DNA of 58,031 bases, from positions 230,978 through 289,008 of the forward strand of contig NZ_JH719942.1 in assembly GCF_000275825.1 (NCBI RefSeq), written 5' to 3'. This stretch comes from Saprospira grandis DSM 2844 (lineage in GTDB: Bacteria; Bacteroidota; Bacteroidia; Chitinophagales; Saprospiraceae). Below the pieces are notes generated by a model, which was not told where the DNA came from, searched no databases, and was given only the letters and a program-made list of their open reading frames with translations. Shown in pieces: positions 1 through 58,031 of the stretch (its first letter is position 1; every line of letters starts with the position of its first letter). A program made the translations under genes and the position numbers.

Positions 1-96
1 AGCGGCAGACCTAGCCAGCTTGCTGGCGCAGGGCCGAGCAGACCTGCGAGCCCTGCAAGGGCCCGGCCGCCGCAGGCGGCAGGCCCCAAAAAAGAT
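1..96 (-). repeat. Dispersed structured intergenic repeat (family A), minus orientation, cut by window edge
   Basis: Read on the minus strand this begins with a T-run and GGGGCCTG, then a GC stem (CCGCC/GGCGG), the core GGGCTCGCAGG..TCGGCCCT, a second stem (GCCAGC/GCTGGC), and GGTCTG. The same order of blocks recurs over twenty times in the window; this copy is closest to those at 23562 and 57462. Its outer end lies outside the window. Confidence 0.85.
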
Positions 97-137
97 AAAA
101 AACTGGCTATCATCGTCGAAATGTAAGCGAAACCGCA

Positions 138-275
138 ATGATTTGGCTCAAGCACTTTTTCTCTGAACGGCTCTCTTCGCTCAGCTTTAAGATGGAGAAG
201 CAAGAAGTGCTGATGCGTATTCAAATTTTAAATGAGTTTAATGCTATCAAGCTAGAAGTTGCTAATAGTCAGTAA
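138..275 (+). CDS. Short 45-residue ORF, probably a gene remnant
   Basis: An ATG-initiated 45-codon frame ending in residues EVANSQ. Its last 26 codons, and about 25 bases past the stop, closely match the minus-strand segment 21339-21422. Either this is a real small protein or both copies are 3' remnants of one gene. The charged helical tail (EKQEVLMRIQILNEF) gives no function. It lies directly upstream of the lipoprotein at 305. Confidence 0.3.
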   Translation: MIWLKHFFSERLSSLSFKMEKQEVLMRIQILNEFNAIKLEVANSQ

Positions 276-304
276 ATTACGATTTATACAACAAGGCTGC
301 AAAG

Positions 305-826
305 ATGATAAAAATGAATAATTGTATATTATTATATACATTGCTTCTGACTTTTATTAGTTGTACTAATAAAAGTGTTTTAGATAGGGGGAATGATTTA
401 TTGAAGGTTGAAAACGATGTAGACTCACTATCTGAGAATTTAGAGTTTGAAAATCCATTTATTAAAAGTTTTCGATGGGACCCAAAAGATAGTAAAGGAG
501 TACAAATATGGTTTACTGACAAAAAAGTATGTTACTTACTTTCAGTTCACTGTCTATATATGTTCCCTGTTGTTTATCATGATAATGAGGCGATTATGTA
601 TTGGGAGGGGGAAATGGATTGTCGATATGATGCAAAATTAAAAAATAGTTTTGGAGGCGTAAAAGCCCCTGAAGTCGGAAGTGCTTTTGCAAAATATACC
701 TTAGTTGAGAATGATGTTATTCGTGTTGAATATTATTTTTCAGAGTGGGTAAGCGCTTATATTGAGTCTGAAAGTGACGAGCAGTACATACACTTTCCAG
801 ATACTTTTTATTATCAAATAAATTAA
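305..826 (+). CDS. Hypothetical lipoprotein (173 aa)
   Basis: A hydrophobic leader of about 19 residues ends in the lipobox-like FISC, so the mature protein should start at the Cys near position 20 and be lipid-anchored. I recognise no domain. The mature part is acidic with several aromatic residues. The gene is AT-rich compared with the housekeeping genes further right. It is followed 40 bp later by a second small lipoprotein gene of similar size, so the two are probably co-transcribed. Possibly an accessory or immunity-type protein; function unknown. Confidence 0.7.
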   Translation: MIKMNNCILLYTLLLTFISCTNKSVLDRGNDLLKVENDVDSLSENLEFENPFIKSFRWDPKDSKGVQIWFTDKKVCYLLSVHCLYMFPVVYHDNEAIMYWEGEMDCRYDAKLKNSFGGVKAPEVGSAFAKYTLVENDVIRVEYYFSEWVSAYIESESDEQYIHFPDTFYYQIN

Positions 827-866
827 AGGAAACTTCTGTGCCTCAAACAAATAAAAGGAAATAGAG

Positions 867-1352
867 ATGATGAAACTTTGTATAGGATTGCCCCTTATCA
901 TATTGATTTTTGCTTGCTCTTCTACTAAAGAATTGAGTATAGTTAACGAAGATAAATTAAGCAAAAATTTATCAGATAGCTGTATCTTTAAAGTTGATTT
1001 TCAGGCTGGATTTCTTAACGAAACAGTTGCGTTGAGTTTTTTGGATACCCTAGGCGAAAAAGTAAAAATCTTTGAACTAGATAGTGTCGAAACATGGAAT
1101 AGCAACCTTACATCTCTTCAACTAAGCTGCTTTTACAAGGATGGAGAAAAATACTTTTATATTAGAGGCAAGGAGTTGCCTATTATCATTTCTGCAGAAA
1201 AATTTAGGTGGAGTCAATTTTTTTTCCACATAAATAACAAGCCTTTTCGACTTTTGATTGAAGGAGAAGATAAGTACTATGGCATAAATTATTACAAGGA
1301 TAAGGAGTCTGTTTATGTAATATCTCATGATTCTCCATTCACTTATTGGTAA
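867..1352 (+). CDS. Hypothetical lipoprotein (161 aa)
   Basis: The N-terminus MMKLCIGLPLIILIFACSS is a typical lipoprotein signal with cleavage before Cys17. No domain is recognised; the mature part looks beta-rich with many aromatic residues. An alternative start one codon downstream (second Met) is equally likely. Same strand and composition as the gene at 305. Function unknown. Confidence 0.7.
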   Translation: MMKLCIGLPLIILIFACSSTKELSIVNEDKLSKNLSDSCIFKVDFQAGFLNETVALSFLDTLGEKVKIFELDSVETWNSNLTSLQLSCFYKDGEKYFYIRGKELPIIISAEKFRWSQFFFHINNKPFRLLIEGEDKYYGINYYKDKESVYVISHDSPFTYW

Positions 1353-1425
1353 GGCTTTTTGCCCCGCTCTAAAATAAAGAACCTTCTAAACAAAACATGC
1401 TCTATAAGTCAGGCGAAGTGTATAG

Positions 1426-1578
1426 ATGGTTATTAAATTTGTGGGAAAAGATATAGCTAGCCCTTTAATAAGCGAGGAAGCCCGAATGGCACTCATTGCT
1501 AGGAGTCCAGAATCTAAAGGTATCCTTCAAATTGCTCAATCTGAAAAAGCCCCTTTTGGGGCAAAAATTAGAATATAA
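1426..1578 (+). CDS. Possible 50-residue ORF, perhaps a gene fragment
   Basis: An ATG frame of 50 codons sits in the 264-bp gap between two larger genes. It contains a plausible helical segment (SEEARMALIARS) and ends in GAKIRI. There is no clear ribosome binding site and no recognised family. It could be the tail of a lost gene. Nothing else is visible in this gap. Confidence 0.25.
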   Translation: MVIKFVGKDIASPLISEEARMALIARSPESKGILQIAQSEKAPFGAKIRI

Positions 1579-1616
1579 GAATAGCAGATTTTAGTTTAGG
1601 GGAGGCGGAGCAATCT

Positions 1617-2084
1617 ATGTATATAAAACTAAAGAAATATTTATTGATCTATGCTCAAAGTGTTCGATGCTTTGAATTTGCAATGATAAACAAGTATACT
1701 ATAAAAGGTCAGCCGTATTTTTTTAAAAAATTATTTCCGTTAAAAGGAGTAATTTTCATCTCGGACCAAGCTGTATATTACAACTATCATGGTGCAGGCT
1801 GTAGTCTGAAGTTTCCTAACTTTGATTTAGACTATAATGTAGTAGGAGCAGGAGATGGCGATTTGTATATATCCCTCTGGAGCTTTAAAGAGTTTTATAG
1901 GGCTCAAGAATCAATTGCGGAGGATATTCCATTGGCCAAAATGCTTGCTTGTTTAGATCTTTTTGTACAGAATGGGGTGTTAGCATGCCATGCTGAAAAT
2001 GGCCTTAGAAGCTATTTTTTTGCCAAAAATTGGCTGCATGAAAATGCGATAAGCATCAGTATACTGCTAAATAAAATGAACTGA
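1617..2084 (+). CDS. Hypothetical protein, possibly immunity-like (155 aa)
   Basis: A soluble protein with no signal peptide. The segment YNYHGAGCSLKF followed by an acidic/aromatic stretch and a late Trp-rich segment (KNWLHEN) is reminiscent of small HGxGC-type proteins (DUF6896) that often sit in toxin-immunity clusters; this is from memory and weak. A purine-rich GGGGAGGCGGAG precedes the start, although the first Met may not be the true one (Met23 is an alternative). A second small soluble gene follows after 15 bp. Confidence 0.6.
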   Translation: MYIKLKKYLLIYAQSVRCFEFAMINKYTIKGQPYFFKKLFPLKGVIFISDQAVYYNYHGAGCSLKFPNFDLDYNVVGAGDGDLYISLWSFKEFYRAQESIAEDIPLAKMLACLDLFVQNGVLACHAENGLRSYFFAKNWLHENAISISILLNKMN

Positions 2085-2099
2085 TGAAAATTAAGTTAG

Positions 2100-2657
2100 A
2101 TGTTTAAAACGAAAAATAGTAAATATATTGATAAATTAAAGAGGTCTCAAAATGCATTTATTGATTTACAGAAGGATGTTTTTTGGGTTGATGGGAGGCC
2201 AAGTTTTTTAATTAAAATAATAAATATACTTGTTGCCAAAGGGGATTTAGAAGCATTGTATTTTTTTAAGTCAAAGATTTCACTAAAAATTCTAAATAAT
2301 GTCCAGAGTAAAAATCAAAAGGAGTGTACTCTTCTGCAAAAAGCATGTTTCTATGCGGTGAAAGAGAATGATAATTGTGGGCTGCGATTGAAAATTGTTC
2401 AAGTCCTTCTGGAAGAAGGTTTGTCTAAAGTGAGTATAAAATGCACAGACCCTATTGTAATCGCAGCTTCTCATCGCAACATTGAATTGTTGGATATTTT
2501 AGTGAAATTTGGATTAGACTTAAACAAGCTTTGGAAGCCGTCGATTTGGTTTAGGGTGTCACCAAAAATTTTAAAGCATTTAGAAGAAAATAGTTCTAAT
2601 GTTCCTCAAGAGGTGGTAGACTATTTAAGAGCGCTAGCTGATGATTTAGAAAAATGA
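2100..2657 (+). CDS. Ankyrin-repeat-like protein (185 aa)
   Basis: Soluble. Residues about 40-145 show two or three degenerate ankyrin-like helix pairs (for example VIAASHRNIELLDILVKFGLDLNK, given here as a motif pattern: A-A..N-x-E-L-L-D-I-L-V-x-x-G-x-D-x-N). Such proteins often bind other proteins; in accessory clusters they can be immunity proteins. Starts 15 bp after the preceding gene, same strand. Converges on the speE 3' end. Confidence 0.6.
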   Translation: MFKTKNSKYIDKLKRSQNAFIDLQKDVFWVDGRPSFLIKIINILVAKGDLEALYFFKSKISLKILNNVQSKNQKECTLLQKACFYAVKENDNCGLRLKIVQVLLEEGLSKVSIKCTDPIVIAASHRNIELLDILVKFGLDLNKLWKPSIWFRVSPKILKHLEENSSNVPQEVVDYLRALADDLEK

Positions 2658-2722
2658 CCCCGCTAGTAGATGGTTTTATTTATAGTTGGGGCCTCCGCAG
2701 TGGCTTGGCCGCCCATTTGGAC

Positions 2723-2760
2723 CAAAAAAAGCGCAGCCTTCCCAATGGAAAGACTGCGCT
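2723..2760 (-). terminator. Rho-independent terminator of speDE
   Basis: On the minus strand, AGCGCAGTCTTTCC pairs with GGGAAGGCTGCGC around a 3-nt loop and is followed by a run of seven T. It lies 24-61 bp past the speE stop codon, in the right orientation to end that transcript. Confidence 0.85.
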
Positions 2761-2783
2761 CCTAATTTATTAAGGCCTAACCC

Positions 2784-3145
2784 TTATTTCAACATCTTAC
2801 GGACAAAGGGAGGCAAAGCAAAAGCGGCCTGATGTACAGCGCCATCATAGTAATTCAAGTCATGCTTTTCAGAAAAAGCATTGGCCGCCGCCTGATCGAG
2901 CTGAGGCAATTTGGCCTGCCCATCTTTGCTGGCCATGGTAAAGCTCCAAGTTCCTGTAGGATAAGTGGGGATTTGCGCCAAGTATACCTCTACCGCCTCA
3001 GCACCAAAAATGTCCTTTAGGCAGTGATTGAGCTCAACAAAGGCTTTTTGGTGAAAATGAGGGCTTTCGCTCTGCAATACCAAAATACCATCCTTTTTAA
3101 GGGCTTTTTGGGCATTTTTGTAAAAGGCCTCAGAGAAAAGTCCCT
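2784..3145 (-). pseudogene. speE: 3' fragment of speE
   Basis: About 120 codons (GLFSEAFYKN ... FVRKMLK) of the spermidine synthase C-terminus, including VYLAQIPTYPTGTWSF, the conserved stretch before the C-terminal helix. A longer open frame up to 3218 only adds sequence from the insertion element, so this is not an independent gene. Followed by its original terminator at 2723-2760. Confidence 0.9.
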
Positions 3146-3233
3146 TGCCCTTACCCCCAAAATTAGGACAGTAGTTTAAGGTGGAAAAATGAAAGAAAAA
3201 AGTCGTATAATGAAGCACTAAATTACAAAAGAG

Positions 3234-3521
3234 ATGAGAAAGAAACGTCGTAATTTCAGTTCTAAATTTAAGGCAAAAGTAGCCTTAGAAGCGCTAAAAG
3301 ATCAATTGACCTTGGCAGAATTAGCGACAAAATACGAGCTACATGCAAATCAAATATCGGCCTGGAAGAAAGAGCTTTTAGCCAATAGTTTTTTGCTTTA
3401 TGAAAAAAAGCGAGGCCCCAAAGTGGATGCTGATGAAGAAAAAGAAGCCCGTTTATATGAGCAAATAGGCAAGTTGCAGTTTGAGCTGGACTGGCTTAAA
3501 AAAAAATATAGGGGAATGTGA
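3234..3521 (+). CDS. IS3-family OrfA (helix-turn-helix transposase subunit)
   Basis: 95 residues: an HTH_Tnp_1-type domain (RRNFSSKFKAKVALEAL ... LAELATKYELHANQISAWKKELL) followed by a leucine-rich coiled coil (EKEARLYEQIGKLQFELDWLKKK), which in this family binds the element ends and mediates oligomerisation. The frame runs through the A9 tract at 3498-3506, where a -1 ribosomal slip would join it to OrfB as the OrfAB transposase. Preceded by AAAAGAGATGAGA. Intact. Confidence 0.9.
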   Translation: MRKKRRNFSSKFKAKVALEALKDQLTLAELATKYELHANQISAWKKELLANSFLLYEKKRGPKVDADEEKEARLYEQIGKLQFELDWLKKKYRGM

Positions 3522-4349
3522 TGAAGCGTTAAGACTGAGCCAAATAGCAGTATTAGAAGGACTTAGCATAGCTCGGCAATGTGAGTTAATGTCTGTTTCC
3601 CGATCAAAATACTATTATCAAGCAGTGGGCGAAAGTGCAGAAACTTAAAGTTGATGCGTAAAATTGATGAGTTTCACCTGTCACATCCAGAGTGGGGCTA
3701 CCCTAGGATGACCGAGTATTTAAGGGCCTCAGGCTTGATTTGCAACAGAAAACGAGTTGCTCGCTTGATGAAAAAGATGAATATTCGATCTGTTTTACCC
3801 AAGCCAAACACCTCATTATCAGCCAAAAGTCATAAGAAATACCCTTATTTACTTCGAGGCCTAAAAGTGAGCCGTTCAAATGAAGTTTGGGCAACTGACA
3901 TTACTTATATTCCTATGCAAGCGGGTTTTATGTACTTAACCGTTGTCATGGATTGGTATAGTCGATATGTTTTGAGCTGGCGGATTTCGAACAGCATGGA
4001 TAAGCGTTTTTGTCTAGAAGCTCTGGACGAAGCTTGGAAATGGGGGCAGCCTGAAATATTTAATTCCGATCAAGGCGCCCAATTTACTTCTCTAGAATTT
4101 ACGTCTGAGTTGCTCAACAGAGGAATTAAGATCAGTATGGATGGAAAAGGCCGAGCCTTAGATAATGTGTTTGTAGAAAGATTATGGTGGTCCGTAAAAT
4201 ATGAGCATATTTATTTGAGAGCTTATGAAAATGGTTTAGATTTACACAACGGACTTAAAGAGTATTTTAATTATTATAACAATCACAGGCTTCATAGTTC
4301 TTTAGGATATAAAACTCCTCAAGATATTTTTCTTCAGCATCTTCTCTAG
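3520..4349 (+). pseudogene. IS3-family OrfB (DDE integrase), frameshifted
   Basis: The -1 frame continues from the A9 slip site (ECDEALRLSQ ... SRSKYYYQAVGESAET) and hits TAA at 3646-3648. The match to the family resumes at 3651 in another frame (LMRKIDEFHLSHPEWGYPRM). Adding one T in ACTTAAAG restores the expected ETLKLMRKID, so a 1-bp deletion, or a sequencing error, has broken the gene. The catalytic core is otherwise complete: WATDITYIP (first Asp), NSDQGAQFTS (second Asp) and NVFVERLWWSVKYEHIY (Glu, 35 residues after the second Asp), then the HRLHSSLGYKTP end. Confidence 0.88.
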
Positions 4350-4358
4350 AGAGGGAAG

Positions 4359-5360
4359 CTAGTTCCCCTCCCTGAAGAAACTCCACCTTAAATTAAGGGA
4401 CTTTCTGTTTAAGCATTGGGGTAGGCGTACCTCTGCTGGACCAGCGGGGTCACTGCCATCTACAATGATAATATCAAAGCTTTCTGCAGCCGCCTCGGCC
4501 AGATAAGCAATGCCATCGGCAATTTTGAGGTCCAAATTAGGATGGTCAAAAGCCGCAGCAATCTGAGGCAAATGCTCCTTACAAGCCTCTACCACATTGC
4601 CATCAATTTCTACCATGGTCACCTTTTCTACAGCATCATGACGGAACAACTCGCGAACAGTTCCCCCATCGCCACCACCAATCACCAAAATATTTTTGGG
4701 CGCGGCATGGCTCAACATGGCGGGATGCGTAATCATCTCATGATAGATGAACTCATCCTTTTCTGTAGTCATAATGAGGTTGTCAATCGTCAACATCTTG
4801 CCAAAGGCATGAGATTCTAGAACCTGAACAGTTTGGAACTCAGACTTTTTGCGGTAGAGCAAATTGCCGGTATGACGAAGAGAAAGCGCTAGGTTTTCAT
4901 CCTTATCGGTAAACCAAACATTGCGGCTAAATTTAACCTTATGTTCTAGTTGCGACTCGGTGCCCTGTCTTTCTTTGAGCAGGTGGTCAATGTTTACTCG
5001 CTTGAGTAAGTCAGCTTGGCCGCGATTGATCTCCATGGCCGAACCATAATCTGCCTCAAAAGCTGTTTTGAGGTAGTCATAGGAAATCCAAGGATTGACC
5101 TCATCGCCGCAGGTGAAAAGGTCTACCGCAGCATAACCGTACTCTGGCCAACTGTGAATGGCCAAGTGGCTTTCTTGAATCACTACAACGCCAGAAACGC
5201 CATAAGGAGAAAAGTGGTGAAAAGTCGCATTGATGACCGTTGCTTGGGCCTCAAGAGCGGCATTTACCATAGATTTTTCAATAGTGATAACATCATTGAG
5301 AATATCTGGAGAACATCCAAAAAACTCAACCAAAATGTGTCTTCCTAAAGTCTTGCTCAT
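4359..5360 (-). CDS. speD: 5' part of speDE: intact SpeD domain plus truncated SpeE
   Basis: The readable frame is 333 codons. Residues 1-~125 are a complete AdoMet decarboxylase proenzyme: [11 protein letters not shown] holds the self-cleavage Ser64, which becomes the pyruvoyl group, and the catalytic His69; FTCG holds Cys84. These positions are one off from the well-studied bacterial enzyme (Ser63, His68, Cys83). Residues ~140-309 are the first part of spermidine synthase, with [18 protein letters not shown] and [12 protein letters not shown]. The last 24 codons are read into the insertion element and end at a chance stop. The SpeD half could still process itself. Promoter at 5426-5455. Confidence 0.85.
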
Positions 5361-5425
5361 CAGCTAAATGTGAAAGTTGTGCGCAGCAAGAGCTGCATGA
5401 AAAAAATGAATTTTGTTTGGGGCGG

Positions 5426-5455
5426 CAAAAATAGAACAAAGTCTCAAGTTGCAAA
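5426..5455 (-). promoter_or_regulatory. Bacteroidota-type promoter of speDE
   Basis: On the minus strand, TTTG (5455-5452) and TATTTTTG (5433-5426) are separated by 18 bp. This matches the TTTG / TAnnTTTG consensus of the phylum's primary sigma factor. The start codon of speD is 65 bp downstream. Confidence 0.7.
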
Positions 5456-5584
5456 CTTTTTTTGCTTTTTTTTTGAAGGTTGCTATTGATTTTTTTGCCG
5501 CCAACCATAAGTTGAGGAAAAACTTTAGAATATCGAAAATATTTTAGTTCTTTTAGCTGCAGCCTCTGGCTTGCTTTGTACTTT

Positions 5585-5705
5585 TGAGCGCAGGTAAACT
5601 GGCCCCTATTGGCCGCAGGCCAAAACGGCCACAACAAGCCCTTTAGGGCGCAGTTCGACGACCAAAGGGAGTAACCGCCTGCCCTAGGCAGGAGGCCCAT
5701 CATTA
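5585..5705 (-). repeat. Dispersed repeat, TTACTCCC-module variant (minus)
   Basis: On the minus strand: hairpin CCTGCC/GGCAGG, then GGTTACTCCC, GTCGTCGAACTGCG, the palindromic GCCCTAAAGGGC, TTGTGGCC and GGCCTGCGGCC. The same GGTTACTCCC..TCGTCGAACTGCG module is found at 21001, 24655, 25560 and 57890. This copy lacks the GGGCTCGC core. It occupies most of the gap between speDE and the kinase gene. Confidence 0.7.
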
Positions 5706-5725
5706 TCATTTAGTTTAGCATCATC

Positions 5726-8700
5726 ATGAAACGAACCATATTTTGGCCCAGCTTTATTTTTCTTTTGGGCTTGCTGTTTATCCTCTCGGCAAATACTGTA
5801 GAAAATTGGGCCTATCGATCACCAGATTTGCCAGAAGCAGCCCAAGAGTTAGCCAGTCAATTGGCCTTTTGGGAGCAGGATCTAGAGCAGCGGATTGAAC
5901 GCCGAGAGTTTCTGATGCGCTCTGTAGACAATGAGTGGTCCGAGGATAGTTTGGCAATTTCTAATGCCCTGCCCTATACGCTTTTAATTTATAATGAAAG
6001 CGATTCGCTGATTTATTGGAACAACAATAAGGTAGAGCCCTACCAGACCGATGTGCGCTATAAAAGTAAGCCAGAGCGCCGTATTATGGATATGGCTGGC
6101 TCTAAATACCTAATGATTAAGCGCCCTTTTAAGGTAATTTTGAACCAGCAGGAGTATCGCTATACCCTATTGGGCCTCTTGCCCGTTTACCTGCGCTTTC
6201 CTGTGCAAAATGGCTACTTAGACAATAATTTTCCGCTGATGTCAGAGGAGTTTGGGGAGTTTGTTCGCCCAAGTACCGATAGCTCGGCGCAGCAGGTCCT
6301 AGATGATTTGGGCCTAGAGTATTTGCGCCTAGAGGAACAACCCAATTTTCCCTACCGAGACTCGGCCTATGGGGCTTTGGTACTCTATTTATTGGGGGCT
6401 TTTTGCTGGATTGCCCTGCTTTTTCGCCTAGCGGCCCAACTGACTCAACAAAAAGGACAGTTATTGGGAACCCTTTTCTTTCTGTCTGGCAGCCTCAGCC
6501 TACGCCTGCTAGGGGTGTATACCGAGCTGCCTCGACTCACGCATGATTTGCCGCTCTTTAGCTTTAAATTATCAGATCATGACTCGCTTTGGTATTATGC
6601 CCTAGGTGACCTACTACTCGATTTGGGCTGGATTGTGGCCCTGCTGGTTTTTATTTTGGCCAATTGGCAGGAGCAAGCCGTTGCAAAATGGAACAGTAGG
6701 CAAAAAAATGGCCTGGTCCTCTTTGTCTTTTCCGTTTTGGTGGGCGGTTTCCTCTCCTTAGAGCTTACCCTTCGAGATATTGTGCTCAATGCCAATGTCT
6801 ATTTGGAGTTTGAAAACTCGACCAGGGTCGATGCCCCTTCTTTTTTAGCTATGCTGGCCCTTGTGGTCCTTTTCTTCTCTTATTTCCTCCTGGTCAATAA
6901 GTTGTATCGCATGCTGGCGCTGCTAAACTGGAGCTACCTGCAGCAAGCCAGCTATTTGCTGATTTGCCTGCTTTTTGGCGCCGCCCTAGGCCTGAGTATG
7001 GGCCTCCCCATTTTCTATATTTTGGCCCTGGCCACCTTTGTGATTGCCTTTGGCATTTTGCTGCTTTGGTTTGTGCAGGAAAAACAACTGACCTTTATGT
7101 GGCTGACCGTTTGGCTGCTCTTTTTTAGTGGGGTCGGAACCCTGCTCATCGAACAGGCCAATCATGAAAAAAATCTGGCCCTGCGCCAAGATTTTCTTAA
7201 GGTCCTTACCTTTGAACAAGACCCCAAGGTAGAAGAAGCCTTTTTGGAACTAGAGCCCAAATTACTCAACGATAATTTCTTTAAGGTCTATTTTAGCTCG
7301 CTCTATATCCCCTATAGCCAAGTGGTCGATCGCCTGACCTACCTTTATCTGGATAATGCCTTTTTTGGCCGCTACGATTATAATATCTATCTCTATAATA
7401 GCCTCAATTTGCCCAAAAAAGGAGATCAACTCCCTTATGGCCAATTAAAAGATATTTTTGAACGCTCGCAAAAAATGGCTAGCCCCAATCTCTATTTCTA
7501 CTCAGAGAAATCTGGCCGCTTTGTCTATTATGCCGACCTAGAACTGCGAGAGGGTAATAAACTCTTGGGCCGAATTGTCCTCGAACTCCGCCCCAAAGAG
7601 GAGGATAGCCAAAACTCCATCTATGTCGAGCTGCTCTCGCTGCCCAAAAGCCGCCTAGAACAAACCTACGGCAATTTTGAGTATGCACTCTATAAAGGCA
7701 ACCAAAGAGTGCTGAGCAAAGATGGCGATTTTGCCGCCTATCTGGCCATTGATGAGGAACTGCCCGAACCCAAACGCTTTTTGCGCAAGAAAAAAGGCGA
7801 TAAAACTTATCTGCTCTACCAAGATGAACGAAGTTACCTAGGCTTGGTGGCCCTGCAAGCTACTTCCTGGCTGCAACCCTTTAGCCTATTTTCTTATATC
7901 TTTTGTATTGGCTTTCTCCTGCTTTTTCTGCTCTTTATTAGCCTAGCCGCACTCAAGTATTTGTTCCAATGGCAACCTATTGTGATCGAGTTTAAGGCCT
8001 CTTTGAGAGAACGCATCCAACAGGGGATTGTACTGGTGAGCCTCTTCTCTTTTATCGCTATTGGAGTAGTCACGATTTTCTATTTCCAAAATGAATATAA
8101 TGATTACCACAAACAACGACTAGAACGAAAAATTGCTAGTACAGCCAAAACCGCTAGCTGGCAAATTGTCAATCGCCCCGATTCTAGCCAACTGATTCCC
8201 GATGCAAAGGACCTGGCCAATATTCATAAAATTGATGTGAATGTCTATGGCCTCAATGGCCAGCTTTTGTCCTCTTCTGAAGATGCCATCTTTGAACGCC
8301 GCCTGCTTAGCCGACAAATGGACCCCCTGGCTTACCGAAAAATGCGCTTCGAACAACTCGATAATTACCCTCAAAGAGAAACAATTAACAACTTAGAGTA
8401 TCTCTCGGGCTATGTGCCGCTGCGAGATGAGGAAAATAATATTATCGCCTTTCTCAATCTGCCTTATGATTTGGCCGGGAGCAATAATATCCGCTCTCAG
8501 GATGTGGCAGAGTTCCTCGGAGCCCTGCTCAATGTCTATGTGATTTTCCTAATTTTAGCCGCCGGAGTGGCTTTCCTAATTGCCAATTCGGTCACCCGCC
8601 CACTCTCGCTTATTGGCGAGAAGTTGCGCCTGATTAAGGTGGGCGAGAAGAACGAACAACTAGAATGGAAGGGCCGAGATGAAATTGGCGACTTTGTCCG

Positions 8701-9439
8701 CCGCTTCAATGAAATGCTGCTGGCCCTAGAAGAAAGCTCCGAAAAGTTGGCCCAAAGCCAAAGGGAGTCCGCCTGGCGAGATATGGCCAAACAGGTGGCC
8801 CACGAAATTAAAAACCCCCTGACTCCCATGAAGTTGCAATTACAACTACTAGAAAGAGCCGCCCAGAAAAGCCCAGAAAAAGCCCAGAAAATGATGCCCC
8901 GAATCTCTAAAGCCCTAGTAGAACAAATTGATAATCTGGCCCGCATCGCTTCCGAGTTTTCTAACTTCGCAAAAATGCCGCCCCCAGAAAATGAGGTGAT
9001 CGCCCTAGACGAAATGCTGCAGTCTATCCAACATCTGTTTAAGGAAAATGAAAGCGAAACCGAAATCGAACTCCTCTCCCCCTTGCCCCAATTAGCCGTT
9101 TGGGCCGACCGCAGCCAAATGCTGCGCATCCTCAATAATTTGGTCAAAAATGCTATCCAAGCTATTCCCGAAGAACAAAAAGGACGAGTCCAAATCCAAT
9201 TGGAACAGGCCGGCGAAGATGCCCTGGTCCTTGTCCGAGATAATGGCTGCGGCATCCCAGAAGAACAACGCAAACGCATTTTTGTCCCCTATTTTACGAC
9301 CAAATCTTCAGGCACAGGCATCGGCTTGTCTATGTGCCGCAAAATGATTCGCGCTATGCAAGGCGAAATCTATTTCGAAACAGAAGAGGGCCAAGGCACA
9401 GATTTCTATATCCGCCTCCCCCTTTTTAAACAAGATTAA
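5726..9439 (+). CDS. Large NtrY-like transmembrane sensor histidine kinase (1237 aa)
   Basis: An autophosphorylating membrane kinase that should pass phosphate to a response regulator. Order: a first membrane segment (residues ~8-25), a periplasmic region, a block of about nine hydrophobic segments (~215-480), a second extracytoplasmic region (~490-730), further membrane segments (~740 and ~775), a third extracytoplasmic region, a final membrane segment (~935-955), then HAMP (~955-1005), HisKA with phospho-acceptor His at about 1026 (AHEIKNPLTP), and HATPase_c with N box (NNLVKNAIQA, ~1135), G1 (DNGCGIP, ~1172) and G2 (GTGIGLSM, ~1196). The HEIKNPLTP motif is typical of NtrY-type kinases. It is unusually long because of the multi-pass segment. 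No response regulator gene is adjacent. The signal sensed is unknown. Confidence 0.92.
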   Translation: MKRTIFWPSFIFLLGLLFILSANTVENWAYRSPDLPEAAQELASQLAFWEQDLEQRIERREFLMRSVDNEWSEDSLAISNALPYTLLIYNESDSLIYWNNNKVEPYQTDVRYKSKPERRIMDMAGSKYLMIKRPFKVILNQQEYRYTLLGLLPVYLRFPVQNGYLDNNFPLMSEEFGEFVRPSTDSSAQQVLDDLGLEYLRLEEQPNFPYRDSAYGALVLYLLGAFCWIALLFRLAAQLTQQKGQLLGTLFFLSGSLSLRLLGVYTELPRLTHDLPLFSFKLSDHDSLWYYALGDLLLDLGWIVALLVFILANWQEQAVAKWNSRQKNGLVLFVFSVLVGGFLSLELTLRDIVLNANVYLEFENSTRVDAPSFLAMLALVVLFFSYFLLVNKLYRMLALLNWSYLQQASYLLICLLFGAALGLSMGLPIFYILALATFVIAFGILLLWFVQEKQLTFMWLTVWLLFFSGVGTLLIEQANHEKNLALRQDFLKVLTFEQDPKVEEAFLELEPKLLNDNFFKVYFSSLYIPYSQVVDRLTYLYLDNAFFGRYDYNIYLYNSLNLPKKGDQLPYGQLKDIFERSQKMASPNLYFYSEKSGRFVYYADLELREGNKLLGRIVLELRPKEEDSQNSIYVELLSLPKSRLEQTYGNFEYALYKGNQRVLSKDGDFAAYLAIDEELPEPKRFLRKKKGDKTYLLYQDERSYLGLVALQATSWLQPFSLFSYIFCIGFLLLFLLFISLAALKYLFQWQPIVIEFKASLRERIQQGIVLVSLFSFIAIGVVTIFYFQNEYNDYHKQRLERKIASTAKTASWQIVNRPDSSQLIPDAKDLANIHKIDVNVYGLNGQLLSSSEDAIFERRLLSRQMDPLAYRKMRFEQLDNYPQRETINNLEYLSGYVPLRDEENNIIAFLNLPYDLAGSNNIRSQDVAEFLGALLNVYVIFLILAAGVAFLIANSVTRPLSLIGEKLRLIKVGEKNEQLEWKGRDEIGDFVRRFNEMLLALEESSEKLAQSQRESAWRDMAKQVAHEIKNPLTPMKLQLQLLERAAQKSPEKAQKMMPRISKALVEQIDNLARIASEFSNFAKMPPPENEVIALDEMLQSIQHLFKENESETEIELLSPLPQLAVWADRSQMLRILNNLVKNAIQAIPEEQKGRVQIQLEQAGEDALVLVRDNGCGIPEEQRKRIFVPYFTTKSSGTGIGLSMCRKMIRAMQGEIYFETEEGQGTDFYIRLPLFKQD

Positions 9440-9449
9440 CTAGCTGGAT

Positions 9450-9606
9450 GATTTGGGGCTGCCCCGCCCTGCGGGCGGGTCGGGCTCTGTCGCAGCTCGC
9501 AGGTCTGCTCGGCCCTGCAGGCTTTTTCGCTGCGCTGCAAAAGCCCTGGGTCTGCCGCCCGCGGCGGCCCTGCTTTCCATCCCTCAGCCAGGCGCTGCGC
9601 GCCTCT
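9450..9606 (+). repeat. Dispersed structured intergenic repeat, family A (plus)
   Basis: Full copy starting just after the kinase stop: TTTGGGGCTG, stem CCCGCCC/GGGCGGG, core GCTCGCAGGTCTGCTCGGCCCT, stem GCAGGCTTTT/AAAAGCCCT-type, GGTCTG, stem CCGCC/GGCGG, and a CATCCCTCAGCC end. It fills the gap before the CapA gene. Confidence 0.85.
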
Positions 9607-9644
9607 AGATCCAAAAACTTTTCCCTTTCTCTTAATATCTATCT

Positions 9645-10916
9645 ATGAAGTATTTTCTCCCCCTTTCTCTTTGCTTACTCCTCTTTTGGGCCTGCGAACC
9701 CACCCAAATTGTAGAAAACCAAACGGTAACTAAAGACAGTAGCCAAGCAGCTCCCACCCCCCTAGATACCTTTGTCGACTTTCGATTCCTTGCCGTAGGC
9801 GATTTCATGCAGCATGGAGACCAAATCCGCGCAGCTTATGATCCCGCCTCTGGGCAGTTTGATTATGAACCCGCTTTTCGCTATCTCCGCCCCCTCATCG
9901 ATTCGGCGGATTTGGCCATCCTGAATTTGGAGCTGACCCTAAATGATAAGAATAGTTTTAGCGGCTACCCCATGTTCCGCTCGCCCGATACCTTGGCCCA
10001 TTTTATTAAGGCGGCAGGCTTCGATCTGCTGTCTACAGCCAATAATCACACAAATGATAACTTTAATTATGGCCTACAACATACCCTTGATGTTTTGGAT
10101 AGCCTAAATTTGGCCCATACGGGCAGCTTTAGAGATAGCGCAGAACGAAAAGCAATTTATCCGCTAGTCTATGAGCTGCAAAAGGATAGTGTAGCGCTGC
10201 GCCTGGCCGTGCTCTCTTTTACCTATGGGACCAATGGCATCCCAACCCGCAAACCTGGCCTCGTCAATTTGATGGATAGCCTAGAACTTAGAGCAGATAT
10301 TGCCAAAGCTAAGGCCCAAAAGCCCGACTTAATTGTTGCCCTAGCCCATTGGGGCCTAGAGTATCAACTACAGCCCAGCCGAGAACAACAAAAATGGGAA
10401 GCTTGGCTAAGAAAAGAAGGAGTGGACCTTATTATTGGGGGACATCCCCATGTTTTGCAGCCCTTGGCCCGTGATAGCAGCAGTGGGCAGTTTACCGCCT
10501 ACTCTCTCGGCAATTTTATCTCTAATCAGTTTCGCCCCAATACCGATATTGGGCTGATCCTAGAGCTGGATTTTCAGAAAAACCGCTTTACAGGAGAGCT
10601 GCAGCCCAAAGGCGCTAGCTATATCCCCATTTGGCGACATATCCACCACTATAAACAAAAGCCCGTAGCCGATTGGGTTTATACTTTATTGCCTATCTCG
10701 GCCCTTTTGGCAGATAGTAGCAATTTTGCCCAGTTGCCCCAGGCCGAATGGGCCAGAATGAAAGCCACTTATCTCCGTAATCAAAAGAATTTGGCCCAAG
10801 GGGCTGGCCAAGAGCGCTTTTTGCCCGCTACTTACTGGCAGGGCTTTCCCCCCATTGATTCGGTCCTTACGCCCCTGCCCGCCAGAAAGCATAATTTTCG
10901 GCCAAGGATCCGCTAA
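9645..10916 (+). CDS. CapA-family lipoprotein (metallophosphatase-like fold)
   Basis: 423 residues. The leader MKYFLPLSLCLLLFWACEP ends in a lipobox with Cys17, so it is probably anchored in a membrane. The rest is a CapA/PgsA-type domain: AVGDFMQHGDQI, LNLELTL, TANNHTNDN, LAHWGLEYQ and GGHPHVLQP are the metal-binding-type motifs of the calcineurin-like superfamily, in order between residues ~50 and 270. CapA relatives take part in poly-gamma-glutamate capsule export or anchoring, but no capB/capC genes are nearby, so the substrate here is open. No operon partner is evident. Confidence 0.88.
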   Translation: MKYFLPLSLCLLLFWACEPTQIVENQTVTKDSSQAAPTPLDTFVDFRFLAVGDFMQHGDQIRAAYDPASGQFDYEPAFRYLRPLIDSADLAILNLELTLNDKNSFSGYPMFRSPDTLAHFIKAAGFDLLSTANNHTNDNFNYGLQHTLDVLDSLNLAHTGSFRDSAERKAIYPLVYELQKDSVALRLAVLSFTYGTNGIPTRKPGLVNLMDSLELRADIAKAKAQKPDLIVALAHWGLEYQLQPSREQQKWEAWLRKEGVDLIIGGHPHVLQPLARDSSSGQFTAYSLGNFISNQFRPNTDIGLILELDFQKNRFTGELQPKGASYIPIWRHIHHYKQKPVADWVYTLLPISALLADSSNFAQLPQAEWARMKATYLRNQKNLAQGAGQERFLPATYWQGFPPIDSVLTPLPARKHNFRPRIR

Positions 10917-11097
10917 GTATGGGGGCGAAGCCCCCACTGGCCGCAGGCCAGAATGGCCCAGCGCTGCGCAGCCGTGGCCGAAGGCCAGACCCAGTTTTTT
11001 TGAGCAAAGCGAAAAAAAACGCAGGGCCGAGCAGACCTGCGAGCGGCGCAGCATAGCGGCGGCCGCCCCAAATAAAAGGGCGGCCGCGGGCCCCAAA
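10917..11097 (-). repeat. Dispersed structured intergenic repeat, family A (minus)
   Basis: Minus-oriented copy with core AGGGCCGAGCAGACCTGCGAG at about 11021-11042, a long internal stem (TTTTTTTGAGC/GCGAAAAAAA type), and A-rich end at 11096. A second GC stem (CGGCCGCCC) sits between the core and the end. It separates the converging CapA and glycosyltransferase genes. Confidence 0.8.
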
Positions 11098-11138
11098 AGA
11101 AAAGAAAGGTCTAGTCTGTAGCGATTAGGCCTTTTGCT

Positions 11139-12578
11139 TTATTTATGCCTAAAAAGTTGCCCTTCTGCAAAGGATTGATAGGGGCGATAGTCCTGTTTTA
11201 GGGCCTCATAGCCATAGGGCGCATAAATGTAGTAGAAATCGAAATGGGCTTGGGCATCAAATTCTGCGCGATAGTTCATGAGTTGGATGCCTGGATAAAT
11301 GCCCCTTTCTTGGTAGTATCGGAAACTGGGCAAATTGAGCCAATAGGTCCCCAAACTATAGGTTTTTTGCTCCTTTTGGGCCAATTCGGAAACCGAAGAA
11401 AGGATGGCTTTATTGTCTTGATCATAGGCCCATTCTCGAAAGGCATGGGGCTGCCAGCTTTGCGCAAAGATGTAGAGCTGCAGCAGAGAAAAACCGCCCG
11501 CTAGCCAGCTTTGCAGCCGCCATTTTTGGACCAAAGCCGCAAATAGCGCAAAGCTGAGCAGTTGGATAAAGGGCAAATAAATGAGGGCCGTACGATCAAT
11601 GAGGAAGCGCACCCCAAAGAGTTTGTGGGCCAAAATATGGCCGATGCTCATGAGGCTGAGCAAGAGGCTACTCATAAAGATAAGGCGATAAATGGGGCTA
11701 TTTTCTTTGCGTTTTAGGAGTAAAAAGAGCAGGCCCAAAAGCAGCAAAAGGGGGTAGGCATAGCAGAGCAAGACACTATATTGTTCTAACCCAAGGCCCT
11801 GCAATTGATGTTTGGCCAAAGAGCCGATCGTGTCCTGCAACAGCCCTTTTTCTCCCCCAAAGTAAAGTTCTTTCCGATCGATAAGTCCTTTAAGTGGTCG
11901 GCCAATAAAGCCAGCTAAGCCCAAAAGCCCCAAGCTCATCACCGTCAATTGCTGTTTAAGCTTTTTATTGTCTAGTTGGCTAAACAAGAGATGATAGAGC
12001 GTATAACTGGCCAAAAGGGCCAAAAGCGGAATCAGTTGAGAGAAGTTGGCATAAACCGAAAGGCAGGCAAAAAACAGGGCCCAAGCTAAGGATTTGGTTG
12101 CTGGCTTGATTAAACAGAGTTGGGCAAAAGCGAGCAAGAAAAAGCCATAAGAAAGGCCGTAGCCTCTAGCCAAAGAGAAAAAATCATTGAAATAAGCCTG
12201 GCTCAAAAGCCAACTGCCGCCCAAGAAAAAGAGCGGAAGCGAGAGGCGGGGCAAAGCCCGCAAAATTCGCCAAAGCGCATAGGCAAATGCAGCTGCCGCC
12301 AAGAGATTGGGCAGCCGCAAAGCCCACTCTGCAGCTCCAAAAAGGGTATAGCAGCCCTTCATCAACAAACTGTTGAGCGGATGATTATTGGCCGAAGCGC
12401 CCCTAGCAAAGTTTATGACCTCCCAGCTATTGCGGCCCATCACATAATCTAAATAGCTAAGGCTTTCATCATGTGTGAAGGCCAAAAAATAGGCTTTATA
12501 AGCCGCCAAGGCTAAAAAACATAGGGCCAAACAGCTATATACAAAGCCTTTGGCCCTAATAGAAGAAGGGGAATACAT
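11139..12578 (-). CDS. GT-C fold membrane glycosyltransferase-like protein (479 aa)
   Basis: An integral membrane protein with about ten hydrophobic segments. Near residue 35 the sequence FTHDESLSYLD carries the acidic pair expected in the first loop of GT39/GT83-type (PMT/ArnT-like) transferases, and NNHPLNSLL followed by AAEWALRLPNLLAA is typical of this group. Such enzymes use polyprenyl-phosphate sugars as donors on the periplasmic side. It starts 5 bp after the stop of the adenylate-kinase-like gene, so it is the last gene of a three-gene operon. Its acceptor cannot be read from the sequence; the beta-helix lipoprotein of the same operon is one candidate. Confidence 0.75.
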   Translation of the reverse strand: MYSPSSIRAKGFVYSCLALCFLALAAYKAYFLAFTHDESLSYLDYVMGRNSWEVINFARGASANNHPLNSLLMKGCYTLFGAAEWALRLPNLLAAAAFAYALWRILRALPRLSLPLFFLGGSWLLSQAYFNDFFSLARGYGLSYGFFLLAFAQLCLIKPATKSLAWALFFACLSVYANFSQLIPLLALLASYTLYHLLFSQLDNKKLKQQLTVMSLGLLGLAGFIGRPLKGLIDRKELYFGGEKGLLQDTIGSLAKHQLQGLGLEQYSVLLCYAYPLLLLLGLLFLLLKRKENSPIYRLIFMSSLLLSLMSIGHILAHKLFGVRFLIDRTALIYLPFIQLLSFALFAALVQKWRLQSWLAGGFSLLQLYIFAQSWQPHAFREWAYDQDNKAILSSVSELAQKEQKTYSLGTYWLNLPSFRYYQERGIYPGIQLMNYRAEFDAQAHFDFYYIYAPYGYEALKQDYRPYQSFAEGQLFRHK

Positions 12579-12583
12579 GAAAG

Positions 12584-13132
12584 TTAGTTTTCTTGGGTCG
12601 TTCCGCGGAGCAGTTTGCGAATTTGCTTGTGTAGGGCCTTCCAGTCGTCTTGCTCACTCAGCTCTAGCTGAGGAACCTCGGGAAAAATTTGAAGGATGCC
12701 AGGTAAAAGCGTTACAAAATAGTCTTTGATTTCTTCGGCGGCGGTTTCTTTGTCCTCATAATCGGGGACCTCCGCCAAGAGATTTTCGGCAGTGGCCTGC
12801 CCAATGATAATGGCATCTAAAGGGTGGTTGAGTTCTTCCAACAACTCCTTAAGGGCTTGGGCCTCCTCCAAAGAAGAAATGCAATCGGGGTCTAGCAACC
12901 AGCCCGCCTTAATGTTGCGGGGGAGTTTGCGCAATTTGCTTTGCATCAGCTGCTTATAACGGGCCTTGGCGTCTAGTTCGCCCAAACTTTGGCCCAAAGC
13001 CGACTTACTTCCCGCTTCTTGCATAAACAAATCGCTAAGCGAAAGGTAGTAATAGTCTTCTTGCAAGGCCAGTTCTTCTACTTCTAGGCTGTAGATGGCA
13101 TAAGGGGGCTCTAAGAGCAATAGTGTTTTCAT
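12584..13132 (-). CDS. Adenylate-kinase-like protein lacking the P-loop (182 aa)
   Basis: The start is set at 13132, 4 bp after the preceding stop; a longer frame reaches into that gene. The overall plan follows adenylate kinase: an N-terminal strand ending in LLLEPP where the kinase has GPPGAGKGT, then YYYLSLSDLFMQEA (kinase: HISTGDLFR), a helical lid region, GWLLDPDCISSLEEAQALKELL (kinase: GFILDGFPRT..QAEAL) and PLDAIIIG. The Gly-Lys of the nucleotide loop and the catalytic Arg are missing, so it is probably not a functional kinase. The relationship is my reading from pattern similarity only. Middle gene of the minus-strand operon. Confidence 0.65.
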   Translation of the reverse strand: MKTLLLLEPPYAIYSLEVEELALQEDYYYLSLSDLFMQEAGSKSALGQSLGELDAKARYKQLMQSKLRKLPRNIKAGWLLDPDCISSLEEAQALKELLEELNHPLDAIIIGQATAENLLAEVPDYEDKETAAEEIKDYFVTLLPGILQIFPEVPQLELSEQDDWKALHKQIRKLLRGTTQEN

Positions 13133-13136
13133 GCTT

Positions 13137-14603
13137 TTAAAATTCATAGGCACCAATATCGGGCTGGGCGTCTCGCCCTTTGCTCTCTGCATCATCGGCT
13201 AGGCTCGGGTTGAGCGGCATGCCGGCATTGATAAGCGGAGATGCGCTGCTGTCAATTTGGTACGCATACAGTTCTAAATCTCTAAAATAAGGTTCTTGAT
13301 TGATGAGGCAATTGAATTGCCCCGTTGCAAAGGTATCTACCTTGAGTAGGCAGTGTTCAAAGGCATAATCCCATTGGGCGCCGCCACTAAAGTCTTCTAA
13401 AGAGCCCAGCTCAATCTCTTCAGCTTGATTGCCATAGACGATAGAGTTTTGGAAGCGAGCTCGAAGATCCGCCGTAACTGGAAATTCATTTCCATCGGCA
13501 TCATAACGGATTTCAAAGTCGCGCATACTCAAAACAGCTTCATTGCGGCCCACAAAGGGGTTGGTCCCAAAGTTAATCAGATTGCAATGCCTAAAGGTAT
13601 AATCGCCGCCCAAAATATTGATGAAATTATATTGGTTCGAGTTGGCCAGGATGCAGTTTTCGGCCCAAAGGCTACTAAAACGGGCCAAAATGCAGCTGCG
13701 GTCTACATTATAGATCATGCTTTTCTTAAGCTCTAACTTGACCGTAGGGTGGTTCGGGGCCAAAGAATCAATCACAATTCCATCTACTGCATTGCGAATA
13801 ATGCAACCATGTATTTGGTTGTTCACACTTTCGGCAGTGAGGTAAATTCCCCCATGCTGAAAGGGTAATTCCTGATAATCCTCCTCCAATCGATGGGTTT
13901 TGAACTCGGCGGGCTGGTTGAGGTCGCCGCCTACATTCACTTTGATCGAGGAATTATGCCCGATGACAATGGTGGCTCGGTCGCCGGGGCGGCTTGTTGG
14001 TCCCCCAAACATGAATACTTCTGTTCCGGCAGGCACGGTCAATACCGAACTGCTGTCAAAGTAGAGTTGGCCCAAAAAGATATAGGGGGTATCGGGGGTT
14101 AGCTGGATTTGCTCATTGACAAAGCGAGTTTGGTAGCCTCTTCGGCCAACATAAATTGCGTTCCAGCCATAGGCCTCTAAGTAGACCTTTTGTTGGCTGC
14201 CGTTGGTCTCAAATAAAATAGAGTCTAGCCGTATAGCGTCTCCATTATTGGGGTCAATTCGGGCAGAAGCGAGTATATACAGGCTATCGCCTCCTGCCAA
14301 TTCGATGTCTTTTGCCTCTAAGGTATTTTGGCCGTCAATGTTTAAGCTGAAGTCAGAGCTTCCGCCTCCAGCTAGCTCAATCCGACTAATTTTTAGGGTT
14401 TGGCTGTGTGGATTATAGACCTTAAATCGCCTACTGGCCGAGCCCATATCGGTAAAGACGGTATCAAAACTGAGGGTATCCAGTTCAAAGCGAAGATCTG
14501 CTCCTGCTTGCGTTAAGAATTGCTCTTTTCGGCAGGAGGTAAAGGGTAAAAGGAACAATAAACAAAGGCCCAAACAGGTCCAGGAATACTTTTTTAATCT
14601 CAT
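13137..14603 (-). CDS. Lipoprotein with right-handed beta-helix-like repeats (488 aa)
   Basis: The N-terminus (LCLLFLLPFTSCRKE) is a lipoprotein signal with Cys25. Residues ~35-150 look like an immunoglobulin-like beta domain (FDTVFTDMGSASRRFKVYN). From ~170 to 440 there are short beta-strand turns with regularly placed Asn and Ile (GCIIRNAVDGIVIDS, AENCILANSNQYNF, FRHCNLINFG), as in parallel beta-helix proteins. The end, ...DAQPDIGAYEF, is common in bacterial beta-helix surface proteins. First gene of the operon with the adenylate-kinase-like and glycosyltransferase genes. Probably outer-membrane attached; function unknown. Confidence 0.75.
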   Translation of the reverse strand: MRLKKYSWTCLGLCLLFLLPFTSCRKEQFLTQAGADLRFELDTLSFDTVFTDMGSASRRFKVYNPHSQTLKISRIELAGGGSSDFSLNIDGQNTLEAKDIELAGGDSLYILASARIDPNNGDAIRLDSILFETNGSQQKVYLEAYGWNAIYVGRRGYQTRFVNEQIQLTPDTPYIFLGQLYFDSSSVLTVPAGTEVFMFGGPTSRPGDRATIVIGHNSSIKVNVGGDLNQPAEFKTHRLEEDYQELPFQHGGIYLTAESVNNQIHGCIIRNAVDGIVIDSLAPNHPTVKLELKKSMIYNVDRSCILARFSSLWAENCILANSNQYNFINILGGDYTFRHCNLINFGTNPFVGRNEAVLSMRDFEIRYDADGNEFPVTADLRARFQNSIVYGNQAEEIELGSLEDFSGGAQWDYAFEHCLLKVDTFATGQFNCLINQEPYFRDLELYAYQIDSSASPLINAGMPLNPSLADDAESKGRDAQPDIGAYEF

Positions 14604-14650
14604 ATCGCTAGCTATTCTTTTTCTACTAAACGCAGCTCATTGCTTTTTGG

Positions 14651-14658
14651 CAAAGCTA
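14651..14658 (-). promoter_or_regulatory. TAnnTTTG promoter element for the beta-helix operon
   Basis: TAGCTTTG on the minus strand, 48 bp before the start codon of the gene ending at 13137. I see no clear -33 TTTG partner. Confidence 0.45.
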
Positions 14659-14750
14659 CAATTTTTTGTGCATAATATTTTTTCGCCTTTTTCTTTGCAC
14701 ATTTTGTCTAGGGCCGCTAGCATCTTGTTTATTGTCCTTTTGTTTTTTGA

Positions 14751-14900
14751 TTTGGGGCTGCCCCGCCCTTTGGGCGGGTCGGGCTGTGTCGGGGCTCGCA
14801 GGGCTGCTCGGCCCTGCGCTTTTTCGCTGCGCTCAAAAGCTGGGTCTGCGGCTTCGCCGCCCCCCTATCCATCCCTCAGCCGCGGGCCTTCGGCCCTTTC
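14751..14900 (+). repeat. Dispersed structured intergenic repeat, family A (plus)
   Basis: TTTGGGGCTG, stem CCCGCCC/GGGCGGG, core GGGGCTCGCAGGGCTGCTCGG, stem GCGCTTTT/AAAAGC-type, GGTCTG, stem GCGGC/GCCGC and CATCCCTCAGCC end. It forms an inverted pair with the copy at 15428, with the tandem array between them. Confidence 0.85.
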
Positions 14901-15069
14901 TAGACGAATTTCTGCTTCATGCGCCTAGAGAGATGCTCTAGGCGCTTGTTGGTCCAAGACGGCCGCTAAACGCTAGTTTAGCTAGCTGCTGATTATGCAA
15001 ATACAGCCAAAACAGCCGCATCTTGTTTATTTGCAGTTGCAGAATAAAGAGAAACAGTTGTTTAGCGTC

Positions 15070-15326
15070 AATCTGCAGTTGCAAAACGTCTCTGGCGTGA
15101 CGCCAGAGCTAATCTGCAGTTGCAAAACGCCTCTGGCGTGGCGCCAGCCTCAATCTGCATTTGCAAAACGCCTCTGGCGTCACGCCAGCCTTAATCTGCA
15201 TTTGCAAAACGCCTCTGGCGTGACGCCAGCCTCAATCTGCAGTTGCAAAACGCCTCTGGCGTGACGCCAGCCTCAATCTGCATTTGCAAAACGCCTCTGG
15301 CGTGACGCCAGAGCTAATCTGCAGTT
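15070..15326 (+). repeat. 41-bp tandem repeat array with a central palindrome (six full units)
   Basis: AATCTGCA begins at 15070, 15111, 15152, 15193, 15234, 15275 and 15316: exactly 41 bp each time. Each unit contains AATCTGCA(G/T)TTGCAAAACG followed by the palindrome CTGGCGT-n-ACGCCAG; one palindrome carries GGCGCC in one arm and another has its centre base flipped. 41 is not a multiple of three and the frame holds no conserved protein, so it is not coding. Units differ at only a few positions. It lies about 320 bp upstream of the MBOAT gene, in an otherwise gene-free kilobase. Confidence 0.9.
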
Positions 15327-15427
15327 TACAAATCCCTCCGGGCGTATCTATAATCTCCTATCTTTTTTTTCTGGACTGACCCTACTACAGTTTAGGGATA
15401 GGCGCTTAGCAGCAAAATATTAGCCTA

Positions 15428-15540
15428 GCGATGCGAAAGGGGGCGGCGAAGCCGCAGACCAAGGCCGTCAGGCCGCAGGGCCGAGCAGACCTGCGAGCCC
15501 TGAAGCGTAGCGCCTGCCGAAGGCAGGAGGCCCCAAAAAA
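15428..15540 (-). repeat. Dispersed structured intergenic repeat, family A (minus)
   Basis: Minus-oriented copy with core CAGGGCCGAGCAGACCTGCGAG, flanking stems GGCGGC/GCCGC, GGCCGTCAGGCC and GCCTGCC/GGCAGG, ending GGCCCCAAAAAA. The promoter of the MBOAT gene follows about 50 bp later. Confidence 0.85.
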
Positions 15541-15592
15541 CAGCAATAAAAAACAGCGGCAGAAATAGGTAGATAAATACTATAGATATTTG

Positions 15593-15600
15593 TACTTTTG
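15593..15600 (+). promoter_or_regulatory. TAnnTTTG promoter element for the O-acetylation locus
   Basis: TACTTTTG, 48 bp before the chosen ATG at 15649. It overlaps a possible TTG start at 15598, which argues against that longer reading. Confidence 0.55.
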
Positions 15601-15648
15601 CGGGTCAATGATTTAACGACCAAGCTGGACTTTTTCAAAGCGTATTTA

Positions 15649-17082
15649 ATGGTATTTGCTAGCCTCATCTTCTTAACGGTCTTTCTGCCCCTGCATTTAG
15701 TGCTTTACTATGCGGTAGACAACAAGACCTACCGTAATATTCTGCTGACTTTATTCTCTTTGGCTTTTTATGCTTGGGGGGAGCCCGTCTGGATCATCTT
15801 GCTGATTATTTCGGCCATGGTGGATTATGGCAATGGGCGTTGGATTGAGCATTTTAGGGGGACGGCCCATGCCAAATGGGGCTTAATTTCCTCTTTGTTG
15901 GTCAATTTGGGTTTGCTAGCCACCTTTAAGTACAATGTTTTCCTTTATGAAAACTTCAATGCCTTGTTTGGGACCGCCTTTGAGCCGAAAAAATATGCCT
16001 TGCCCATTGGGATTTCCTTTTATAGCTTTCAGACCATTTCTTATACTGTAGATGTGTATAGGGGGCAGGTGAAGGCGCAAAAAAGTTTTCTGCGTTTTCT
16101 GATGTTTGTCAGTTTGTTTCATCAGTTGGTAGCTGGGCCGATTGTTCGGTATTCGGATATTGAGGACGACATTAACAACCGAAAAGAAACGGCCTATGAT
16201 ATTAGTCAGGGCATTTTGCGATTTTGCATTGGGTTGTTTAAGAAAGTCTTCATTGCCAATGTGGCGGGTGGTTTGGCTGTTTTGTATTTGGGCGATGGGG
16301 GCAATCCATTAGATCTGACTACCATTACGGTTGCCGAGGCTTGGTTTGGGATTTTGATGTTTGCCTTGCAGATCTACTATGACTTTTCGGGTTATTCTGA
16401 TATGGCGATTGGTTTGGGGAGGATGTTTGGCTTTCACTATTACGAGAACTTCAATTATCCATATATTGCGAAGAACACTGCAGACTTCTGGCGGCGTTGG
16501 CATATGTCATTGGGGAGTTTTTTCAAGGACTATATATATATACCTTTGGGGGGAAACCGCAAGGGCAAACTGCGGGGCTACCTCAACCTGTTTATTGTTT
16601 GGTTTTTGACGGGCCTTTGGCATGGCGCCAGTTGGAACTTTGTCTTTTGGGGCTTATATTTTGGTGTTTTGATTTTATTGGAGCGTTTAATTTTGAATAA
16701 AATCTTTAAGCGTTTGCCGGCTATTTTCAGTCATGCATATTTATTGATAGCGGTCATGTTTAGCTGGGTGCTTTTTTACTTTGAGGACAGCAGTCAGTTA
16801 TTCCAATTCTTTGAAATCATGGTAGGCGCCAGTGAAAATGCGCTTTGGAACTTCAAGCTAGGTCTTGTTTTGAAAGAGCATGCCTATTGGTTGGCTTTGG
16901 CGGTATTGCTTTGTTTGCCCATTTATCCGCCATTTGGAAGATGGTTTGAGAACAAACTGCGTTTTCAGTCGGGCTTGCTTTATTGGTGGTCCTTGGGGCT
17001 CATCCAATTGATCTTGCTTCTTGTATCTATGGCCCTTTTGGTTGGCGATTCCTTCAATCCCTTCATTTATTATCGTTTCTAG
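15649..17082 (+). CDS. MBOAT-family O-acyltransferase (AlgI/DltB-like)
   Basis: 477 residues from ATG 15649; the resulting MVFASLIFLTVFLPLHLVLYY is the characteristic AlgI-type start, whereas the upstream TTG lies inside the promoter. Multi-pass membrane protein. Key motifs: RRWHMSLGSFFKDYIYIPLGG (first conserved His, ~285) and TGLWHGASWNFVFWG (catalytic His, ~325). In this family the protein moves acyl groups, usually acetyl, across the inner membrane to periplasmic acceptors. The next gene, 3 bp downstream, is the AlgJ/AlgX-like partner that does the final transfer, so the pair should O-acetylate an exopolysaccharide or cell wall polymer. Confidence 0.93.
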   Translation: MVFASLIFLTVFLPLHLVLYYAVDNKTYRNILLTLFSLAFYAWGEPVWIILLIISAMVDYGNGRWIEHFRGTAHAKWGLISSLLVNLGLLATFKYNVFLYENFNALFGTAFEPKKYALPIGISFYSFQTISYTVDVYRGQVKAQKSFLRFLMFVSLFHQLVAGPIVRYSDIEDDINNRKETAYDISQGILRFCIGLFKKVFIANVAGGLAVLYLGDGGNPLDLTTITVAEAWFGILMFALQIYYDFSGYSDMAIGLGRMFGFHYYENFNYPYIAKNTADFWRRWHMSLGSFFKDYIYIPLGGNRKGKLRGYLNLFIVWFLTGLWHGASWNFVFWGLYFGVLILLERLILNKIFKRLPAIFSHAYLLIAVMFSWVLFYFEDSSQLFQFFEIMVGASENALWNFKLGLVLKEHAYWLALAVLLCLPIYPPFGRWFENKLRFQSGLLYWWSLGLIQLILLLVSMALLVGDSFNPFIYYRF

Positions 17083-17085
17083 CTT

Positions 17086-18606
17086 ATGCACACCCCTTAT
17101 CCATATCGTTTGAATGCCATTTTGTTTATGATCCCCTTGGGGGTTTTAGGCATTTTGTTTTTTGTTTTGCCCAAGCAGCAAGTTTCTGAAATTGAGAAGC
17201 GGGAGTTGGCGCCTATGCCTTCTTTTTCTGCCGAAAAATTATTTGCGGGGGGCTACACTGACAGTTTGGACCTTCATTTCTCGGATAATTTTCCTTTTCG
17301 GGAGCGTTGGGTGGCTGTTGCAAAGTTTATTGAAAACCACCGAGGCTTTGCTAATGAAGATGTAAAGTTTTATGCCGAAGGAGTAGACATGGATGCGGGC
17401 ATAGAGGCCATTGCTGCGGCCAACGATAGCCTACAAGGCGATAGTTTACAGCTAGTCGGGGCCGATTCATTGGCCCAAGACAGCAGCGCCAACAATCTGT
17501 TTGAAAACGAGGGCTTTGCCTCTGATGTACAGCGCCTTAGCCGAGGTTTACTCATCTATGAAGGCATGGCGATACAGATGTTTGGCGGTAGCCGCAACAC
17601 CGCTAAGCTTTGGGCCAGAGTGGTGAACGAATACCAAAAGAAGTTGGCGCCCAAAGGGATCCAATTGCATTGTGGCGTTACGCCCACCCATGGCGAGTTT
17701 TATCTGCCTTCAGAATACATAGAGGAGGCTGTTTCGGAGCGAAAAAACATTGACACCATCTATCATTATTTGGACTCTGCCGTGCATGCCTTTGATATAA
17801 CCACCGAGCTCTTTAAGCATAAAGACGAATATTTGTTTTTCAATACGGACCATCATTGGACGGGCCGGGGGGCCTATTATGCCTACAAAGCCTTTTGCGA
17901 TGAGGCTGGCCTGAAAGCGATTCCGATTGAGGAAATGGAACAGGGGACCATCCCTAACTTTTTGGGATCGCTCTACCTCAAAACTAGAGACAAACGCCTG
18001 AAGGAAAAAGGCGATTCGGTAGAGTACTTTAAAATCCCTTTCCGCCACAAAACCTACCGTTTGGTCGGGGCCGATTATAGCCGTTTGGCGGGCAGCCGTC
18101 TGTATATAGAAAATGCCAAAGGCGGGGCTGCATATGGGGTCTTTTTGGGGGGAGATTATCCCGCTATCTGTGTCTTTAGCGAGCAGGATACCTCCAATCA
18201 TCGCCGAGCTTTGGTGGTCAAAAACTCTTATGGTAATCCATTTGCCAGTTATATTCCCTCGCATTTTGAGCGAACTTATGTGATCGATTACCGCTATTTT
18301 AAGGGGAATTTGATGGACTTTATGGAAAAGAACAAGGTAACTGACCTGATCCTCTTCCACAATAGTTTTTCGGCCAATACGCCTTCACATGTAAAGATGA
18401 TTAAGCGTTTATTGACAAAGGGCGGGGTTTGTGCACCTCATGCAGTGCCTGCTCGCCAGAAAATGTTTCCGATGGGCGACTTCCTTTCGCGTCACTTTGG
18501 CAAGGCGAAGAAGTACAATGAGCTCTACCTGAAAAAACAAAAAGAATTGGCGGAGCAGGCCGCCGAAAATGCCAAAGAAGAATGGGATAGTTTACCCCAG
18601 AATTAG
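17086..18606 (+). CDS. AlgX/AlgJ-like DHHW-motif O-acetyltransferase (506 aa)
   Basis: An N-terminal membrane anchor (residues ~8-30) followed by LHFSDNFPFRERW, the usual opening of this SGNH-like family. The signature DHHWTG lies at residues 255-260, giving the Asp-His of the catalytic site. The C-terminal half (VVKNSYGNPFASYIPSHF, then VIDYRYF) matches the family, where the Ser of the KNSYG-like motif is the nucleophile. The first ATG is 3 bp after the MBOAT stop, so the two genes are translated together. Residues ~95-150 form a Ser/Asp/Ala-rich insert. Role: periplasmic transfer of acetyl from the MBOAT protein to a glycan. Confidence 0.88.
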   Translation: MHTPYPYRLNAILFMIPLGVLGILFFVLPKQQVSEIEKRELAPMPSFSAEKLFAGGYTDSLDLHFSDNFPFRERWVAVAKFIENHRGFANEDVKFYAEGVDMDAGIEAIAAANDSLQGDSLQLVGADSLAQDSSANNLFENEGFASDVQRLSRGLLIYEGMAIQMFGGSRNTAKLWARVVNEYQKKLAPKGIQLHCGVTPTHGEFYLPSEYIEEAVSERKNIDTIYHYLDSAVHAFDITTELFKHKDEYLFFNTDHHWTGRGAYYAYKAFCDEAGLKAIPIEEMEQGTIPNFLGSLYLKTRDKRLKEKGDSVEYFKIPFRHKTYRLVGADYSRLAGSRLYIENAKGGAAYGVFLGGDYPAICVFSEQDTSNHRRALVVKNSYGNPFASYIPSHFERTYVIDYRYFKGNLMDFMEKNKVTDLILFHNSFSANTPSHVKMIKRLLTKGGVCAPHAVPARQKMFPMGDFLSRHFGKAKKYNELYLKKQKELAEQAAENAKEEWDSLPQN

Positions 18607-18637
18607 AAACTCAGCAGCCTGTTTAATTGTTTTAATT

Positions 18638-18790
18638 TGGGGCTTCCCCTCGCTTTGCTCGGGTCGCTATGTTGCGGGGCTCGCAGGTCTGCTCGGCCCT
18701 TCGCTTTTTTTCGCTTTGCTCAAAAAAGCTCGGTCTGGCCTTCGGCCACCCCTTCACAGCGCTAAGCCGAAGCGCTTGCTTTGCGCTTGT
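18638..18790 (+). repeat. Dispersed structured intergenic repeat, family A (plus)
   Basis: TTTGGGGCTTCCCCTCGCTTTGCTCGGG (written as blocks: GGGG, CTTCCCC, TCGC/GCTCG), core GGGGCTCGCAGGTCTGCTCGG, long stem GCTTTTTT/AAAAAAGC, GGTCTG, stem GGCC-TTC-GGCC, ending in CTAAGCC. It interrupts the O-acetylation locus between the second and third genes. Confidence 0.85.
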
Positions 18791-18839
18791 TTTTCGAGCT
18801 TAAAAAATAACTGCTCAACCGCCTAAAATAGAAGAATTC

Positions 18840-20369
18840 ATGTTTGGACGAATTAGTTTTTTTGCCGTACTCCTCCTCATTTTTGCACAACAGGCTTGTC
18901 AGGCACAGCCCGAAGCTGTAAAATTCACGCCGACTACAAAGGTGGATCTGTCTAAATACCCTTGGATGCATCCAGAGCTCAATATGCTGCAGTTTTATAA
19001 CCGCGACGCCTTAGAGATCTTGCGCCAAAAGTGGAAACGGACCGATAAGGAGAAATTGACTGTCATTCATTTTGGCGATTCCCATTGTCAGAATGATGCC
19101 TTGCCTGGCCAAATCCGAAAGCGGATGCAGGAAGTACATGGGGCAACGGGTCGTGGGCTGATGTTTCCGACTTCTACCGCCAGAACCTATTCTTCTATAG
19201 AGTATAAAAGCAAGCATACGGGCAAATGGATTGCGGAGCGCAGCTTTCGGATGCGGCTCAAACTGCCTTTGGGGATTCGGGGGATGAGCTGCCGGACCGA
19301 ACAGGCCAATAGCAGTCTGGTTTTTGAGTTTAAAAAGCCGGTTCCCAAAAACTACCGCCAGCTAAAAATCTTTTGCAAGCGAGATATCCGCAGCTTTGAT
19401 ATTGTGGTAGAAACCAGTGGCAAGAGAATTCCCGTTATTGTGGATGCTTCTAGCCGCGAGCCTTACATTGAGGTAGAGCTACCTGCTATTACAGACCAAA
19501 AGCTGACGCTACATATTGTTCGCCGCAATAAATATGAGTCGGAGTTTGAGTTTTATGGCATGAGTCTAGAGGATGAAGCCGATAAGGGCGTAGTGGTTCA
19601 TAATGCTGGAGTAGGAGCGGCCAAGTACAACTCTTTGCTCAATCAGGTATTGCTTTGGGAGCAATTGCCCCATCTACAGCCCGATGTAGCCATTATTGAT
19701 TTTGGGACCAATGATTATCTCTATTATGATAAGATTGATCCTAAGCTTGAAAGTGAAATCAAAACCATCATTGATAAGATGCGCAAGGCCGTGCCCGATA
19801 TTTGTATTATCCTGACCAGCACGCAAGACCTTTTCTGGAAGAAAAAGAACTGCATGTCGGGAGAGCCTTTCTCGGATATGATGCACAAAATTGCCTATGA
19901 TAAAAAGTGTGCGCTCTTTGATTGGTACTGGATTTCTGGTGGCCAACGCAAAATGTTAGATTGGACCAAAAGCCGTTTGGCCCAGCCCGACATGGTTCAC
20001 CTCACGGTAAAAGGTTATCGGCTAAAAGGAGACCTCTTTTTTGAGGCTTTGCAAAATAGCTTGGTTTGGCTAGAGGAAAACCCCAAAGAAAATGAGTTCT
20101 TTTTCCGCATAGATAAACTTAAAGAAGAACAGGCCGTCTTAAGAAATGGAGGAAAGCCCAAATCGGAGGCGATGAGCCAGAAAACGACAAAAAGTAATCA
20201 AAAACCTGCTGCAGCTACTGGCAAATACCGCACACATATCGTTAAACGTGGAGAGTCCTTATATTCCATTAGCTTAAAATACAATGTGAGCATTCAGGAA
20301 TTGAAAAGATGGAACAATAAAAGCAAGAATACCATCTATAAGGGCGATCGCCTTAAAATTTATAAATAA
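18840..20369 (+). CDS. Secreted SGNH/GDSL-type hydrolase with C-terminal LysM domain (509 aa)
   Basis: A signal peptide (residues 1-~22, ending CQAQ) precedes an SGNH domain: VIHFGDSHCQND with nucleophile Ser81, FGTNDY (~290) and DMVHLTVKGY with Asp384/His387. The residues ~100-245 insert looks like a beta-sandwich carbohydrate-binding-like module. After a Lys/Ser/Ala-rich linker, residues ~464-509 are a LysM domain (HIVKRGESLYSISLKYNVS) that binds N-acetylglucosamine-containing glycans such as peptidoglycan. Located 234 bp after the MBOAT/DHHW pair, so it may add or remove acetyl groups on cell wall or matrix glycan. I cannot tell esterase from transferase. Confidence 0.87.
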   Translation: MFGRISFFAVLLLIFAQQACQAQPEAVKFTPTTKVDLSKYPWMHPELNMLQFYNRDALEILRQKWKRTDKEKLTVIHFGDSHCQNDALPGQIRKRMQEVHGATGRGLMFPTSTARTYSSIEYKSKHTGKWIAERSFRMRLKLPLGIRGMSCRTEQANSSLVFEFKKPVPKNYRQLKIFCKRDIRSFDIVVETSGKRIPVIVDASSREPYIEVELPAITDQKLTLHIVRRNKYESEFEFYGMSLEDEADKGVVVHNAGVGAAKYNSLLNQVLLWEQLPHLQPDVAIIDFGTNDYLYYDKIDPKLESEIKTIIDKMRKAVPDICIILTSTQDLFWKKKNCMSGEPFSDMMHKIAYDKKCALFDWYWISGGQRKMLDWTKSRLAQPDMVHLTVKGYRLKGDLFFEALQNSLVWLEENPKENEFFFRIDKLKEEQAVLRNGGKPKSEAMSQKTTKSNQKPAAATGKYRTHIVKRGESLYSISLKYNVSIQELKRWNNKSKNTIYKGDRLKIYK

Positions 20370-20398
20370 CTTGGCCTTTAGGCCCAAAAACTAACAAG

Positions 20399-20941
20399 AT
20401 GAAAAGATTTGCATTTTATTTCCTTGGCCTTTTTCTAAGCTTAGGCCTTTTGTCTTCTTGTGAAGATGTCGAAAAATTGACGCAGTTTAATCTAGACTAC
20501 AATACTACCGTTACTATTCCCTCTACCTTTGGGGTGCAAGTTCCTTTTGATGTCTCTACTCCTGCTATCAATACCAGCTCGACTTCTACTTTTGAGTCTA
20601 ATGACACCCGTAAGGATTTGATTGAAGAAATTCAATTGACCGAAATGACCTTGACGATTAACAGTCCTTCTGGGGCCGATTTTTCTTTTCTAGAGTCTAT
20701 TGAGGTCTTTATTTCTGCCGATAGCTTAGGCGAAACGCGGATTGCCTACCAAGATTCGGTAGATGTAGCGGCTGGAGAGTCATTGAGCTTGACCACCACT
20801 GGCGTAGACCTTCAAGAATACATCAAGGCAGATGAATTTAGCTTAAGAATCAATGCCGTAACCGATGAGGCGATTAGCCAAGACCATGAGTTAAATATCT
20901 ACACTAAGTTTTTTGTAGATGCCGAGCTCTTTGGTATTTAG
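20399..20941 (+). CDS. Hypothetical lipoprotein (180 aa)
   Basis: The leader FLGLFLSLGLLSSCEDV has a lipobox with Cys21. The mature part is Thr/Ser-rich and beta-like (FNLDYNTTVTIPSTF ... FSFLESIEVFISAD), resembling Bacteroidota outer-membrane-anchored beta-sandwich proteins. No catalytic motif. It follows the SGNH-LysM gene by 29 bp and ends in a strong terminator, so it is probably the last gene of that transcript. Confidence 0.75.
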   Translation: MKRFAFYFLGLFLSLGLLSSCEDVEKLTQFNLDYNTTVTIPSTFGVQVPFDVSTPAINTSSTSTFESNDTRKDLIEEIQLTEMTLTINSPSGADFSFLESIEVFISADSLGETRIAYQDSVDVAAGESLSLTTTGVDLQEYIKADEFSLRINAVTDEAISQDHELNIYTKFFVDAELFGI

Positions 20942-20962
20942 GCGGATGAGCTGAATTGCGCA

Positions 20963-21000
20963 AAGCGAAACTTGCTGAATTGCAAGTTTCGCTTTTTTTT
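20963..21000 (+). terminator. Rho-independent terminator
   Basis: AAGCGAAACTTGC pairs with GCAAGTTTCGCTT around a short loop and is followed by eight T. It ends the SGNH/lipoprotein transcript. Confidence 0.9.
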
Positions 21001-21128
21001 GGCCTAGCGATCTGCGCAGCCCGCGCAGGGCCGAGCGAGCAGCGAGCCCCGGAACGACAACAAGGACTTTAGTCCGCAGTTCGACGACCAACGGGAGTAA
21101 CCGCCCGCCGAAGGCGGGAGGCCCCAAA
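21001..21128 (-). repeat. Composite dispersed repeat: family A core plus TTACTCCC module (minus)
   Basis: On the minus strand: TTTTGGGGCCTCCCGCC, its stem, then GGTTACTCCCGTTGGTCGTCG, AACTGCGGACTAAAGTCC, TTGTTGTC, and only then the GGGCTCGC..TCGGCCCT core. Nearly identical to 25640-25785, showing the module is inserted between stem 1 and the core. Confidence 0.85.
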
Positions 21129-21195
21129 AAGTTATCCCAATAAGCTATTTTTCCACTAGTTAGTGCTTGCTACAAAAAACTATAGCGAAAAACGA

Positions 21196-21312
21196 CTAAT
21201 CTTCACTCCAAATTTGCTTTAGCTCATCTAATGTCTTTACTCCATGAGTAAACCGAACTTTTAAGTCTGAAAATGAAAATTTTAATTCAGGACAGGCACA
21301 ACCAGGCAGCAT
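21196..21312 (-). pseudogene. Gene fragment (38 codons)
   Basis: A short minus-strand frame (CPELKFSFSDLKVRFTHG ... LKQIWSED, stop TAG at 21196). It looks like the C-terminal end of a small soluble protein, with no upstream part nearby. It sits beside another fragment (21339-21422) in the AT-rich accessory region. Confidence 0.3.
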
Positions 21313-21338
21313 AATGGCCTTGTTGCATAAATCATAAT

Positions 21339-21422
21339 TTACTGATTAGCAGCAACTTCCAACTTTACGGCATTAAGCTCATTTAAAATTTGAATACGCA
21401 TCAGCACTTCTTGTTTCTGCAT
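21339..21422 (-). pseudogene. Second copy of the 3' end of the ORF at 138-275
   Basis: 27 codons, QKQEVLMRIQILNEL..LEVAANQ, nearly identical to the end of the ORF at 138. The similarity goes on for about 25 bases after the stop (AATTATGATTTATGCAACAAGG versus the same segment at 276). Upstream the match stops within a few codons at an in-frame TGA. A truncated duplicate. Confidence 0.55.
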
Positions 21423-21475
21423 TTTAAAGGACTTTCAAAGAAATGAAATAACGAGTACTTTACATGGAGAAACAG

Positions 21476-21697
21476 CTATCTCCATTGAATTGTCCATCTA
21501 GACTCTTCAACATATTCGAGGATATCATCTTTACTTAGAAGCCAGTCATCAAACACGTTTTTAGTAAAAAACTCGTCATCTGAAATTAAGATGTAGATTC
21601 CTCCAGTACTACCACTAGTATCATCCTCTATTTTAACATATTTACCTTGATCATCACCTTTTAATATAAGGCCAACTACAGCGTATTTTATTTCCAT
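21476..21697 (-). CDS. Hypothetical small acidic protein (73 aa)
   Basis: Soluble and acidic, with no signal peptide. Pattern: GDDQGKYVKIEDDTSGSTGG, then YILISDDEFF and DDWLLSKDDILEYVEES. Small acidic single-domain proteins like this are common as immunity proteins in polymorphic toxin clusters, and an orphan Rhs module lies 4.5 kb away on the same strand. No family recognised. Confidence 0.55.
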   Translation of the reverse strand: MEIKYAVVGLILKGDDQGKYVKIEDDTSGSTGGIYILISDDEFFTKNVFDDWLLSKDDILEYVEESRWTIQWR

Positions 21698-21740
21698 GCT
21701 TATAAGCTTTGGTCAGACTTTAGAGAACTAAAGTTCGAGT

Positions 21741-22085
21741 TTAACTAGCGTCCTTCTCTTTTATAAAAAACTGAAATCCCTCTAAATTAAATTCTTCAAA
21801 CAATTCAAGGTATTTCACTAACTCTTTTGTTGGTATTTCATCAAGAAGCTTTCTGCCCTTATCGGTCATTTCATACTGCCCTAATTCTAATGTTGAAGTC
21901 TTCTCATAAAGCTGAACATATGCCTCACATTCTAGCTTTTGAAAGAAAAAAGGTAGATCTACAAATACCCCCATCTTAGTGAAAGCCTTAAACATTAAAT
22001 AAAAACTCTTTATCTTAAAATTGCTACTAACCAAATGTAGCATCAGAACAAGAAGAACCTTATCTCCAGCAATCAATTTTTCCAT
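21741..22085 (-). CDS. Hypothetical protein, winged-helix-like (114 aa)
   Basis: Soluble and helical; YEMTDKGRKLLDEIP near residue 75 resembles the wing-and-last-helix end of winged-helix proteins. There is no obvious DNA-binding helix, so the match may be accidental. It is in the AT-rich minus-strand cluster with 21476 and 22137. Function unknown. Confidence 0.5.
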   Translation of the reverse strand: MEKLIAGDKVLLVLMLHLVSSNFKIKSFYLMFKAFTKMGVFVDLPFFFQKLECEAYVQLYEKTSTLELGQYEMTDKGRKLLDEIPTKELVKYLELFEEFNLEGFQFFIKEKDAS

Positions 22086-22136
22086 AAACTGTTATTTTGG
22101 ATCTAAATCCAGAAAAAGCTGAGGGACTAAGTTGTT

Positions 22137-22730
22137 TTAGTCCCTCTCCCAAGACTCATTTCGCAAAAACTGATTTAATTCATCATAAAGCATTAAAAAG
22201 CGAGTTGGAATATGCTCTAGATTAACCTTTTCTTCCAAAAAGTAATTTTCTACAAAAATGTGCTGCTTATCCGCTACTTCAATCAGGGCAAAACGAGCCA
22301 AATAATTTGATGGGGCTGCTGCTTTTTCTTGCGGCTTCAAAGATAGACCTTTTTCTAATTTTAGCTTTTCCCAAAAGCCTCGATAGCTAAATTTATCCAA
22401 CTTAAAACAAGCTTTCTGCATCAAATAAAGCTGACGCAAACGATAAGTTTGCTCATCTGCATAACTAGCTACTAAACGGCCTTTCTCGCTTTTTTCTTTT
22501 TCTTCCAAATAATAACAACAGCAGCTGCTATCCGACTTTTGCAGGTAGCAAACTCGCCGAGTAGACAAATGAGTCTCATAAAAAATTAAGGCAGCTTCTG
22601 TCCCTATTGACGCCGGAATTACTGCATCAATGATTGTTTGGTCTATTTCTTTTAGTTCCGATAATTGATTAACCTCTGACCGACAAGCAAGGAGCAACAG
22701 CCAAGCACAAGCAGAAAGCAAAAAACGCAT
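22137..22730 (-). CDS. Hypothetical lipoprotein (197 aa)
   Basis: The signal MRFLLSACAWLLLLACRSE gives mature Cys16. A Cys-rich segment in the mature part, YLQKSDSSCCCYYLEE, is unusual, with three Cys in a row. The rest is soluble and charged. It starts 12 bp after the stop of the lipoprotein gene at 22743, so they are probably co-transcribed. Function unknown. Confidence 0.65.
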   Translation of the reverse strand: MRFLLSACAWLLLLACRSEVNQLSELKEIDQTIIDAVIPASIGTEAALIFYETHLSTRRVCYLQKSDSSCCCYYLEEKEKSEKGRLVASYADEQTYRLRQLYLMQKACFKLDKFSYRGFWEKLKLEKGLSLKPQEKAAAPSNYLARFALIEVADKQHIFVENYFLEEKVNLEHIPTRFLMLYDELNQFLRNESWERD

Positions 22731-22742
22731 AACTTATTTTTT

Positions 22743-23555
22743 TCAATGAATAAATAGCTTATAATCATTCAAAAAATGCTTTTTCACCAATAGCTGCCCC
22801 TCCTTCTCCTCCAGCTCATAGCGATAAAGTATATCTCCATAATCATGCAACTGCTGACCCTTGCGATTCTTCAAATGAACAGTCTGATAACAAAGCAAAT
22901 AGCTATGCTTGCTCGCCCGGCTCATCTCCTCCTCCAAAAGCAGCTTATCCAATAAGAATAAAGCAAAAACAGCTTGTTTATCATCTCGACCAGCCAAGAC
23001 AACAGCTTCTGCCTCATAGGGATCTATATAGTAAGTCGAAAGCCTTGGATCTGCTTTATTATCTACAAAAAATGCTTGTTTGCTTTTCCCCCAATCTAGC
23101 TGTAAAATTAGTCGCTTAAAGGCATCAACATCCTCTTTGCCCCAATCTTTTAAACGTTTTTTTGAGCCTGCCAAAACCTTATTTAAAAACACTGTTTGCT
23201 CAAAAACGGCATAATCCTCTGCAATAAGTTGCCTTAAATCAGCATTATTTTGCAAGAATAACAACTGCTCAAAATCGCTAAGCGCCTCCCAGTCTTCAGG
23301 GTAATCTAAGACCCTCAAGAAGCTTTTGGCGCCCAGCTCTTTCCTCTTCGCCCTATAGATAGCCGCTGCATTTGCCGCAAACTGCTTCTGGCTCAAATAA
23401 TCACTAATAGGCCCGATTTCATGATAATGCTGCTGCATCAACTCATTGGCGGCCTGCTCAAAATCTAGCTCTACTTGCACTCTTTGACAAGATGATAGGC
23501 CCAAAAACAGTAGCCATAAGAATAAGTTGAGGAATCTTTTTATACACATATCCAT
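22743..23555 (-). CDS. Hypothetical lipoprotein (270 aa)
   Basis: Leader ending in LGLSSC (Cys23) marks it as a lipoprotein. The mature part is mostly helical and charged (QRVQVELDFEQAANELMQQ). The C-terminal half contains a beta segment (YRYELEEKEGQLLVKKHF). No family is recognised. First gene of a two-gene lipoprotein unit with 22137. A later start at Met4 is also possible. Confidence 0.68.
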   Translation of the reverse strand: MDMCIKRFLNLFLWLLFLGLSSCQRVQVELDFEQAANELMQQHYHEIGPISDYLSQKQFAANAAAIYRAKRKELGAKSFLRVLDYPEDWEALSDFEQLLFLQNNADLRQLIAEDYAVFEQTVFLNKVLAGSKKRLKDWGKEDVDAFKRLILQLDWGKSKQAFFVDNKADPRLSTYYIDPYEAEAVVLAGRDDKQAVFALFLLDKLLLEEEMSRASKHSYLLCYQTVHLKNRKGQQLHDYGDILYRYELEEKEGQLLVKKHFLNDYKLFIH

Positions 23556-23561
23556 GTTTAT

Positions 23562-23720
23562 TTTTTTGGGGCCTGCCGCCTGCGGCGGCCGGGCCCTTAC
23601 AGGGCTCGCAGGTCTGCTCGGCCCTGCGCCAGCAAGCTGGCTGGGTCTGGCCTGACGACCACCCTTTCAGGCCCCTAGGCCAAGTCGCTTCGCTCCTTTG
23701 CGGCGGCTTCGCCGCCTGCT
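23562..23720 (+). repeat. Dispersed structured intergenic repeat, family A (plus)
   Basis: TTTTTTTGGGGCCTGCC, stem CCGCC/GGCGG, core AGGGCTCGCAGGTCTGCTCGG, stem GCCAGC/GCTGGC, GGTCTGGCC, and a GGCCCCTAGGCC end, followed by the hairpin GGCGGC/GCCGCC. Almost the same as the copies at 27330 and 57462. Confidence 0.85.
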
Positions 23721-24655
23721 AGCTGTGGCTGCAGGTTGAAAACCAGCAGCCATACAACAACCCCATTCTACATCTATAGTGCGGAGAGGATTAAAATCCT
23801 CTACCGCTTTGAACAAGGGTTGTTTTTCTCCCCCATAAATTTCATAGGAACCCTAGGGCCAAGGCCCTAGGCTATCGAAAAAAACGCCATCCCCTCATTC
23901 GAGGGGATTTTCTGTTTCACTAGGCTCCATCAGCAAACAAGGGCTTTAGCCCGCCAGTTTGCATAGACCCGCAACCATGGGCTTCAGCCCATGGGCCCAA
24001 AATAACTCCACACTAAAATTCAGGAATGAAAACGATTACTATTATTTCTGCCCTGGGCTGAAGCCCAGGGTTGTAGACTTGAGCGAACTAGCGGACTAAA
24101 GTCCTTGTTCGCTTTTTCTACTTATAGCTTTCCATTAAGCTTCGGCCCAAAGCTACCCAGCCACTAAAAGACACTTTCTTTATCTCTCCTTTTTCACCCC
24201 CCAGAAAAAGTTGAGGGACTAATATTAAAATCTTGTGTGCGCCTCTTTTGCTGCCTAGGGCCAAGGCCCTAGGCTATCGAAAAAAACGCCATCCCCTCAT
24301 TCGAGGGGATTTTCTGTTCCACTAGGCTCCATCAGCAAAAAAGGGCTAAATATACCTGTAGGTTAAAACCCACAGCAACAAAAGCGGCCATACTAAGCAC
24401 AATAAAATGAGCCGAAGGTTAAAACCATCGGCTCATAATGAGTTGTAATAAACAGCAAACAAGGGCTTTAGCCCGCTAGTTTGCATAGCCCCACAACCAT
24501 GGGCTGAAGCCCATAGGCCCAAAACTGCCCAGCCGCCGAAGAAGAAAGCACGGACTGAAAAATGTTTATTTATGGAGGGTTTTAACCCTCCATTGAACAC
24601 AAAAATGCATTCGTTAATTGGCTGTAGGTTTCAACCTACAGTCCATATAGCAGGC
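23720..24655. repeat. Non-coding block of short hairpins and direct repeats
   Basis: No gene is visible. 23852-23937 and 24254-24339 are an 86-bp direct repeat with one difference; each holds two perfect hairpins (CCTAGGGCC/GGCCCTAGG and ATCCCCTC/GAGGGGAT). 23931-24002 and 24463-24534 are a second direct repeat, with hairpins GGGCTTTAGCCC and CATGGGCTTCAGCCCATG (CATGGGCTGAAGCCCATA in copy 2). GGTTnnAACC hairpins occur at about 23727, 24355, 24420, 24580 and 24620. The segment looks like serial insertion of short palindromic elements. Confidence 0.75.
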
Positions 24656-24755
24656 CCCTAGGGCCGCAGGCCACAACAAGCCCTTTAGGGCGTCTTCGAC
24701 GACCAACGGGAGTAACCGATGTGCAGGGGTGGCCGTAGGCCAGACCAAGCAGAGT
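24655..24755 (-). repeat. Dispersed repeat, TTACTCCC-module variant (minus)
   Basis: Contains on the minus strand GGTTACTCCCGTTGGTCGTCG, GCCCTAAAGGGC and TTGTGGCC, then GGCCTACGGCC with GGTCTG. The GGGCTCGC core is missing, as in the copy at 5585. Confidence 0.7.
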
Positions 24756-24778
24756 TATCCTTACTCCCAACAAAAAAA

Positions 24779-25375
24779 TTACGCATTTAAAAAATCTTCA
24801 TCCCAAGTCTTTACAGAAGCCTTAAAAGCAGCTAATCCACTATCATCTTGAGCAATTTTTGTAGCTATAATTGACATTGCCCAAATAGGACAAAAAACCA
24901 CATTATGTCTTTTAGACTCTAAATCAATTATGGGATAACCATATTGATAATCCTCTTCATCTTCATAAATACTCCATTGCTTATTAAACTTCCTAATCAT
25001 AATTTCTCCCCAATAAATTCCAATATCATAAGCTATGGAATAAGTGGGGCTCAAGATCGTATACTTCTGCGGCTCAAATGAATCTCGATAATAGACTGGA
25101 AGCTCTTCTTTCAGCTTTAAATTTTCTTCTTCAGTTGTCTCCCGCTTCACTAAATGCTCCTTTAGAAAAGAAAAGCATTCATATAGGGATTCATAACTGT
25201 AATCCAGCTCTTTGCGTAATATTAGCCTACGCACTATCTCTAAGCGAGAAGGTAGCGCTTTGATAAACCATTTTTTATATGGCTCTTGATTTACGACTGC
25301 TACATCTTCACCTAAACACTCCATCTTCCTCTCTTCTAAAGCAGGTATTCTCGGATAAGCTATTATTTTATTCAT
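24779..25375 (-). CDS. Hypothetical soluble protein, possibly immunity-like (198 aa)
   Basis: No signal peptide. The centre (LSPTYSIAYDIGIYWGEIMIRKFNKQW, a Tyr/Trp-rich stretch near residues 110-135) followed by an acidic patch EDEEDYQYGYP and a hydrophobic end is typical in composition for immunity proteins of polymorphic toxins, but no family is recognised. It is alone, between two repeats, in the AT-rich accessory region next to the Rhs module. Confidence 0.6.
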   Translation of the reverse strand: MNKIIAYPRIPALEERKMECLGEDVAVVNQEPYKKWFIKALPSRLEIVRRLILRKELDYSYESLYECFSFLKEHLVKRETTEEENLKLKEELPVYYRDSFEPQKYTILSPTYSIAYDIGIYWGEIMIRKFNKQWSIYEDEEDYQYGYPIIDLESKRHNVVFCPIWAMSIIATKIAQDDSGLAAFKASVKTWDEDFLNA

Positions 25376-25560
25376 CTATTTTTCTTTAAGGTATTAGACC
25401 GTTAAGGACTAAGATAAGTCCATCGAACAGAAAAATCAAGCCCCTTTGAAGGAGAGCTCTATTCTAGCCTAGGATGCTATGAATAGGGGGCCACAGCAAA
25501 CGCAATAAAAATGAGCCGATGGTTGAAACCATCGACCCATAACTAGCGAGACTAATTTCT
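25376..25560. repeat. Gap with GGTTnnAACC hairpin element
   Basis: 25495-25580 (CACAGCAAACGCAATAAAAA, GAGCCGATGGTTGAAACCATCG, CCCATAACTAG, ...TGCGTCTAGAAGGAGCGA as blocks) matches 57800-57902 and partly 24370-24440. The rest of the gap shows nothing recognisable. Confidence 0.6.
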
Positions 25561-25785
25561 TGCGTCTAGAAGGAGCGAAGCGACTGGCCTAGCGATGTGC
25601 AGGGGTGGCCGAAGGCCAGACCCAGCGGGCGCAGCCCGCGCAGGGCCGAGCGAGCAGCGAGCCCCGACAACCAGCCTCGAAGAGGCGCCAGTTCGACGAA
25701 GTAAACGACAACAAGGACTTTAGTCCGCAGTTCGACGACCAACGGGAGTAACCGCCCGCCGAAGGCGGGAGGCCCCAACGGCAAA
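25560..25785 (-). repeat. Composite dispersed repeat: family A core plus TTACTCCC module (minus)
   Basis: Same block order as at 21001, with an extra GTCGTTTACTTCGTCGAACTGG segment, a near-duplicate of the TTACTCCC module, between the module and the core. The module therefore appears twice here. Ends GGCGGGAGGCCCC on the plus strand. Confidence 0.8.
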
Positions 25786-25800
25786 TCAATACAGATGGGG

Positions 25801-26208
25801 CTACTCATAAGAATGAACATCCATCCACTTAAAAAGTATAGGTTCCTCTACCTCTTCTAAAGAAATCTTCCTTTTATTACTATCCTCAATAACAATCCCC
25901 CCACCCTTTCTAATTTTAATTTTCTTTTCAACGTCTCCATTTAATTTATAATACACCCAAACTCCCTTTTTATCACCGTCTTTATCAAAAAAAGAAACAC
26001 CTCGTAAATCTCCATTTTTATAAAAGTATTTCCATTTCCCAACCTTCTGTAAGGTAGTATTTATTTTTCCTTCTGCTTTTATTTGTTGCGTTCCTATATA
26101 AAAATACCTTACAAAATTCTTAACTCTTATATACTCAACTATTGGTTCTTGGGCTTTTATCTCATAAAAAGAGATACACGTTATAATTATTATTCCAATA
26201 AACTTCAT
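25801..26208 (-). CDS. Secreted YwqK/MORN-like protein, possible Rhs immunity protein (135 aa)
   Basis: The start is placed at the Met preceding KFIGIIIITCISFYEIKAQ, a good signal peptide; a frame six codons longer also exists. The mature part has two MORN-like strands: VGKWKYFYKNGDLRGVSFF and KGVWVYYKLNGDVEKKI, as in YwqK-type proteins sometimes annotated as antitoxins. It follows the orphan Rhs module at 26230 by about 20 bp on the same strand, the usual position of the cognate immunity gene. The functional link is an inference. Confidence 0.65.
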   Translation of the reverse strand: MKFIGIIIITCISFYEIKAQEPIVEYIRVKNFVRYFYIGTQQIKAEGKINTTLQKVGKWKYFYKNGDLRGVSFFDKDGDKKGVWVYYKLNGDVEKKIKIRKGGGIVIEDSNKRKISLEEVEEPILFKWMDVHSYE

Positions 26209-26229
26209 ATTCACATTTTTACACAAAAT

Positions 26230-27294
26230 TTAATTTCTATTTCCAATAACAGCTCTATAAACTGGAGCTAGATTAACTTCCCCCTCTCCTCTTCTTCCCC
26301 AAGTAAATTCAACTCTATAATCGTTTTCAAAATCTACAGACCTAAGCAACCGTTTTGCTTCTAATACATTTTCTTCTGTTGGATTTACTAAAAGGTCTTG
26401 CACCTGAGCTCCAAAAGAATTAGTCAAATTTATTTCAACACCTTCTACAAAAGTTCTTCCCATATCAAGCCCTCTAAAAATATTCACTCCAGTGCTTGAT
26501 AATGTAGTTGTTATTTGTGCAGGTCCGGCATATCTCATAGCAAATAATTTAGCAGAAACTTCTGACTCTATAAAATTTGTTATTTGACCGTCGCGATACT
26601 CAGTTAATGCTCTATTTCTAGCTTCTTGTCTAGTCAGACTGGGGTCAGCCAAATACTGTTGAAATAACTGATTAGCATATGTAGGACCTCCTCCTACACC
26701 TAATTCTCCATCATCTTGAAAAAACATCCTATAACGTCCTCCTTCATAGTCAACTAAATGAGCTGTTTCCTCAAAAAATGCATAATACCGAGGTAACCCA
26801 TACCAATTATCAATTTCTTTTATGTTATAACGAATTTCTATATTATATGAGCCATCTTCATTTTCCCCAGTTTTAACAGCTTTTCCATCATCATCTACTC
26901 TTCTATATGTATAAACATTCCGAGAAGCATTTAATATATTGTAATATGCCCTAAACTCAGGGTTTTCTAATCCTCGATTTAAATCAGCCTCCTCTTGAGA
27001 CCCTTCTTCTGGAGGAGTTACAATATCAGACAGTAAAGCCACATAACTCCTCGCAAAAGAGGTAGAGCTAATTTCCGTTGATACAGTAGCTTTATAAGAC
27101 TCTTCTTTTTCCGGATAACCCACACTTGCCCCAGAAGCATCCGTATAATAGATCGGATTTCCATCAAAGGTATTATAGGGCGATTGATGCGGGAAGGTAA
27201 TGGGGTCCGCAGACCACCAGCGGCCCATCCGCCCATCTAGCTCTCTAAAGTACGTAGTATGATGCCCTGAGCCAATTTCTGGGCTTTTGCGCAT
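26230..27294 (-). CDS. Orphan Rhs C-terminal module with metallopeptidase-like toxin domain (354 aa)
   Basis: Residues 1-55 are the end of an Rhs core: TTYFRELDGRMGRWWSADP, then SPYNTFDGNPIYYTDASG. The shell part that should precede it is missing; an in-frame stop lies 18 bp upstream, and a family A repeat starts about 30 bp upstream. Residues ~60-354 are the variable toxin part. FFEETAHLVDYEGG (residues 173-186) resembles a zinc-peptidase motif in which the first His of HExxH is Glu, with FIESEVSAKLFA (~241-252) as a possible third ligand. As it stands it has no secretion module, so it is either a silent cassette that could recombine into a full-length Rhs gene, or a remnant. Confidence 0.78.
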   Translation of the reverse strand: MRKSPEIGSGHHTTYFRELDGRMGRWWSADPITFPHQSPYNTFDGNPIYYTDASGASVGYPEKEESYKATVSTEISSTSFARSYVALLSDIVTPPEEGSQEEADLNRGLENPEFRAYYNILNASRNVYTYRRVDDDGKAVKTGENEDGSYNIEIRYNIKEIDNWYGLPRYYAFFEETAHLVDYEGGRYRMFFQDDGELGVGGGPTYANQLFQQYLADPSLTRQEARNRALTEYRDGQITNFIESEVSAKLFAMRYAGPAQITTTLSSTGVNIFRGLDMGRTFVEGVEINLTNSFGAQVQDLLVNPTEENVLEAKRLLRSVDFENDYRVEFTWGRRGEGEVNLAPVYRAVIGNRN

Positions 27295-27329
27295 TTCAAA
27301 GAACGAGGTCTAAAGATACTATTTTTTGG

Positions 27330-27485
27330 GGCCTGCCGCCAAAGGCGGCCGGGCCCTTGCAGGGCTCGCAGGTCTGCTCGGCCCTGCGCCAGCAAGCTGG
27401 CTGGGTCTGCCGCTGCGCGGCACCCTTTCAGGCCCCTAGGCCAGTCGCTTCGCTCCTTTGCGGCGGCTTCGCCGCCTGCTCGCTG
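27330..27485 (+). repeat. Dispersed structured intergenic repeat, family A (plus)
   Basis: TTTTTTGGGGCCTGCC, stem CCGCC/GGCGG with loop AAA, core CAGGGCTCGCAGGTCTGCTCGG, stem GCCAGC/GCTGGC, GGTCTGCCGC, GGCCCCTAGGCC end and the hairpin GGCGGC/GCCGCC. It begins immediately upstream of the truncated Rhs gene. 27485-27700 holds GGTTGAAACC and CTTAAAAG hairpins only. Confidence 0.85.
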
Positions 27486-27699
27486 TGGCTGCAGGTTGAA
27501 ACCAGCAGCCAATTTAGGAACAGCAGAGCCCGCTCCTCAGCAACAACTGGCCTGCAGCTTAAAAGCCGCAGGACCTGAAAACCAAATACCTCCTTTCCAC
27601 AAACAAAGCAGGGGCTTTTAAGCCGCTGCGGCGAGAAAGACCAAGGCCCAACAAGAATGGCTGCGGCCTTTAGGCTGCAGATAGCGGCAAAGCCGCCAT

Positions 27700-27836
27700 G
27701 GCCGAAGGCCAAACGGCCTAGCGATGTGCAGGGGTGGCTGAAGGCCAGACCCAGCGGGCGCAGCCCGCGCAGGGCCGAGCGAGCAGCGAGCCCCGAAACG
27801 TAGCGCCGCAGCTTTGCTGCGGAGGCCCCAAAAAAA
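27700..27836 (-). repeat. Dispersed structured intergenic repeat, family A (minus)
   Basis: Minus copy with stems GGCCGAAGGCC, GCGGGCGCAGCCCGC and GCCGCAGC/GCTGCGG around the core GGGCCGAGCGAGCAGCGAGCCC, ending GGCCCCAAAAAA. Inverted partner of the copy at 27330; located 100 bp before the giant adhesin gene. Confidence 0.85.
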
Positions 27837-27940
27837 ACAGGATCCTTGGCAACAAGCAGGCAGAAAATAAACGTTTAGTGAAGAACTGCTAAGGATTTCT
27901 TATTTTTAGCCTTCGATTTTGTTGGACAAAAAACAGCTAT

Positions 27941-30900
27941 ATGCGACATATTTATCTATTTGGCCTTCTGTTCCTCTGCGGCTGGAGCTTGCAGGCCCAA
28001 GTTCGTCTAGAAGTGATTATCAACTCTGGAACGGCTGGGACCAGTTGTACAGATGGGATTTTTGGTGGTAGTCCCGACCCACAATGGCGGGTTAATGTAG
28101 AGAGCCAAGGTTGGACCACCTACCCGCAATCGGGGGCTTGCTTTACTGATGCTCCAAACCGCCAATATGATGAAGAATTTATTTGTGCAACAGACTATCC
28201 TGCTAATATCCAACTTTGCTTTAGGGCCTTTGAGGATGATGGAGCCGCTTGTGTGGTGGACCAGACTTGTTTGGCCCAGATTTGTCAGAACTTTGCTACC
28301 CCCGCCCCAGGGACCTCCCTCAACTATAGCCTGAGCATTCCAAACTGTTGTGGAAATAGCAGTTGGGGGCAGGTAGATTTTACGATTCGGGCAACGGGAA
28401 GCTTTGTGAATGCGGGTCAAGCCTATGATCAAATTTGTAATGCTATCAACCTGGGGACCCTTAATAGTAATAGCTCTATTGGAGATAATGGACTGAGCAA
28501 CTACGGGAACTTCTGTGCAACAAATACCTTAGAACCTAGTCCCTGGGGCAATGCCAATGAGCAAGGCGTTTGGTTTCAGTTTACCACTGGCCCCAACCCC
28601 AGTGCTAGTCTCCGTTTTGAGGCCATCTCGGACCCTCAAAACCTAGGCGATGGCATTGACCTACAATTGGCCCTTTATGAAAGCTCTAATGGCAGTTGTA
28701 ATGGCGCCCTTAGCCTAGTGGCCGAAGACTATCAGGGCGCTGGTGCCCTTTATGATGAAGAAATGAGCGTAGAATGTCTGCAGCCCAATACCACCTACTT
28801 CCTTTTGGTAGATGGCGAAGATAGTGGCATCCCCTTTACCGATGGCGGCCAAGGCTACTTTGGTCTAGAAATCTTTGACCTTGGCGTACAGCAATCAGCC
28901 GATAGCATATGTGCAGCCAGTCATCTGGGGCCTGTTCCTACTGGGGGGCAAGTACAAACCAACGCCCTCAGCCAATCGAACCTCTGTGCGAGCAATGCCA
29001 ACGAGCCCGTTCCAGGCAATTGGAGCAATGAGCAGGGCGTTTGGTTCTCCTTTGAGGCCCCCGCCTCTGGGCATGTGATTATTGAGGCCAATAGTGACCA
29101 ACCGGCCCCTTTTGGGACCGATGCGGTAGACCTTCAGCTTGCCCTTTATAGCAGCTCGACCAACAACTGTACGGGAAGCCTTAGCGAAATAGCCAGTGAT
29201 TATGACCCAACGGGATTTGGCGAAGAACTAGATGTGCGCTGCCTAGAAGCTGGCCGCATCTACTATGTCATGGTGGATGGTTCTACCTTAAATATAGATG
29301 GAATCTTTGACCTAGAAGTACGAGATGGCGGGATTCCGCCTGCGCCCAATGATGAAATTTGTAATGCCATTGCTCTGGGGGCCCCTGCGCCTGGCAGCAG
29401 CGTTGGACTAACCGATCAGAACAACTACTGTGCAGACAACCTCTTTGAGCCCATCCCCAACAACTGGGGAAATGACCGTGGGGTTTGGTATACCTTTGTG
29501 GCTCCGCCCTCGGGTAAAGTAGAGATTCGGGCAGAAAACCAAAGCTTTTTTGGCTCTGACCAAATTGATCTACAACTAGTAGTTTATGATGCTGCCAACC
29601 AAAGTTGTACCGACCCCTTGACCGAAATACAGAGTGAGCATGAAGGGATTGGAGTGCTCTGGGATGAAGATATGGAAGTAGAATGTCTTACTCCAGGCAG
29701 AACCTACTTTTTGATGGTAGATGGAGAGGGCGCTCTTTTTGACCCCGACCTCCAAGAAGGTATCTTTGACCTAGAGGTTTATGGAGACCCTCGAGATCCT
29801 CCTGCCACAAATGACGACCCTTGTAATGCCATCTATTTGGGCGACCCAACAGGGGGACAAATTGGAACAAGTCCCGGCCCGCAACATGGCAGCCAAAACA
29901 ACTTCTGTGCAACAGGAGCTGGAGAGCCCAATCCGGGAGCGTTCAACCCCAATCAGACCGTTTGGTATACCTTTACGGCCCCTGCTAGTGGCAATGTAGA
30001 AATAGAACTCAGCTCAGACGATCCTCTTAATGGCGTAGACCCTATTGATCTGCAAGTAGCCGTTTGGGAAGCGGCCAGTTGTACGGGCAGTTGGCGAGAA
30101 ATGAACAGCGGCGACGATCTAGTTGTCTTTGATTTGGACCTAGAGGTCTATTGCTTAAACCCGGGGCAGATCTATTATGTACAAGTCAATGGGGCAGATT
30201 TGGCCATCTTAGACCCAGAAGAAGGCTATTTTGACATTACCATTACAGAAATACCGCCTATTCCCGTAGCGCCCAACAACCTCATCTGTAATGCCATTCC
30301 CTTAGGGGATCCCTTTACGAACGGGCCACAAAGCATCATGAACCAGCACAACCTTTGTGCAGATGCCATTGGCGACCCCAATCCAGATGACTTTGATGCT
30401 GATCAGACTGTTTGGTACAGCTTTACCACTCCGGCTACAGGAGGGCCTTATGCGGTAGACATTTCGGCCACCACCTCTACGCCCTTTAGTTCTCAAGATG
30501 CCATTGATATTCAGCTAGCCGTTTTTGAATCCTCTAATAATAGCTGTACGGGTATTCTCAGTGAGATAGAAAGTGATTATGATCCCGGCTTCTTTGATGA
30601 AGACATGGACGTACAATGTCTGGACGCAGGCAAGACCTACTTCATCATGGTAGATGGTTCCTTTTTGGATGTGCAGGGTTACTTTGATTTGACGATTAGT
30701 CAGGCGCCCTCGGTGCCCATTCCGACCAACGACCTCATTTGTAATGCAGAAGCCTTGGGGGCTGTACCTATTGGGGGCAGCATCAACAACAATATCAACT
30801 ATTCTAATTTCTGTGCAGAAACAGAGCCCGGAGAGCCCTCTCCCTTTAATATTGAGCAGACGGTTTGGTTTAGCTTTCAGGCGCCTACACATGCGGGGGC

Positions 30901-33900
30901 TAGTGCCTCTTCGGAGGTCAGCATTCGCCTAGAGTCTGACCCCAATAACCAGGGGAATGGCGTAGACTTACAACTAGCCGTTTACCGTTCTTCTAATGGC
31001 AGCTGTACAGGCAACCTACAACTTTTGGAAGAGGGGGTAGACAATCCCACTCTCAGTTTTGATGCTGAAGTCAATTTAACTTGTTTGCTCCCTGGAGAAA
31101 CCTATTGGGTCCAAGTAGATGGTTCCCTCATCGATGTAGAGGGCTATTTTACGATTGAGATTGAAGATGATGGGGCTGGCGCCTTCCCTGCCAACGACAA
31201 TATTTGCAATGCCACGCCTTTGGGAGCTGTGCCCAATGGGGGCAGCATCAACAATAACATTAGTTACAATAACTACTGTGCTACCGTAGAGCCCAATGAG
31301 CCTAACCCTTCGGCCTTTGCCGCCGATGAAACCGTTTGGTTTAGCTTTGAGGCTCCGACTTCTGGGAACATCAGCATCAGCTTAGAGTCAGACCCTGCCA
31401 ACTTAGGCGACAACCCCAACTTACAGCTTGCGCTCTGGTATAGTCCGGGCGGAACTTGTGCTGGACCTTGGCTAGAGATGGGCAGTGATTACGATCCTCT
31501 GCTAAACGATGAATCGATGAGCATTACTTGCTTGGTTCCAGGGGCCACCTACTACCTACAAGTAGACGGACAAGAGGATTACTTTGGGGTAGAAGAAGGC
31601 TACTTTACTATAGAAATTGAAGATGATGGCGGAAGCACGACCTTCCCTTATAATAATAATATCTGTGATGCCTATGACTTTGGTCTCCCCACGGGCAGCT
31701 TTGCCACTTTAGGCAATGAGACCAATGAATGTGCAAATGTAGAATTGGGCGAGCCCGGTTTGGGCGGCTATGCCGAGCATACCGTCTGGTACCAGTTTAC
31801 AGCTCCGCCTTCGGGCCGTGTAGAAGTTGAGGTAGAAAGCAATGATCCTATCTTTGGCATTGACCCCGAGGTCTATATCTTTGGCTCTTCTAGCAATAGC
31901 TGTACAGGCCAGCTCAGCCTAAGCGATGGCTCGAACCTGCCCACTGCGATTATCACCGAAAATGTCGAGGCGACCTGCTTGACCCCTGGCAATATCTACT
32001 TTATTCAAGTAGATGGAGAAGGCCTCAATCGAGAAGGAGAATTTAGCATTCGGGTTCGAGATATGGAACCTCTCTTTGGTACAGGACAACCCAATGACCC
32101 CGAACCTATCAATAACTATTGCCAAAATGCAATTAACCTTCCCGTTCAATCAGAATCTTGCACCAATGGCAGCGGCAGCTGGAATAGCTACAACTATGGC
32201 GTTCCTACCGCTAGCCAAGCAACTAGCTGTGGCCAAAACTGTGGAGAAACTTGGTATAGCTTTACTATGCCCACCAGTGGAGTGGCTTTGGTAGAAGGAA
32301 ATGATGATGGCATTAGCTCCTCCTCTCCTATTGGCGACTTCTCGGACCTTGTGGTAGTGGCCTATACTGGCGGCTGCGGCAACCTCCAACAAATTGCCTG
32401 TGGTTCAGGTGGCCTTAGCGGAGATGTCGGCTTTGAAATTGCGGCCCCTCCAGGCAGCCAGGTCCTCCTCCAAGTCTTCAATGATGGCGGAGATGATGAT
32501 AATGAAAACTTTGAGCTCTGTATATCAGAGGGCTGTGGGGCCGACAACTGCCTCAATGCCATTGCCTACCCGATTCAACCCAATGTTCCCTACTGCTTCA
32601 ATACAGCCTCTGCCACTGGAGAAGGGGTTGCAGGCGGCGCGCCTGGCTACTTTGAATGTGGAGAAGGCGATGATCCAGAGCACTCTCTTTACTACTACTT
32701 TGTATCAGACTGTAATGGTAGTGCAGTAACCCTAAGTATCATTAACGCCACCTCTAGTGGAAACTGTATTGGTGGTACCGTGCCTGGTGATGGCTTTAAT
32801 ATATCTTTCTTTCAGGATAGCAGCCCTTGCGATAACAACCCCGATGTGTTGGTAGATTGCCAGAGCTTTAATAGCTGCATGACCCAGCCCATCAACTGGT
32901 CCTTTACTTATAACAACCTACAACCCAACACCCCTTATATTGTCCAAATTGATGGAGGCTTTAATTTCCTTGGTGGAAGTAATAATGGGACCTTCATGAT
33001 TCAGACGACAACTAGCCCAGTGGCCATGCCAACGGCTACCCCTTCGGGTTGTGGCAGCAATAATGGTACAGCCACGGCAACTACCGTGGGGGGAACCCCT
33101 CCCTTTAGTTTCCAATGGTCCAATGGGGCTGTAGACTCTATCATTACCAACCTGAGTCCGGGCTGGTATACCGTTACGGTCACTTCTTCTGGACCTGGAG
33201 GCTGCTCTGCTATTGATAGTGTTTTTGTGGATAGTACCAATGCCTTAGGGCTTCAGCTGGCCTCTCAAAGAGATGAAAGCTGTTTGGCTAGCTGCGATGG
33301 CTCTGCCACGGTTTTACCGCTTTCTGGTTTGGCCATTAACTACAACTACTTATGGGATGCCGCTGCAGGCAGTCAAACGACAGCTACGGCTAGCGGACTT
33401 TGTGCCGGCAGCTATAGCGTTACCGTAAGTAGCAACAATGGCTGTCAGGATAGCATGACGGTCCAAATTGGTAGCCCAAGCCCTGTACAGGCAACTTTAG
33501 TCAATGGAAGCCTGCCACAATGCCCCGGCCTTTGCGATGGCTCTGCAGCCATTACCGCTACTGGCGGCAGCATTTCTACCGACTACTACTACCAATGGTC
33601 TCATGGAGATAGTACCTCCTTGGTCACTAACCTTTGTGCAGGCAACTATAACGTGACTATTAGCGACCGAAACGGTTGTTATGATACCCTACAGCTAAAT
33701 ATTCCCGTACCGCCTAGTCCCATACAAATTAGTTTGCTTGCAAATCAGGACCTCAGTTGTGCAGGAGATAGCTCTGGCGCCTTCAGCTTAACGGCTGCGG
33801 GTGGACAGGCCCCCTATACCTACATCATGGCTGGAGATAGCAACCAAACAGGACAATTCTCGGCCTTAGCCGCAGGCAACTATTTGGTCCAGGTGATTGA

Positions 33901-36900
33901 TGATGTAGGCTGTACAGATACGATTTCAGTCCGTATTCAAGAACCAGCCCCCTTAAGCGCTGGCATTAGTATCGACCAAGACTATAATGGTAGTCCCATC
34001 TCTTGCTTTGGAGTCGCTGATGCAGCCCTTAGTGCAACAGTAACTGGGGGAACGGCCAACTATAACTACAACTGGAGCACAGGAGCAAGCAGCAATAGCC
34101 TCAACGGATTGGCAGCAGGGAGTTATAGCCTTACGGTTAGCGACCAGAATGGCTGCCAAGACAGCAGCCGCATTAACCTACAAGCCCCCGACTCTATTCA
34201 GCTGAATATAGATACCCTTAGCTTCTATAATGGCTATACAGTATCTTGTGCTTCAGCAACAGACGGACAACTAGAAGCCAGTTATAGTGGCGGCTGGGGC
34301 AGCCTTCAAGGCCAATGGAGCAATGGCAGTAGCCAAGCCCTACAAAACAGCCTAGCTGCAGGCAATTATTGCTTTAGCCTGACCGATATCAATGGCTGTC
34401 AGGCGAGTAGCTGTGTCTTGCTTACGGCCCCCGACACCCTACTACTAGATAGTGTACAACAACAAAACATCATCTGTGCAGGCCAACAGAATGGCGAATT
34501 AAGCATCTTTATGCAAGGCGGTTTGCCTCCCTACAGCTACCTTTGGTCCAATGGCCAAAGCAGTAGCCATATTAGTAACTTGGCAGCCGGAAACTACCAG
34601 CTTACAGTCACCGATGCCAACGGCTGTAACTGGCTAGGCAACTGGAGTATTACAGAGCCTACAGCTTTGGTCCTACAACTAGATGCCGACTCTGTCCGCT
34701 GTAATGGCGGAGCAGACGGAAGTATCTCTGCCCTAGTGAGTGGAGGCATTGCGCCTTATAGCTATCTTTGGTCCAATGGCCAAAGCAGTAGTAGTATCAA
34801 CAACCTAGCAGCAGGCCCCTACCAACTTACGGTCACCGATGCCTATGGCTGTAGTATTGTTGCTTCGGCCCTTGTACAAGAGCCAGCCAATGCCGTTATT
34901 GCCAATGTATTGAGCAGCCAAAATCCAAGTTGTGACCAAGGAACAGATGGTTGGATCGATGCCGATGCCCAAGGGGGAACCCCCAACTACAGTTTCCTTT
35001 GGTCTACAGGAGATACAACAGAGGACCTCCAACAATTGGCGGCAGGGAGCTATAGCCTTACCGCTACCGATGCTCGGGGCTGTCAGGCCACAACGAGCAT
35101 ACAACTGATTGCCCCCTCGGCTATACAGCCCAGTATTAGTGTATATAGTAATTATCATGGGGCCAGTATTAGCTGTGCAGGCGCTAGTGATGGGGCCCTT
35201 ACCGCCCAAGCGCAGGGCGGAACCGCCCCTTACCTCATCAGTTGGTCTACTGGCGAGAATACGGCCCTAATTCAGAATCTCTCTGCAGGCTGGTATACGG
35301 TTAGCTTTAGTGATGCCAATGGCTGTACCGCTGTTGATAGTATAGAACTTACAGCGCCTTTGGCCCTTGCAGCCCAACAAACAGTTAGTGCGGCTAGCTG
35401 TGCCAATAGCTGCGATGGACAAATTGTCTATCAAGCAGTAGCAGGCACCGGAACCCTAGGCCAAAATGGCTATGAATACCGCCTTTTGGGCCCCAACCAA
35501 AACGGCCAGCTCTTTGGCCCCAATAACAACTGGAGCAACCTCTGCGCAGGCTGGTATGTCGTTCAGTTGAGAGATGGAAACGGTTGCCAAATTCAAGATA
35601 GCATAGAGATTACGGCACCTGCCCCCCTACAACTACAGCTTAGCTCAAATGACCCTAGTTGCTTTAATGGCAACGATGGAAGCCTAACGGCTTTAGCCAC
35701 AGGCGGAACAGCTCCCTATACTTACCTTTGGTCCAATGGACAAACAACAGCTACGGCCACTAACTTATCCGCAGGAAGTTATAGCCTGAGCCTAACTGAT
35801 GCCAATGGCTGTAGTTTGGTCCAAACAACTAGCTTACATAGCCCTTTTCCCCTAGCCATCAACTTTCAAGTAGATTCGGCCAGTTGTGCGGGCAGTAGCG
35901 ATGGGGCCATTTTAGCTATTGCAACTGGCGGAACTGCCCCCTATAGCTACCTTTGGTCCAATGGCCAAATGGGCCGGCAAGCCCGAGGCTTAACCGCAGG
36001 CAACTACCAATTGACGATTAACGATGCCCAAGGCTGCCCCTTTACAGCAAGTACTACAGTAGAAGAACCTAGCCCCTTGCAAATTCAATTGCAGAGCAGC
36101 AATCCCAACTGCCAAGGACAAAACTCTGGAACGGCCACAGTGGTCGCTACAGGCGGAACTGCCCCCTATACTTACCTTTGGTCCAATGGACAAACAACAG
36201 CTACCGCCACTAACCTAGCGGCTGGCAGCTATCAATTGATTGTAACCGACGCCAAGGGCTGTCAGCAGAATGCTAGCGTTCAATTGAGCCAAGCCACCGG
36301 CTTGGGCCTAGCCATTAACCAACTGCAGGCGCCTAGCTGCCATAATGCAGCCGATGGGAAACTAGAAGCGGTAGTAGTGGGCGGAACAGCCCCCTACCAA
36401 TATAACTGGTCTAATGGCAGCAGTACCGCCAATGCCAATAACTTGGCGGCGGGCTGGTATAGCCTGACGGTTAGCGATGCTGGCGGCTGTCAGCTGGTCG
36501 ATAGTTTTGAACTTTTGGCTCCCGCCGCCCTACAGCTAAGCCTGAGCAGTCAGGCAGCGGGCTGTTTGCAGGGAGCAGATGGAGAAGCTACTGCTAGCGT
36601 ACAAGGCGGAACCCTTCCCTACAGCTTCCTTTGGTCCAATGGCGCCCAAACGCAGCAAGTGACAGGCTTGGCCGCAGGCAACTACCAACTTACCGTTACC
36701 GATGCTAATGGTTGTAGCGTTCTGGGCCAAGTGGTTGTTGATGAGCCAGCTAGCGGCTTGGTAGGCTATATCAATGTACAAGATGCGCTTTGCCAAAATG
36801 GAGCATCAGGCCAACTTACAGCCATTATTAGTGGAGGTACCCCCTTGGCCAATGGCGACTACAGTTATAGTTGGTCCAATGGAGGCAGTACGGCTATTCT

Positions 36901-38458
36901 CTCTAATCTTAGCGCTGGAAACTATAGCCTTACGGCTAGCGATGCCAATGGTTGTACCCTGAGTCTAAGCGCCCAAGTGGACGAGCCCACGGCCATACAA
37001 CTGACCTTAGTGAGTAGCCAAGATCCTCGCTGTGCAGGCGAGCTAACTGGCCAAGCCCAACTACAGGCTAGCGGCGGAACTTCGCCCTTGAGCTATCAGT
37101 GGTCCGATGGACAAACTGCTCCCACGGCCCAAAACTTAGGGGCAGGAAGCTATAGCGTGACCGTAACGGATAGACATGGATGTACAGCTGATTTATCGGT
37201 CCAAATTATAGATCCAGCTCCGCTACAACTGAATATGCAATTGAATATGCCCGCCTGTGCTGGAGGCGATGATGGCAGCATTAGCTATCAATCTTCTTCG
37301 GTTCCCATCAATGCCTTTCTTTGGTCCAATGGCCAAGTTGGCCAGCCTTTGACGGGCTTGGCTTCGGGGATTTATAATTTGACGGTGGTGGATCAAAATG
37401 GTTGTAGTTCGGACTTCCAATATGTTTTGGGTGGACCGCCTGCTTTGGGCCTGAGCCTCAAGCCGCAAAGCAATATTCGCTGTGCAGGAGAGCTAAGCGC
37501 TAGTGTAGAAGCCTTGGCGAGCTCGGGCACTGCCCCCTACAACTATCTTTGGTCCAATGGCGATACCCAATCTTTGGCCCAAAACCTAGGGGCGGCTTGG
37601 TATGCCGTGACCGCCACCGATGCCAATGGTTGCCAGCAAACAGACAGCATTCAGTTTGTGGATCCCGCTCCGCTGGAGCTATCGGCAGAGGTTGATTCTG
37701 TGCGCTGTTTGGGCCAAAGCAATGGAAGTATCTTGGCCTTGGCTCAGGGTGGTTCTACTGCATTGGGCGGCTATAGTTACAGTTTAGATAGTATAAATTG
37801 GCAGGCTTCGCCTTTCTTCCCGAACTTGGCGGCTTCTGATTATAGCATTTACCTAAGAGATGCCAACGATTGTGTGGCCGATACTTTGGTGGCGGTAGAA
37901 GCGGGCTTGCCCTTCTTCTTACAGCAATTTGGTCCCAATGATACGACCTTGGTCTATGGCGACAGTTTGTTGCTTTATGCCTTGCTCAATGATAGTTTGG
38001 GGGTTAGCTTCAGTTGGAGCGAAAGCCTGAACAATCAATTATTGAGCGATAGCAGTTATCAGCTATGGGTGCAGCCTTTTGATCGGGCGATTTATGAATT
38101 TGTGGCCCAAAATGAGCGCGGTTGTCGCTTAGACAGCAGCATTACGGTCTTTATTGACAAGCAGCGGATTGCGGCAGCCCCCAATGCCTTTACCCCAAAT
38201 AATGATGGGGCCAATGATCGCTTCTTTATTCAGGGCGATGAGCGCCTGCAGCTGGTCAAACTCTTTAGGGTTTATGACCGTTGGGGCGAGTTGGTCTTTG
38301 AGGGCCAAAACCTAGCCCCCAATGATCCACAGGCGGGTTGGGATGGCCAATTTAAGGGCCGACCGATGAACTCTGGGGTTTATGCTTGGTATGCCGAACT
38401 AGAATTTATAGATGGCCATATTTTGGTCTTAAAGGGCAGCATTCAGCTCTTGCGATAA
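27941..38458 (+). CDS. Giant secreted SprB-repeat adhesin with T9SS type B sorting domain (3505 aa)
   Basis: A signal peptide (MRHIYLFGLLFLCGWSLQAQ) leads into a unique region (~20-155), then eight tandem domains of about 150 residues (~158-1380), each running ICNA..LG .. FC(A).. EP.P .. VWFSF.AP .. D.QLA.Y .. SC.G.L .. C L.PG.TYF..VDG .. F.LE, plus two divergent ones to ~1690. Residues ~1690-3320 are about twenty SprB-type repeats (GGTAPYTYLWSNGQ ... L.AG.Y.LTVTDANGC). The last ~90 residues (APNAFTPNNDGANDRF ... VYDRWGELVFEG ... WDGQFKGRPMNSGVY) are the CHU/gliding-type C-terminal domain that directs type IX secretion. SprB in flavobacteria is the mobile gliding adhesin; a surface adhesion role is inferred. 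Single gene, own terminator. Confidence 0.95.
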   Translation: MRHIYLFGLLFLCGWSLQAQVRLEVIINSGTAGTSCTDGIFGGSPDPQWRVNVESQGWTTYPQSGACFTDAPNRQYDEEFICATDYPANIQLCFRAFEDDGAACVVDQTCLAQICQNFATPAPGTSLNYSLSIPNCCGNSSWGQVDFTIRATGSFVNAGQAYDQICNAINLGTLNSNSSIGDNGLSNYGNFCATNTLEPSPWGNANEQGVWFQFTTGPNPSASLRFEAISDPQNLGDGIDLQLALYESSNGSCNGALSLVAEDYQGAGALYDEEMSVECLQPNTTYFLLVDGEDSGIPFTDGGQGYFGLEIFDLGVQQSADSICAASHLGPVPTGGQVQTNALSQSNLCASNANEPVPGNWSNEQGVWFSFEAPASGHVIIEANSDQPAPFGTDAVDLQLALYSSSTNNCTGSLSEIASDYDPTGFGEELDVRCLEAGRIYYVMVDGSTLNIDGIFDLEVRDGGIPPAPNDEICNAIALGAPAPGSSVGLTDQNNYCADNLFEPIPNNWGNDRGVWYTFVAPPSGKVEIRAENQSFFGSDQIDLQLVVYDAANQSCTDPLTEIQSEHEGIGVLWDEDMEVECLTPGRTYFLMVDGEGALFDPDLQEGIFDLEVYGDPRDPPATNDDPCNAIYLGDPTGGQIGTSPGPQHGSQNNFCATGAGEPNPGAFNPNQTVWYTFTAPASGNVEIELSSDDPLNGVDPIDLQVAVWEAASCTGSWREMNSGDDLVVFDLDLEVYCLNPGQIYYVQVNGADLAILDPEEGYFDITITEIPPIPVAPNNLICNAIPLGDPFTNGPQSIMNQHNLCADAIGDPNPDDFDADQTVWYSFTTPATGGPYAVDISATTSTPFSSQDAIDIQLAVFESSNNSCTGILSEIESDYDPGFFDEDMDVQCLDAGKTYFIMVDGSFLDVQGYFDLTISQAPSVPIPTNDLICNAEALGAVPIGGSINNNINYSNFCAETEPGEPSPFNIEQTVWFSFQAPTHAGASASSEVSIRLESDPNNQGNGVDLQLAVYRSSNGSCTGNLQLLEEGVDNPTLSFDAEVNLTCLLPGETYWVQVDGSLIDVEGYFTIEIEDDGAGAFPANDNICNATPLGAVPNGGSINNNISYNNYCATVEPNEPNPSAFAADETVWFSFEAPTSGNISISLESDPANLGDNPNLQLALWYSPGGTCAGPWLEMGSDYDPLLNDESMSITCLVPGATYYLQVDGQEDYFGVEEGYFTIEIEDDGGSTTFPYNNNICDAYDFGLPTGSFATLGNETNECANVELGEPGLGGYAEHTVWYQFTAPPSGRVEVEVESNDPIFGIDPEVYIFGSSSNSCTGQLSLSDGSNLPTAIITENVEATCLTPGNIYFIQVDGEGLNREGEFSIRVRDMEPLFGTGQPNDPEPINNYCQNAINLPVQSESCTNGSGSWNSYNYGVPTASQATSCGQNCGETWYSFTMPTSGVALVEGNDDGISSSSPIGDFSDLVVVAYTGGCGNLQQIACGSGGLSGDVGFEIAAPPGSQVLLQVFNDGGDDDNENFELCISEGCGADNCLNAIAYPIQPNVPYCFNTASATGEGVAGGAPGYFECGEGDDPEHSLYYYFVSDCNGSAVTLSIINATSSGNCIGGTVPGDGFNISFFQDSSPCDNNPDVLVDCQSFNSCMTQPINWSFTYNNLQPNTPYIVQIDGGFNFLGGSNNGTFMIQTTTSPVAMPTATPSGCGSNNGTATATTVGGTPPFSFQWSNGAVDSIITNLSPGWYTVTVTSSGPGGCSAIDSVFVDSTNALGLQLASQRDESCLASCDGSATVLPLSGLAINYNYLWDAAAGSQTTATASGLCAGSYSVTVSSNNGCQDSMTVQIGSPSPVQATLVNGSLPQCPGLCDGSAAITATGGSISTDYYYQWSHGDSTSLVTNLCAGNYNVTISDRNGCYDTLQLNIPVPPSPIQISLLANQDLSCAGDSSGAFSLTAAGGQAPYTYIMAGDSNQTGQFSALAAGNYLVQVIDDVGCTDTISVRIQEPAPLSAGISIDQDYNGSPISCFGVADAALSATVTGGTANYNYNWSTGASSNSLNGLAAGSYSLTVSDQNGCQDSSRINLQAPDSIQLNIDTLSFYNGYTVSCASATDGQLEASYSGGWGSLQGQWSNGSSQALQNSLAAGNYCFSLTDINGCQASSCVLLTAPDTLLLDSVQQQNIICAGQQNGELSIFMQGGLPPYSYLWSNGQSSSHISNLAAGNYQLTVTDANGCNWLGNWSITEPTALVLQLDADSVRCNGGADGSISALVSGGIAPYSYLWSNGQSSSSINNLAAGPYQLTVTDAYGCSIVASALVQEPANAVIANVLSSQNPSCDQGTDGWIDADAQGGTPNYSFLWSTGDTTEDLQQLAAGSYSLTATDARGCQATTSIQLIAPSAIQPSISVYSNYHGASISCAGASDGALTAQAQGGTAPYLISWSTGENTALIQNLSAGWYTVSFSDANGCTAVDSIELTAPLALAAQQTVSAASCANSCDGQIVYQAVAGTGTLGQNGYEYRLLGPNQNGQLFGPNNNWSNLCAGWYVVQLRDGNGCQIQDSIEITAPAPLQLQLSSNDPSCFNGNDGSLTALATGGTAPYTYLWSNGQTTATATNLSAGSYSLSLTDANGCSLVQTTSLHSPFPLAINFQVDSASCAGSSDGAILAIATGGTAPYSYLWSNGQMGRQARGLTAGNYQLTINDAQGCPFTASTTVEEPSPLQIQLQSSNPNCQGQNSGTATVVATGGTAPYTYLWSNGQTTATATNLAAGSYQLIVTDAKGCQQNASVQLSQATGLGLAINQLQAPSCHNAADGKLEAVVVGGTAPYQYNWSNGSSTANANNLAAGWYSLTVSDAGGCQLVDSFELLAPAALQLSLSSQAAGCLQGADGEATASVQGGTLPYSFLWSNGAQTQQVTGLAAGNYQLTVTDANGCSVLGQVVVDEPASGLVGYINVQDALCQNGASGQLTAIISGGTPLANGDYSYSWSNGGSTAILSNLSAGNYSLTASDANGCTLSLSAQVDEPTAIQLTLVSSQDPRCAGELTGQAQLQASGGTSPLSYQWSDGQTAPTAQNLGAGSYSVTVTDRHGCTADLSVQIIDPAPLQLNMQLNMPACAGGDDGSISYQSSSVPINAFLWSNGQVGQPLTGLASGIYNLTVVDQNGCSSDFQYVLGGPPALGLSLKPQSNIRCAGELSASVEALASSGTAPYNYLWSNGDTQSLAQNLGAAWYAVTATDANGCQQTDSIQFVDPAPLELSAEVDSVRCLGQSNGSILALAQGGSTALGGYSYSLDSINWQASPFFPNLAASDYSIYLRDANDCVADTLVAVEAGLPFFLQQFGPNDTTLVYGDSLLLYALLNDSLGVSFSWSESLNNQLLSDSSYQLWVQPFDRAIYEFVAQNERGCRLDSSITVFIDKQRIAAAPNAFTPNNDGANDRFFIQGDERLQLVKLFRVYDRWGELVFEGQNLAPNDPQAGWDGQFKGRPMNSGVYAWYAELEFIDGHILVLKGSIQLLR

Positions 38459-38467
38459 ATTTGAAAA

Positions 38468-38499
38468 GGGACTTTCCGTTAGGGAAGTCCTTTTTTTTG
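38468..38499 (+). terminator. Rho-independent terminator of the adhesin gene
   Basis: GGACTTTCC pairs with GGGAAGTCC (one wobble) and is followed by eight T. The T-run is at the same time the first part of the family A repeat at 38494. Confidence 0.85.
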
Positions 38500-38626
38500 G
38501 GGCCTCCCGCCTGCGGCGGGCGCTACGTTTCAGGGCTCGCAGGTCTGCTCGGCCCTGCGGCCTGACGGCCTTGGTCTGCGGCTAGGCCGCCCCCTTTCAC
38601 ATCGCTAGGCCTGCGGCCCTTCGGGC
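38494..38626 (+). repeat. Dispersed structured intergenic repeat, family A (plus)
   Basis: TTTTGGGGCCT, stem CCCGCC/GGCGGG, GCTACG, core CAGGGCTCGCAGGTCTGCTCGG, stem CGGCC-TGAC-GGCC, GGTCTG, stem GCGGC-TAG-GCCGC, CACATCGCTAGGCC. It overlaps the adhesin terminator T-run. Confidence 0.85.
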
Positions 38627-38699
38627 CTGTAGGACGCTATAAATTCTAGGCGGAATTGCTGGGCGGCCCTTAGGCCGCCACTCGCCCCTTGGGGTTTAC

Positions 38700-38826
38700 A
38701 ATCGGCCTAGGGGCCTGAAGGGGGGGCCGAAGGCCAGACCAAAGGCGAAACGAAGTGAAGCCTGAAGGGCCGAGCAGACCTGCGAGCCCCGCAAGGGCCC
38801 GGCCGCCGAAGGCGGCAGGCCCCTAA
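38700..38826 (-). repeat. Dispersed structured intergenic repeat, family A (minus)
   Basis: Minus copy: core AGGGCCGAGCAGACCTGCGAGC, stems GGCCGAAGGCC, AGGCGAAACGAAGTGAAGCCT and CCGCC/GGCGG, ending GGCCCCTAAAAAA. Inverted partner of the copy at 38494. The 75 bp between them hold only short GC palindromes (GGCGGCC/GGCCGCC). Confidence 0.85.
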
Positions 38827-38885
38827 AAAATAGCGACTTACTTATTTTGACTCCTTATAAATTTACTTTAATAGATTAAAAATTA

Positions 38886-38893
38886 TATTTTTG
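38886..38893 (+). promoter_or_regulatory. TAnnTTTG promoter element for mreB
   Basis: TATTTTTG, 79 bp before the mreB start. No convincing TTTG at the -33 position. Confidence 0.5.
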
Positions 38894-38971
38894 CGCCAAA
38901 GCTAAGCAAAGCCTAAAACACAAAGCCATTTTGCCCAACCTACTAGCCAAGTATAAAGCTTGCCACTCCTT

Positions 38972-40006
38972 ATGAAAAAATTCTTCAACTTCTTTACCCA
39001 AGAGATTGCGATCGACTTGGGGACTGCTAATACACTGATCATCCACAACGACCAAGTAGTTGTAGATGAGCCCTCTATTGTGGCCGTAGACCGCAATACC
39101 AATGACGTTATCGCTGTAGGAAAAAAAGCGATGATGATGCACGAAAAGACCCACCAAAAAATTAAGACGATTCGCCCATTGAAAGATGGGGTAATTGCTG
39201 ATTTTGAGGCGGCTGAGCGCATGATTCAGGGTTTGATTGATATGATTCCGAACCGCAGAAAACTGCTTCGGAGTATGCGCACCGTTATTTGTATTCCTTC
39301 GGGCATTACCGAGGTAGAAAAGCGGGCCGTATTTGATTCTGCCGAGCATGTGGGTTCTCGAGAAACCTACCTCATTCATGAGCCTATGGCGGCTGCTTTG
39401 GGGATTGGTTTGGACGTGACGGAGCCGGTTGGAAACATGATTATTGATATTGGGGGCGGAACGACGGAGATTGCCGTAATTGCCTTGGCCGGTATTGTTT
39501 GCGACCAATCTATCCGTACTGCTGGAGATGAATTTACCTTTGATATTGTGAACTATATGCGTCGGGAGCACAACCTATTGATTGGAGAGCGCACCGCCGA
39601 GCAGATTAAGATTCATGTAGGGGCTGCCGAGCAGAACCTAGAGGAGCCCCCTGCGGATTATCCGGTAAATGGCCGAGATTTGATGACAGGGATTCCCAAG
39701 CAGATTATGGTTTCTCATAAGGAGATTAGCCGTTGTTTGGATAAATCGGTGGCCAAAATTGAAGAGGCTATTTTGAAGGCCTTGGAGAGTACACCGCCAG
39801 AATTGGCGGCCGATATTTATCGGACGGGCCTCTATTTGACTGGTGGAGGAGCTCTTTTGCGCGGCTTGGACAACCGGATTAGCAAGAAGACCAAATTGCC
39901 GGTCCACATTGCGGAAGATCCGCTACGGGCGGTGGTCCGCGGAACGGGAATTGCCTTGCAGAACATTGCCAAATTCTCCTTCCTCATCTCTCAGAAAAGC
40001 CTCTAA
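38972..40006 (+). CDS. mreB: Rod shape-determining protein MreB
   Basis: 344 residues from the ATG at 38972 (MKKFFNFFTQEIAIDLGTANTLI); a TTG four codons earlier is less likely. The actin-like nucleotide-binding motifs are all visible: AIDLGTANTLI (phosphate 1), IDIGGGTTEIAVI (phosphate 2) and LTGGGALLRGLD (adenosine). MreB polymerises under the inner membrane and guides lateral cell wall synthesis. Length is normal for the family. mreC and mreD follow on the same strand, which fixes the identity. Confidence 0.97.
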   Translation: MKKFFNFFTQEIAIDLGTANTLIIHNDQVVVDEPSIVAVDRNTNDVIAVGKKAMMMHEKTHQKIKTIRPLKDGVIADFEAAERMIQGLIDMIPNRRKLLRSMRTVICIPSGITEVEKRAVFDSAEHVGSRETYLIHEPMAAALGIGLDVTEPVGNMIIDIGGGTTEIAVIALAGIVCDQSIRTAGDEFTFDIVNYMRREHNLLIGERTAEQIKIHVGAAEQNLEEPPADYPVNGRDLMTGIPKQIMVSHKEISRCLDKSVAKIEEAILKALESTPPELAADIYRTGLYLTGGGALLRGLDNRISKKTKLPVHIAEDPLRAVVRGTGIALQNIAKFSFLISQKSL

Positions 40007-40057
40007 ACCAGAGCTATAGCCGGGAAGGTATTATTATGGTGCCTTTCTAAAAATAAA

Positions 40058-40090
40058 GCGTGTCGGAGCGGTTAGGCTGGTCCGACACGC
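40058..40090 (+). promoter_or_regulatory. Strong hairpin between mreB and mreC
   Basis: GCGTGTCGGA (40058-40067) and TCCGACACGC (40081-40090) form a perfect 10-bp stem with a 13-nt loop. It is followed by CCTATTTATT rather than a clean T-run. It could partly terminate the mreB transcript or set the mreB:mreC ratio by protecting the mreB 3' end. Confidence 0.6.
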
Positions 40091-40111
40091 CCTATTTATT
40101 GCCCAACTATT

Positions 40112-40957
40112 ATGAATAAGTTTAGCCAGCTAATTATTCGTTATCATGGTGTTTTTGCCTTCTTCATTTTGGAGTTGATTGCGCTAAACTTTTACTTTAG
40201 CCAAAATTCTACGCCAGAGAAGACCGCCTTTTTGAGTTCTGCCAATCGGATGGTGGGCGGAATTTATGATTATCAGAATCGTTGGTCGCGCTATTGGAAC
40301 CTCTCTGCGGTAAATGATTCTTTGGCCCAAGAAAACGCCCGGCTCAAGATGCAGTTGCCTAGCACTACCTTTTCGCATTTGCTCGACTCTGCCACAGTGG
40401 GGGCCGATGACAGTTTGTCGGAGCAGCAGTATCATTATTTGGCCGCAACGGTGGTCAATAATAGTGTGCATCAGCAGAAAAATTACCTCACCTTGAACCG
40501 AGGCAGCAAGCATGGGCTGCGCAAGAATACGGCGGTTTTGGCCAATACCCAAGAAGGGGTGGTGGGCGTTATTCGGGCCGTTTCTACCCATTATGCTTTG
40601 GTCATGTCTATTATCAATACCGATAGCCGAATTAGCAGCCGAATTGGCCGCAACAACTACCTTGGCGTTTTGCGTTGGGATGGCCAAGACCCCCGCTATA
40701 TGCAGCTGCACGATATTCCCAAACATTTGGGCCTGCAAAAGGGCGATAGCGTATTGACCAGCGGCTTTTCTACGGTTTTTCCCAAAGATATTTTCTTGGG
40801 AAAAATTGATAGCTTTTATATAGAGCCAGGCAGTAACTTTTACAATATTTCGGTGCAGTTGGTCAATGACTTGGGCCAAGCCGATAAGGTATATATTGTA
40901 GACAATATTCTGAGAGACGAACAACTTGAATTAGAAGCTTCTATCCATGAGCAATAA
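40112..40957 (+). CDS. mreC: Rod shape-determining protein MreC
   Basis: 281 residues: a membrane anchor (residues ~15-33, FFILELIALNFYF), a short coiled coil (DSLAQENARLKMQL) and the periplasmic MreC beta domain (AATVVNNSVHQQKNYLTLNRG .. GVVGVIRAVS .. GDSVLTSGFSTVFPKDIFLG .. VDNIL). MreC links MreB to the wall synthesis enzymes in the periplasm. It overlaps mreD by 11 bp, so the two are translated together. Confidence 0.94.
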   Translation: MNKFSQLIIRYHGVFAFFILELIALNFYFSQNSTPEKTAFLSSANRMVGGIYDYQNRWSRYWNLSAVNDSLAQENARLKMQLPSTTFSHLLDSATVGADDSLSEQQYHYLAATVVNNSVHQQKNYLTLNRGSKHGLRKNTAVLANTQEGVVGVIRAVSTHYALVMSIINTDSRISSRIGRNNYLGVLRWDGQDPRYMQLHDIPKHLGLQKGDSVLTSGFSTVFPKDIFLGKIDSFYIEPGSNFYNISVQLVNDLGQADKVYIVDNILRDEQLELEASIHEQ

Positions 40958-41450
40958 CCTTTTTGGCATCAATATTTTCCGCTTTATCTTTGTTTTGTTG
41001 TTGCAGGGCCTGCTCTTCAAATATGTAGATTTTAAGCTGATTGATATTTACATTCATCCGCTTTTTGTGCTCTTGCTGCCCCTAGAAATCCCTATGGTCT
41101 TGGCCCTGATTTTGGCCTTTGCCCTGGGCCTGGGCGTCGATACTTTTCTCAATAGTTTTGGCTTGCATGCAGCCGTTATGGTGGCCTTGGCCTTTTTGCG
41201 CCCCCTCATTTGTGCCATCATAGAGCCTATTTCTGGCTATGAACCCGGCCAACTCCTAAGCAAAGAGAGCTTGGGCCGCAGCTGGATTATCCGCTATACC
41301 GCCCTGATGATGGGCGCCTACATGATTATGGCCACCCTACTAGAAGACCTGAGCTTCAGCTGGTTGTGGCTGGCTCGCTGTATTCTGAGCTTTATCATTT
41401 CCTCTCTTTTTGTACTGCTCTATCAGTTTATTTTTAGAATCAGGATCTAG
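40947..41450 (+). CDS. mreD: Rod shape-determining membrane protein MreD-like
   Basis: 167 residues with about five membrane segments (LLLQGLLFKYV, PLEIPMVLALILAFALGLGVD, AAVMVALAFLRPLI, LMMGAYMIMATLLE, FIISSLFVLLYQ). The sequence is poorly conserved across MreD proteins, so the call rests mainly on size, topology and the 11-bp overlap with mreC. The mrdA/rodA genes that often follow are not here; a repeat starts right at the stop codon. Confidence 0.85.
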   Translation: MSNNLFGINIFRFIFVLLLQGLLFKYVDFKLIDIYIHPLFVLLLPLEIPMVLALILAFALGLGVDTFLNSFGLHAAVMVALAFLRPLICAIIEPISGYEPGQLLSKESLGRSWIIRYTALMMGAYMIMATLLEDLSFSWLWLARCILSFIISSLFVLLYQFIFRIRI

Positions 41451-41570
41451 TTTTTTGGGGCCTGCCGCCTTTGGCGGCCGGGCCCTTGCGGGGCTCGCAA
41501 GTCTGCTCGGCCCTTCAGGCTTCACTTCGTTTCGCCTTCGGTCTGGCCTGCGGCCACCCCTTCAGGCCCC
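41451..41570 (+). repeat. Dispersed structured intergenic repeat, family A (plus)
   Basis: TTTTTTGGGGCCTGCC starts one base after the mreD stop. Stem CCGCC-TTT-GGCGG, core variant GGGGCTCGCAAGTCTGCTCGG, stem AGGCTTCACTTCGTTTCGCCT-like, GGTCTGGCC-TGC-GGCC, GGCCCCTAGGCC. Confidence 0.85.
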
Positions 41571-41654
41571 TAGGCCGATACTGTAGGTTGACACCTACAG
41601 CAAGAGCGGTATTGCTTCGCAATAATATATGAATGAGGATTGAAACCCCTCATG
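41571..41654 (+). repeat. Three-hairpin element with GGTTnnAACC loops, copy 1
   Basis: Hairpins CTGTAGGTT/ACCTACAG, ATTGC-TTC-GCAAT and GAGGATTGAAACCCCTC. The same series is found at 51604-51686, also directly after a family A copy. The rest of the gap up to 41770 shows nothing else. Confidence 0.75.
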
Positions 41655-41770
41655 ATTTTTGCTATAGCTAGTCGCTGCGCGCCTATAGGTCCAACTTAAA
41701 AGCGCTTGTTTCAAGAAAAATATTAAAATAAAAGCTTAGTTTTAATCAACTCACCAAAGCTTTTATTGTT

Positions 41771-42469
41771 ATGCGTTTTTTCGATTATCTTCTTTTTATG
41801 TTTTTAGGCGCAATAGGTGGAGCCGCAGGCTACCACTTTTTTATTTTGGGCCAAAATTTGGAGAAAAAAGACCCTATGCCCCAAGCTAAGCAACAAATTT
41901 TGCTAGAACGCATTAAAGAAGTAGCCAAGTTGGTTACGGTAGAGGGCGAATTCTCTAATGTGCATGAGTACAATAGTTTTTACGCCTACGATATTAGCCC
42001 CTTACGCAAAAAAGCCCTAGTAAAAGTGAAGGCCAAAGTAGCCGTGGGCTACGACCTCAGTCAGTTAGATTGGGAAGTAGATGAGGACCAGAAAATTGTT
42101 CGGGTCCGCAACCTTCCCGATCCCCAAATCTTATCTATTGACCACGACTTAGAGTATTACGACATCCAAGAAGGGGTATTTAATGCCTTTAATGAAGATG
42201 AATTGACGAGCATCAATGTGGTCGTTAAGAAAATGCTCCGAGAAGAGGCCCAAGATAGTGAGCTGATGAGCAAGGCCCGCAGAGAAGGGCTACGCAATTT
42301 GGGCCTCATCAAATTATTGGTAGAGCAAAATGGCTGGACCTTTGAGGCCATCAGAGCTCCTCAGAAAAACATAGAAGAACAGCAAACTACACCTCCTGCT
42401 GCCGATTCGATAATTAAAATTAAGATTCCTCCTCTCGCTGAGCCAAAAGGCAGTAAAGGCTCAGATTAA
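41771..42469 (+). CDS. DUF4230 protein, membrane-anchored (232 aa)
   Basis: One N-terminal membrane segment (residues ~4-26, with GAIGGAAGYHFFILG) followed by a DUF4230 domain: LVTVEGEFSNVHEYNS, VKVKAKVAVGYDLSQL, VRVRNLPDPQILSIDHDLEYYD are its typical strands. The family is widespread in bacteria and its function is not established. An acidic/Gln/Pro tail of ~40 residues follows. It starts 13 bp before the rhodanese gene, probably the same transcript. Confidence 0.85.
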   Translation: MRFFDYLLFMFLGAIGGAAGYHFFILGQNLEKKDPMPQAKQQILLERIKEVAKLVTVEGEFSNVHEYNSFYAYDISPLRKKALVKVKAKVAVGYDLSQLDWEVDEDQKIVRVRNLPDPQILSIDHDLEYYDIQEGVFNAFNEDELTSINVVVKKMLREEAQDSELMSKARREGLRNLGLIKLLVEQNGWTFEAIRAPQKNIEEQQTTPPAADSIIKIKIPPLAEPKGSKGSD

Positions 42470-42482
42470 AACCTCCTCCCCC

Positions 42483-42782
42483 ATGATGAATAGTATTCAG
42501 CAAATTGATTTACGGACCCTAAAAAAGTGGCAGGCCCAAAACAAGGACTTCATCCTGCTTGATGTTCGAGAGCCAGACGAACATGAAGCCTTTAATATTG
42601 GTGGGCAGCTAGTCCCCTTATCTGATTTGGGGCCTTTTGTGGAAAGAGTGGCCCAAAATAGCTGTTTGGTCCTCTATTGCCGCAAAGGGCTGCGTAGCCA
42701 ATTGGCCATACAAAGAATTAAGGGCCTACGCAAAGATTTAGATTGCTACAACCTTAGTGGCGGCATCTACGAGCTGATGTAG
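42483..42782 (+). CDS. Single-domain rhodanese-like sulfurtransferase (99 aa)
   Basis: A compact rhodanese domain: LLDVREPDEHEAFNIGG, then LVLYCRKGLRSQLAI with the active-site Cys66 and the six-residue CRKGLR loop, ending in LSGGI. Cytoplasmic. Such proteins carry sulfane sulfur from thiosulfate or persulfides to acceptors; the partner is not evident. The start may be the second Met (42486). It follows DUF4230 by 13 bp, and a family A repeat begins right at its stop. Confidence 0.88.
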   Translation: MMNSIQQIDLRTLKKWQAQNKDFILLDVREPDEHEAFNIGGQLVPLSDLGPFVERVAQNSCLVLYCRKGLRSQLAIQRIKGLRKDLDCYNLSGGIYELM

Positions 42783-42942
42783 GTCCAGAAAAGCGGGCGC
42801 AGCCCGCTTTGGCTGAGGGATGGCAGGGGGTGGCCGCAGGCCAGACCGAGCAAAAATGCGAAGCATTTTTTGCGATGGGCCGAGCGAGCAGCGAGCCCCC
42901 GCACAGCCCGACCCGGCCAAAGGCCGGGGCAGCCCCAAAAAA
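42783..42942 (-). repeat. Dispersed structured intergenic repeat, family A (minus)
   Basis: Minus copy with stems GCGGGCGCAGCCCGC, GGCCGCAGGCC, an AAAAATGCGAAGCATTTTT stem, core GGGCCGAGCGAGCAGCGAGCCCC and CCGGCC/GGCCGG, ending GGGGCAGCCCCAAAAAAA. It makes an accidental in-frame extension upstream of rpsP that should not be annotated. Confidence 0.85.
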
Positions 42943-42977
42943 AGAAAAAGAAAAGAATAAAAACTCGGAAAAGAGTG

Positions 42978-42985
42978 TATCTTTG
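42978..42985 (+). promoter_or_regulatory. TAnnTTTG promoter element for rpsP
   Basis: TATCTTTG, 76 bp before the rpsP start codon. Confidence 0.55.
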
Positions 42986-43060
42986 TGCTTTCGTAAAGCC
43001 CCGCCGCTTGTTCAGCAAGTTCAGTGGGGGATCAAAATCACAGGCTTAAATTTTACAGAC

Positions 43061-43558
43061 ATGCCCGTAAAGATTCGTTTGCAACGCAAAGGACGCAAAA
43101 AAGCGCCTTTTTATCACATCGTTATTGCTGACTCTCGTGCTCCCCGTGACGGTAAGTACATTCAGCGTATTGGTACTTACAACCCCTTGACTGTACCTGC
43201 TACAATCAATGTGGACCGTGATGCCGCTTTTGACTGGTTGATGAAAGGTGCACAACCTACCGACACTGTTCGTGCCATTTTAAAATTCAAAGGTGTATTC
43301 TACAAGAAGCATCTTCAGCGTGGTGTAGCCAAGGGTGCGCTTACTCAAGAGCAGGCTGATGCTATGCTAGCGCAGTGGATTGAAGGTAAAGAAGCGGTGG
43401 TAGAGTCTCGTCGTGAGCAAACCAAGCAGCGTCTAGAAAAGCAACGTCAGATGATTTTTGGAACGCCTCCTGCCAAGCCTGAGCCTAAGGTAGAGGAAGC
43501 TCCTGAAGCCACTGAGGTTGAAGCTTCTACAGAAGAAGGAACTGATGCAGAAGCCTAA
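43061..43558 (+). CDS. rpsP: 30S ribosomal protein S16 with acidic C-terminal extension
   Basis: 165 residues from ATG 43061 (MPVKIRLQRKGRKKAPFYHIVIADSRAPRDGKYIQ..IGTYNP as family blocks). The first ~80 residues are the S16 domain that stabilises the 5' domain of 16S rRNA. Residues ~80-135 form a charged helical extension (ALTQEQADAMLAQWIEGKE ... EQTKQRLEKQRQ) and the last ~30 are Glu/Pro/Ala-rich and strongly acidic, a feature of many Bacteroidota S16 proteins. The usual partners rimM and trmD are not adjacent. Own promoter and terminator. Confidence 0.97.
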   Translation: MPVKIRLQRKGRKKAPFYHIVIADSRAPRDGKYIQRIGTYNPLTVPATINVDRDAAFDWLMKGAQPTDTVRAILKFKGVFYKKHLQRGVAKGALTQEQADAMLAQWIEGKEAVVESRREQTKQRLEKQRQMIFGTPPAKPEPKVEEAPEATEVEASTEEGTDAEA

Positions 43559-43578
43559 GTCATTTTGACTTAAACGGA

Positions 43579-43617
43579 CAAAGGGGATAAGCTTTAGGCT
43601 TATCCCCTTTTTTTTTG
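43579..43617 (+). terminator. Rho-independent terminator of rpsP
   Basis: AAGGGGATAAGC pairs with GCTTATCCCCTT and is followed by a run of T. It also separates rpsP from the converging gene at 43618. Confidence 0.9.
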
Positions 43618-44610
43618 TTAGTATTCGATTCGGCTGGGTAAAATTGGGTTATTTTCGTTTTGGGGTTCTTCTTCTTTTAGGGCATTGCTAGCGTCTACTC
43701 GCCAGCCATTTTTGAAGCTGAGGCTATAGAGAATTTGGAGGTTTTCGCCATGTTGGGGTTCGGTATACCAGTTTCTTTTTTGGCGTTCCATGCTGCGGAT
43801 CACATCAAAGAGGGCCAATTTAATTTTCATGATGGCTTTGCGATCAATATCGTAAGCTCTTCGGCCATTAATTTTTTCTTGGGTGCGCCATTCGAGGTAA
43901 GCGATATTGGAGGCGAGGCGGCGGAGTTCGTCTTCTTTTTTCATATTGAAGCCGCCTTCTCCTTGCCAGGCCAGGTTTTCGGGATAGGCCATGCAATTGC
44001 TTAGGGCTTGGGCGGCATCGGCCACAACCCCACCCATTTGGGCCTGTTGGCCAAAGGGTTGTTCAAAGCGTTGGGTCACATAATTGATAATGGCCCGATA
44101 GCGGCGATTGACGCGGCGGTTCATGGGGTCTAGCCAGGGGGCTTCGGCTTGGGCTTCATAGCGATAATTGGCCCAGGCAAAATAGAGCGTTTGCCAATCT
44201 TCTTGCCCTTGGCCGGGCAATTTTTCTTTTTTGAGCAGGAGCTGAGCATCTTCAAATTTGCCCTTTTTGAGCAACTTTTCAAGTTGGTCCAATAGCTTTT
44301 TTTGGGGACTACCATTGAGTTTATCGTTTAGCGTTTGGGCGTAGGCCACAAAAGCTTGCATTTGCTCCTGATAATCGCTAATGATATAGGCTTCTGGGTC
44401 TTTTCTCTTTTTCAAAACCCGTTCATCTTGGGCCAATTGGCAGCCGCCATAAATGGCCTTGAGCGTTTGCTCCAATTCGGGTTCAACTTCGGCGGGACTA
44501 TCATCTGGCGTACAAATCGGGAATCCCCCATTGAAGCGTTGGGGCTGGGCCCATAGGCTGAGCGAGCAGCCCAGACATAAGAGGAAAAAACTAAGGTGGC
44601 GAACTAGCAT
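43618..44610 (-). CDS. Hypothetical secreted protein (330 aa)
   Basis: Start placed at the Met of MLVRHLSFFLLCLGCSLSLWAQ, a good signal peptide; a 14-codon longer frame (to 44652) exists. The mature part is helical and rich in Lys/Glu/Gln (LLDQLEKLLKKGKFEDAQLLLKKE; DELRRLASNIAYLEWRTQEK). Two Cys pairs near the start and middle may form disulfides. No domain recognised. Lies alone between rpsP and the DUF4412-like pair on the minus strand. Confidence 0.7.
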   Translation of the reverse strand: MLVRHLSFFLLCLGCSLSLWAQPQRFNGGFPICTPDDSPAEVEPELEQTLKAIYGGCQLAQDERVLKKRKDPEAYIISDYQEQMQAFVAYAQTLNDKLNGSPQKKLLDQLEKLLKKGKFEDAQLLLKKEKLPGQGQEDWQTLYFAWANYRYEAQAEAPWLDPMNRRVNRRYRAIINYVTQRFEQPFGQQAQMGGVVADAAQALSNCMAYPENLAWQGEGGFNMKKEDELRRLASNIAYLEWRTQEKINGRRAYDIDRKAIMKIKLALFDVIRSMERQKRNWYTEPQHGENLQILYSLSFKNGWRVDASNALKEEEPQNENNPILPSRIEY

Positions 44611-44731
44611 AAGTAATAATTGGTTAAACACTTTTTTGAGAAAGCGGGACAAAATAAGCCGCTTGGCTCAAAATAAAAAATTACCCCTAAGCCCAGCCTA
44701 GAGGTAATTATAAAATTAAGCGATAAAAATA

Positions 44732-45445
44732 TTATCCGCCAATAGCGGGAGATGTTTGCTGCAATTCTTCGCTTGTTTTTTCGGTATAACCTTCAGGAAT
44801 AACCAAATCAAAATTGCTGCTTACAGGCGTAGACTTGTCCACTTCTGTGGCTAGCATAGAAAACTTACCCTCGGGGCTATCTACCTCGATACCGAGGGGG
44901 AAACCACCTAGTTTTTCGCTCACTTCGCCCATAAAAGAAATGGCACTCACATCAATTTTGTCCGTCAAATAAATGGCCACTTTGGTGTTGGGATCTTTGG
45001 GGTTATTGGCAAACACCTTACGGCATTTGTAGCCGGCAATTTCTTTATCGCCCCCCTTAACATCCTTAAACTTAGTAGTGATCTCATCTAGGCTTCCCAT
45101 TTCTTTTTGGGCCTTCTTCACATCTTCCGAAGGGATTTTCATGGCTGTTTTTTCGCCCATCATCTGGATAAGCGCCAAGCCTTTGCTGTCCCCACTATTC
45201 ATAATAAGGTCGCCCATAATTAGGCCGCCCATAACGGCACCCGTTGCGCGGAGGTCGCCCTTGAGGAAAACCAACTTAAGCGTAGAATTATTGACCATGG
45301 CCACATTGGGGTCCTTGCTCTCTTCTACATTAAGGGTATAAGTAATGCTCCCTTTGTTCATTTTCTTAGAACGAAATAGCTGCGCTTGGGTAGAAGGAAG
45401 GGCAAAAACAACCGCAAAGAGCAGGAATAAAACTGAATTTCTCAT
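44732..45445 (-). CDS. DUF4412-like secreted protein (237 aa)
   Basis: A signal peptide (MRNSVLFLLFAVVFALPSTQAQ) precedes a domain beginning KGSITYTLNVEE..., with IAGYKCRKV about two thirds along and a closing VIPEGYTEKT. This GYKC pattern and order are like the DUF4412/GLPGLI group of Bacteroidota periplasmic proteins of unknown function. Paralogue of the gene at 45481, 35 bp upstream, which shares the same blocks. Probably one transcript. Confidence 0.75.
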   Translation of the reverse strand: MRNSVLFLLFAVVFALPSTQAQLFRSKKMNKGSITYTLNVEESKDPNVAMVNNSTLKLVFLKGDLRATGAVMGGLIMGDLIMNSGDSKGLALIQMMGEKTAMKIPSEDVKKAQKEMGSLDEITTKFKDVKGGDKEIAGYKCRKVFANNPKDPNTKVAIYLTDKIDVSAISFMGEVSEKLGGFPLGIEVDSPEGKFSMLATEVDKSTPVSSNFDLVIPEGYTEKTSEELQQTSPAIGG

Positions 45446-45480
45446 AGAATGGAGTATAAAATGGTAGTAAAATATCTTTT

Positions 45481-46209
45481 TTAGAGGCCAAAACCACCGC
45501 CTAAGCCTTGCATTCCGCCCAGCTCTTCTAGGGTTGTTTTTTCATAGCCTTCTGGAATGCTTTTGTCAAAAACCTCGGCTTTTGGGGGTTTGTTAGAAAT
45601 TTCATCGGCCTCAAAAACTAACTTCACTCCTCCTTGGCTAATTTCATACCGAAGTGGAAACCCTTCCAAACCTGGTAGCTGTTCTTGAATCTGACTTTGC
45701 CCTGCGGGCTGTATCTTTTTGGTTACATACATGGTCAAAGTCTCCGAAACGCCAGGCATTTGGACCTCCACCTTATGGCATTTATATCCCGCAATTTTTT
45801 TCCGCTTGCGCTTATAATAGGTAAATGTAGGCTGGCTAGCGACCGCATTGCTCTTTTGCTTGGCCTTGAGCTCTTCTATTTGCTCTTTACTGAGCTCTAC
45901 CGCCATGTTTTTGCCCATCATCGGTATCGACATCAACATCAGGCCCTCTTGCGCCTCATTATCCATAATGATGTTCATGTTCATCATGCCGTTCATCATG
46001 TTGATCGAGGTTTTCACTTGGCTGCCCAAAAAATAAACCTTCATCTCCGAGCCATTCAGCATCCCCGCCATAGGGTTCTCTTCCCCCCCGGCCATATTCA
46101 TCGTATACTTAATGTAGCCCTCATTCATCTTCTTTTGGGCCATCAAGCTCGTACTACCCAAAGCAAGGAAAAAAATAAGACTAAAAATAGCTATTTGCGC
46201 TTTTCGCAT
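45481..46209 (-). CDS. DUF4412-like secreted protein (242 aa)
   Basis: A signal peptide ending LMAQ, then EGYIKYTMNMAGG, a remarkable Met-rich stretch (SINMMNGMMNMNIIMDN ... MLMSIPMMGKNM, residues ~65-105), KKIAGYKCHKVEV and SIPEGYEKTTLEEL. Same block order as the paralogue at 44732. The Met-rich stretch could bind copper(I) or simply be hydrophobic; this is speculation. Ends in a Gly-rich tail. Confidence 0.75.
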   Translation of the reverse strand: MRKAQIAIFSLIFFLALGSTSLMAQKKMNEGYIKYTMNMAGGEENPMAGMLNGSEMKVYFLGSQVKTSINMMNGMMNMNIIMDNEAQEGLMLMSIPMMGKNMAVELSKEQIEELKAKQKSNAVASQPTFTYYKRKRKKIAGYKCHKVEVQMPGVSETLTMYVTKKIQPAGQSQIQEQLPGLEGFPLRYEISQGGVKLVFEADEISNKPPKAEVFDKSIPEGYEKTTLEELGGMQGLGGGFGL

Positions 46210-46268
46210 GAATAATTCTGTTTTCTATTTGAGCCCAAGGCTCTATTGGTTTGATAAAATAGTGATTT

Positions 46269-46442
46269 CTTTTTTTGGGGCTGCCCCGGCCTTTGGCCGG
46301 GTCGGGCTCTGCCGTGGCTCGCAGGTCTGCTCGGCCCTGCAGTTTTTTCGCTGCGCTTCAAAAACTTGGGTCTGCGGCTGCGCCGCCCCACTTTCCATCC
46401 CTCAGCCGCGTCGCTGCGCTCCTTTGCGGGCGCTTTGCGCCC
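46269..46442 (+). repeat. Dispersed structured intergenic repeat, family A (plus)
   Basis: TTTTTTTGGGGCTG, stem CCCGGCC/GGCCGGG, core GTGGCTCGCAGGTCTGCTCGG, stem AGTTTTTTCG..CAAAAACT, GGTCTG, stem GCGGC-TGC-GCCGC and CATCCCTCAGCC. Confidence 0.85.
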
Positions 46443-46570
46443 TGTCCCATCCAAAATTGGGCCTATATAGCTGCTCAAGATACAGCCAAAAATGGCTATT
46501 TGTTCAAGAGATAAACAATTTATTAATGGCCTCCCTGATTTTTAGGCTTTTATCAGAAGTTTAATTTTTT

Positions 46571-46594
46571 TTGACAAAAAAGTAGCTACCTTTG
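46571..46594 (+). promoter_or_regulatory. Promoter of the candidate small RNA
   Basis: TTG (46571-46573), 13 bp, TACCTTTG (46587-46594). The same TTG-N13-TACCTTTG arrangement precedes rpe at 50758. No gene start follows within 500 bp. Confidence 0.5.
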
Positions 46595-46600
46595 TGCTCT

Positions 46601-46755
46601 AAATCACAGAAAATACTTTAAGGGCAGCTCCCTCCTCTCAAAAAGAAGTAGCCCCATGCGTCTATTTCCCCACTAAATATACTTAGGTACTCAACCTGCA
46701 AAATATTTAGAAGAACCAAGTCTAACCAGCTCCCCCTAAGAGCTGGTTCTTTTTT
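46601..46755 (+). ncRNA. Candidate structured small RNA, about 155 nt
   Basis: Bounded by a TAnnTTTG promoter and a clean rho-independent terminator (AACCAGCTC/GAGCTGGTT, then six T). Inside, CTAAATAT (46673-46680) pairs perfectly with ATATTTAG (46703-46710), with AGGT-ACTCA-ACCT as an inner stem. The longest frame from an ATG is six codons. An early CAGCTC (46625-46630) could also pair with the terminator arm GAGCTG, giving an alternative fold. The size fits 6S RNA, but I cannot confirm that family from the sequence alone. Confidence 0.5.
46724..46755 (+). terminator. Rho-independent terminator of the candidate small RNA
   Basis: AACCAGCTC, loop CCCCTAA, GAGCTGGTT, then CTTTTTT. No gene ends upstream of it on this strand. 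Confidence 0.85.
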
Positions 46756-46761
46756 GGTCCA

Positions 46762-46988
46762 AAAAGGAGCGAAGCGACGCGGCTGAGGGATGGTAGGGGG
46801 TGGCCGAAGGCCAGACCGAGCTTTTTTGAGCAAAGCGAAAAAAGCGATGGGCCGAGCGAGCAGCGAGCCCCCGCACAGCCCGACCCGCCCAAGAACTCAT
46901 GAGGGTTTTAACCCTCATTTTGTATAAGTTCGCAAAGCGATACCGCTTTGCGCTGGGTTTCAAGCCGGCGGAAGGGGCAGCCCCAAAA
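46762..46988 (-). repeat. Dispersed structured intergenic repeat, family A (minus), carrying a nested GGTTnnAACC hairpin
   Basis: Minus copy with stems GGCCGAAGGCC, GCTTTTTT/AAAAAAGC, core GGGCCGAGCGAGCAGCGAGCCC and a GGGGCAGCCCCAAAAAAA end. Stem 1, normally ~20 bp, is replaced by an ~90-bp insert with hairpins CATGAGGGTT/AACCCTCAT and GCAAAGCG/CGCTTTGC. Inverted partner of the copy at 46269. Confidence 0.8.
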
Positions 46989-47140
46989 AAATGTGACCTT
47001 ATTGTGACTTTGGCATCTATAGAACAGTAAATTTCAGACTACCTTAGCAATGGGTTAACAAACAATTAAATAGACCATTTCATTATTATTCAATAAACCA
47101 ATACAACCTTTTACAAATCTTTAATTGACAAGAACAACTA

Positions 47141-47764
47141 ATGAACAACCTAATTTTAATGCTAACTGGACTTTTTCTTTTTGCTCAACAAGCTCCCCTT
47201 TCAGAGCGACTACATTCTGGTGATGAAGCTCCCCTTTTCAACACCACTGAGGTAAGAGGCGAAAAGCTAAAATTGCGCAAATTGCTCAAGGAGCAGGACC
47301 GTGTTTTGTTGGTTTTTATGCGCCATGCTTGGTGCCCCGTTTGCAACCTTCGTTCGCATGAATTGATGGAGCGCTACGAAGAGCTCAAAGCCGCCAATTA
47401 TGAGGTAGTGGTGGTTTATGAATCGCCTCAAGAGCAGCTCATTCGCTATGTAGAAGACCACGAACTGCCCTTTAAGGTGGTGGCGGACCCTTCTGGCGAA
47501 CTTTACCGCTCTTATAAGGTAGAGCGCAATCCCGAAAAATTGAAGGCGGCCATGCAAGATGAAAAAACCTTGGCCCATATTGAAAAGGGCAAAAAGAGCT
47601 ATAAAAAAGACTTTAGAAGTTATATGGCCAAAGGCGAAAAGCCCGATGCTTTGATTCCCGCCGACTTTGTTTTGGACCATAAAGGCAATATTTTGCAGGC
47701 CTATTATGGCAAAACTCTAGACGACCATTTGCCTCTAGAAGAGCTCATTGGCGCCCAAAAATAA
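47141..47764 (+). CDS. Secreted thioredoxin-fold / AhpC-TSA-like protein (207 aa)
   Basis: A short N-terminal hydrophobic segment (LILMLTGLFLFAQQ) suggests export. The domain starts at GDEAPLFNTTEV and has VLLVFMRHAWCPVCNLRSHEL with Cys65 and Cys68, a CxxC site of the peroxiredoxin-like bcp/TSA group, then VVVVYESPQEQL and LPFKVVADPSGELYRSYKVE. It should reduce peroxides or disulfides outside the cytoplasm. The C-terminal 60 residues (Lys-rich, then LDHKGNILQAYYG) close the fold. Monocistronic, with a bidirectional terminator. Confidence 0.85.
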   Translation: MNNLILMLTGLFLFAQQAPLSERLHSGDEAPLFNTTEVRGEKLKLRKLLKEQDRVLLVFMRHAWCPVCNLRSHELMERYEELKAANYEVVVVYESPQEQLIRYVEDHELPFKVVADPSGELYRSYKVERNPEKLKAAMQDEKTLAHIEKGKKSYKKDFRSYMAKGEKPDALIPADFVLDHKGNILQAYYGKTLDDHLPLEELIGAQK

Positions 47765-47794
47765 GTTGTTCTCCTTGGTTAGCCCCTAAGAAAA

Positions 47795-47827
47795 AACCTA
47801 ATCGCAAGAAGCGATTAGGTTTTTTTT
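47795..47827. terminator. Bidirectional terminator
   Basis: AACCTAATCGC, loop AAGAA, GCGATTAGGTT, flanked by an A-run on the left and a T-run on the right. It serves the converging genes at 47141 (plus) and 47826 (minus). Confidence 0.9.
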
Positions 47828-48866
47828 ATGCCTGCAAAAGCGGCAGTAATTTATCGACAATTTGTTGGGGAGAAATGCTGGCCATAGCATTTTCATAGCC
47901 CTTAAACATTTTGCTGCCATTTCTGGAGCTAGGCAGCATAGGAAACTGCTCATAATCGGGCAAAAGAGCGTATTCTAAGGGTTGGCGCCAGGGGTAGAAC
48001 CCAAAAGCGGGATGGCTAGCGCCCCAAAGCGAAACAATGGGCTTTTCGAAAAAGGCGGCCATATGCATATTGGAAGAATCCATGGCCAAAAAGGCCGTTA
48101 ATTGGCTCATTAGGGCCAATTCATTGGAGAGGGAAAGTTGGCCAGCGACAATATGTACTTGTTTAGATGGGGCAATAGGCCATTGGCTAAACTCCTGCCC
48201 TTCTGATGGTCCCCCAAACAGATAAATTTGCAAATTTGGGCAGGCGGCCAGCAAAGCCTCTAGGCTTTGCTGCATGAGGTCCAAAGGATAAGTTTTGCCT
48301 GCATAGCGGGCCTTAGGAGCTACCCCCAATTTGGGTCCTTGGGGGGCTAGAAAAGGGGCCAAAGCCGCTGTTCCCTCAAAAATGGGGGGCGCTAGCTTGG
48401 CGGATAAATCGATGGGAAAACCCAATTTGGCCAAGACATCGGCATAGCGCAGATGATGCGAGCGCAAATACTGAATATTTTTATGGGCTTTGGGGGCGGC
48501 TAATTGTTTTTTGGCCCCTCTTTCCTTTTGCATTTTGGCCAAGGGGATGCCCCAAGACCAAGAGAGCAATGGGCCCAGCAGCTGTGTGCGCAACACATTG
48601 TGCATATCGGCAATGGCTAGTGGTTTTGGTCCTTTTTGCAAGGTCTTAGACAAGCGCCAAATCCCGCCCAGGCCCTGATAATCTTTCTCCAGATCAATGC
48701 CGACAAACTCTAGGCGATCAATAGGAGCAAAAAAGGGGGCAAAGGCGGGTCTAGACAATAGCCGAAAGCGCAAATTGGGATATTGGGCCAGGGCTTGTCG
48801 CAAAACGGGTTGCAACATGGCTACATCTCCCATAGCCGAGAAGCGCAGGAGCAAAATTTCTTTCAA
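47826..48866 (-). CDS. Glycosyltransferase family 9 (ADP-heptose:LPS heptosyltransferase-like)
   Basis: 346 residues of GT-B type: the N-terminal ILLLRFSAMGDVAMLQPVL is the GT9 start motif, and the C-terminal half has GGPSEGQEF, VAGQLSLSNELALM, AMDSSNMHMAA and VSLWGASHP, the usual nucleotide-sugar-site motifs (normally D-S-G-x-x-H; here DSSNMH). It adds a sugar, probably heptose, to the inner core of lipopolysaccharide at the cytoplasmic face. It starts 2 bp after the stop of the DUF4254 gene, a pairing common in Bacteroidota. Confidence 0.9.
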   Translation of the reverse strand: MKEILLLRFSAMGDVAMLQPVLRQALAQYPNLRFRLLSRPAFAPFFAPIDRLEFVGIDLEKDYQGLGGIWRLSKTLQKGPKPLAIADMHNVLRTQLLGPLLSWSWGIPLAKMQKERGAKKQLAAPKAHKNIQYLRSHHLRYADVLAKLGFPIDLSAKLAPPIFEGTAALAPFLAPQGPKLGVAPKARYAGKTYPLDLMQQSLEALLAACPNLQIYLFGGPSEGQEFSQWPIAPSKQVHIVAGQLSLSNELALMSQLTAFLAMDSSNMHMAAFFEKPIVSLWGASHPAFGFYPWRQPLEYALLPDYEQFPMLPSSRNGSKMFKGYENAMASISPQQIVDKLLPLLQA

Positions 48867-48868
48867 AA

Positions 48869-49477
48869 TTAGGCCTTTTTCTGGTAGAGCACAGGGTTGA
48901 GCTGTGGATCGTTATACATTTTCATTTGGCGGTAGACCTTCATTTGTTTTTCGCCTTGGGCCAATTCTTCTAGCAGCTGATCGATAGCGGTAGAGAGGTC
49001 TTCTCTTTGCTCGAGCAAGATGGCTAATTTTTGCTTACAGCGGGCTTGTTGGTCCATAGGGGTATCTATGCGCTCGGCCTCGATAGCCATATGGTAGATT
49101 TTTAGAGCCAAAATAGATAGGCGATCGATGGCCCAAGCGGGGCTTTCGGTATTTAGGCGATTGCTTTTGGCGGGCACCGCTGCAAATTTGGCCAAGAAAT
49201 AATCATCGATGCGTTCTACGGTATCGGTGCGTTCTTGATTGAGGGCATCGATACGGCGTTTGTAGCTCAGGGCCAAACTGGGCTCAATTTCGGGCTCGCG
49301 AATAAGGTCCTCTACATGCCACTGAACGCTATCGATCCAGTTTTTTTGGTAAAGTAAATAGTCGATAGTATCGGTAGCATAGGGGTTTTTTCCTTCTTGA
49401 TCCACTTGGTCCAAAACATGGTAAAAAGCGACCACCTCATCAAAGATTTTGTTGGCTGACTGACTGAATGATGACAT
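48869..49477 (-). CDS. DUF4254 protein (202 aa)
   Basis: A soluble all-helical protein matching the DUF4254 pattern: NPYATDTIDYLLYQKNWIDSVQWHVEDLIR, NQERTDTVERIDDY, LNTESPAWAIDRLSILALKIYHM (given as blocks). The function is unknown, but it is regularly next to GT9 genes, as here, so a role in lipopolysaccharide core assembly is a reasonable inference. First gene of the two-gene operon, with a TAnnTTTG element at 49509. Confidence 0.9.
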   Translation of the reverse strand: MSSFSQSANKIFDEVVAFYHVLDQVDQEGKNPYATDTIDYLLYQKNWIDSVQWHVEDLIREPEIEPSLALSYKRRIDALNQERTDTVERIDDYFLAKFAAVPAKSNRLNTESPAWAIDRLSILALKIYHMAIEAERIDTPMDQQARCKQKLAILLEQREDLSTAIDQLLEELAQGEKQMKVYRQMKMYNDPQLNPVLYQKKA

Positions 49478-49508
49478 ATATTGTAGTATTTATTTCTTAG
49501 AATGAGCG

Positions 49509-49516
49509 CAAAGATA
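49509..49516 (-). promoter_or_regulatory. TAnnTTTG promoter element for the DUF4254-GT9 operon
   Basis: TATCTTTG on the minus strand, 32 bp before the DUF4254 start. Confidence 0.55.
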
Positions 49517-49562
49517 ATGAACTCCTATTAAAAGGAGGGCCTAATCTAGTTTTTTAGGTTTA

Positions 49563-49707
49563 GCAGGGGGCGAAGCCCCCGCAGGCTGAGGGATAGTAGG
49601 CAGTGGCCGCAGGCCAGACCAAAGGCAGGCAAAGCCTGCCTGCAGGGCCGAGCGAATAGCGAGCTGCCGCATAGCCCGACCCGAGCGCAGCGAGGGGCAG
49701 CCCCAAA
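49563..49707 (-). repeat. Dispersed structured intergenic repeat, family A (minus)
   Basis: Minus copy with stems GGGGGCGAAGCCCCC, GGCCGCAGGCC, GGCAGGC/GCCTGCC, a divergent core GGGCCGAGCGAATAGCGAGC, and GGGGCAGCCCC end. It lies at the 3' side of the minus-strand aldo/keto reductase gene. Confidence 0.85.
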
Positions 49708-49718
49708 TCAGCTAGATT

Positions 49719-50702
49719 TTAGAACATAGGAAACTCAGGTTGATTGCCTAAGATCGCTTCAATTTGGCTATTTAGGTCTTCGGTAAATTGAGGCAAAAGC
49801 TCCAAAGCGGTCAAGGTTTCGGCCAAATGATGTGGCTTAGAAGCGCCCAAAATAACGGTACTCACATTGGGGTTTTTGGCGCACCAGGCCACGGCCAATT
49901 TGGCCACAGAGGTCCCTAGTTGATCGGCTAGTTTTTGGAGTTTGCGCACCTTGTCCAAGCGTTCGGGCGTTAGTGAGCGCTCTTTGAGCCAGTCCATGCC
50001 CTGCAAGCTCAGGCGGGTATTATCTGGAAACTCCTTGAGGTATTTATTGGTCAATACGCCAGAGGCCAAAGGCGACCAAATGGTGGTGCCCAGCCCCACT
50101 GTTTTGTAAATTTGGGCATATTCTACCTCCACTTTTTCTCTATGAAACATATTGTATTGCGGCTGCTCCATAGTTGGGCCAATCAGGCGGTAATCCTTGG
50201 CCACCATATGGGCTTCCATAATTTCTTGGGCCGACCATTCTGAGGTCCCCCAATACAAAATTTTGCCCTGTTGGATGAGCGTATTCATGGCCAAAACGGT
50301 CTCTTCAATGGGCGTTTCTTTATCTGGACGATGGCAGTAAAAGAGGTCCAAATAATCGATCTGCAAGCGCTTCAAGGCGGCCTCACAGGCTTCTACCAAA
50401 TGCTTTCGGCTTAGGCCTCTTTCATTGGGCAATTTGTTGCCATCGCCAAAAAAGGCTTTGCTAGATACCAAATAGGAAGAGCGCCGCCAGCCCATTTTCT
50501 TCAAAATATTGCCCATCACGATCTCCGATTGCCCATTGGCGTAAATTTCGGCATTATCAAAAAAGTTGACACCCTGCTCATAGGCCATTTTCATCAATTC
50601 TTCGGCGACATCATCCCCAATCTGATTTCCAAAGGTGAGCCATGAGCCCAAAGAAAGTGCACTGACTTGCAAACCCGATTTTCCTAATCTGCGATATTCC
50701 AT
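49719..50702 (-). CDS. Aldo/keto reductase, KCNAB (potassium channel beta)-like
   Basis: 327 residues, an NADPH-dependent TIM-barrel oxidoreductase. MEYRRLGKSGLQVSALSLGSWLTFG is the usual start of the Kv-beta-like subfamily. The catalytic tetrad is visible: Asp49 and Tyr54 (FFDNAEIYANG), Lys82 (VSSKAFFG) and His124 (FYCHRPD). The cofactor region is near WSPLASGVLTNKYL and ILGASKPHHLAETL. It reduces aldehydes or ketones; the natural substrate cannot be inferred. Divergent from rpe, with a 113-bp shared control region. Confidence 0.93.
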   Translation of the reverse strand: MEYRRLGKSGLQVSALSLGSWLTFGNQIGDDVAEELMKMAYEQGVNFFDNAEIYANGQSEIVMGNILKKMGWRRSSYLVSSKAFFGDGNKLPNERGLSRKHLVEACEAALKRLQIDYLDLFYCHRPDKETPIEETVLAMNTLIQQGKILYWGTSEWSAQEIMEAHMVAKDYRLIGPTMEQPQYNMFHREKVEVEYAQIYKTVGLGTTIWSPLASGVLTNKYLKEFPDNTRLSLQGMDWLKERSLTPERLDKVRKLQKLADQLGTSVAKLAVAWCAKNPNVSTVILGASKPHHLAETLTALELLPQFTEDLNSQIEAILGNQPEFPMF

Positions 50703-50757
50703 TTGTGGTTGTGTTGATTACATTAAAATAAAATCAAAAAACAGGGCGGGCCCAATC

Positions 50758-50781
50758 TTGTTTTAAAAAGCCGTACCTTTG
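50758..50781 (+). promoter_or_regulatory. Promoter of rpe
   Basis: TTG, 13 bp, TACCTTTG (50774-50781), 34 bp before the rpe start. Confidence 0.5.
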
Positions 50782-50815
50782 CCCCATTCTTAGACCTAAA
50801 TTAGGAATTTTACGC

Positions 50816-51481
50816 ATGAAACACCTTATCGCCCCCTCTGTTTTGGCTTGTGATTTTGCTCGCCTGCCCGAAGAAATTGCCCTGCTCAATGATTCTGCCG
50901 CCGATTGGATCCATCTGGATGTCATGGATGGCCGTTTTGTTCCCAATCTCACTTTCGGCATGCCTTTGGTCGAGGCCATCAACCGCCTAACGGATAAAAC
51001 CTTGGATGTACACCTAATGATGCTGGAGCCTGAGCGCTATGTGGAGGCCTTCCAAAAGGCTGGAGCCGATTGGATTTCAGTGCATTACGAGGCCTGCCCT
51101 CATCTTCACCGCAACCTTCAGCAGATTAAGGCCACTGGCGCCAAAGCTGGGGTGGCCATCAATCCACATACGCCCGTCGAGGCCCTTTTTCCTGTACTAG
51201 AAGAAATTGATTTGGTCATTATTATGTCGGTAAATCCCGGTTTTGGCGGCCAAAAGTTTATCTACCACAGCATCGATAAAATCAAAAAGCTCAAGGAGGA
51301 AATTATTATCCGTAATCTCCCCACCCTGATCGAGGTAGATGGCGGCGTAGGCATGCAAAATGCCCAAGTTCTCTTGCAAGCTGGGGCCGATGTATTGGTG
51401 GCCGGTAGCGCCGTTTTCAAAGCGCCCGATCCTAAAAAAGCCATTCAGCAGCTTAAAAATATTGGCGGTTTAGCCCTTTAG
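50816..51481 (+). CDS. rpe: Ribulose-phosphate 3-epimerase
   Basis: 221 residues, a TIM barrel that interconverts ribulose 5-phosphate and xylulose 5-phosphate in the pentose phosphate pathway. Motifs: IAPSVLACDFARL (Ser8), WIHLDVMDGRFVPNLTFG with metal ligands His33 and Asp35 and catalytic Asp38, LDVHLMM (His ligand), MSVNPGFGGQKFI (phosphate-binding loop) and EVDGGVG (second catalytic Asp). Full length. Monocistronic, with a family A repeat after the stop. Confidence 0.97.
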   Translation: MKHLIAPSVLACDFARLPEEIALLNDSAADWIHLDVMDGRFVPNLTFGMPLVEAINRLTDKTLDVHLMMLEPERYVEAFQKAGADWISVHYEACPHLHRNLQQIKATGAKAGVAINPHTPVEALFPVLEEIDLVIIMSVNPGFGGQKFIYHSIDKIKKLKEEIIIRNLPTLIEVDGGVGMQNAQVLLQAGADVLVAGSAVFKAPDPKKAIQQLKNIGGLAL

Positions 51482-51489
51482 GTTGATTT

Positions 51490-51603
51490 TTTGGGCCTCC
51501 CGCCTTCGGCGGGCGCTACGCTTCGGGGCTCGCAGGTCTGCTCGGCCCTGCAGCCGCCCTTGGCGGCTTTGGTCTGGCGCTTTGCGCCACCCCTGCACAT
51601 CGC
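51490..51603 (+). repeat. Dispersed structured intergenic repeat, family A (plus)
   Basis: TTTTTTGGGCCT, stem CCCGCC-TTC-GGCGGG, core GGGGCTCGCAGGTCTGCTCGG, stem GCCGCC-CTT-GGCGGC, GGTCTGGCGC-TTT-GCGCC, CACATCGC. Confidence 0.85.
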
Positions 51604-51686
51604 TAGGCCGATACTGTAGGTTGAAACCTACAGTAAAAGCGGTATTGCTTCGCAATGATATATACATGAGGGTTAAAACCCTCATG
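51604..51686 (+). repeat. Three-hairpin element with GGTTnnAACC loops, copy 2
   Basis: Hairpins CTGTAGGTT/AACCTACAG, ATTGC-TTC-GCAAT and CATGAGGGTT/AACCCTCATG. Compared with 41571-41654 the first stem is intact here but has A-to-C in the loop there, and the third stem keeps pairing better here. The rest of the gap to 51767 has no gene. Confidence 0.75.
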
Positions 51687-51767
51687 CAATTAACTTCTCC
51701 GCCCTCCTTTATTAAAGGAGAGAAGCCGCCCCCTATTCTCTAATTCTTCAATTTGATTCTTTAGTTT

Positions 51768-52706
51768 ATGCGCATTATATTCATGGGCACCCCCGATTTT
51801 GCGGTTCCTAGCCTACAAGCCTTAGTAGAAGCCCCCGATTTGGAGGTAGTTGCTGTTGTGACGAGCACCGATAAATGGGGCGGCAGAGGCAATAAAACGC
51901 TGCTGCAATCGGCGGTAAAGAAATACGCCCAAAGCCAAAATATTCCCGTATTGCAACCGGAGAAATTCAGGAACCCCGATTTTCTAGAGGAGCTCCGCAG
52001 TTATAAGGCCGACCTACAAGTGGTGGTGGCCTTTAAGATGCTGCCCAAAATGGTTTGGGATATGCCTAAATTGGGAAGTATGAACCTACATGGTTCTCTT
52101 TTGCCCAAATACAGAGGGGCCGCCCCTCTCAATTGGGCCGTAATCAATGGAGAAAAAGAAACTGGGCTCACCACCTTTTTGCTCCAACATGAAATTGATA
52201 CCGGAGAACTGTTGTTACAATATAAGACCCCTATTGGTCCAGCCGAAACCGTAGGCGAGCTACATGACCGCCTCATGATTGCCGGGGGCGATTTGGTATT
52301 GCGTTCGGTTCGCCTCCTTAAAACAAGCGATTATCAAACGCAGCCCCAAGCAGAGACAGAAGTTTGTCATGCGCCCAAAATCTTTCATCAAGATTGCCAG
52401 ATTAACTTTCAGCAAGGGGCCCAGAAGGTCTTTGACTTTATTCGTGGCCTTAGCCCCTACCCTGTTGCTTGGACCAAAGTGGGGGGCAAAAAACTTAAAA
52501 TTTACCGCAGTCAAATCATCTTTGCAGAACAAAACGCTAGCCCTGGCAGCATCTGGACCGATGGCAAGAAGTTTTTGCGGATTGCGGTCCAGGGCGCTTG
52601 GCTCGATATTTTAGAGCTACAAGCCGAAAAGCGCAAACGCATGGATGTGCAAACCTTCCTCAATGGGCAGGAACTGAGCGCCAGCAAGGTCGATGAGCTC
52701 GACTAA
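51768..52706 (+). CDS. fmt: Methionyl-tRNA formyltransferase
   Basis: 312 residues. It formylates initiator Met-tRNA with 10-formyltetrahydrofolate. Start IIFMGTPDFAVPSLQAL; catalytic block MNLHGSLLPKYRGAAPLNWAVINGE with the essential Asn-His-type residues, GLTTFLLQHEIDTGELL with the conserved Asp, and a C-terminal OB-like domain (YPVAWTKVGGKKLKIYRS .. LRIAVQGAWLDILELQ.. KRKRMDVQTFLNG). The usual partner def is not adjacent. Full length. Confidence 0.97.
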   Translation: MRIIFMGTPDFAVPSLQALVEAPDLEVVAVVTSTDKWGGRGNKTLLQSAVKKYAQSQNIPVLQPEKFRNPDFLEELRSYKADLQVVVAFKMLPKMVWDMPKLGSMNLHGSLLPKYRGAAPLNWAVINGEKETGLTTFLLQHEIDTGELLLQYKTPIGPAETVGELHDRLMIAGGDLVLRSVRLLKTSDYQTQPQAETEVCHAPKIFHQDCQINFQQGAQKVFDFIRGLSPYPVAWTKVGGKKLKIYRSQIIFAEQNASPGSIWTDGKKFLRIAVQGAWLDILELQAEKRKRMDVQTFLNGQELSASKVDELD

Positions 52707-52755
52707 AGTTCGCTTTGCGCCCGATCATTGATTTGAATGCATAAAAAAAAGCAAT

Positions 52756-53496
52756 ATGTCAAAAACAATACTTTGGACCGCTACGGGCCTGCTTACGGTA
52801 GGTCTTAGTATCCTCTTTATTCGACCTGATTTTTTGGGAATGGCCCAAGAAACCACTCCTTTAGCGGAAACCACTATTGGAGAAAAGCTCAATGAAAACA
52901 GAGGAGGAGAAAAAAAGCGAGATGCCGACTATGTAGATCCTCGTCGGCCCAGCTTGCGCAAAACTGATTTGGAGGCAGAGCGCCAAGATGATGGCAGTAT
53001 TGTGATGTATGCCGAGGGTTATGAAGAGGATGATTTTTCTGCCTTTGAGGAGCCTGAAAATATGTTTGAGATTGAAGGCGGGGCGGCCCAGCAATCGGTG
53101 GGTGGACTTTGGGATATTTTTCTGGAACTAGAGTTTGATTTGGGGCTTGACCAGAGTTTGGAAGAAGTGATTATGCAACCGCTGTTTACCAAAGCCATTC
53201 GGGCCTATGACCAACAGACCATAGAAATAGAGGGCTTTATTATTCCGCATGATATTGTGGCCCAAGCGATGGGGCCTGGAGATGATGGAAGCATGTTTAT
53301 GCTTTCTGCCTTTCCCACCGCCAGTTGTTTTTTTTGTAAGGGAGCTGGACCAGAGTCGGTGATGGAAGTTTATCCAAAATCGCCTATTCCTTACAGTCAG
53401 GGCAAAGTAAAGATTCGGGGGCGCTTAGAATTGAATGAATTTGACTTCTTAAAAATGGCTTATTTGCTGCGAGATGCGGAGATTGTCCGAGAATAA
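52756..53496 (+). CDS. Membrane-anchored OB-fold-like protein with CxxC site (246 aa)
   Basis: One N-terminal membrane segment (TGLLTVGLSILFIRPDFLG), a low-complexity acidic linker (residues ~25-110) and a C-terminal domain: IEIEGFIIPHDIV..., FPTASCFFCKGAGPESVMEVYP with Cys-x-x-Cys, KVKIRGRLELNEFDFLKMAYLLRDAEIV. The last part reads like an OB-fold of the DUF3299 type found in Bacteroidota; the CxxC could bind a metal or be redox active. It is 49 bp downstream of fmt and ends in a bidirectional terminator. Confidence 0.7.
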   Translation: MSKTILWTATGLLTVGLSILFIRPDFLGMAQETTPLAETTIGEKLNENRGGEKKRDADYVDPRRPSLRKTDLEAERQDDGSIVMYAEGYEEDDFSAFEEPENMFEIEGGAAQQSVGGLWDIFLELEFDLGLDQSLEEVIMQPLFTKAIRAYDQQTIEIEGFIIPHDIVAQAMGPGDDGSMFMLSAFPTASCFFCKGAGPESVMEVYPKSPIPYSQGKVKIRGRLELNEFDFLKMAYLLRDAEIVRE

Positions 53497-53500
53497 GTAA

Positions 53501-53535
53501 AAATGGCTGTCGAAAAATCGACAGCCATTTTTTTT
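53501..53535. terminator. Bidirectional terminator
   Basis: AAATGGCTGTCGA, loop AAAA, TCGACAGCCATTT followed by a T-run; A-rich on the left. It serves 52756 (plus) and 53534 (minus), which converge on it. Confidence 0.9.
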
Positions 53536-54298
53536 ATTGGTCCTCGCTCAACACAGGATAAATAAGGGGGCGAGAGGGGGCGGCATCTAGCTCGAAGGCG
53601 GGCACGCCCAGTTGTAGCCAATAATCGCCATCGGGGGCGGCATTGGGCACATAGATTAGCTCGGTGATGCTGGCCCCAAAGCGGGGTGCATCGGGATAAT
53701 TCCAGAAAGCTTTATGGGCCAAAAGGGCGCCTCCATCTTCTTCTGGATCTACTGAGGGGGTATCAATAAGGAGGTGTGGGATATTGGCTTGGCGGATGAG
53801 CAGCATGGCCTCTTCTTCGATAAAAACGGGATGGCTACCTGAATAATTTCGGCTAATTTTTTCTTCCTCATTGGGTAGCGTACGGATAATGAGGGAGGTA
53901 TTACTGGGCCAATTTTCTAGTTTGGGGGCTAGTTGGTCGGCGGTAATTTGCCATTGGCCATTTTTGGGATTGGGCAAAAAAGAATGCAGGCGGGCCCAGC
54001 CATTAAAATTGCTTAAACAAGTTCGGAGGCTATGTTGTTCTGCCGAGATATGGCCTAGGCATTCGGTATGGGTGCCATGGCCGTGGGGATTAAAAGAGAC
54101 ATTAAAAAAATTGACTGAGCTGCCCATTTTGACTGAGCCGATAAAACCACCGGCCCTAACGGGCTGCATTTCGGGCCAGCCACAATGCCAGGCGCGGGGA
54201 TTTTGGGCTGAGGCGGAAAGCGGGCGGGCCAAATCGTAAAAAAATTGAAAATCGATCGTTAGCGACCCTTTTTCGGGATGTTCTATTTTAGCAATCAT
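53534..54298 (-). CDS. Cyclase-family hydrolase (kynurenine formamidase-like fold)
   Basis: 254 residues. The metal-site signature NPHGHGTHTECLGHI matches the family motif HxGTHxD, but with Glu in place of the final Asp. GSVKMGSSVNFFNVSFNPHG and HLLIDTPSVDPEEDGGALLAHKAFWN are further family blocks. Relatives hydrolyse amide or cyclic substrates such as N-formylkynurenine; no tryptophan-degradation genes are nearby, so the substrate is open. Single gene, cytoplasmic (no signal peptide). Confidence 0.85.
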   Translation of the reverse strand: MIAKIEHPEKGSLTIDFQFFYDLARPLSASAQNPRAWHCGWPEMQPVRAGGFIGSVKMGSSVNFFNVSFNPHGHGTHTECLGHISAEQHSLRTCLSNFNGWARLHSFLPNPKNGQWQITADQLAPKLENWPSNTSLIIRTLPNEEEKISRNYSGSHPVFIEEEAMLLIRQANIPHLLIDTPSVDPEEDGGALLAHKAFWNYPDAPRFGASITELIYVPNAAPDGDYWLQLGVPAFELDAAPSRPLIYPVLSEDQ

Positions 54299-54331
54299 TA
54301 TCGGTTTCTTTTTCTAGTTTTGTGGGCTTCC

Positions 54332-54487
54332 TACAGGCGGCGAAGCCGCCGCAAAGGAGCGAAGCGACGCGGCTGAGGGATGGGCAGCAGTGGCCGCAGG
54401 CCAGACCAAAGCGCGAAGCGCTGCAGGGCCGAGCGAATAGCGAGCTGTGAGACAGCCCGACCCGCCCGCAGGGCGGGGCAGCCCCTA
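54332..54487 (-). repeat. Dispersed structured intergenic repeat, family A (minus)
   Basis: Minus copy with stems GGCGGCGAAGCCGCC, GGCCGCAGGCC, AGCGCGAAGCGCT, a divergent core GGGCCGAGCGAATAGCGAGC and CCCGCC/GGCGGG, ending GGGGCAGCCCCTAAAA. It lies between divergent genes. 54490-54625 shows no further element. Confidence 0.85.
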
Positions 54488-54625
54488 AAAGTCCTTAAAA
54501 AAATTGGAAAAAGCTTGTCGAAAGGGGAAAAAAAAATTAAAGTTTCACTACTTTCAATAAAAATTGAAACCTGGAGCCACTGAGAACGTTAAATAAGAAG
54601 AGCGGCAAATTTTAAACTGAGAACT

Positions 54626-55747
54626 ATGGATTTTATACAGATAAGAGATTGGGGGATTGGATTGGAGGCGATTTCGGAAGAGCAGCCGATTTTGATATCG
54701 GGCCCATGTAGTGCCGAGACCGAAGAGCAGTTGTTGCGCAGTTGTTTGGAGCTGGCGCAAACTGGGCAGGTGCATATTTTGCGGGCGGGCATTTGGAAGC
54801 CCAGAACGCGGCCCAACTCCTTTGAGGGGGTGGGAAAAGAGGGATTAGTGTGGTTACAAAAGGCCAAGGAATTGACGGGATTGCCGATTTGTGTGGAAGT
54901 GGCGCAGCCGGAGCATGTAGAATTGGCTTTGGCGGCGGGAGTAGATATTTTGTGGATTGGGGCGCGGACCAGCGTCAATCCTTTTGCCGTACAAGCCTTG
55001 GCCGAGGCCTTAGCGGGCAAAGATGTGCCGGTGATGGTCAAAAATCCGATCAATCCAGATTTAAAGCTTTGGATGGGAGCGATTGAGCGTTTTTACCAGC
55101 AGGGGATTCGAAAAATAGCGGCTATTCATCGGGGATTTTCGGTTTATGGGGAGCCTCGTTACCGCAATGCGCCCATTTGGGAGTTGCCGATTGAGTTGAA
55201 GCGGCAGTGGCCCAATTTGGAATTGATTGGGGACCCCAGTCATATTGCGGGCAAGCGAGAGTTGTTGGGTGAGTTGGCCCAGCAGGCCCTTTATTTAAAC
55301 TTTGATGGTTTGATGATCGAGAGTCACTGCCAGCCCGAGCAAGCTTGGAGTGATGCGGCCCAGCAAATCAATGCGGCAGATTTGGAGGAACTACTCGGAA
55401 AGTTGGAGCCCTTGCGAGCGGCATCTTCTGACCCTGATTTCCTTTGTCATTTGAACGAACTGCGCAAAGAAATTGATTATTTGGACCATCGGTTATTGAA
55501 GGTTTTGGCTAGGCGGATGCAGCTTGTTCGGCAGATTGGGGAATACAAATATGAGAAGCAAATTAGCATTTTGCAATTGGAGCGTTGGGCCGAAATTTAC
55601 AAAGATCGTTGTGGGCAGGCGCAGGATTTGCAACTGGCTCAAGAATTTATCAGTTTGTTAATTCAGGCCATCCATCAGGAGTCCATACGACAGCAAGAGG
55701 CTGTTTTTGCCAGCAGTCGAATTTTGGAACAGCTCCAAAAAGCTTAA
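54626..55747 (+). CDS. Bifunctional DAHP synthase / chorismate mutase
   Basis: 373 residues. Residues ~1-265 are a type I-beta 3-deoxy-D-arabino-heptulosonate-7-phosphate synthase, the first step of aromatic amino acid synthesis: ISGPCSAETEEQ, KPRTRPNSFEG, WIGARTSVNPF, VMVKNPINPDLKLWMGA, IHRGFSVYG, GDPSHIAGKREL and MIESHCQPEQAWSDA. Residues ~280-365 are an AroQ-type chorismate mutase (LRKEIDYLDHRLLKVLARRMQLVRQIGEYK, then helix 3). In this fusion type the mutase domain usually also gives feedback control by prephenate. Not in an operon here. Confidence 0.95.
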   Translation: MDFIQIRDWGIGLEAISEEQPILISGPCSAETEEQLLRSCLELAQTGQVHILRAGIWKPRTRPNSFEGVGKEGLVWLQKAKELTGLPICVEVAQPEHVELALAAGVDILWIGARTSVNPFAVQALAEALAGKDVPVMVKNPINPDLKLWMGAIERFYQQGIRKIAAIHRGFSVYGEPRYRNAPIWELPIELKRQWPNLELIGDPSHIAGKRELLGELAQQALYLNFDGLMIESHCQPEQAWSDAAQQINAADLEELLGKLEPLRAASSDPDFLCHLNELRKEIDYLDHRLLKVLARRMQLVRQIGEYKYEKQISILQLERWAEIYKDRCGQAQDLQLAQEFISLLIQAIHQESIRQQEAVFASSRILEQLQKA

Positions 55748-55866
55748 AGGCGCATTGTTTTACAGCTGTTTTTTTGTTGCTTTTATGATAGTTTCCTATT
55801 TTCCGAACAACTTTTAACAAAGGGTTAAGCCAATGTTAAGGAGTTGATTAGGGGACTAATTAAATT

Positions 55867-55905
55867 GCCTCTAATTTATTGAATAATAATAAATTAGAGG
55901 CTTTT
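55867..55905 (+). terminator. Rho-independent terminator
   Basis: GCCTCTAATTTATT pairs perfectly with AATAAATTAGAGGC (14 bp) around a 7-nt loop, followed by TTTT. It lies 120 bp after the DAHP synthase stop and about 60 bp before the transporter gene. An attenuator role for the latter is possible. Confidence 0.75.
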
Positions 55906-55958
55906 ACATTTTATTTACATTCACAGGAGGGGTTTCCCTCTTTTAGAGTCAAAGCAAC

Positions 55959-57401
55959 ATGGATATTTTAAGAGGCCTTTTGGGGATTTCGGTCTTATTA
56001 CTCATTCTATTTTTGGCATCCAACAACCGCAAAGCGATTGATTGGCGGCTAGTGGGGGTCGCTCTCGTCTCTCAGATTACACTAGGGGCCCTCATTATGT
56101 ATGTGGATGAAGTTCGGAGTATTTTCGACTTTCTCTCTGGTTTTTTTGTGATGGTCATTGAGTTTACGGATGAGGGCGCGGCCTTAGTATTTGGGGGCTT
56201 GCTCGATACACAATCGGTGGGTTATATCTTTGCGGTAAAGGTATTGCCCACTATTATTTTCTTCTCGGCCCTTTCGGCTATTCTCTATTATCTGGGCATT
56301 TTGCAGGCCATTATTTATGTTTTGGCTTGGGGGATGAGCAAAGTTATGCGTTTGACGGGGGCCGAGAGTTTGGCGGCTGCGGCCAATGTGTTCATTGGGC
56401 AGACCGAAGCGCCTTTGATTATCAAGCCTTATCTGGACAAGATGTCGAAATCGGAGCTCATGTGCTTGATGGTTGGCGGGATGTCGACCATTGCGGGGGG
56501 CGTACTTGCGGCTTATATTGGCTTTTTGGGGGGCGATGATCCGGTGGCTCGTCAGGAATTTGCCACGCATTTGCTCACGGCCTCGATCATGTCGGCACCG
56601 GCGGCTATTTTGGCGGCCAAAATGCTTTATCCAGAAACCTCGGAAGATATCAACAGAACGATCAGTATTCCTAGAGAGCAGGTGGGCGACAACCTACTCG
56701 ATGCTATTTCTAAGGGCACCACAGACGGTCTGCGTTTGGCGGTTAATGTAGGGGCCATGTTGCTTGTTTTTACGGCCCTCATGGCCTTGCTCAACAGCAT
56801 GGTTAGTGGCACAGTTGGCGAGTTGGTGGCTTGGTCTGCGGACAGTGGAAGCTTTCAGTTTTTTGGTGGAAATGACTTGCCGGCCAATACTGTTTTGCGT
56901 TGGAATGCCGAGGCAACTAATTGGTTATTGATGGATAAAAACAATCCAGAAGTAGCGGGAAAAGCCTTTGATGTACAGGGTATCACGCTTAATATGTATA
57001 TTGAAAAAAGCACGGCGGGCCGTTTTACGGGTTTCAATTTGGAGTATATGTTGGGGCTTTTGCTCTCTCCTATTGCCTGGCTTTTGGGCACTCCTTCAGA
57101 GGATATGGTTGTTATTGGGCAGTTGTTGGGTAAAAAGACGATTCTGAATGAGTTTGTCGCCTATGCCGATATTCCCAAAGTGGAGCATATTATCAGTGAG
57201 AAATCTAAAATTATTGTCACTTATGCCCTTTGTGGTTTTGCCAACTTTGCCTCTATTGGTATTCAGATTGGGGGGATTGGCGCTATTGCTCCGGCTCGCC
57301 GCAAAGAGCTTTCTACCTTTGGCGTTAAGGCCTTAATTGGGGGAACAATTGCTTGTTTTCTAACGGCTACTATTGCGGGTATGCTCATTGGTGGCAGTTA
57401 A
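55959..57401 (+). CDS. Concentrative nucleoside transporter (CNT family)
   Basis: 480 residues, integral inner-membrane protein with about ten hydrophobic segments. Family motifs: the first gate-forming helices, VFIGQTEAPLIIKPYL (nucleoside-binding GQTEAPL), LMVGGMSTIAGGVLAAYIGFLGG, then NEFVAYADIP and CGFANFASIGIQIGGIGAIAP near the end. It imports nucleosides with H+ or Na+. Residues ~285-360 form a loop larger than in NupC of enterobacteria (WSADSGSFQFFGG...). Single gene. Confidence 0.94.
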   Translation: MDILRGLLGISVLLLILFLASNNRKAIDWRLVGVALVSQITLGALIMYVDEVRSIFDFLSGFFVMVIEFTDEGAALVFGGLLDTQSVGYIFAVKVLPTIIFFSALSAILYYLGILQAIIYVLAWGMSKVMRLTGAESLAAAANVFIGQTEAPLIIKPYLDKMSKSELMCLMVGGMSTIAGGVLAAYIGFLGGDDPVARQEFATHLLTASIMSAPAAILAAKMLYPETSEDINRTISIPREQVGDNLLDAISKGTTDGLRLAVNVGAMLLVFTALMALLNSMVSGTVGELVAWSADSGSFQFFGGNDLPANTVLRWNAEATNWLLMDKNNPEVAGKAFDVQGITLNMYIEKSTAGRFTGFNLEYMLGLLLSPIAWLLGTPSEDMVVIGQLLGKKTILNEFVAYADIPKVEHIISEKSKIIVTYALCGFANFASIGIQIGGIGAIAPARRKELSTFGVKALIGGTIACFLTATIAGMLIGGS

Positions 57402-57426
57402 TCTCAATTTATTGAATTTCAGGATG

Positions 57427-57466
57427 CAGCTCCAAAGCAATTTTTTGTTTTGGGGCTGTTTTTTTT
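57427..57466 (+). terminator. Rho-independent terminator of the CNT gene
   Basis: CAGCTCCAAA pairs with TTTGGGGCTG (one mismatch), followed by eight T, which again merge into the start of a family A repeat. Confidence 0.8.
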
Positions 57467-57590
57467 GGGGCCTGCCGCCAAAGGCGGCCGGGCCCTTGCA
57501 GGGCTCGCAGGTCTGCTCGGCCCTGCGCCAGCAAGCTGGCTAGGTCTGCCGCTACGCGGCCCCCTTGCAGGCCCCTAGGCCGAATGGAAG
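57462..57590 (+). repeat. Dispersed structured intergenic repeat, family A (plus)
   Basis: TTTTTTGGGGCCTGCC, stem CCGCC-AAA-GGCGG, core CAGGGCTCGCAGGTCTGCTCGG, stem GCCAGC/GCTGGC, GGTCTGCCGC-TAC-GCGGC, GGCCCCTAGGCC. Confidence 0.85.
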
Positions 57591-57605
57591 TTCTGCGCTT
57601 CGGCC

Positions 57606-57711
57606 ATCCTTTGATAAAAATTTCAGGCTAGTCAAGGCATTTTTTAAAGGCATAGCCGTAGCTATGGCTGAGAAAAATAACGCAGAATAGCAAGAAATTA
57701 AAGCAAAGGAT
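57606..57711. repeat. 106-bp imperfect palindrome (MITE-like)
   Basis: The ends ATCCTTTG and CAAAGGAT are inverted repeats, and the exact centre (57658/57659) lies in the CATAGC-CGTA-GCTATG hairpin. The left and right arms keep similarity along most of their length (for example AAAAATTTC / GAAATTA, GGCATTTTTTAAAGG / CTGAGAAAAATAACGC). No coding potential. Confidence 0.8.
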
Positions 57712-57774
57712 AGAAGTGGCAGGGCTTTCATTTGGCCTTTGCCTGCGGCGGCTTCGCCGCCTGTAGGATGGATG

Positions 57775-57902
57775 TATATCCCAGTGGGTTAAAACCCACA
57801 GCAACAAAAGAGGCTATGCTAAACACAATAAAAATGAGCCGAAGGTTGAAACCATCGGCCCATAACTAGCAGGACTAATTTCCTGCGTCTAGAAGGAGCG
57901 AC
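57775..57902. repeat. GGTTnnAACC hairpin element
   Basis: Hairpins CAGTGGGTT/AACCCAC and GCCGAAGGTT/AACCATCGGC, separated by GCAACAAAAG..GCTA..CACAATAAAA. Matches 24350-24440 and 25495-25580. Confidence 0.7.
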
Positions 57903-58031
57903 TGGCCACAACAAGGCTGAAAGCCGCAGTTCGACGATCAACGGGAGTAACCGATGGTAGGCAGTGCGGCAAAGCCGCAGACCAAGCAAAAACTTGTTTT
58001 TTGCGCAGGGCCGAGCGACCCGACCAACGGG
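57903..58031 (-). repeat. Composite dispersed repeat (minus), cut by window edge
   Basis: Contains TGGCCACAACAAGG, CTGAAAG palindrome, CGCAGTTCGACGATCAACGG, GAGTAACCG, then GCGGCAAAGCCGC with AGACC, a TTTTTTG stem and the beginning of the GCAGGGCCGAGCG core. Confidence 0.75.

What the first reader, a model, noticed from the sequence alone, without database searches (positions are those of the whole stretch)
1..58031. Dispersed element with conserved blocks but covarying stems: a possible undescribed folded RNA or ssDNA element
About twenty copies of 130-180 bp lie in intergenic gaps. Constant blocks: a T-run with TTGGGGC, a core GGGCTCGC..TCTGCTCGGCCCT, GGTCTG, and an end C(T/A)(A/C)(G/A)GCC. 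Between them are three hairpins whose sequences differ between copies but stay self-complementary. Stem 1: CCGCC/GGCGG, CCCGCCC/GGGCGGG, CCCGGCC/GGCCGGG. Stem 2: GCCAGC/GCTGGC, CGGCC/GGCC, GCCGCC/GGCGGC, GCTTTTTT/AAAAAAGC. Stem 3: GGCC/GGCC, GCGGC/GCCGC, GGCGC/GCGCC. Compensatory change on this scale, with fixed single-stranded blocks, argues for selection on structure. Hypotheses: a non-autonomous mobile element, an RNA processing or transcript-end signal, or a template for a retron- or Y1-transposase-like enzyme.
Basis: partly seen in the sequence, partly recalled or inferred. Interest (0 to 1): 0.85.

Follow-up and report, generated by a model that had tools for sequence, protein, structure and literature searches.

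The report
Alternating folded repeats across Saprospira genomes
A marine bacterium carries over a thousand copies of a small element between its genes, which keep the same branched fold although the letters of their stems differ, and neighbouring copies mostly point in alternating directions; no matching known family was found here, and what the element does is not known.

Summary
The window is from a Saprospira chromosome and holds 22 covariance-model hits; the genome holds 939 type-A and 460 type-B cores, and other Saprospiraceae genera carry the element too.

A tree-aware test on copies from other genera gives 10 significant pairs of 5,671: 8 proposed, 2 on the P3 diagonal.

New: neighbours alternate in orientation (173/188; 34/40 in other genera, hand count). 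Between strains, DNA facing the T-run ends is about 10% unaligned, DNA facing the other ends about 35%. Most sites keep the element while helices or domains are swapped; one clear loss was seen. Orientation ignores gene direction.

Best reading: a paired, structure-recognised DNA element, broadly REPIN-like, without an identified enzyme. Function unproven; RNA and neutral readings remain open.

The parts
1..87 (-). element, cut by the window end
   Evidence: covariance model, 57.5 bits
9455..9589 (+). element, core type A
   Evidence: 88.6 bits
10955..11094 (-). element, core type A
   Evidence: 84.1 bits
14754..14881 (+). element, core type A
   Evidence: 104 bits
15422..15534 (-). element, core type A
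   Evidence: 93.3 bits
18639..18768 (+). element, core type A
   Evidence: 102.6 bits
20941..21107 (-). element, core type B, carrying an inserted ~50-nt module
   Evidence: 20.8 bits (E 0.046)
23568..23681 (+). element, core type A
   Evidence: 80.4 bits
25589..25706 (-). element, core type B
   Evidence: 61.1 bits
27328..27442 (+). element, core type A
   Evidence: 90.4 bits
27715..27829 (-). element, core type B, close inverted partner of 27328
   Evidence: 88.8 bits
38499..38611 (+). element, core type A
   Evidence: 98.3 bits; folds
38704..38823 (-). element, core type A, close inverted partner of 38499
   Evidence: 64.9 bits
41457..41576 (+). element, core type A
   Evidence: 67.9 bits
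42811..42936 (-). element, core type B
   Evidence: 81.9 bits
46277..46407 (+). element, core type A, used as example for the helices below
   Evidence: 105.4 bits; folds
46781..46915 (-). element, core type B, with its P2 region replaced by another hairpin module
   Evidence: 68.7 bits
49584..49704 (-). element, core type B (the one break of alternation in the window)
   Evidence: 81.8 bits
51492..51609 (+). element, core type A
   Evidence: 99.1 bits
54371..54485 (-). element, core type B
   Evidence: 85.1 bits
57467..57581 (+). element, core type A
   Evidence: 90.4 bits
57945..58031 (-). element, cut by the window end
   Evidence: 40.2 bits
46279..46283 (+). P1 5' arm (GGCTG), pairs with 46403-46407 (CAGCC)
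   Evidence: (P1 table), columns 3-7/152-156
46284..46301 (+). P2 hairpin
   Evidence: seen in sequence; folds
46314..46317 (+). P3b 5' arm (GTGG), pairs with 46388-46391 (CCAC)
   Evidence: columns 55-58/137-140
46317..46337 (+). core block (type A) with the small P4 hairpin
46338..46368 (+). P5 hairpin region
46369..46374 (+). GGTCTG block
   Evidence: invariant columns
46374..46386 (+). P6 hairpin
46388..46391 (+). P3b 3' arm
46403..46407 (+). P1 3' arm

Best explanation
This is a dispersed DNA element of about 115-140 nt found in several Saprospiraceae genera. SHOWN in two strain comparisons: DNA facing the T-run (5') ends is more stable than DNA facing the other (3') ends, and synteny breaks often fall at elements. 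INFERRED: the working form is a folded single DNA strand or extruded hairpin recognised by structure, and adjacent copies work as inverted pairs. Copies spread as pairs or by recombination between copies, which keeps the alternation, so that pairs bracket exchangeable DNA and leave gene blocks outside untouched. In that sense it works like a REPIN or transposon end pair, with the two ends often kilobases apart. No enzyme has been identified.
For: Structure. DNA rather than RNA: hardly any wobble (own copies: 1,060 Watson-Crick, 3 G.T, 5 A.C; other genera: 1,042, 17, 25), and orientation random to transcription (61 against 49 of 110 co-directional contexts, after leaving out 75 of 258 elements that overlap a called ORF; 17 against 14 on three plasmids). 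Alternation: 173/188, 103/127 and 106/129, 104/124, 34/40 in other genera (hand count). Inner versus outer: unaligned DNA 34.7% against 11.2% and 36.1% against 9.7%; synteny-block ends within 150 nt of an element 17/30 against 9.8% at random, with the conserved block on the outer side in 15 of 17 (G001 against G004; 13 of 15 and 10 of 13 in the two other runs). No outer interval without a called gene (0 of 105) against 25 of 104 inner intervals. Close inverted pairs are less alike than random pairs (39.7 against 48.8, n=32), as expected if long perfect hairpins in DNA are harmful.
Against: No clean empty site with both flanks intact was found, so neither a paired insertion nor a target duplication is shown. 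No enzyme tracks the element: Y1 transposase is absent from G018 and G054, which have hits, and reverse transcriptase occurs also where the element is absent. The strand preference of folding is stronger with RNA than with DNA parameters. Alternation is incomplete (81-92% in the large sets). Intervals between same-direction neighbours are as variable as inner ones (35.0% and 32.9% unaligned), so variability is not special to inner intervals alone. The outer/inner figures rest on two closely related strains over 400 kb; the synteny figures on 15 blocks covering about 89 kb; neither has an intergenic-only control. Elements facing on the outer side are only slightly more alike than random pairs (51.1 against 48.8; 53.6 against 48.3 in the smaller set), so nothing shows direct pairing of partners.
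Confidence: 0.4

Rival explanations
1. The element works as RNA: a branched structure in read-through transcripts (complement strand), shielding or punctuating messages, or giving small stable RNAs.
For: The complement strand folds into the covarying structure more often with RNA parameters (116/140) than with DNA parameters (102/140); fold conserved across genera with covariation like that of a structured RNA; copies sit between genes, near gene ends.
Against: Orientation is random to transcription: 61 against 49 of 110 co-directional contexts, 17 against 14. G.U pairs are almost absent and no commoner than the reverse mismatch. No clear promoter next to the copies: TAnnTTTG in the inner flank is nearly the same towards and away from the element (59 against 52).
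Confidence: 0.25
2. Selfish, now mostly immobile repeats (MITE or REPIN relics) without host function; the fold is kept by recombination between copies that swaps whole hairpins, and the alternation is inherited because recombination between copies preserves it.
For: Whole domains are swapped at fixed sites; the core type switches with a bias, 19 A-to-B against 2 B-to-A among 89 orthologous sites; direct-orientation neighbours are unusually alike (76.5 against 48.8, n=23), as duplication or local conversion would give; at one site (G001 359390) G002 has lost the element together with the inner DNA.
Against: Loss is rare: of 96 G001 elements with colinear flanks in G002, 89 still hold one; of the other 7, five keep the element's ends with another hairpin module inside, one looks like a false call in coding sequence and one is a real absence. 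Mismatches in stems are rare (23 of 1,083 cells in A1). Swaps of one arm of P3b alone should be common under pure conversion but were 1 of 8 differing sites, with 1 more where both arms changed with a mismatch.
Confidence: 0.2
3. A nucleoid-organising element: pairs are bound by an architectural protein or topoisomerase, like BIMEs but spaced over kilobases.
For: Alternation of orientation over 400-kb stretches and on the plasmids, independent of genes; REPs in BIMEs alternate in orientation and bind proteins (abstract and passages of PMC2817692).
Against: No protein known; it does not explain why inner DNA is exchanged and outer DNA is stable.
Confidence: 0.15

Closest known systems
REP elements, REPINs and BIMEs (with RAYT transposases)
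   Same: Extragenic, high copy number, palindromic, inverted pairs; alternating orientation in BIMEs (PMC2817692 passages); compensatory changes in the REPIN hairpin (PMC3116915 passage).
   Different: REPs are given as 20-40 bp (PMC3733652 abstract); here about 115-140 nt with six helices including long-range ones. Partners are often kilobases apart with genes between. The single Y1 gene of the own genome has its nearest core about 1.1 kb away within the 3.3-kb locus read, and Y1 does not track the element.
MITEs and other terminal-inverted-repeat transposon remnants
   Same: Inverted pairs with GGGGC outer ends; short gene-free pairs and longer pairs enclosing genes.
   Different: No clean empty site or target duplication found; complex internal fold; a transposase with these ends was not searched for.
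Integron attC sites
   Same: Recalled: folded single-strand sites with structure kept and sequence varied.
   Different: Alternating orientation here, not a same-direction array; branched fold; integrase not searched for.
Dispersed 100-160-nt repeats such as ERIC or bcr1 (recalled)
   Same: Intergenic, about the same length, predicted to fold.
   Different: Not compared by sequence; such extensive allelic swapping and genome-scale alternation are not something I recall for them.

Membership tests
REP/REPIN with RAYT | a RAYT (Y1) gene flanked by the repeats in carrier genomes | tested here: not met
   Own Y1 gene: nearest element core about 1.1 kb away in the locus read; G018 and G054 have element hits but no Y1 match
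REP/REPIN with RAYT | short (20-40 bp) palindrome | tested here: not met
   Element is about 115-140 nt with six helices; size range from the PMC3733652 abstract
REP/REPIN with RAYT | GTAG- or CGTC-type tag at one end | tested here: inconclusive
   No such block among the invariant columns of A1, but small hairpins ending in TGTAGG stand beside some copies and were not studied
REP/REPIN with RAYT | inverted pairing or alternating orientation | tested here: met
   173/188 adjacent pairs
MITE / TIR transposon | insertion polymorphism with target site duplication | tested here: inconclusive
   One real absence between strains, but the inner DNA differs too, so no duplication can be read; no other clean empty site
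MITE / TIR transposon | terminal inverted repeats shared with an autonomous element | not tested
   No search for a transposase with these ends was made
Rfam RNA families | match at or above a family's gathering score | tested here: not met
   0 matches in the window; no match near gathering in L183, L185, L186
structured RNA or ssDNA in general | significant covariation against a phylogeny-aware null | tested here: met
   (own script); independent genera
TnpB-associated omega-RNA | a TnpB protein in the genome | tested here: not met
   No match to PF07282 in the own genome
retron or reverse-transcriptase-linked element | RT confined to carriers of the element | tested here: not met
   RT also in G003 and G005, where the element was not found; linkage of RT to copies was not examined
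integron attC | integron integrase and same-direction cassette array | tested here: inconclusive
   Array direction not met (alternating); integrase not searched

The most novel reading that the evidence does not exclude
A previously undescribed layer of genome organisation: over a thousand folded-DNA elements laid in alternating orientation divide the chromosome and plasmid into two classes of interval, stable gene blocks on one side and exchangeable DNA on the other, maintained by an unidentified structure-specific machinery that also swaps helices between copies.
Probability: 0.3. Interest if true: 0.95.

Novelty: new variant of a known kind. Interest (0 to 1): 0.82.

Why it matters
Few bacterial repeats that I know of show a many-helix fold kept by covariation across more than a thousand copies in one genome, and I recall none whose copies alternate in direction over long chromosome stretches and a plasmid. 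If the alternation and the stable/exchangeable split are functional, they point to an unknown machine acting on folded DNA. If neutral, the family is still a large natural experiment in how recombination, hairpin formation and selection shape repeats, because the same site can be compared between strains with its stems changed. Either way it warns against taking covariation among repeat copies as proof of RNA function.

Tried and rejected
Panhandle model (5' and 3' flanks of a gene pairing): rejected, because inverted neighbours are hardly more alike than random pairs and close ones (<600 bp) are less alike. Transcription-unit model (one element at each end of every unit): not supported; outer segments with two or more genes are co-directional in 48 of 87 cases (22 of 43 and 26 of 44), elements are only slightly commoner at strand switches (73 of 237 switch gaps, 107 of 428 same-strand gaps), and orientation ignores gene direction. 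Intrinsic terminator: the T-run lies before the structure and not after it, so this was set aside by reasoning only. Promoter carrier: TAnnTTTG is enriched in the outer flank pointing away from the element (86 against 44), which places some promoters beside the element and not in it. Y1, RT and TnpB partners. Conserved element positions between Saprospira and the other genera could not be tested: 6 neighbour matches, none across an element. The five virus contigs with the core motif were not examined. Papers: no description of these repeats was met in searches (listings); the two Saprospira genome papers most likely to mention them are not held, so a description in print is not excluded.

Limits: element detection by core pattern misses copies whose core is replaced or carries an insert; counts of alternation are for detected copies only, and orthologous strains and plasmids are not independent of each other. 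Of 209 detected elements 115 could be parsed for the P1 table; of 89 G001/G002 orthologous pairs only 32 could be parsed for the helix table. Alignment A1 has 42 of the 45 non-redundant copies listed; I left three of the longer ones out. The covariance model has rough E-values, and in the family search only 58 candidates per genome were scored. The R-scape-like null is my own script, not R-scape. Alignment A2 was fitted to the model, which favours its pairs, and includes weak hits (E up to 0.5).
Full report
1. What and where. The window is G000:C2:230978-289008, part of a 4.42-Mb chromosome. An element of the window matches only plasmids of Saprospira in the plasmid collection (3 records), and the genome has a 56.6-kb plasmid contig. 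No Rfam family matches. The core pattern with up to two mismatches occurs 458 + 481 times in the genome, and its reversed control 0 times; a second core type occurs 241 + 219 times, control 0. Together that is roughly 1,400 copies.

2. P1 joins the two ends: with the 3' end set by an independent motif, 110 of 115 parsed copies (of 209 detected) have one of four perfectly complementary pairs of dinucleotides. RNAalifold finds P1, P3, P4, P5 and P6 without guidance, 17 of 29 pairs with both-side changes; it misses P2, whose length varies too much in that alignment. T at each of the three positions directly before GGGGC is 86-95% (330 copies).

3. Is the covariation real? On 56 copies from other genera aligned to a model trained only on own-genome copies, 27 of 29 pairs have both-side changes and the covariation score is 0.371 against 0.107 for shuffles and at most 0.061 for slid partners. 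A null that keeps the tree and the substitutions per branch gives, for these copies, 10 significant pairs of 5,671; 8 are proposed pairs (of 23 present) and the other two (columns 89-292 and 90-291) continue the P3 diagonal (column sum 381). For own-genome copies, 12 of 7,021 are significant, 9 proposed (of 29) and 11 within one column of one. So 15 of 23 and 20 of 29 proposed pairs are not significant on their own; many of these hardly vary.

4. Which strand?

5. DNA or RNA? Wobble pairs are rare and not commoner than the reverse mismatch on either strand (own copies: 3 G.T, 5 A.C beside 1,060 Watson-Crick; other genera: 17 and 25 beside 1,042). Orientation is random to transcription: between co-directional genes 61 against 49 (G001 and G002; 75 of 258 elements overlap a called ORF and were left out) and 17 against 14 (three annotated plasmids). 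Both speak for DNA; the larger strand contrast with RNA parameters speaks the other way.

6. Mostly fixed sites, changing stems. On four related plasmids most copies sit at the same sites (for example own against Lewin: 19 of 20 present, 1 unplaced), while stems, core type and inserted modules differ. The own plasmid is partly rearranged against the Lewin and WH plasmids. The sites called absent on the plasmids come down to six places: five still hold an element or its ends with other modules, and one, in the own plasmid at a rearrangement junction, holds none. Between G001 and G002 (aligned blocks mostly about 95-97% identical), of 128 G001 elements 32 lacked colinear flanks; of the other 96, 89 have an element (88 in the same orientation) and 7 were called absent. 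Of those 7, five keep the element's ends with another hairpin module inside (four, one), one looks like a false call in coding sequence, and one (G001 359390) is a real absence: the outer flank and a run of C and A remain, and element and inner DNA are gone. In the other direction 88 of 92 G002 elements with colinear flanks are present; three of the four absent ones show an element or its ends with inserts, and one lies in repeat-rich inner DNA that is not comparable. Core type switched at 21 of 89 sites, 19 one way and 2 the other. In 32 pairs parsed for helices, P3b was identical in 24, changed on both arms and fully paired in both strains in 6, changed on both arms with a mismatch in 1, and changed on one arm in 1. 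The sequences show that most or all of the region inside P1 is often replaced at once, so block exchange between copies explains much of the change, while one-armed exchanges that would break P3b are rare.

7. Alternating orientation. Adjacent detected copies point in opposite directions in 173 of 188 cases (window, 16 own stretches, four plasmids), 103 of 127 and 106 of 129 (first 400 kb of G001 and G002) and 104 of 124 (G004). In the window by the model it is 20 of 21 (hand count). In other genera, hand-counted at E up to 0.5: 29 of 34 in G041, 5 of 6 in G014 and G018. In G041 two pairs of model hits face each other closely on the outer side, with one weak member each. A point of logic: recombination between copies preserves an alternating order, so alternation may be inherited once established, but single insertions would break it.

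8. Two kinds of interval. Between G001 and G002, 34.7% and 36.1% of inner DNA is not colinearly aligned, against 11.2% and 9.7% of outer DNA; intervals between same-direction neighbours resemble the inner ones (35.0% and 32.9%). Ends of strain-specific segments lie within 170 nt of an element in 39% of cases against 11% at random (94 boundaries in G001). Between G001 and the more distant G004, 17 of 30 synteny-block ends lie within 150 nt of an element (9.8% at random), and in 15 of 17 the conserved block is on the outer side; the other two runs give 15/30 with 13 of 15 and 13/27 with 10 of 13 (only about 89 kb aligned). Of 35 inner intervals with the same flanking elements in both strains, 5 are marked as different cargo, but one of these was too short to compare, so 4 of 34; the clearest, G001 222611-226478 against G002 212150-213963, holds different genes and a transposase-like frame in one strain (distant relation of the genes was not tested). 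Every outer interval holds a called gene (0 of 105 empty), while 25 of 104 inner intervals do not. Intergenic insertions in general may share part of this bias; I did not have an intergenic-only control.

9. Distribution. In the genus 4 of 6 genomes have the core in hundreds of copies and two more distant ones have none, by pattern or model. In the family 13 of 61 sampled genomes have a model match, five of them a single one; G041, G018 and G014 have many (42 to 58 of 58 scored candidates). In the order, 2 of 40 (own and one weak match in the same family). So the element looks confined to Saprospiraceae in this sample.

10. Mechanism. The best reading is a paired, structure-recognised DNA element: folded complement strand, pairs in inverted orientation, inner DNA open to exchange, outer DNA more stable. 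The fold, strand, alternation, site stability, swapping and inner/outer contrast are shown within the limits above; the single-stranded DNA form, the pairing function and the machinery are inferred. Y1 transposases, reverse transcriptases and TnpB do not fit as the enzyme. It works broadly like REPINs, in which two inverted repeats and compensatory changes in the hairpin are reported (PMC3116915 passages), but it fails the RAYT and size criteria, so I do not file it as a REPIN.

11. Verdict. Function unproven.

Noticed in passing
24575-24590, 46901-46916, 51668-51683: A second hairpin family, GAGGGTT..AACCCTC, lies in the window (8 matches with up to 2 mismatches against 0.18 expected); with two partner hairpins it replaces the core domain at some orthologous sites.
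   Followed up: partly
5627-5701, 21053-21127, 25704-25778: A ~50-nt module (GTTACTCCC...TTGTTGTCG and complement) inserted into some elements at set positions and found elsewhere.
   Followed up: partly
L097 (G001 391711-393268) and L086 (G001 160927-162483): Two near-identical insertions with a 490-aa transposase-like frame, one inside an element with a 10-bp repeat at its ends and one just outside an element with a 12-bp repeat; insertion sequences may prefer the hairpins.
   Followed up: partly
27941-38458: A 3,505-codon open frame with about 225-nt internal repeats, likely a giant repetitive surface protein (inference from repeats only).
   Followed up: no
15023-15350: Tandem repeats with a 41-nt period between two elements.
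   Followed up: no
1-4000: Lower G+C (36-39%) than most of the window.
   Followed up: no
L178-L182: Five virus contigs in IMG/VR contain the core motif once each; not examined.
   Followed up: no
G001 vs G002, first 400 kb: Core type differs almost only one way (A in G001, B in G002: 19 of 21), suggesting drive in one lineage.
   Followed up: partly
alignment A1 columns 75/118: An invariant G.T position inside GGCC/GGTC (42 of 42); on the strand that folds this is A.C, so those blocks may not pair at all.
   Followed up: no
own plasmid near 27385 and 47772 (G000:C1): The own plasmid is rearranged against the Lewin and WH plasmids, with a junction at a site that holds an element in those strains.
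   Followed up: partly
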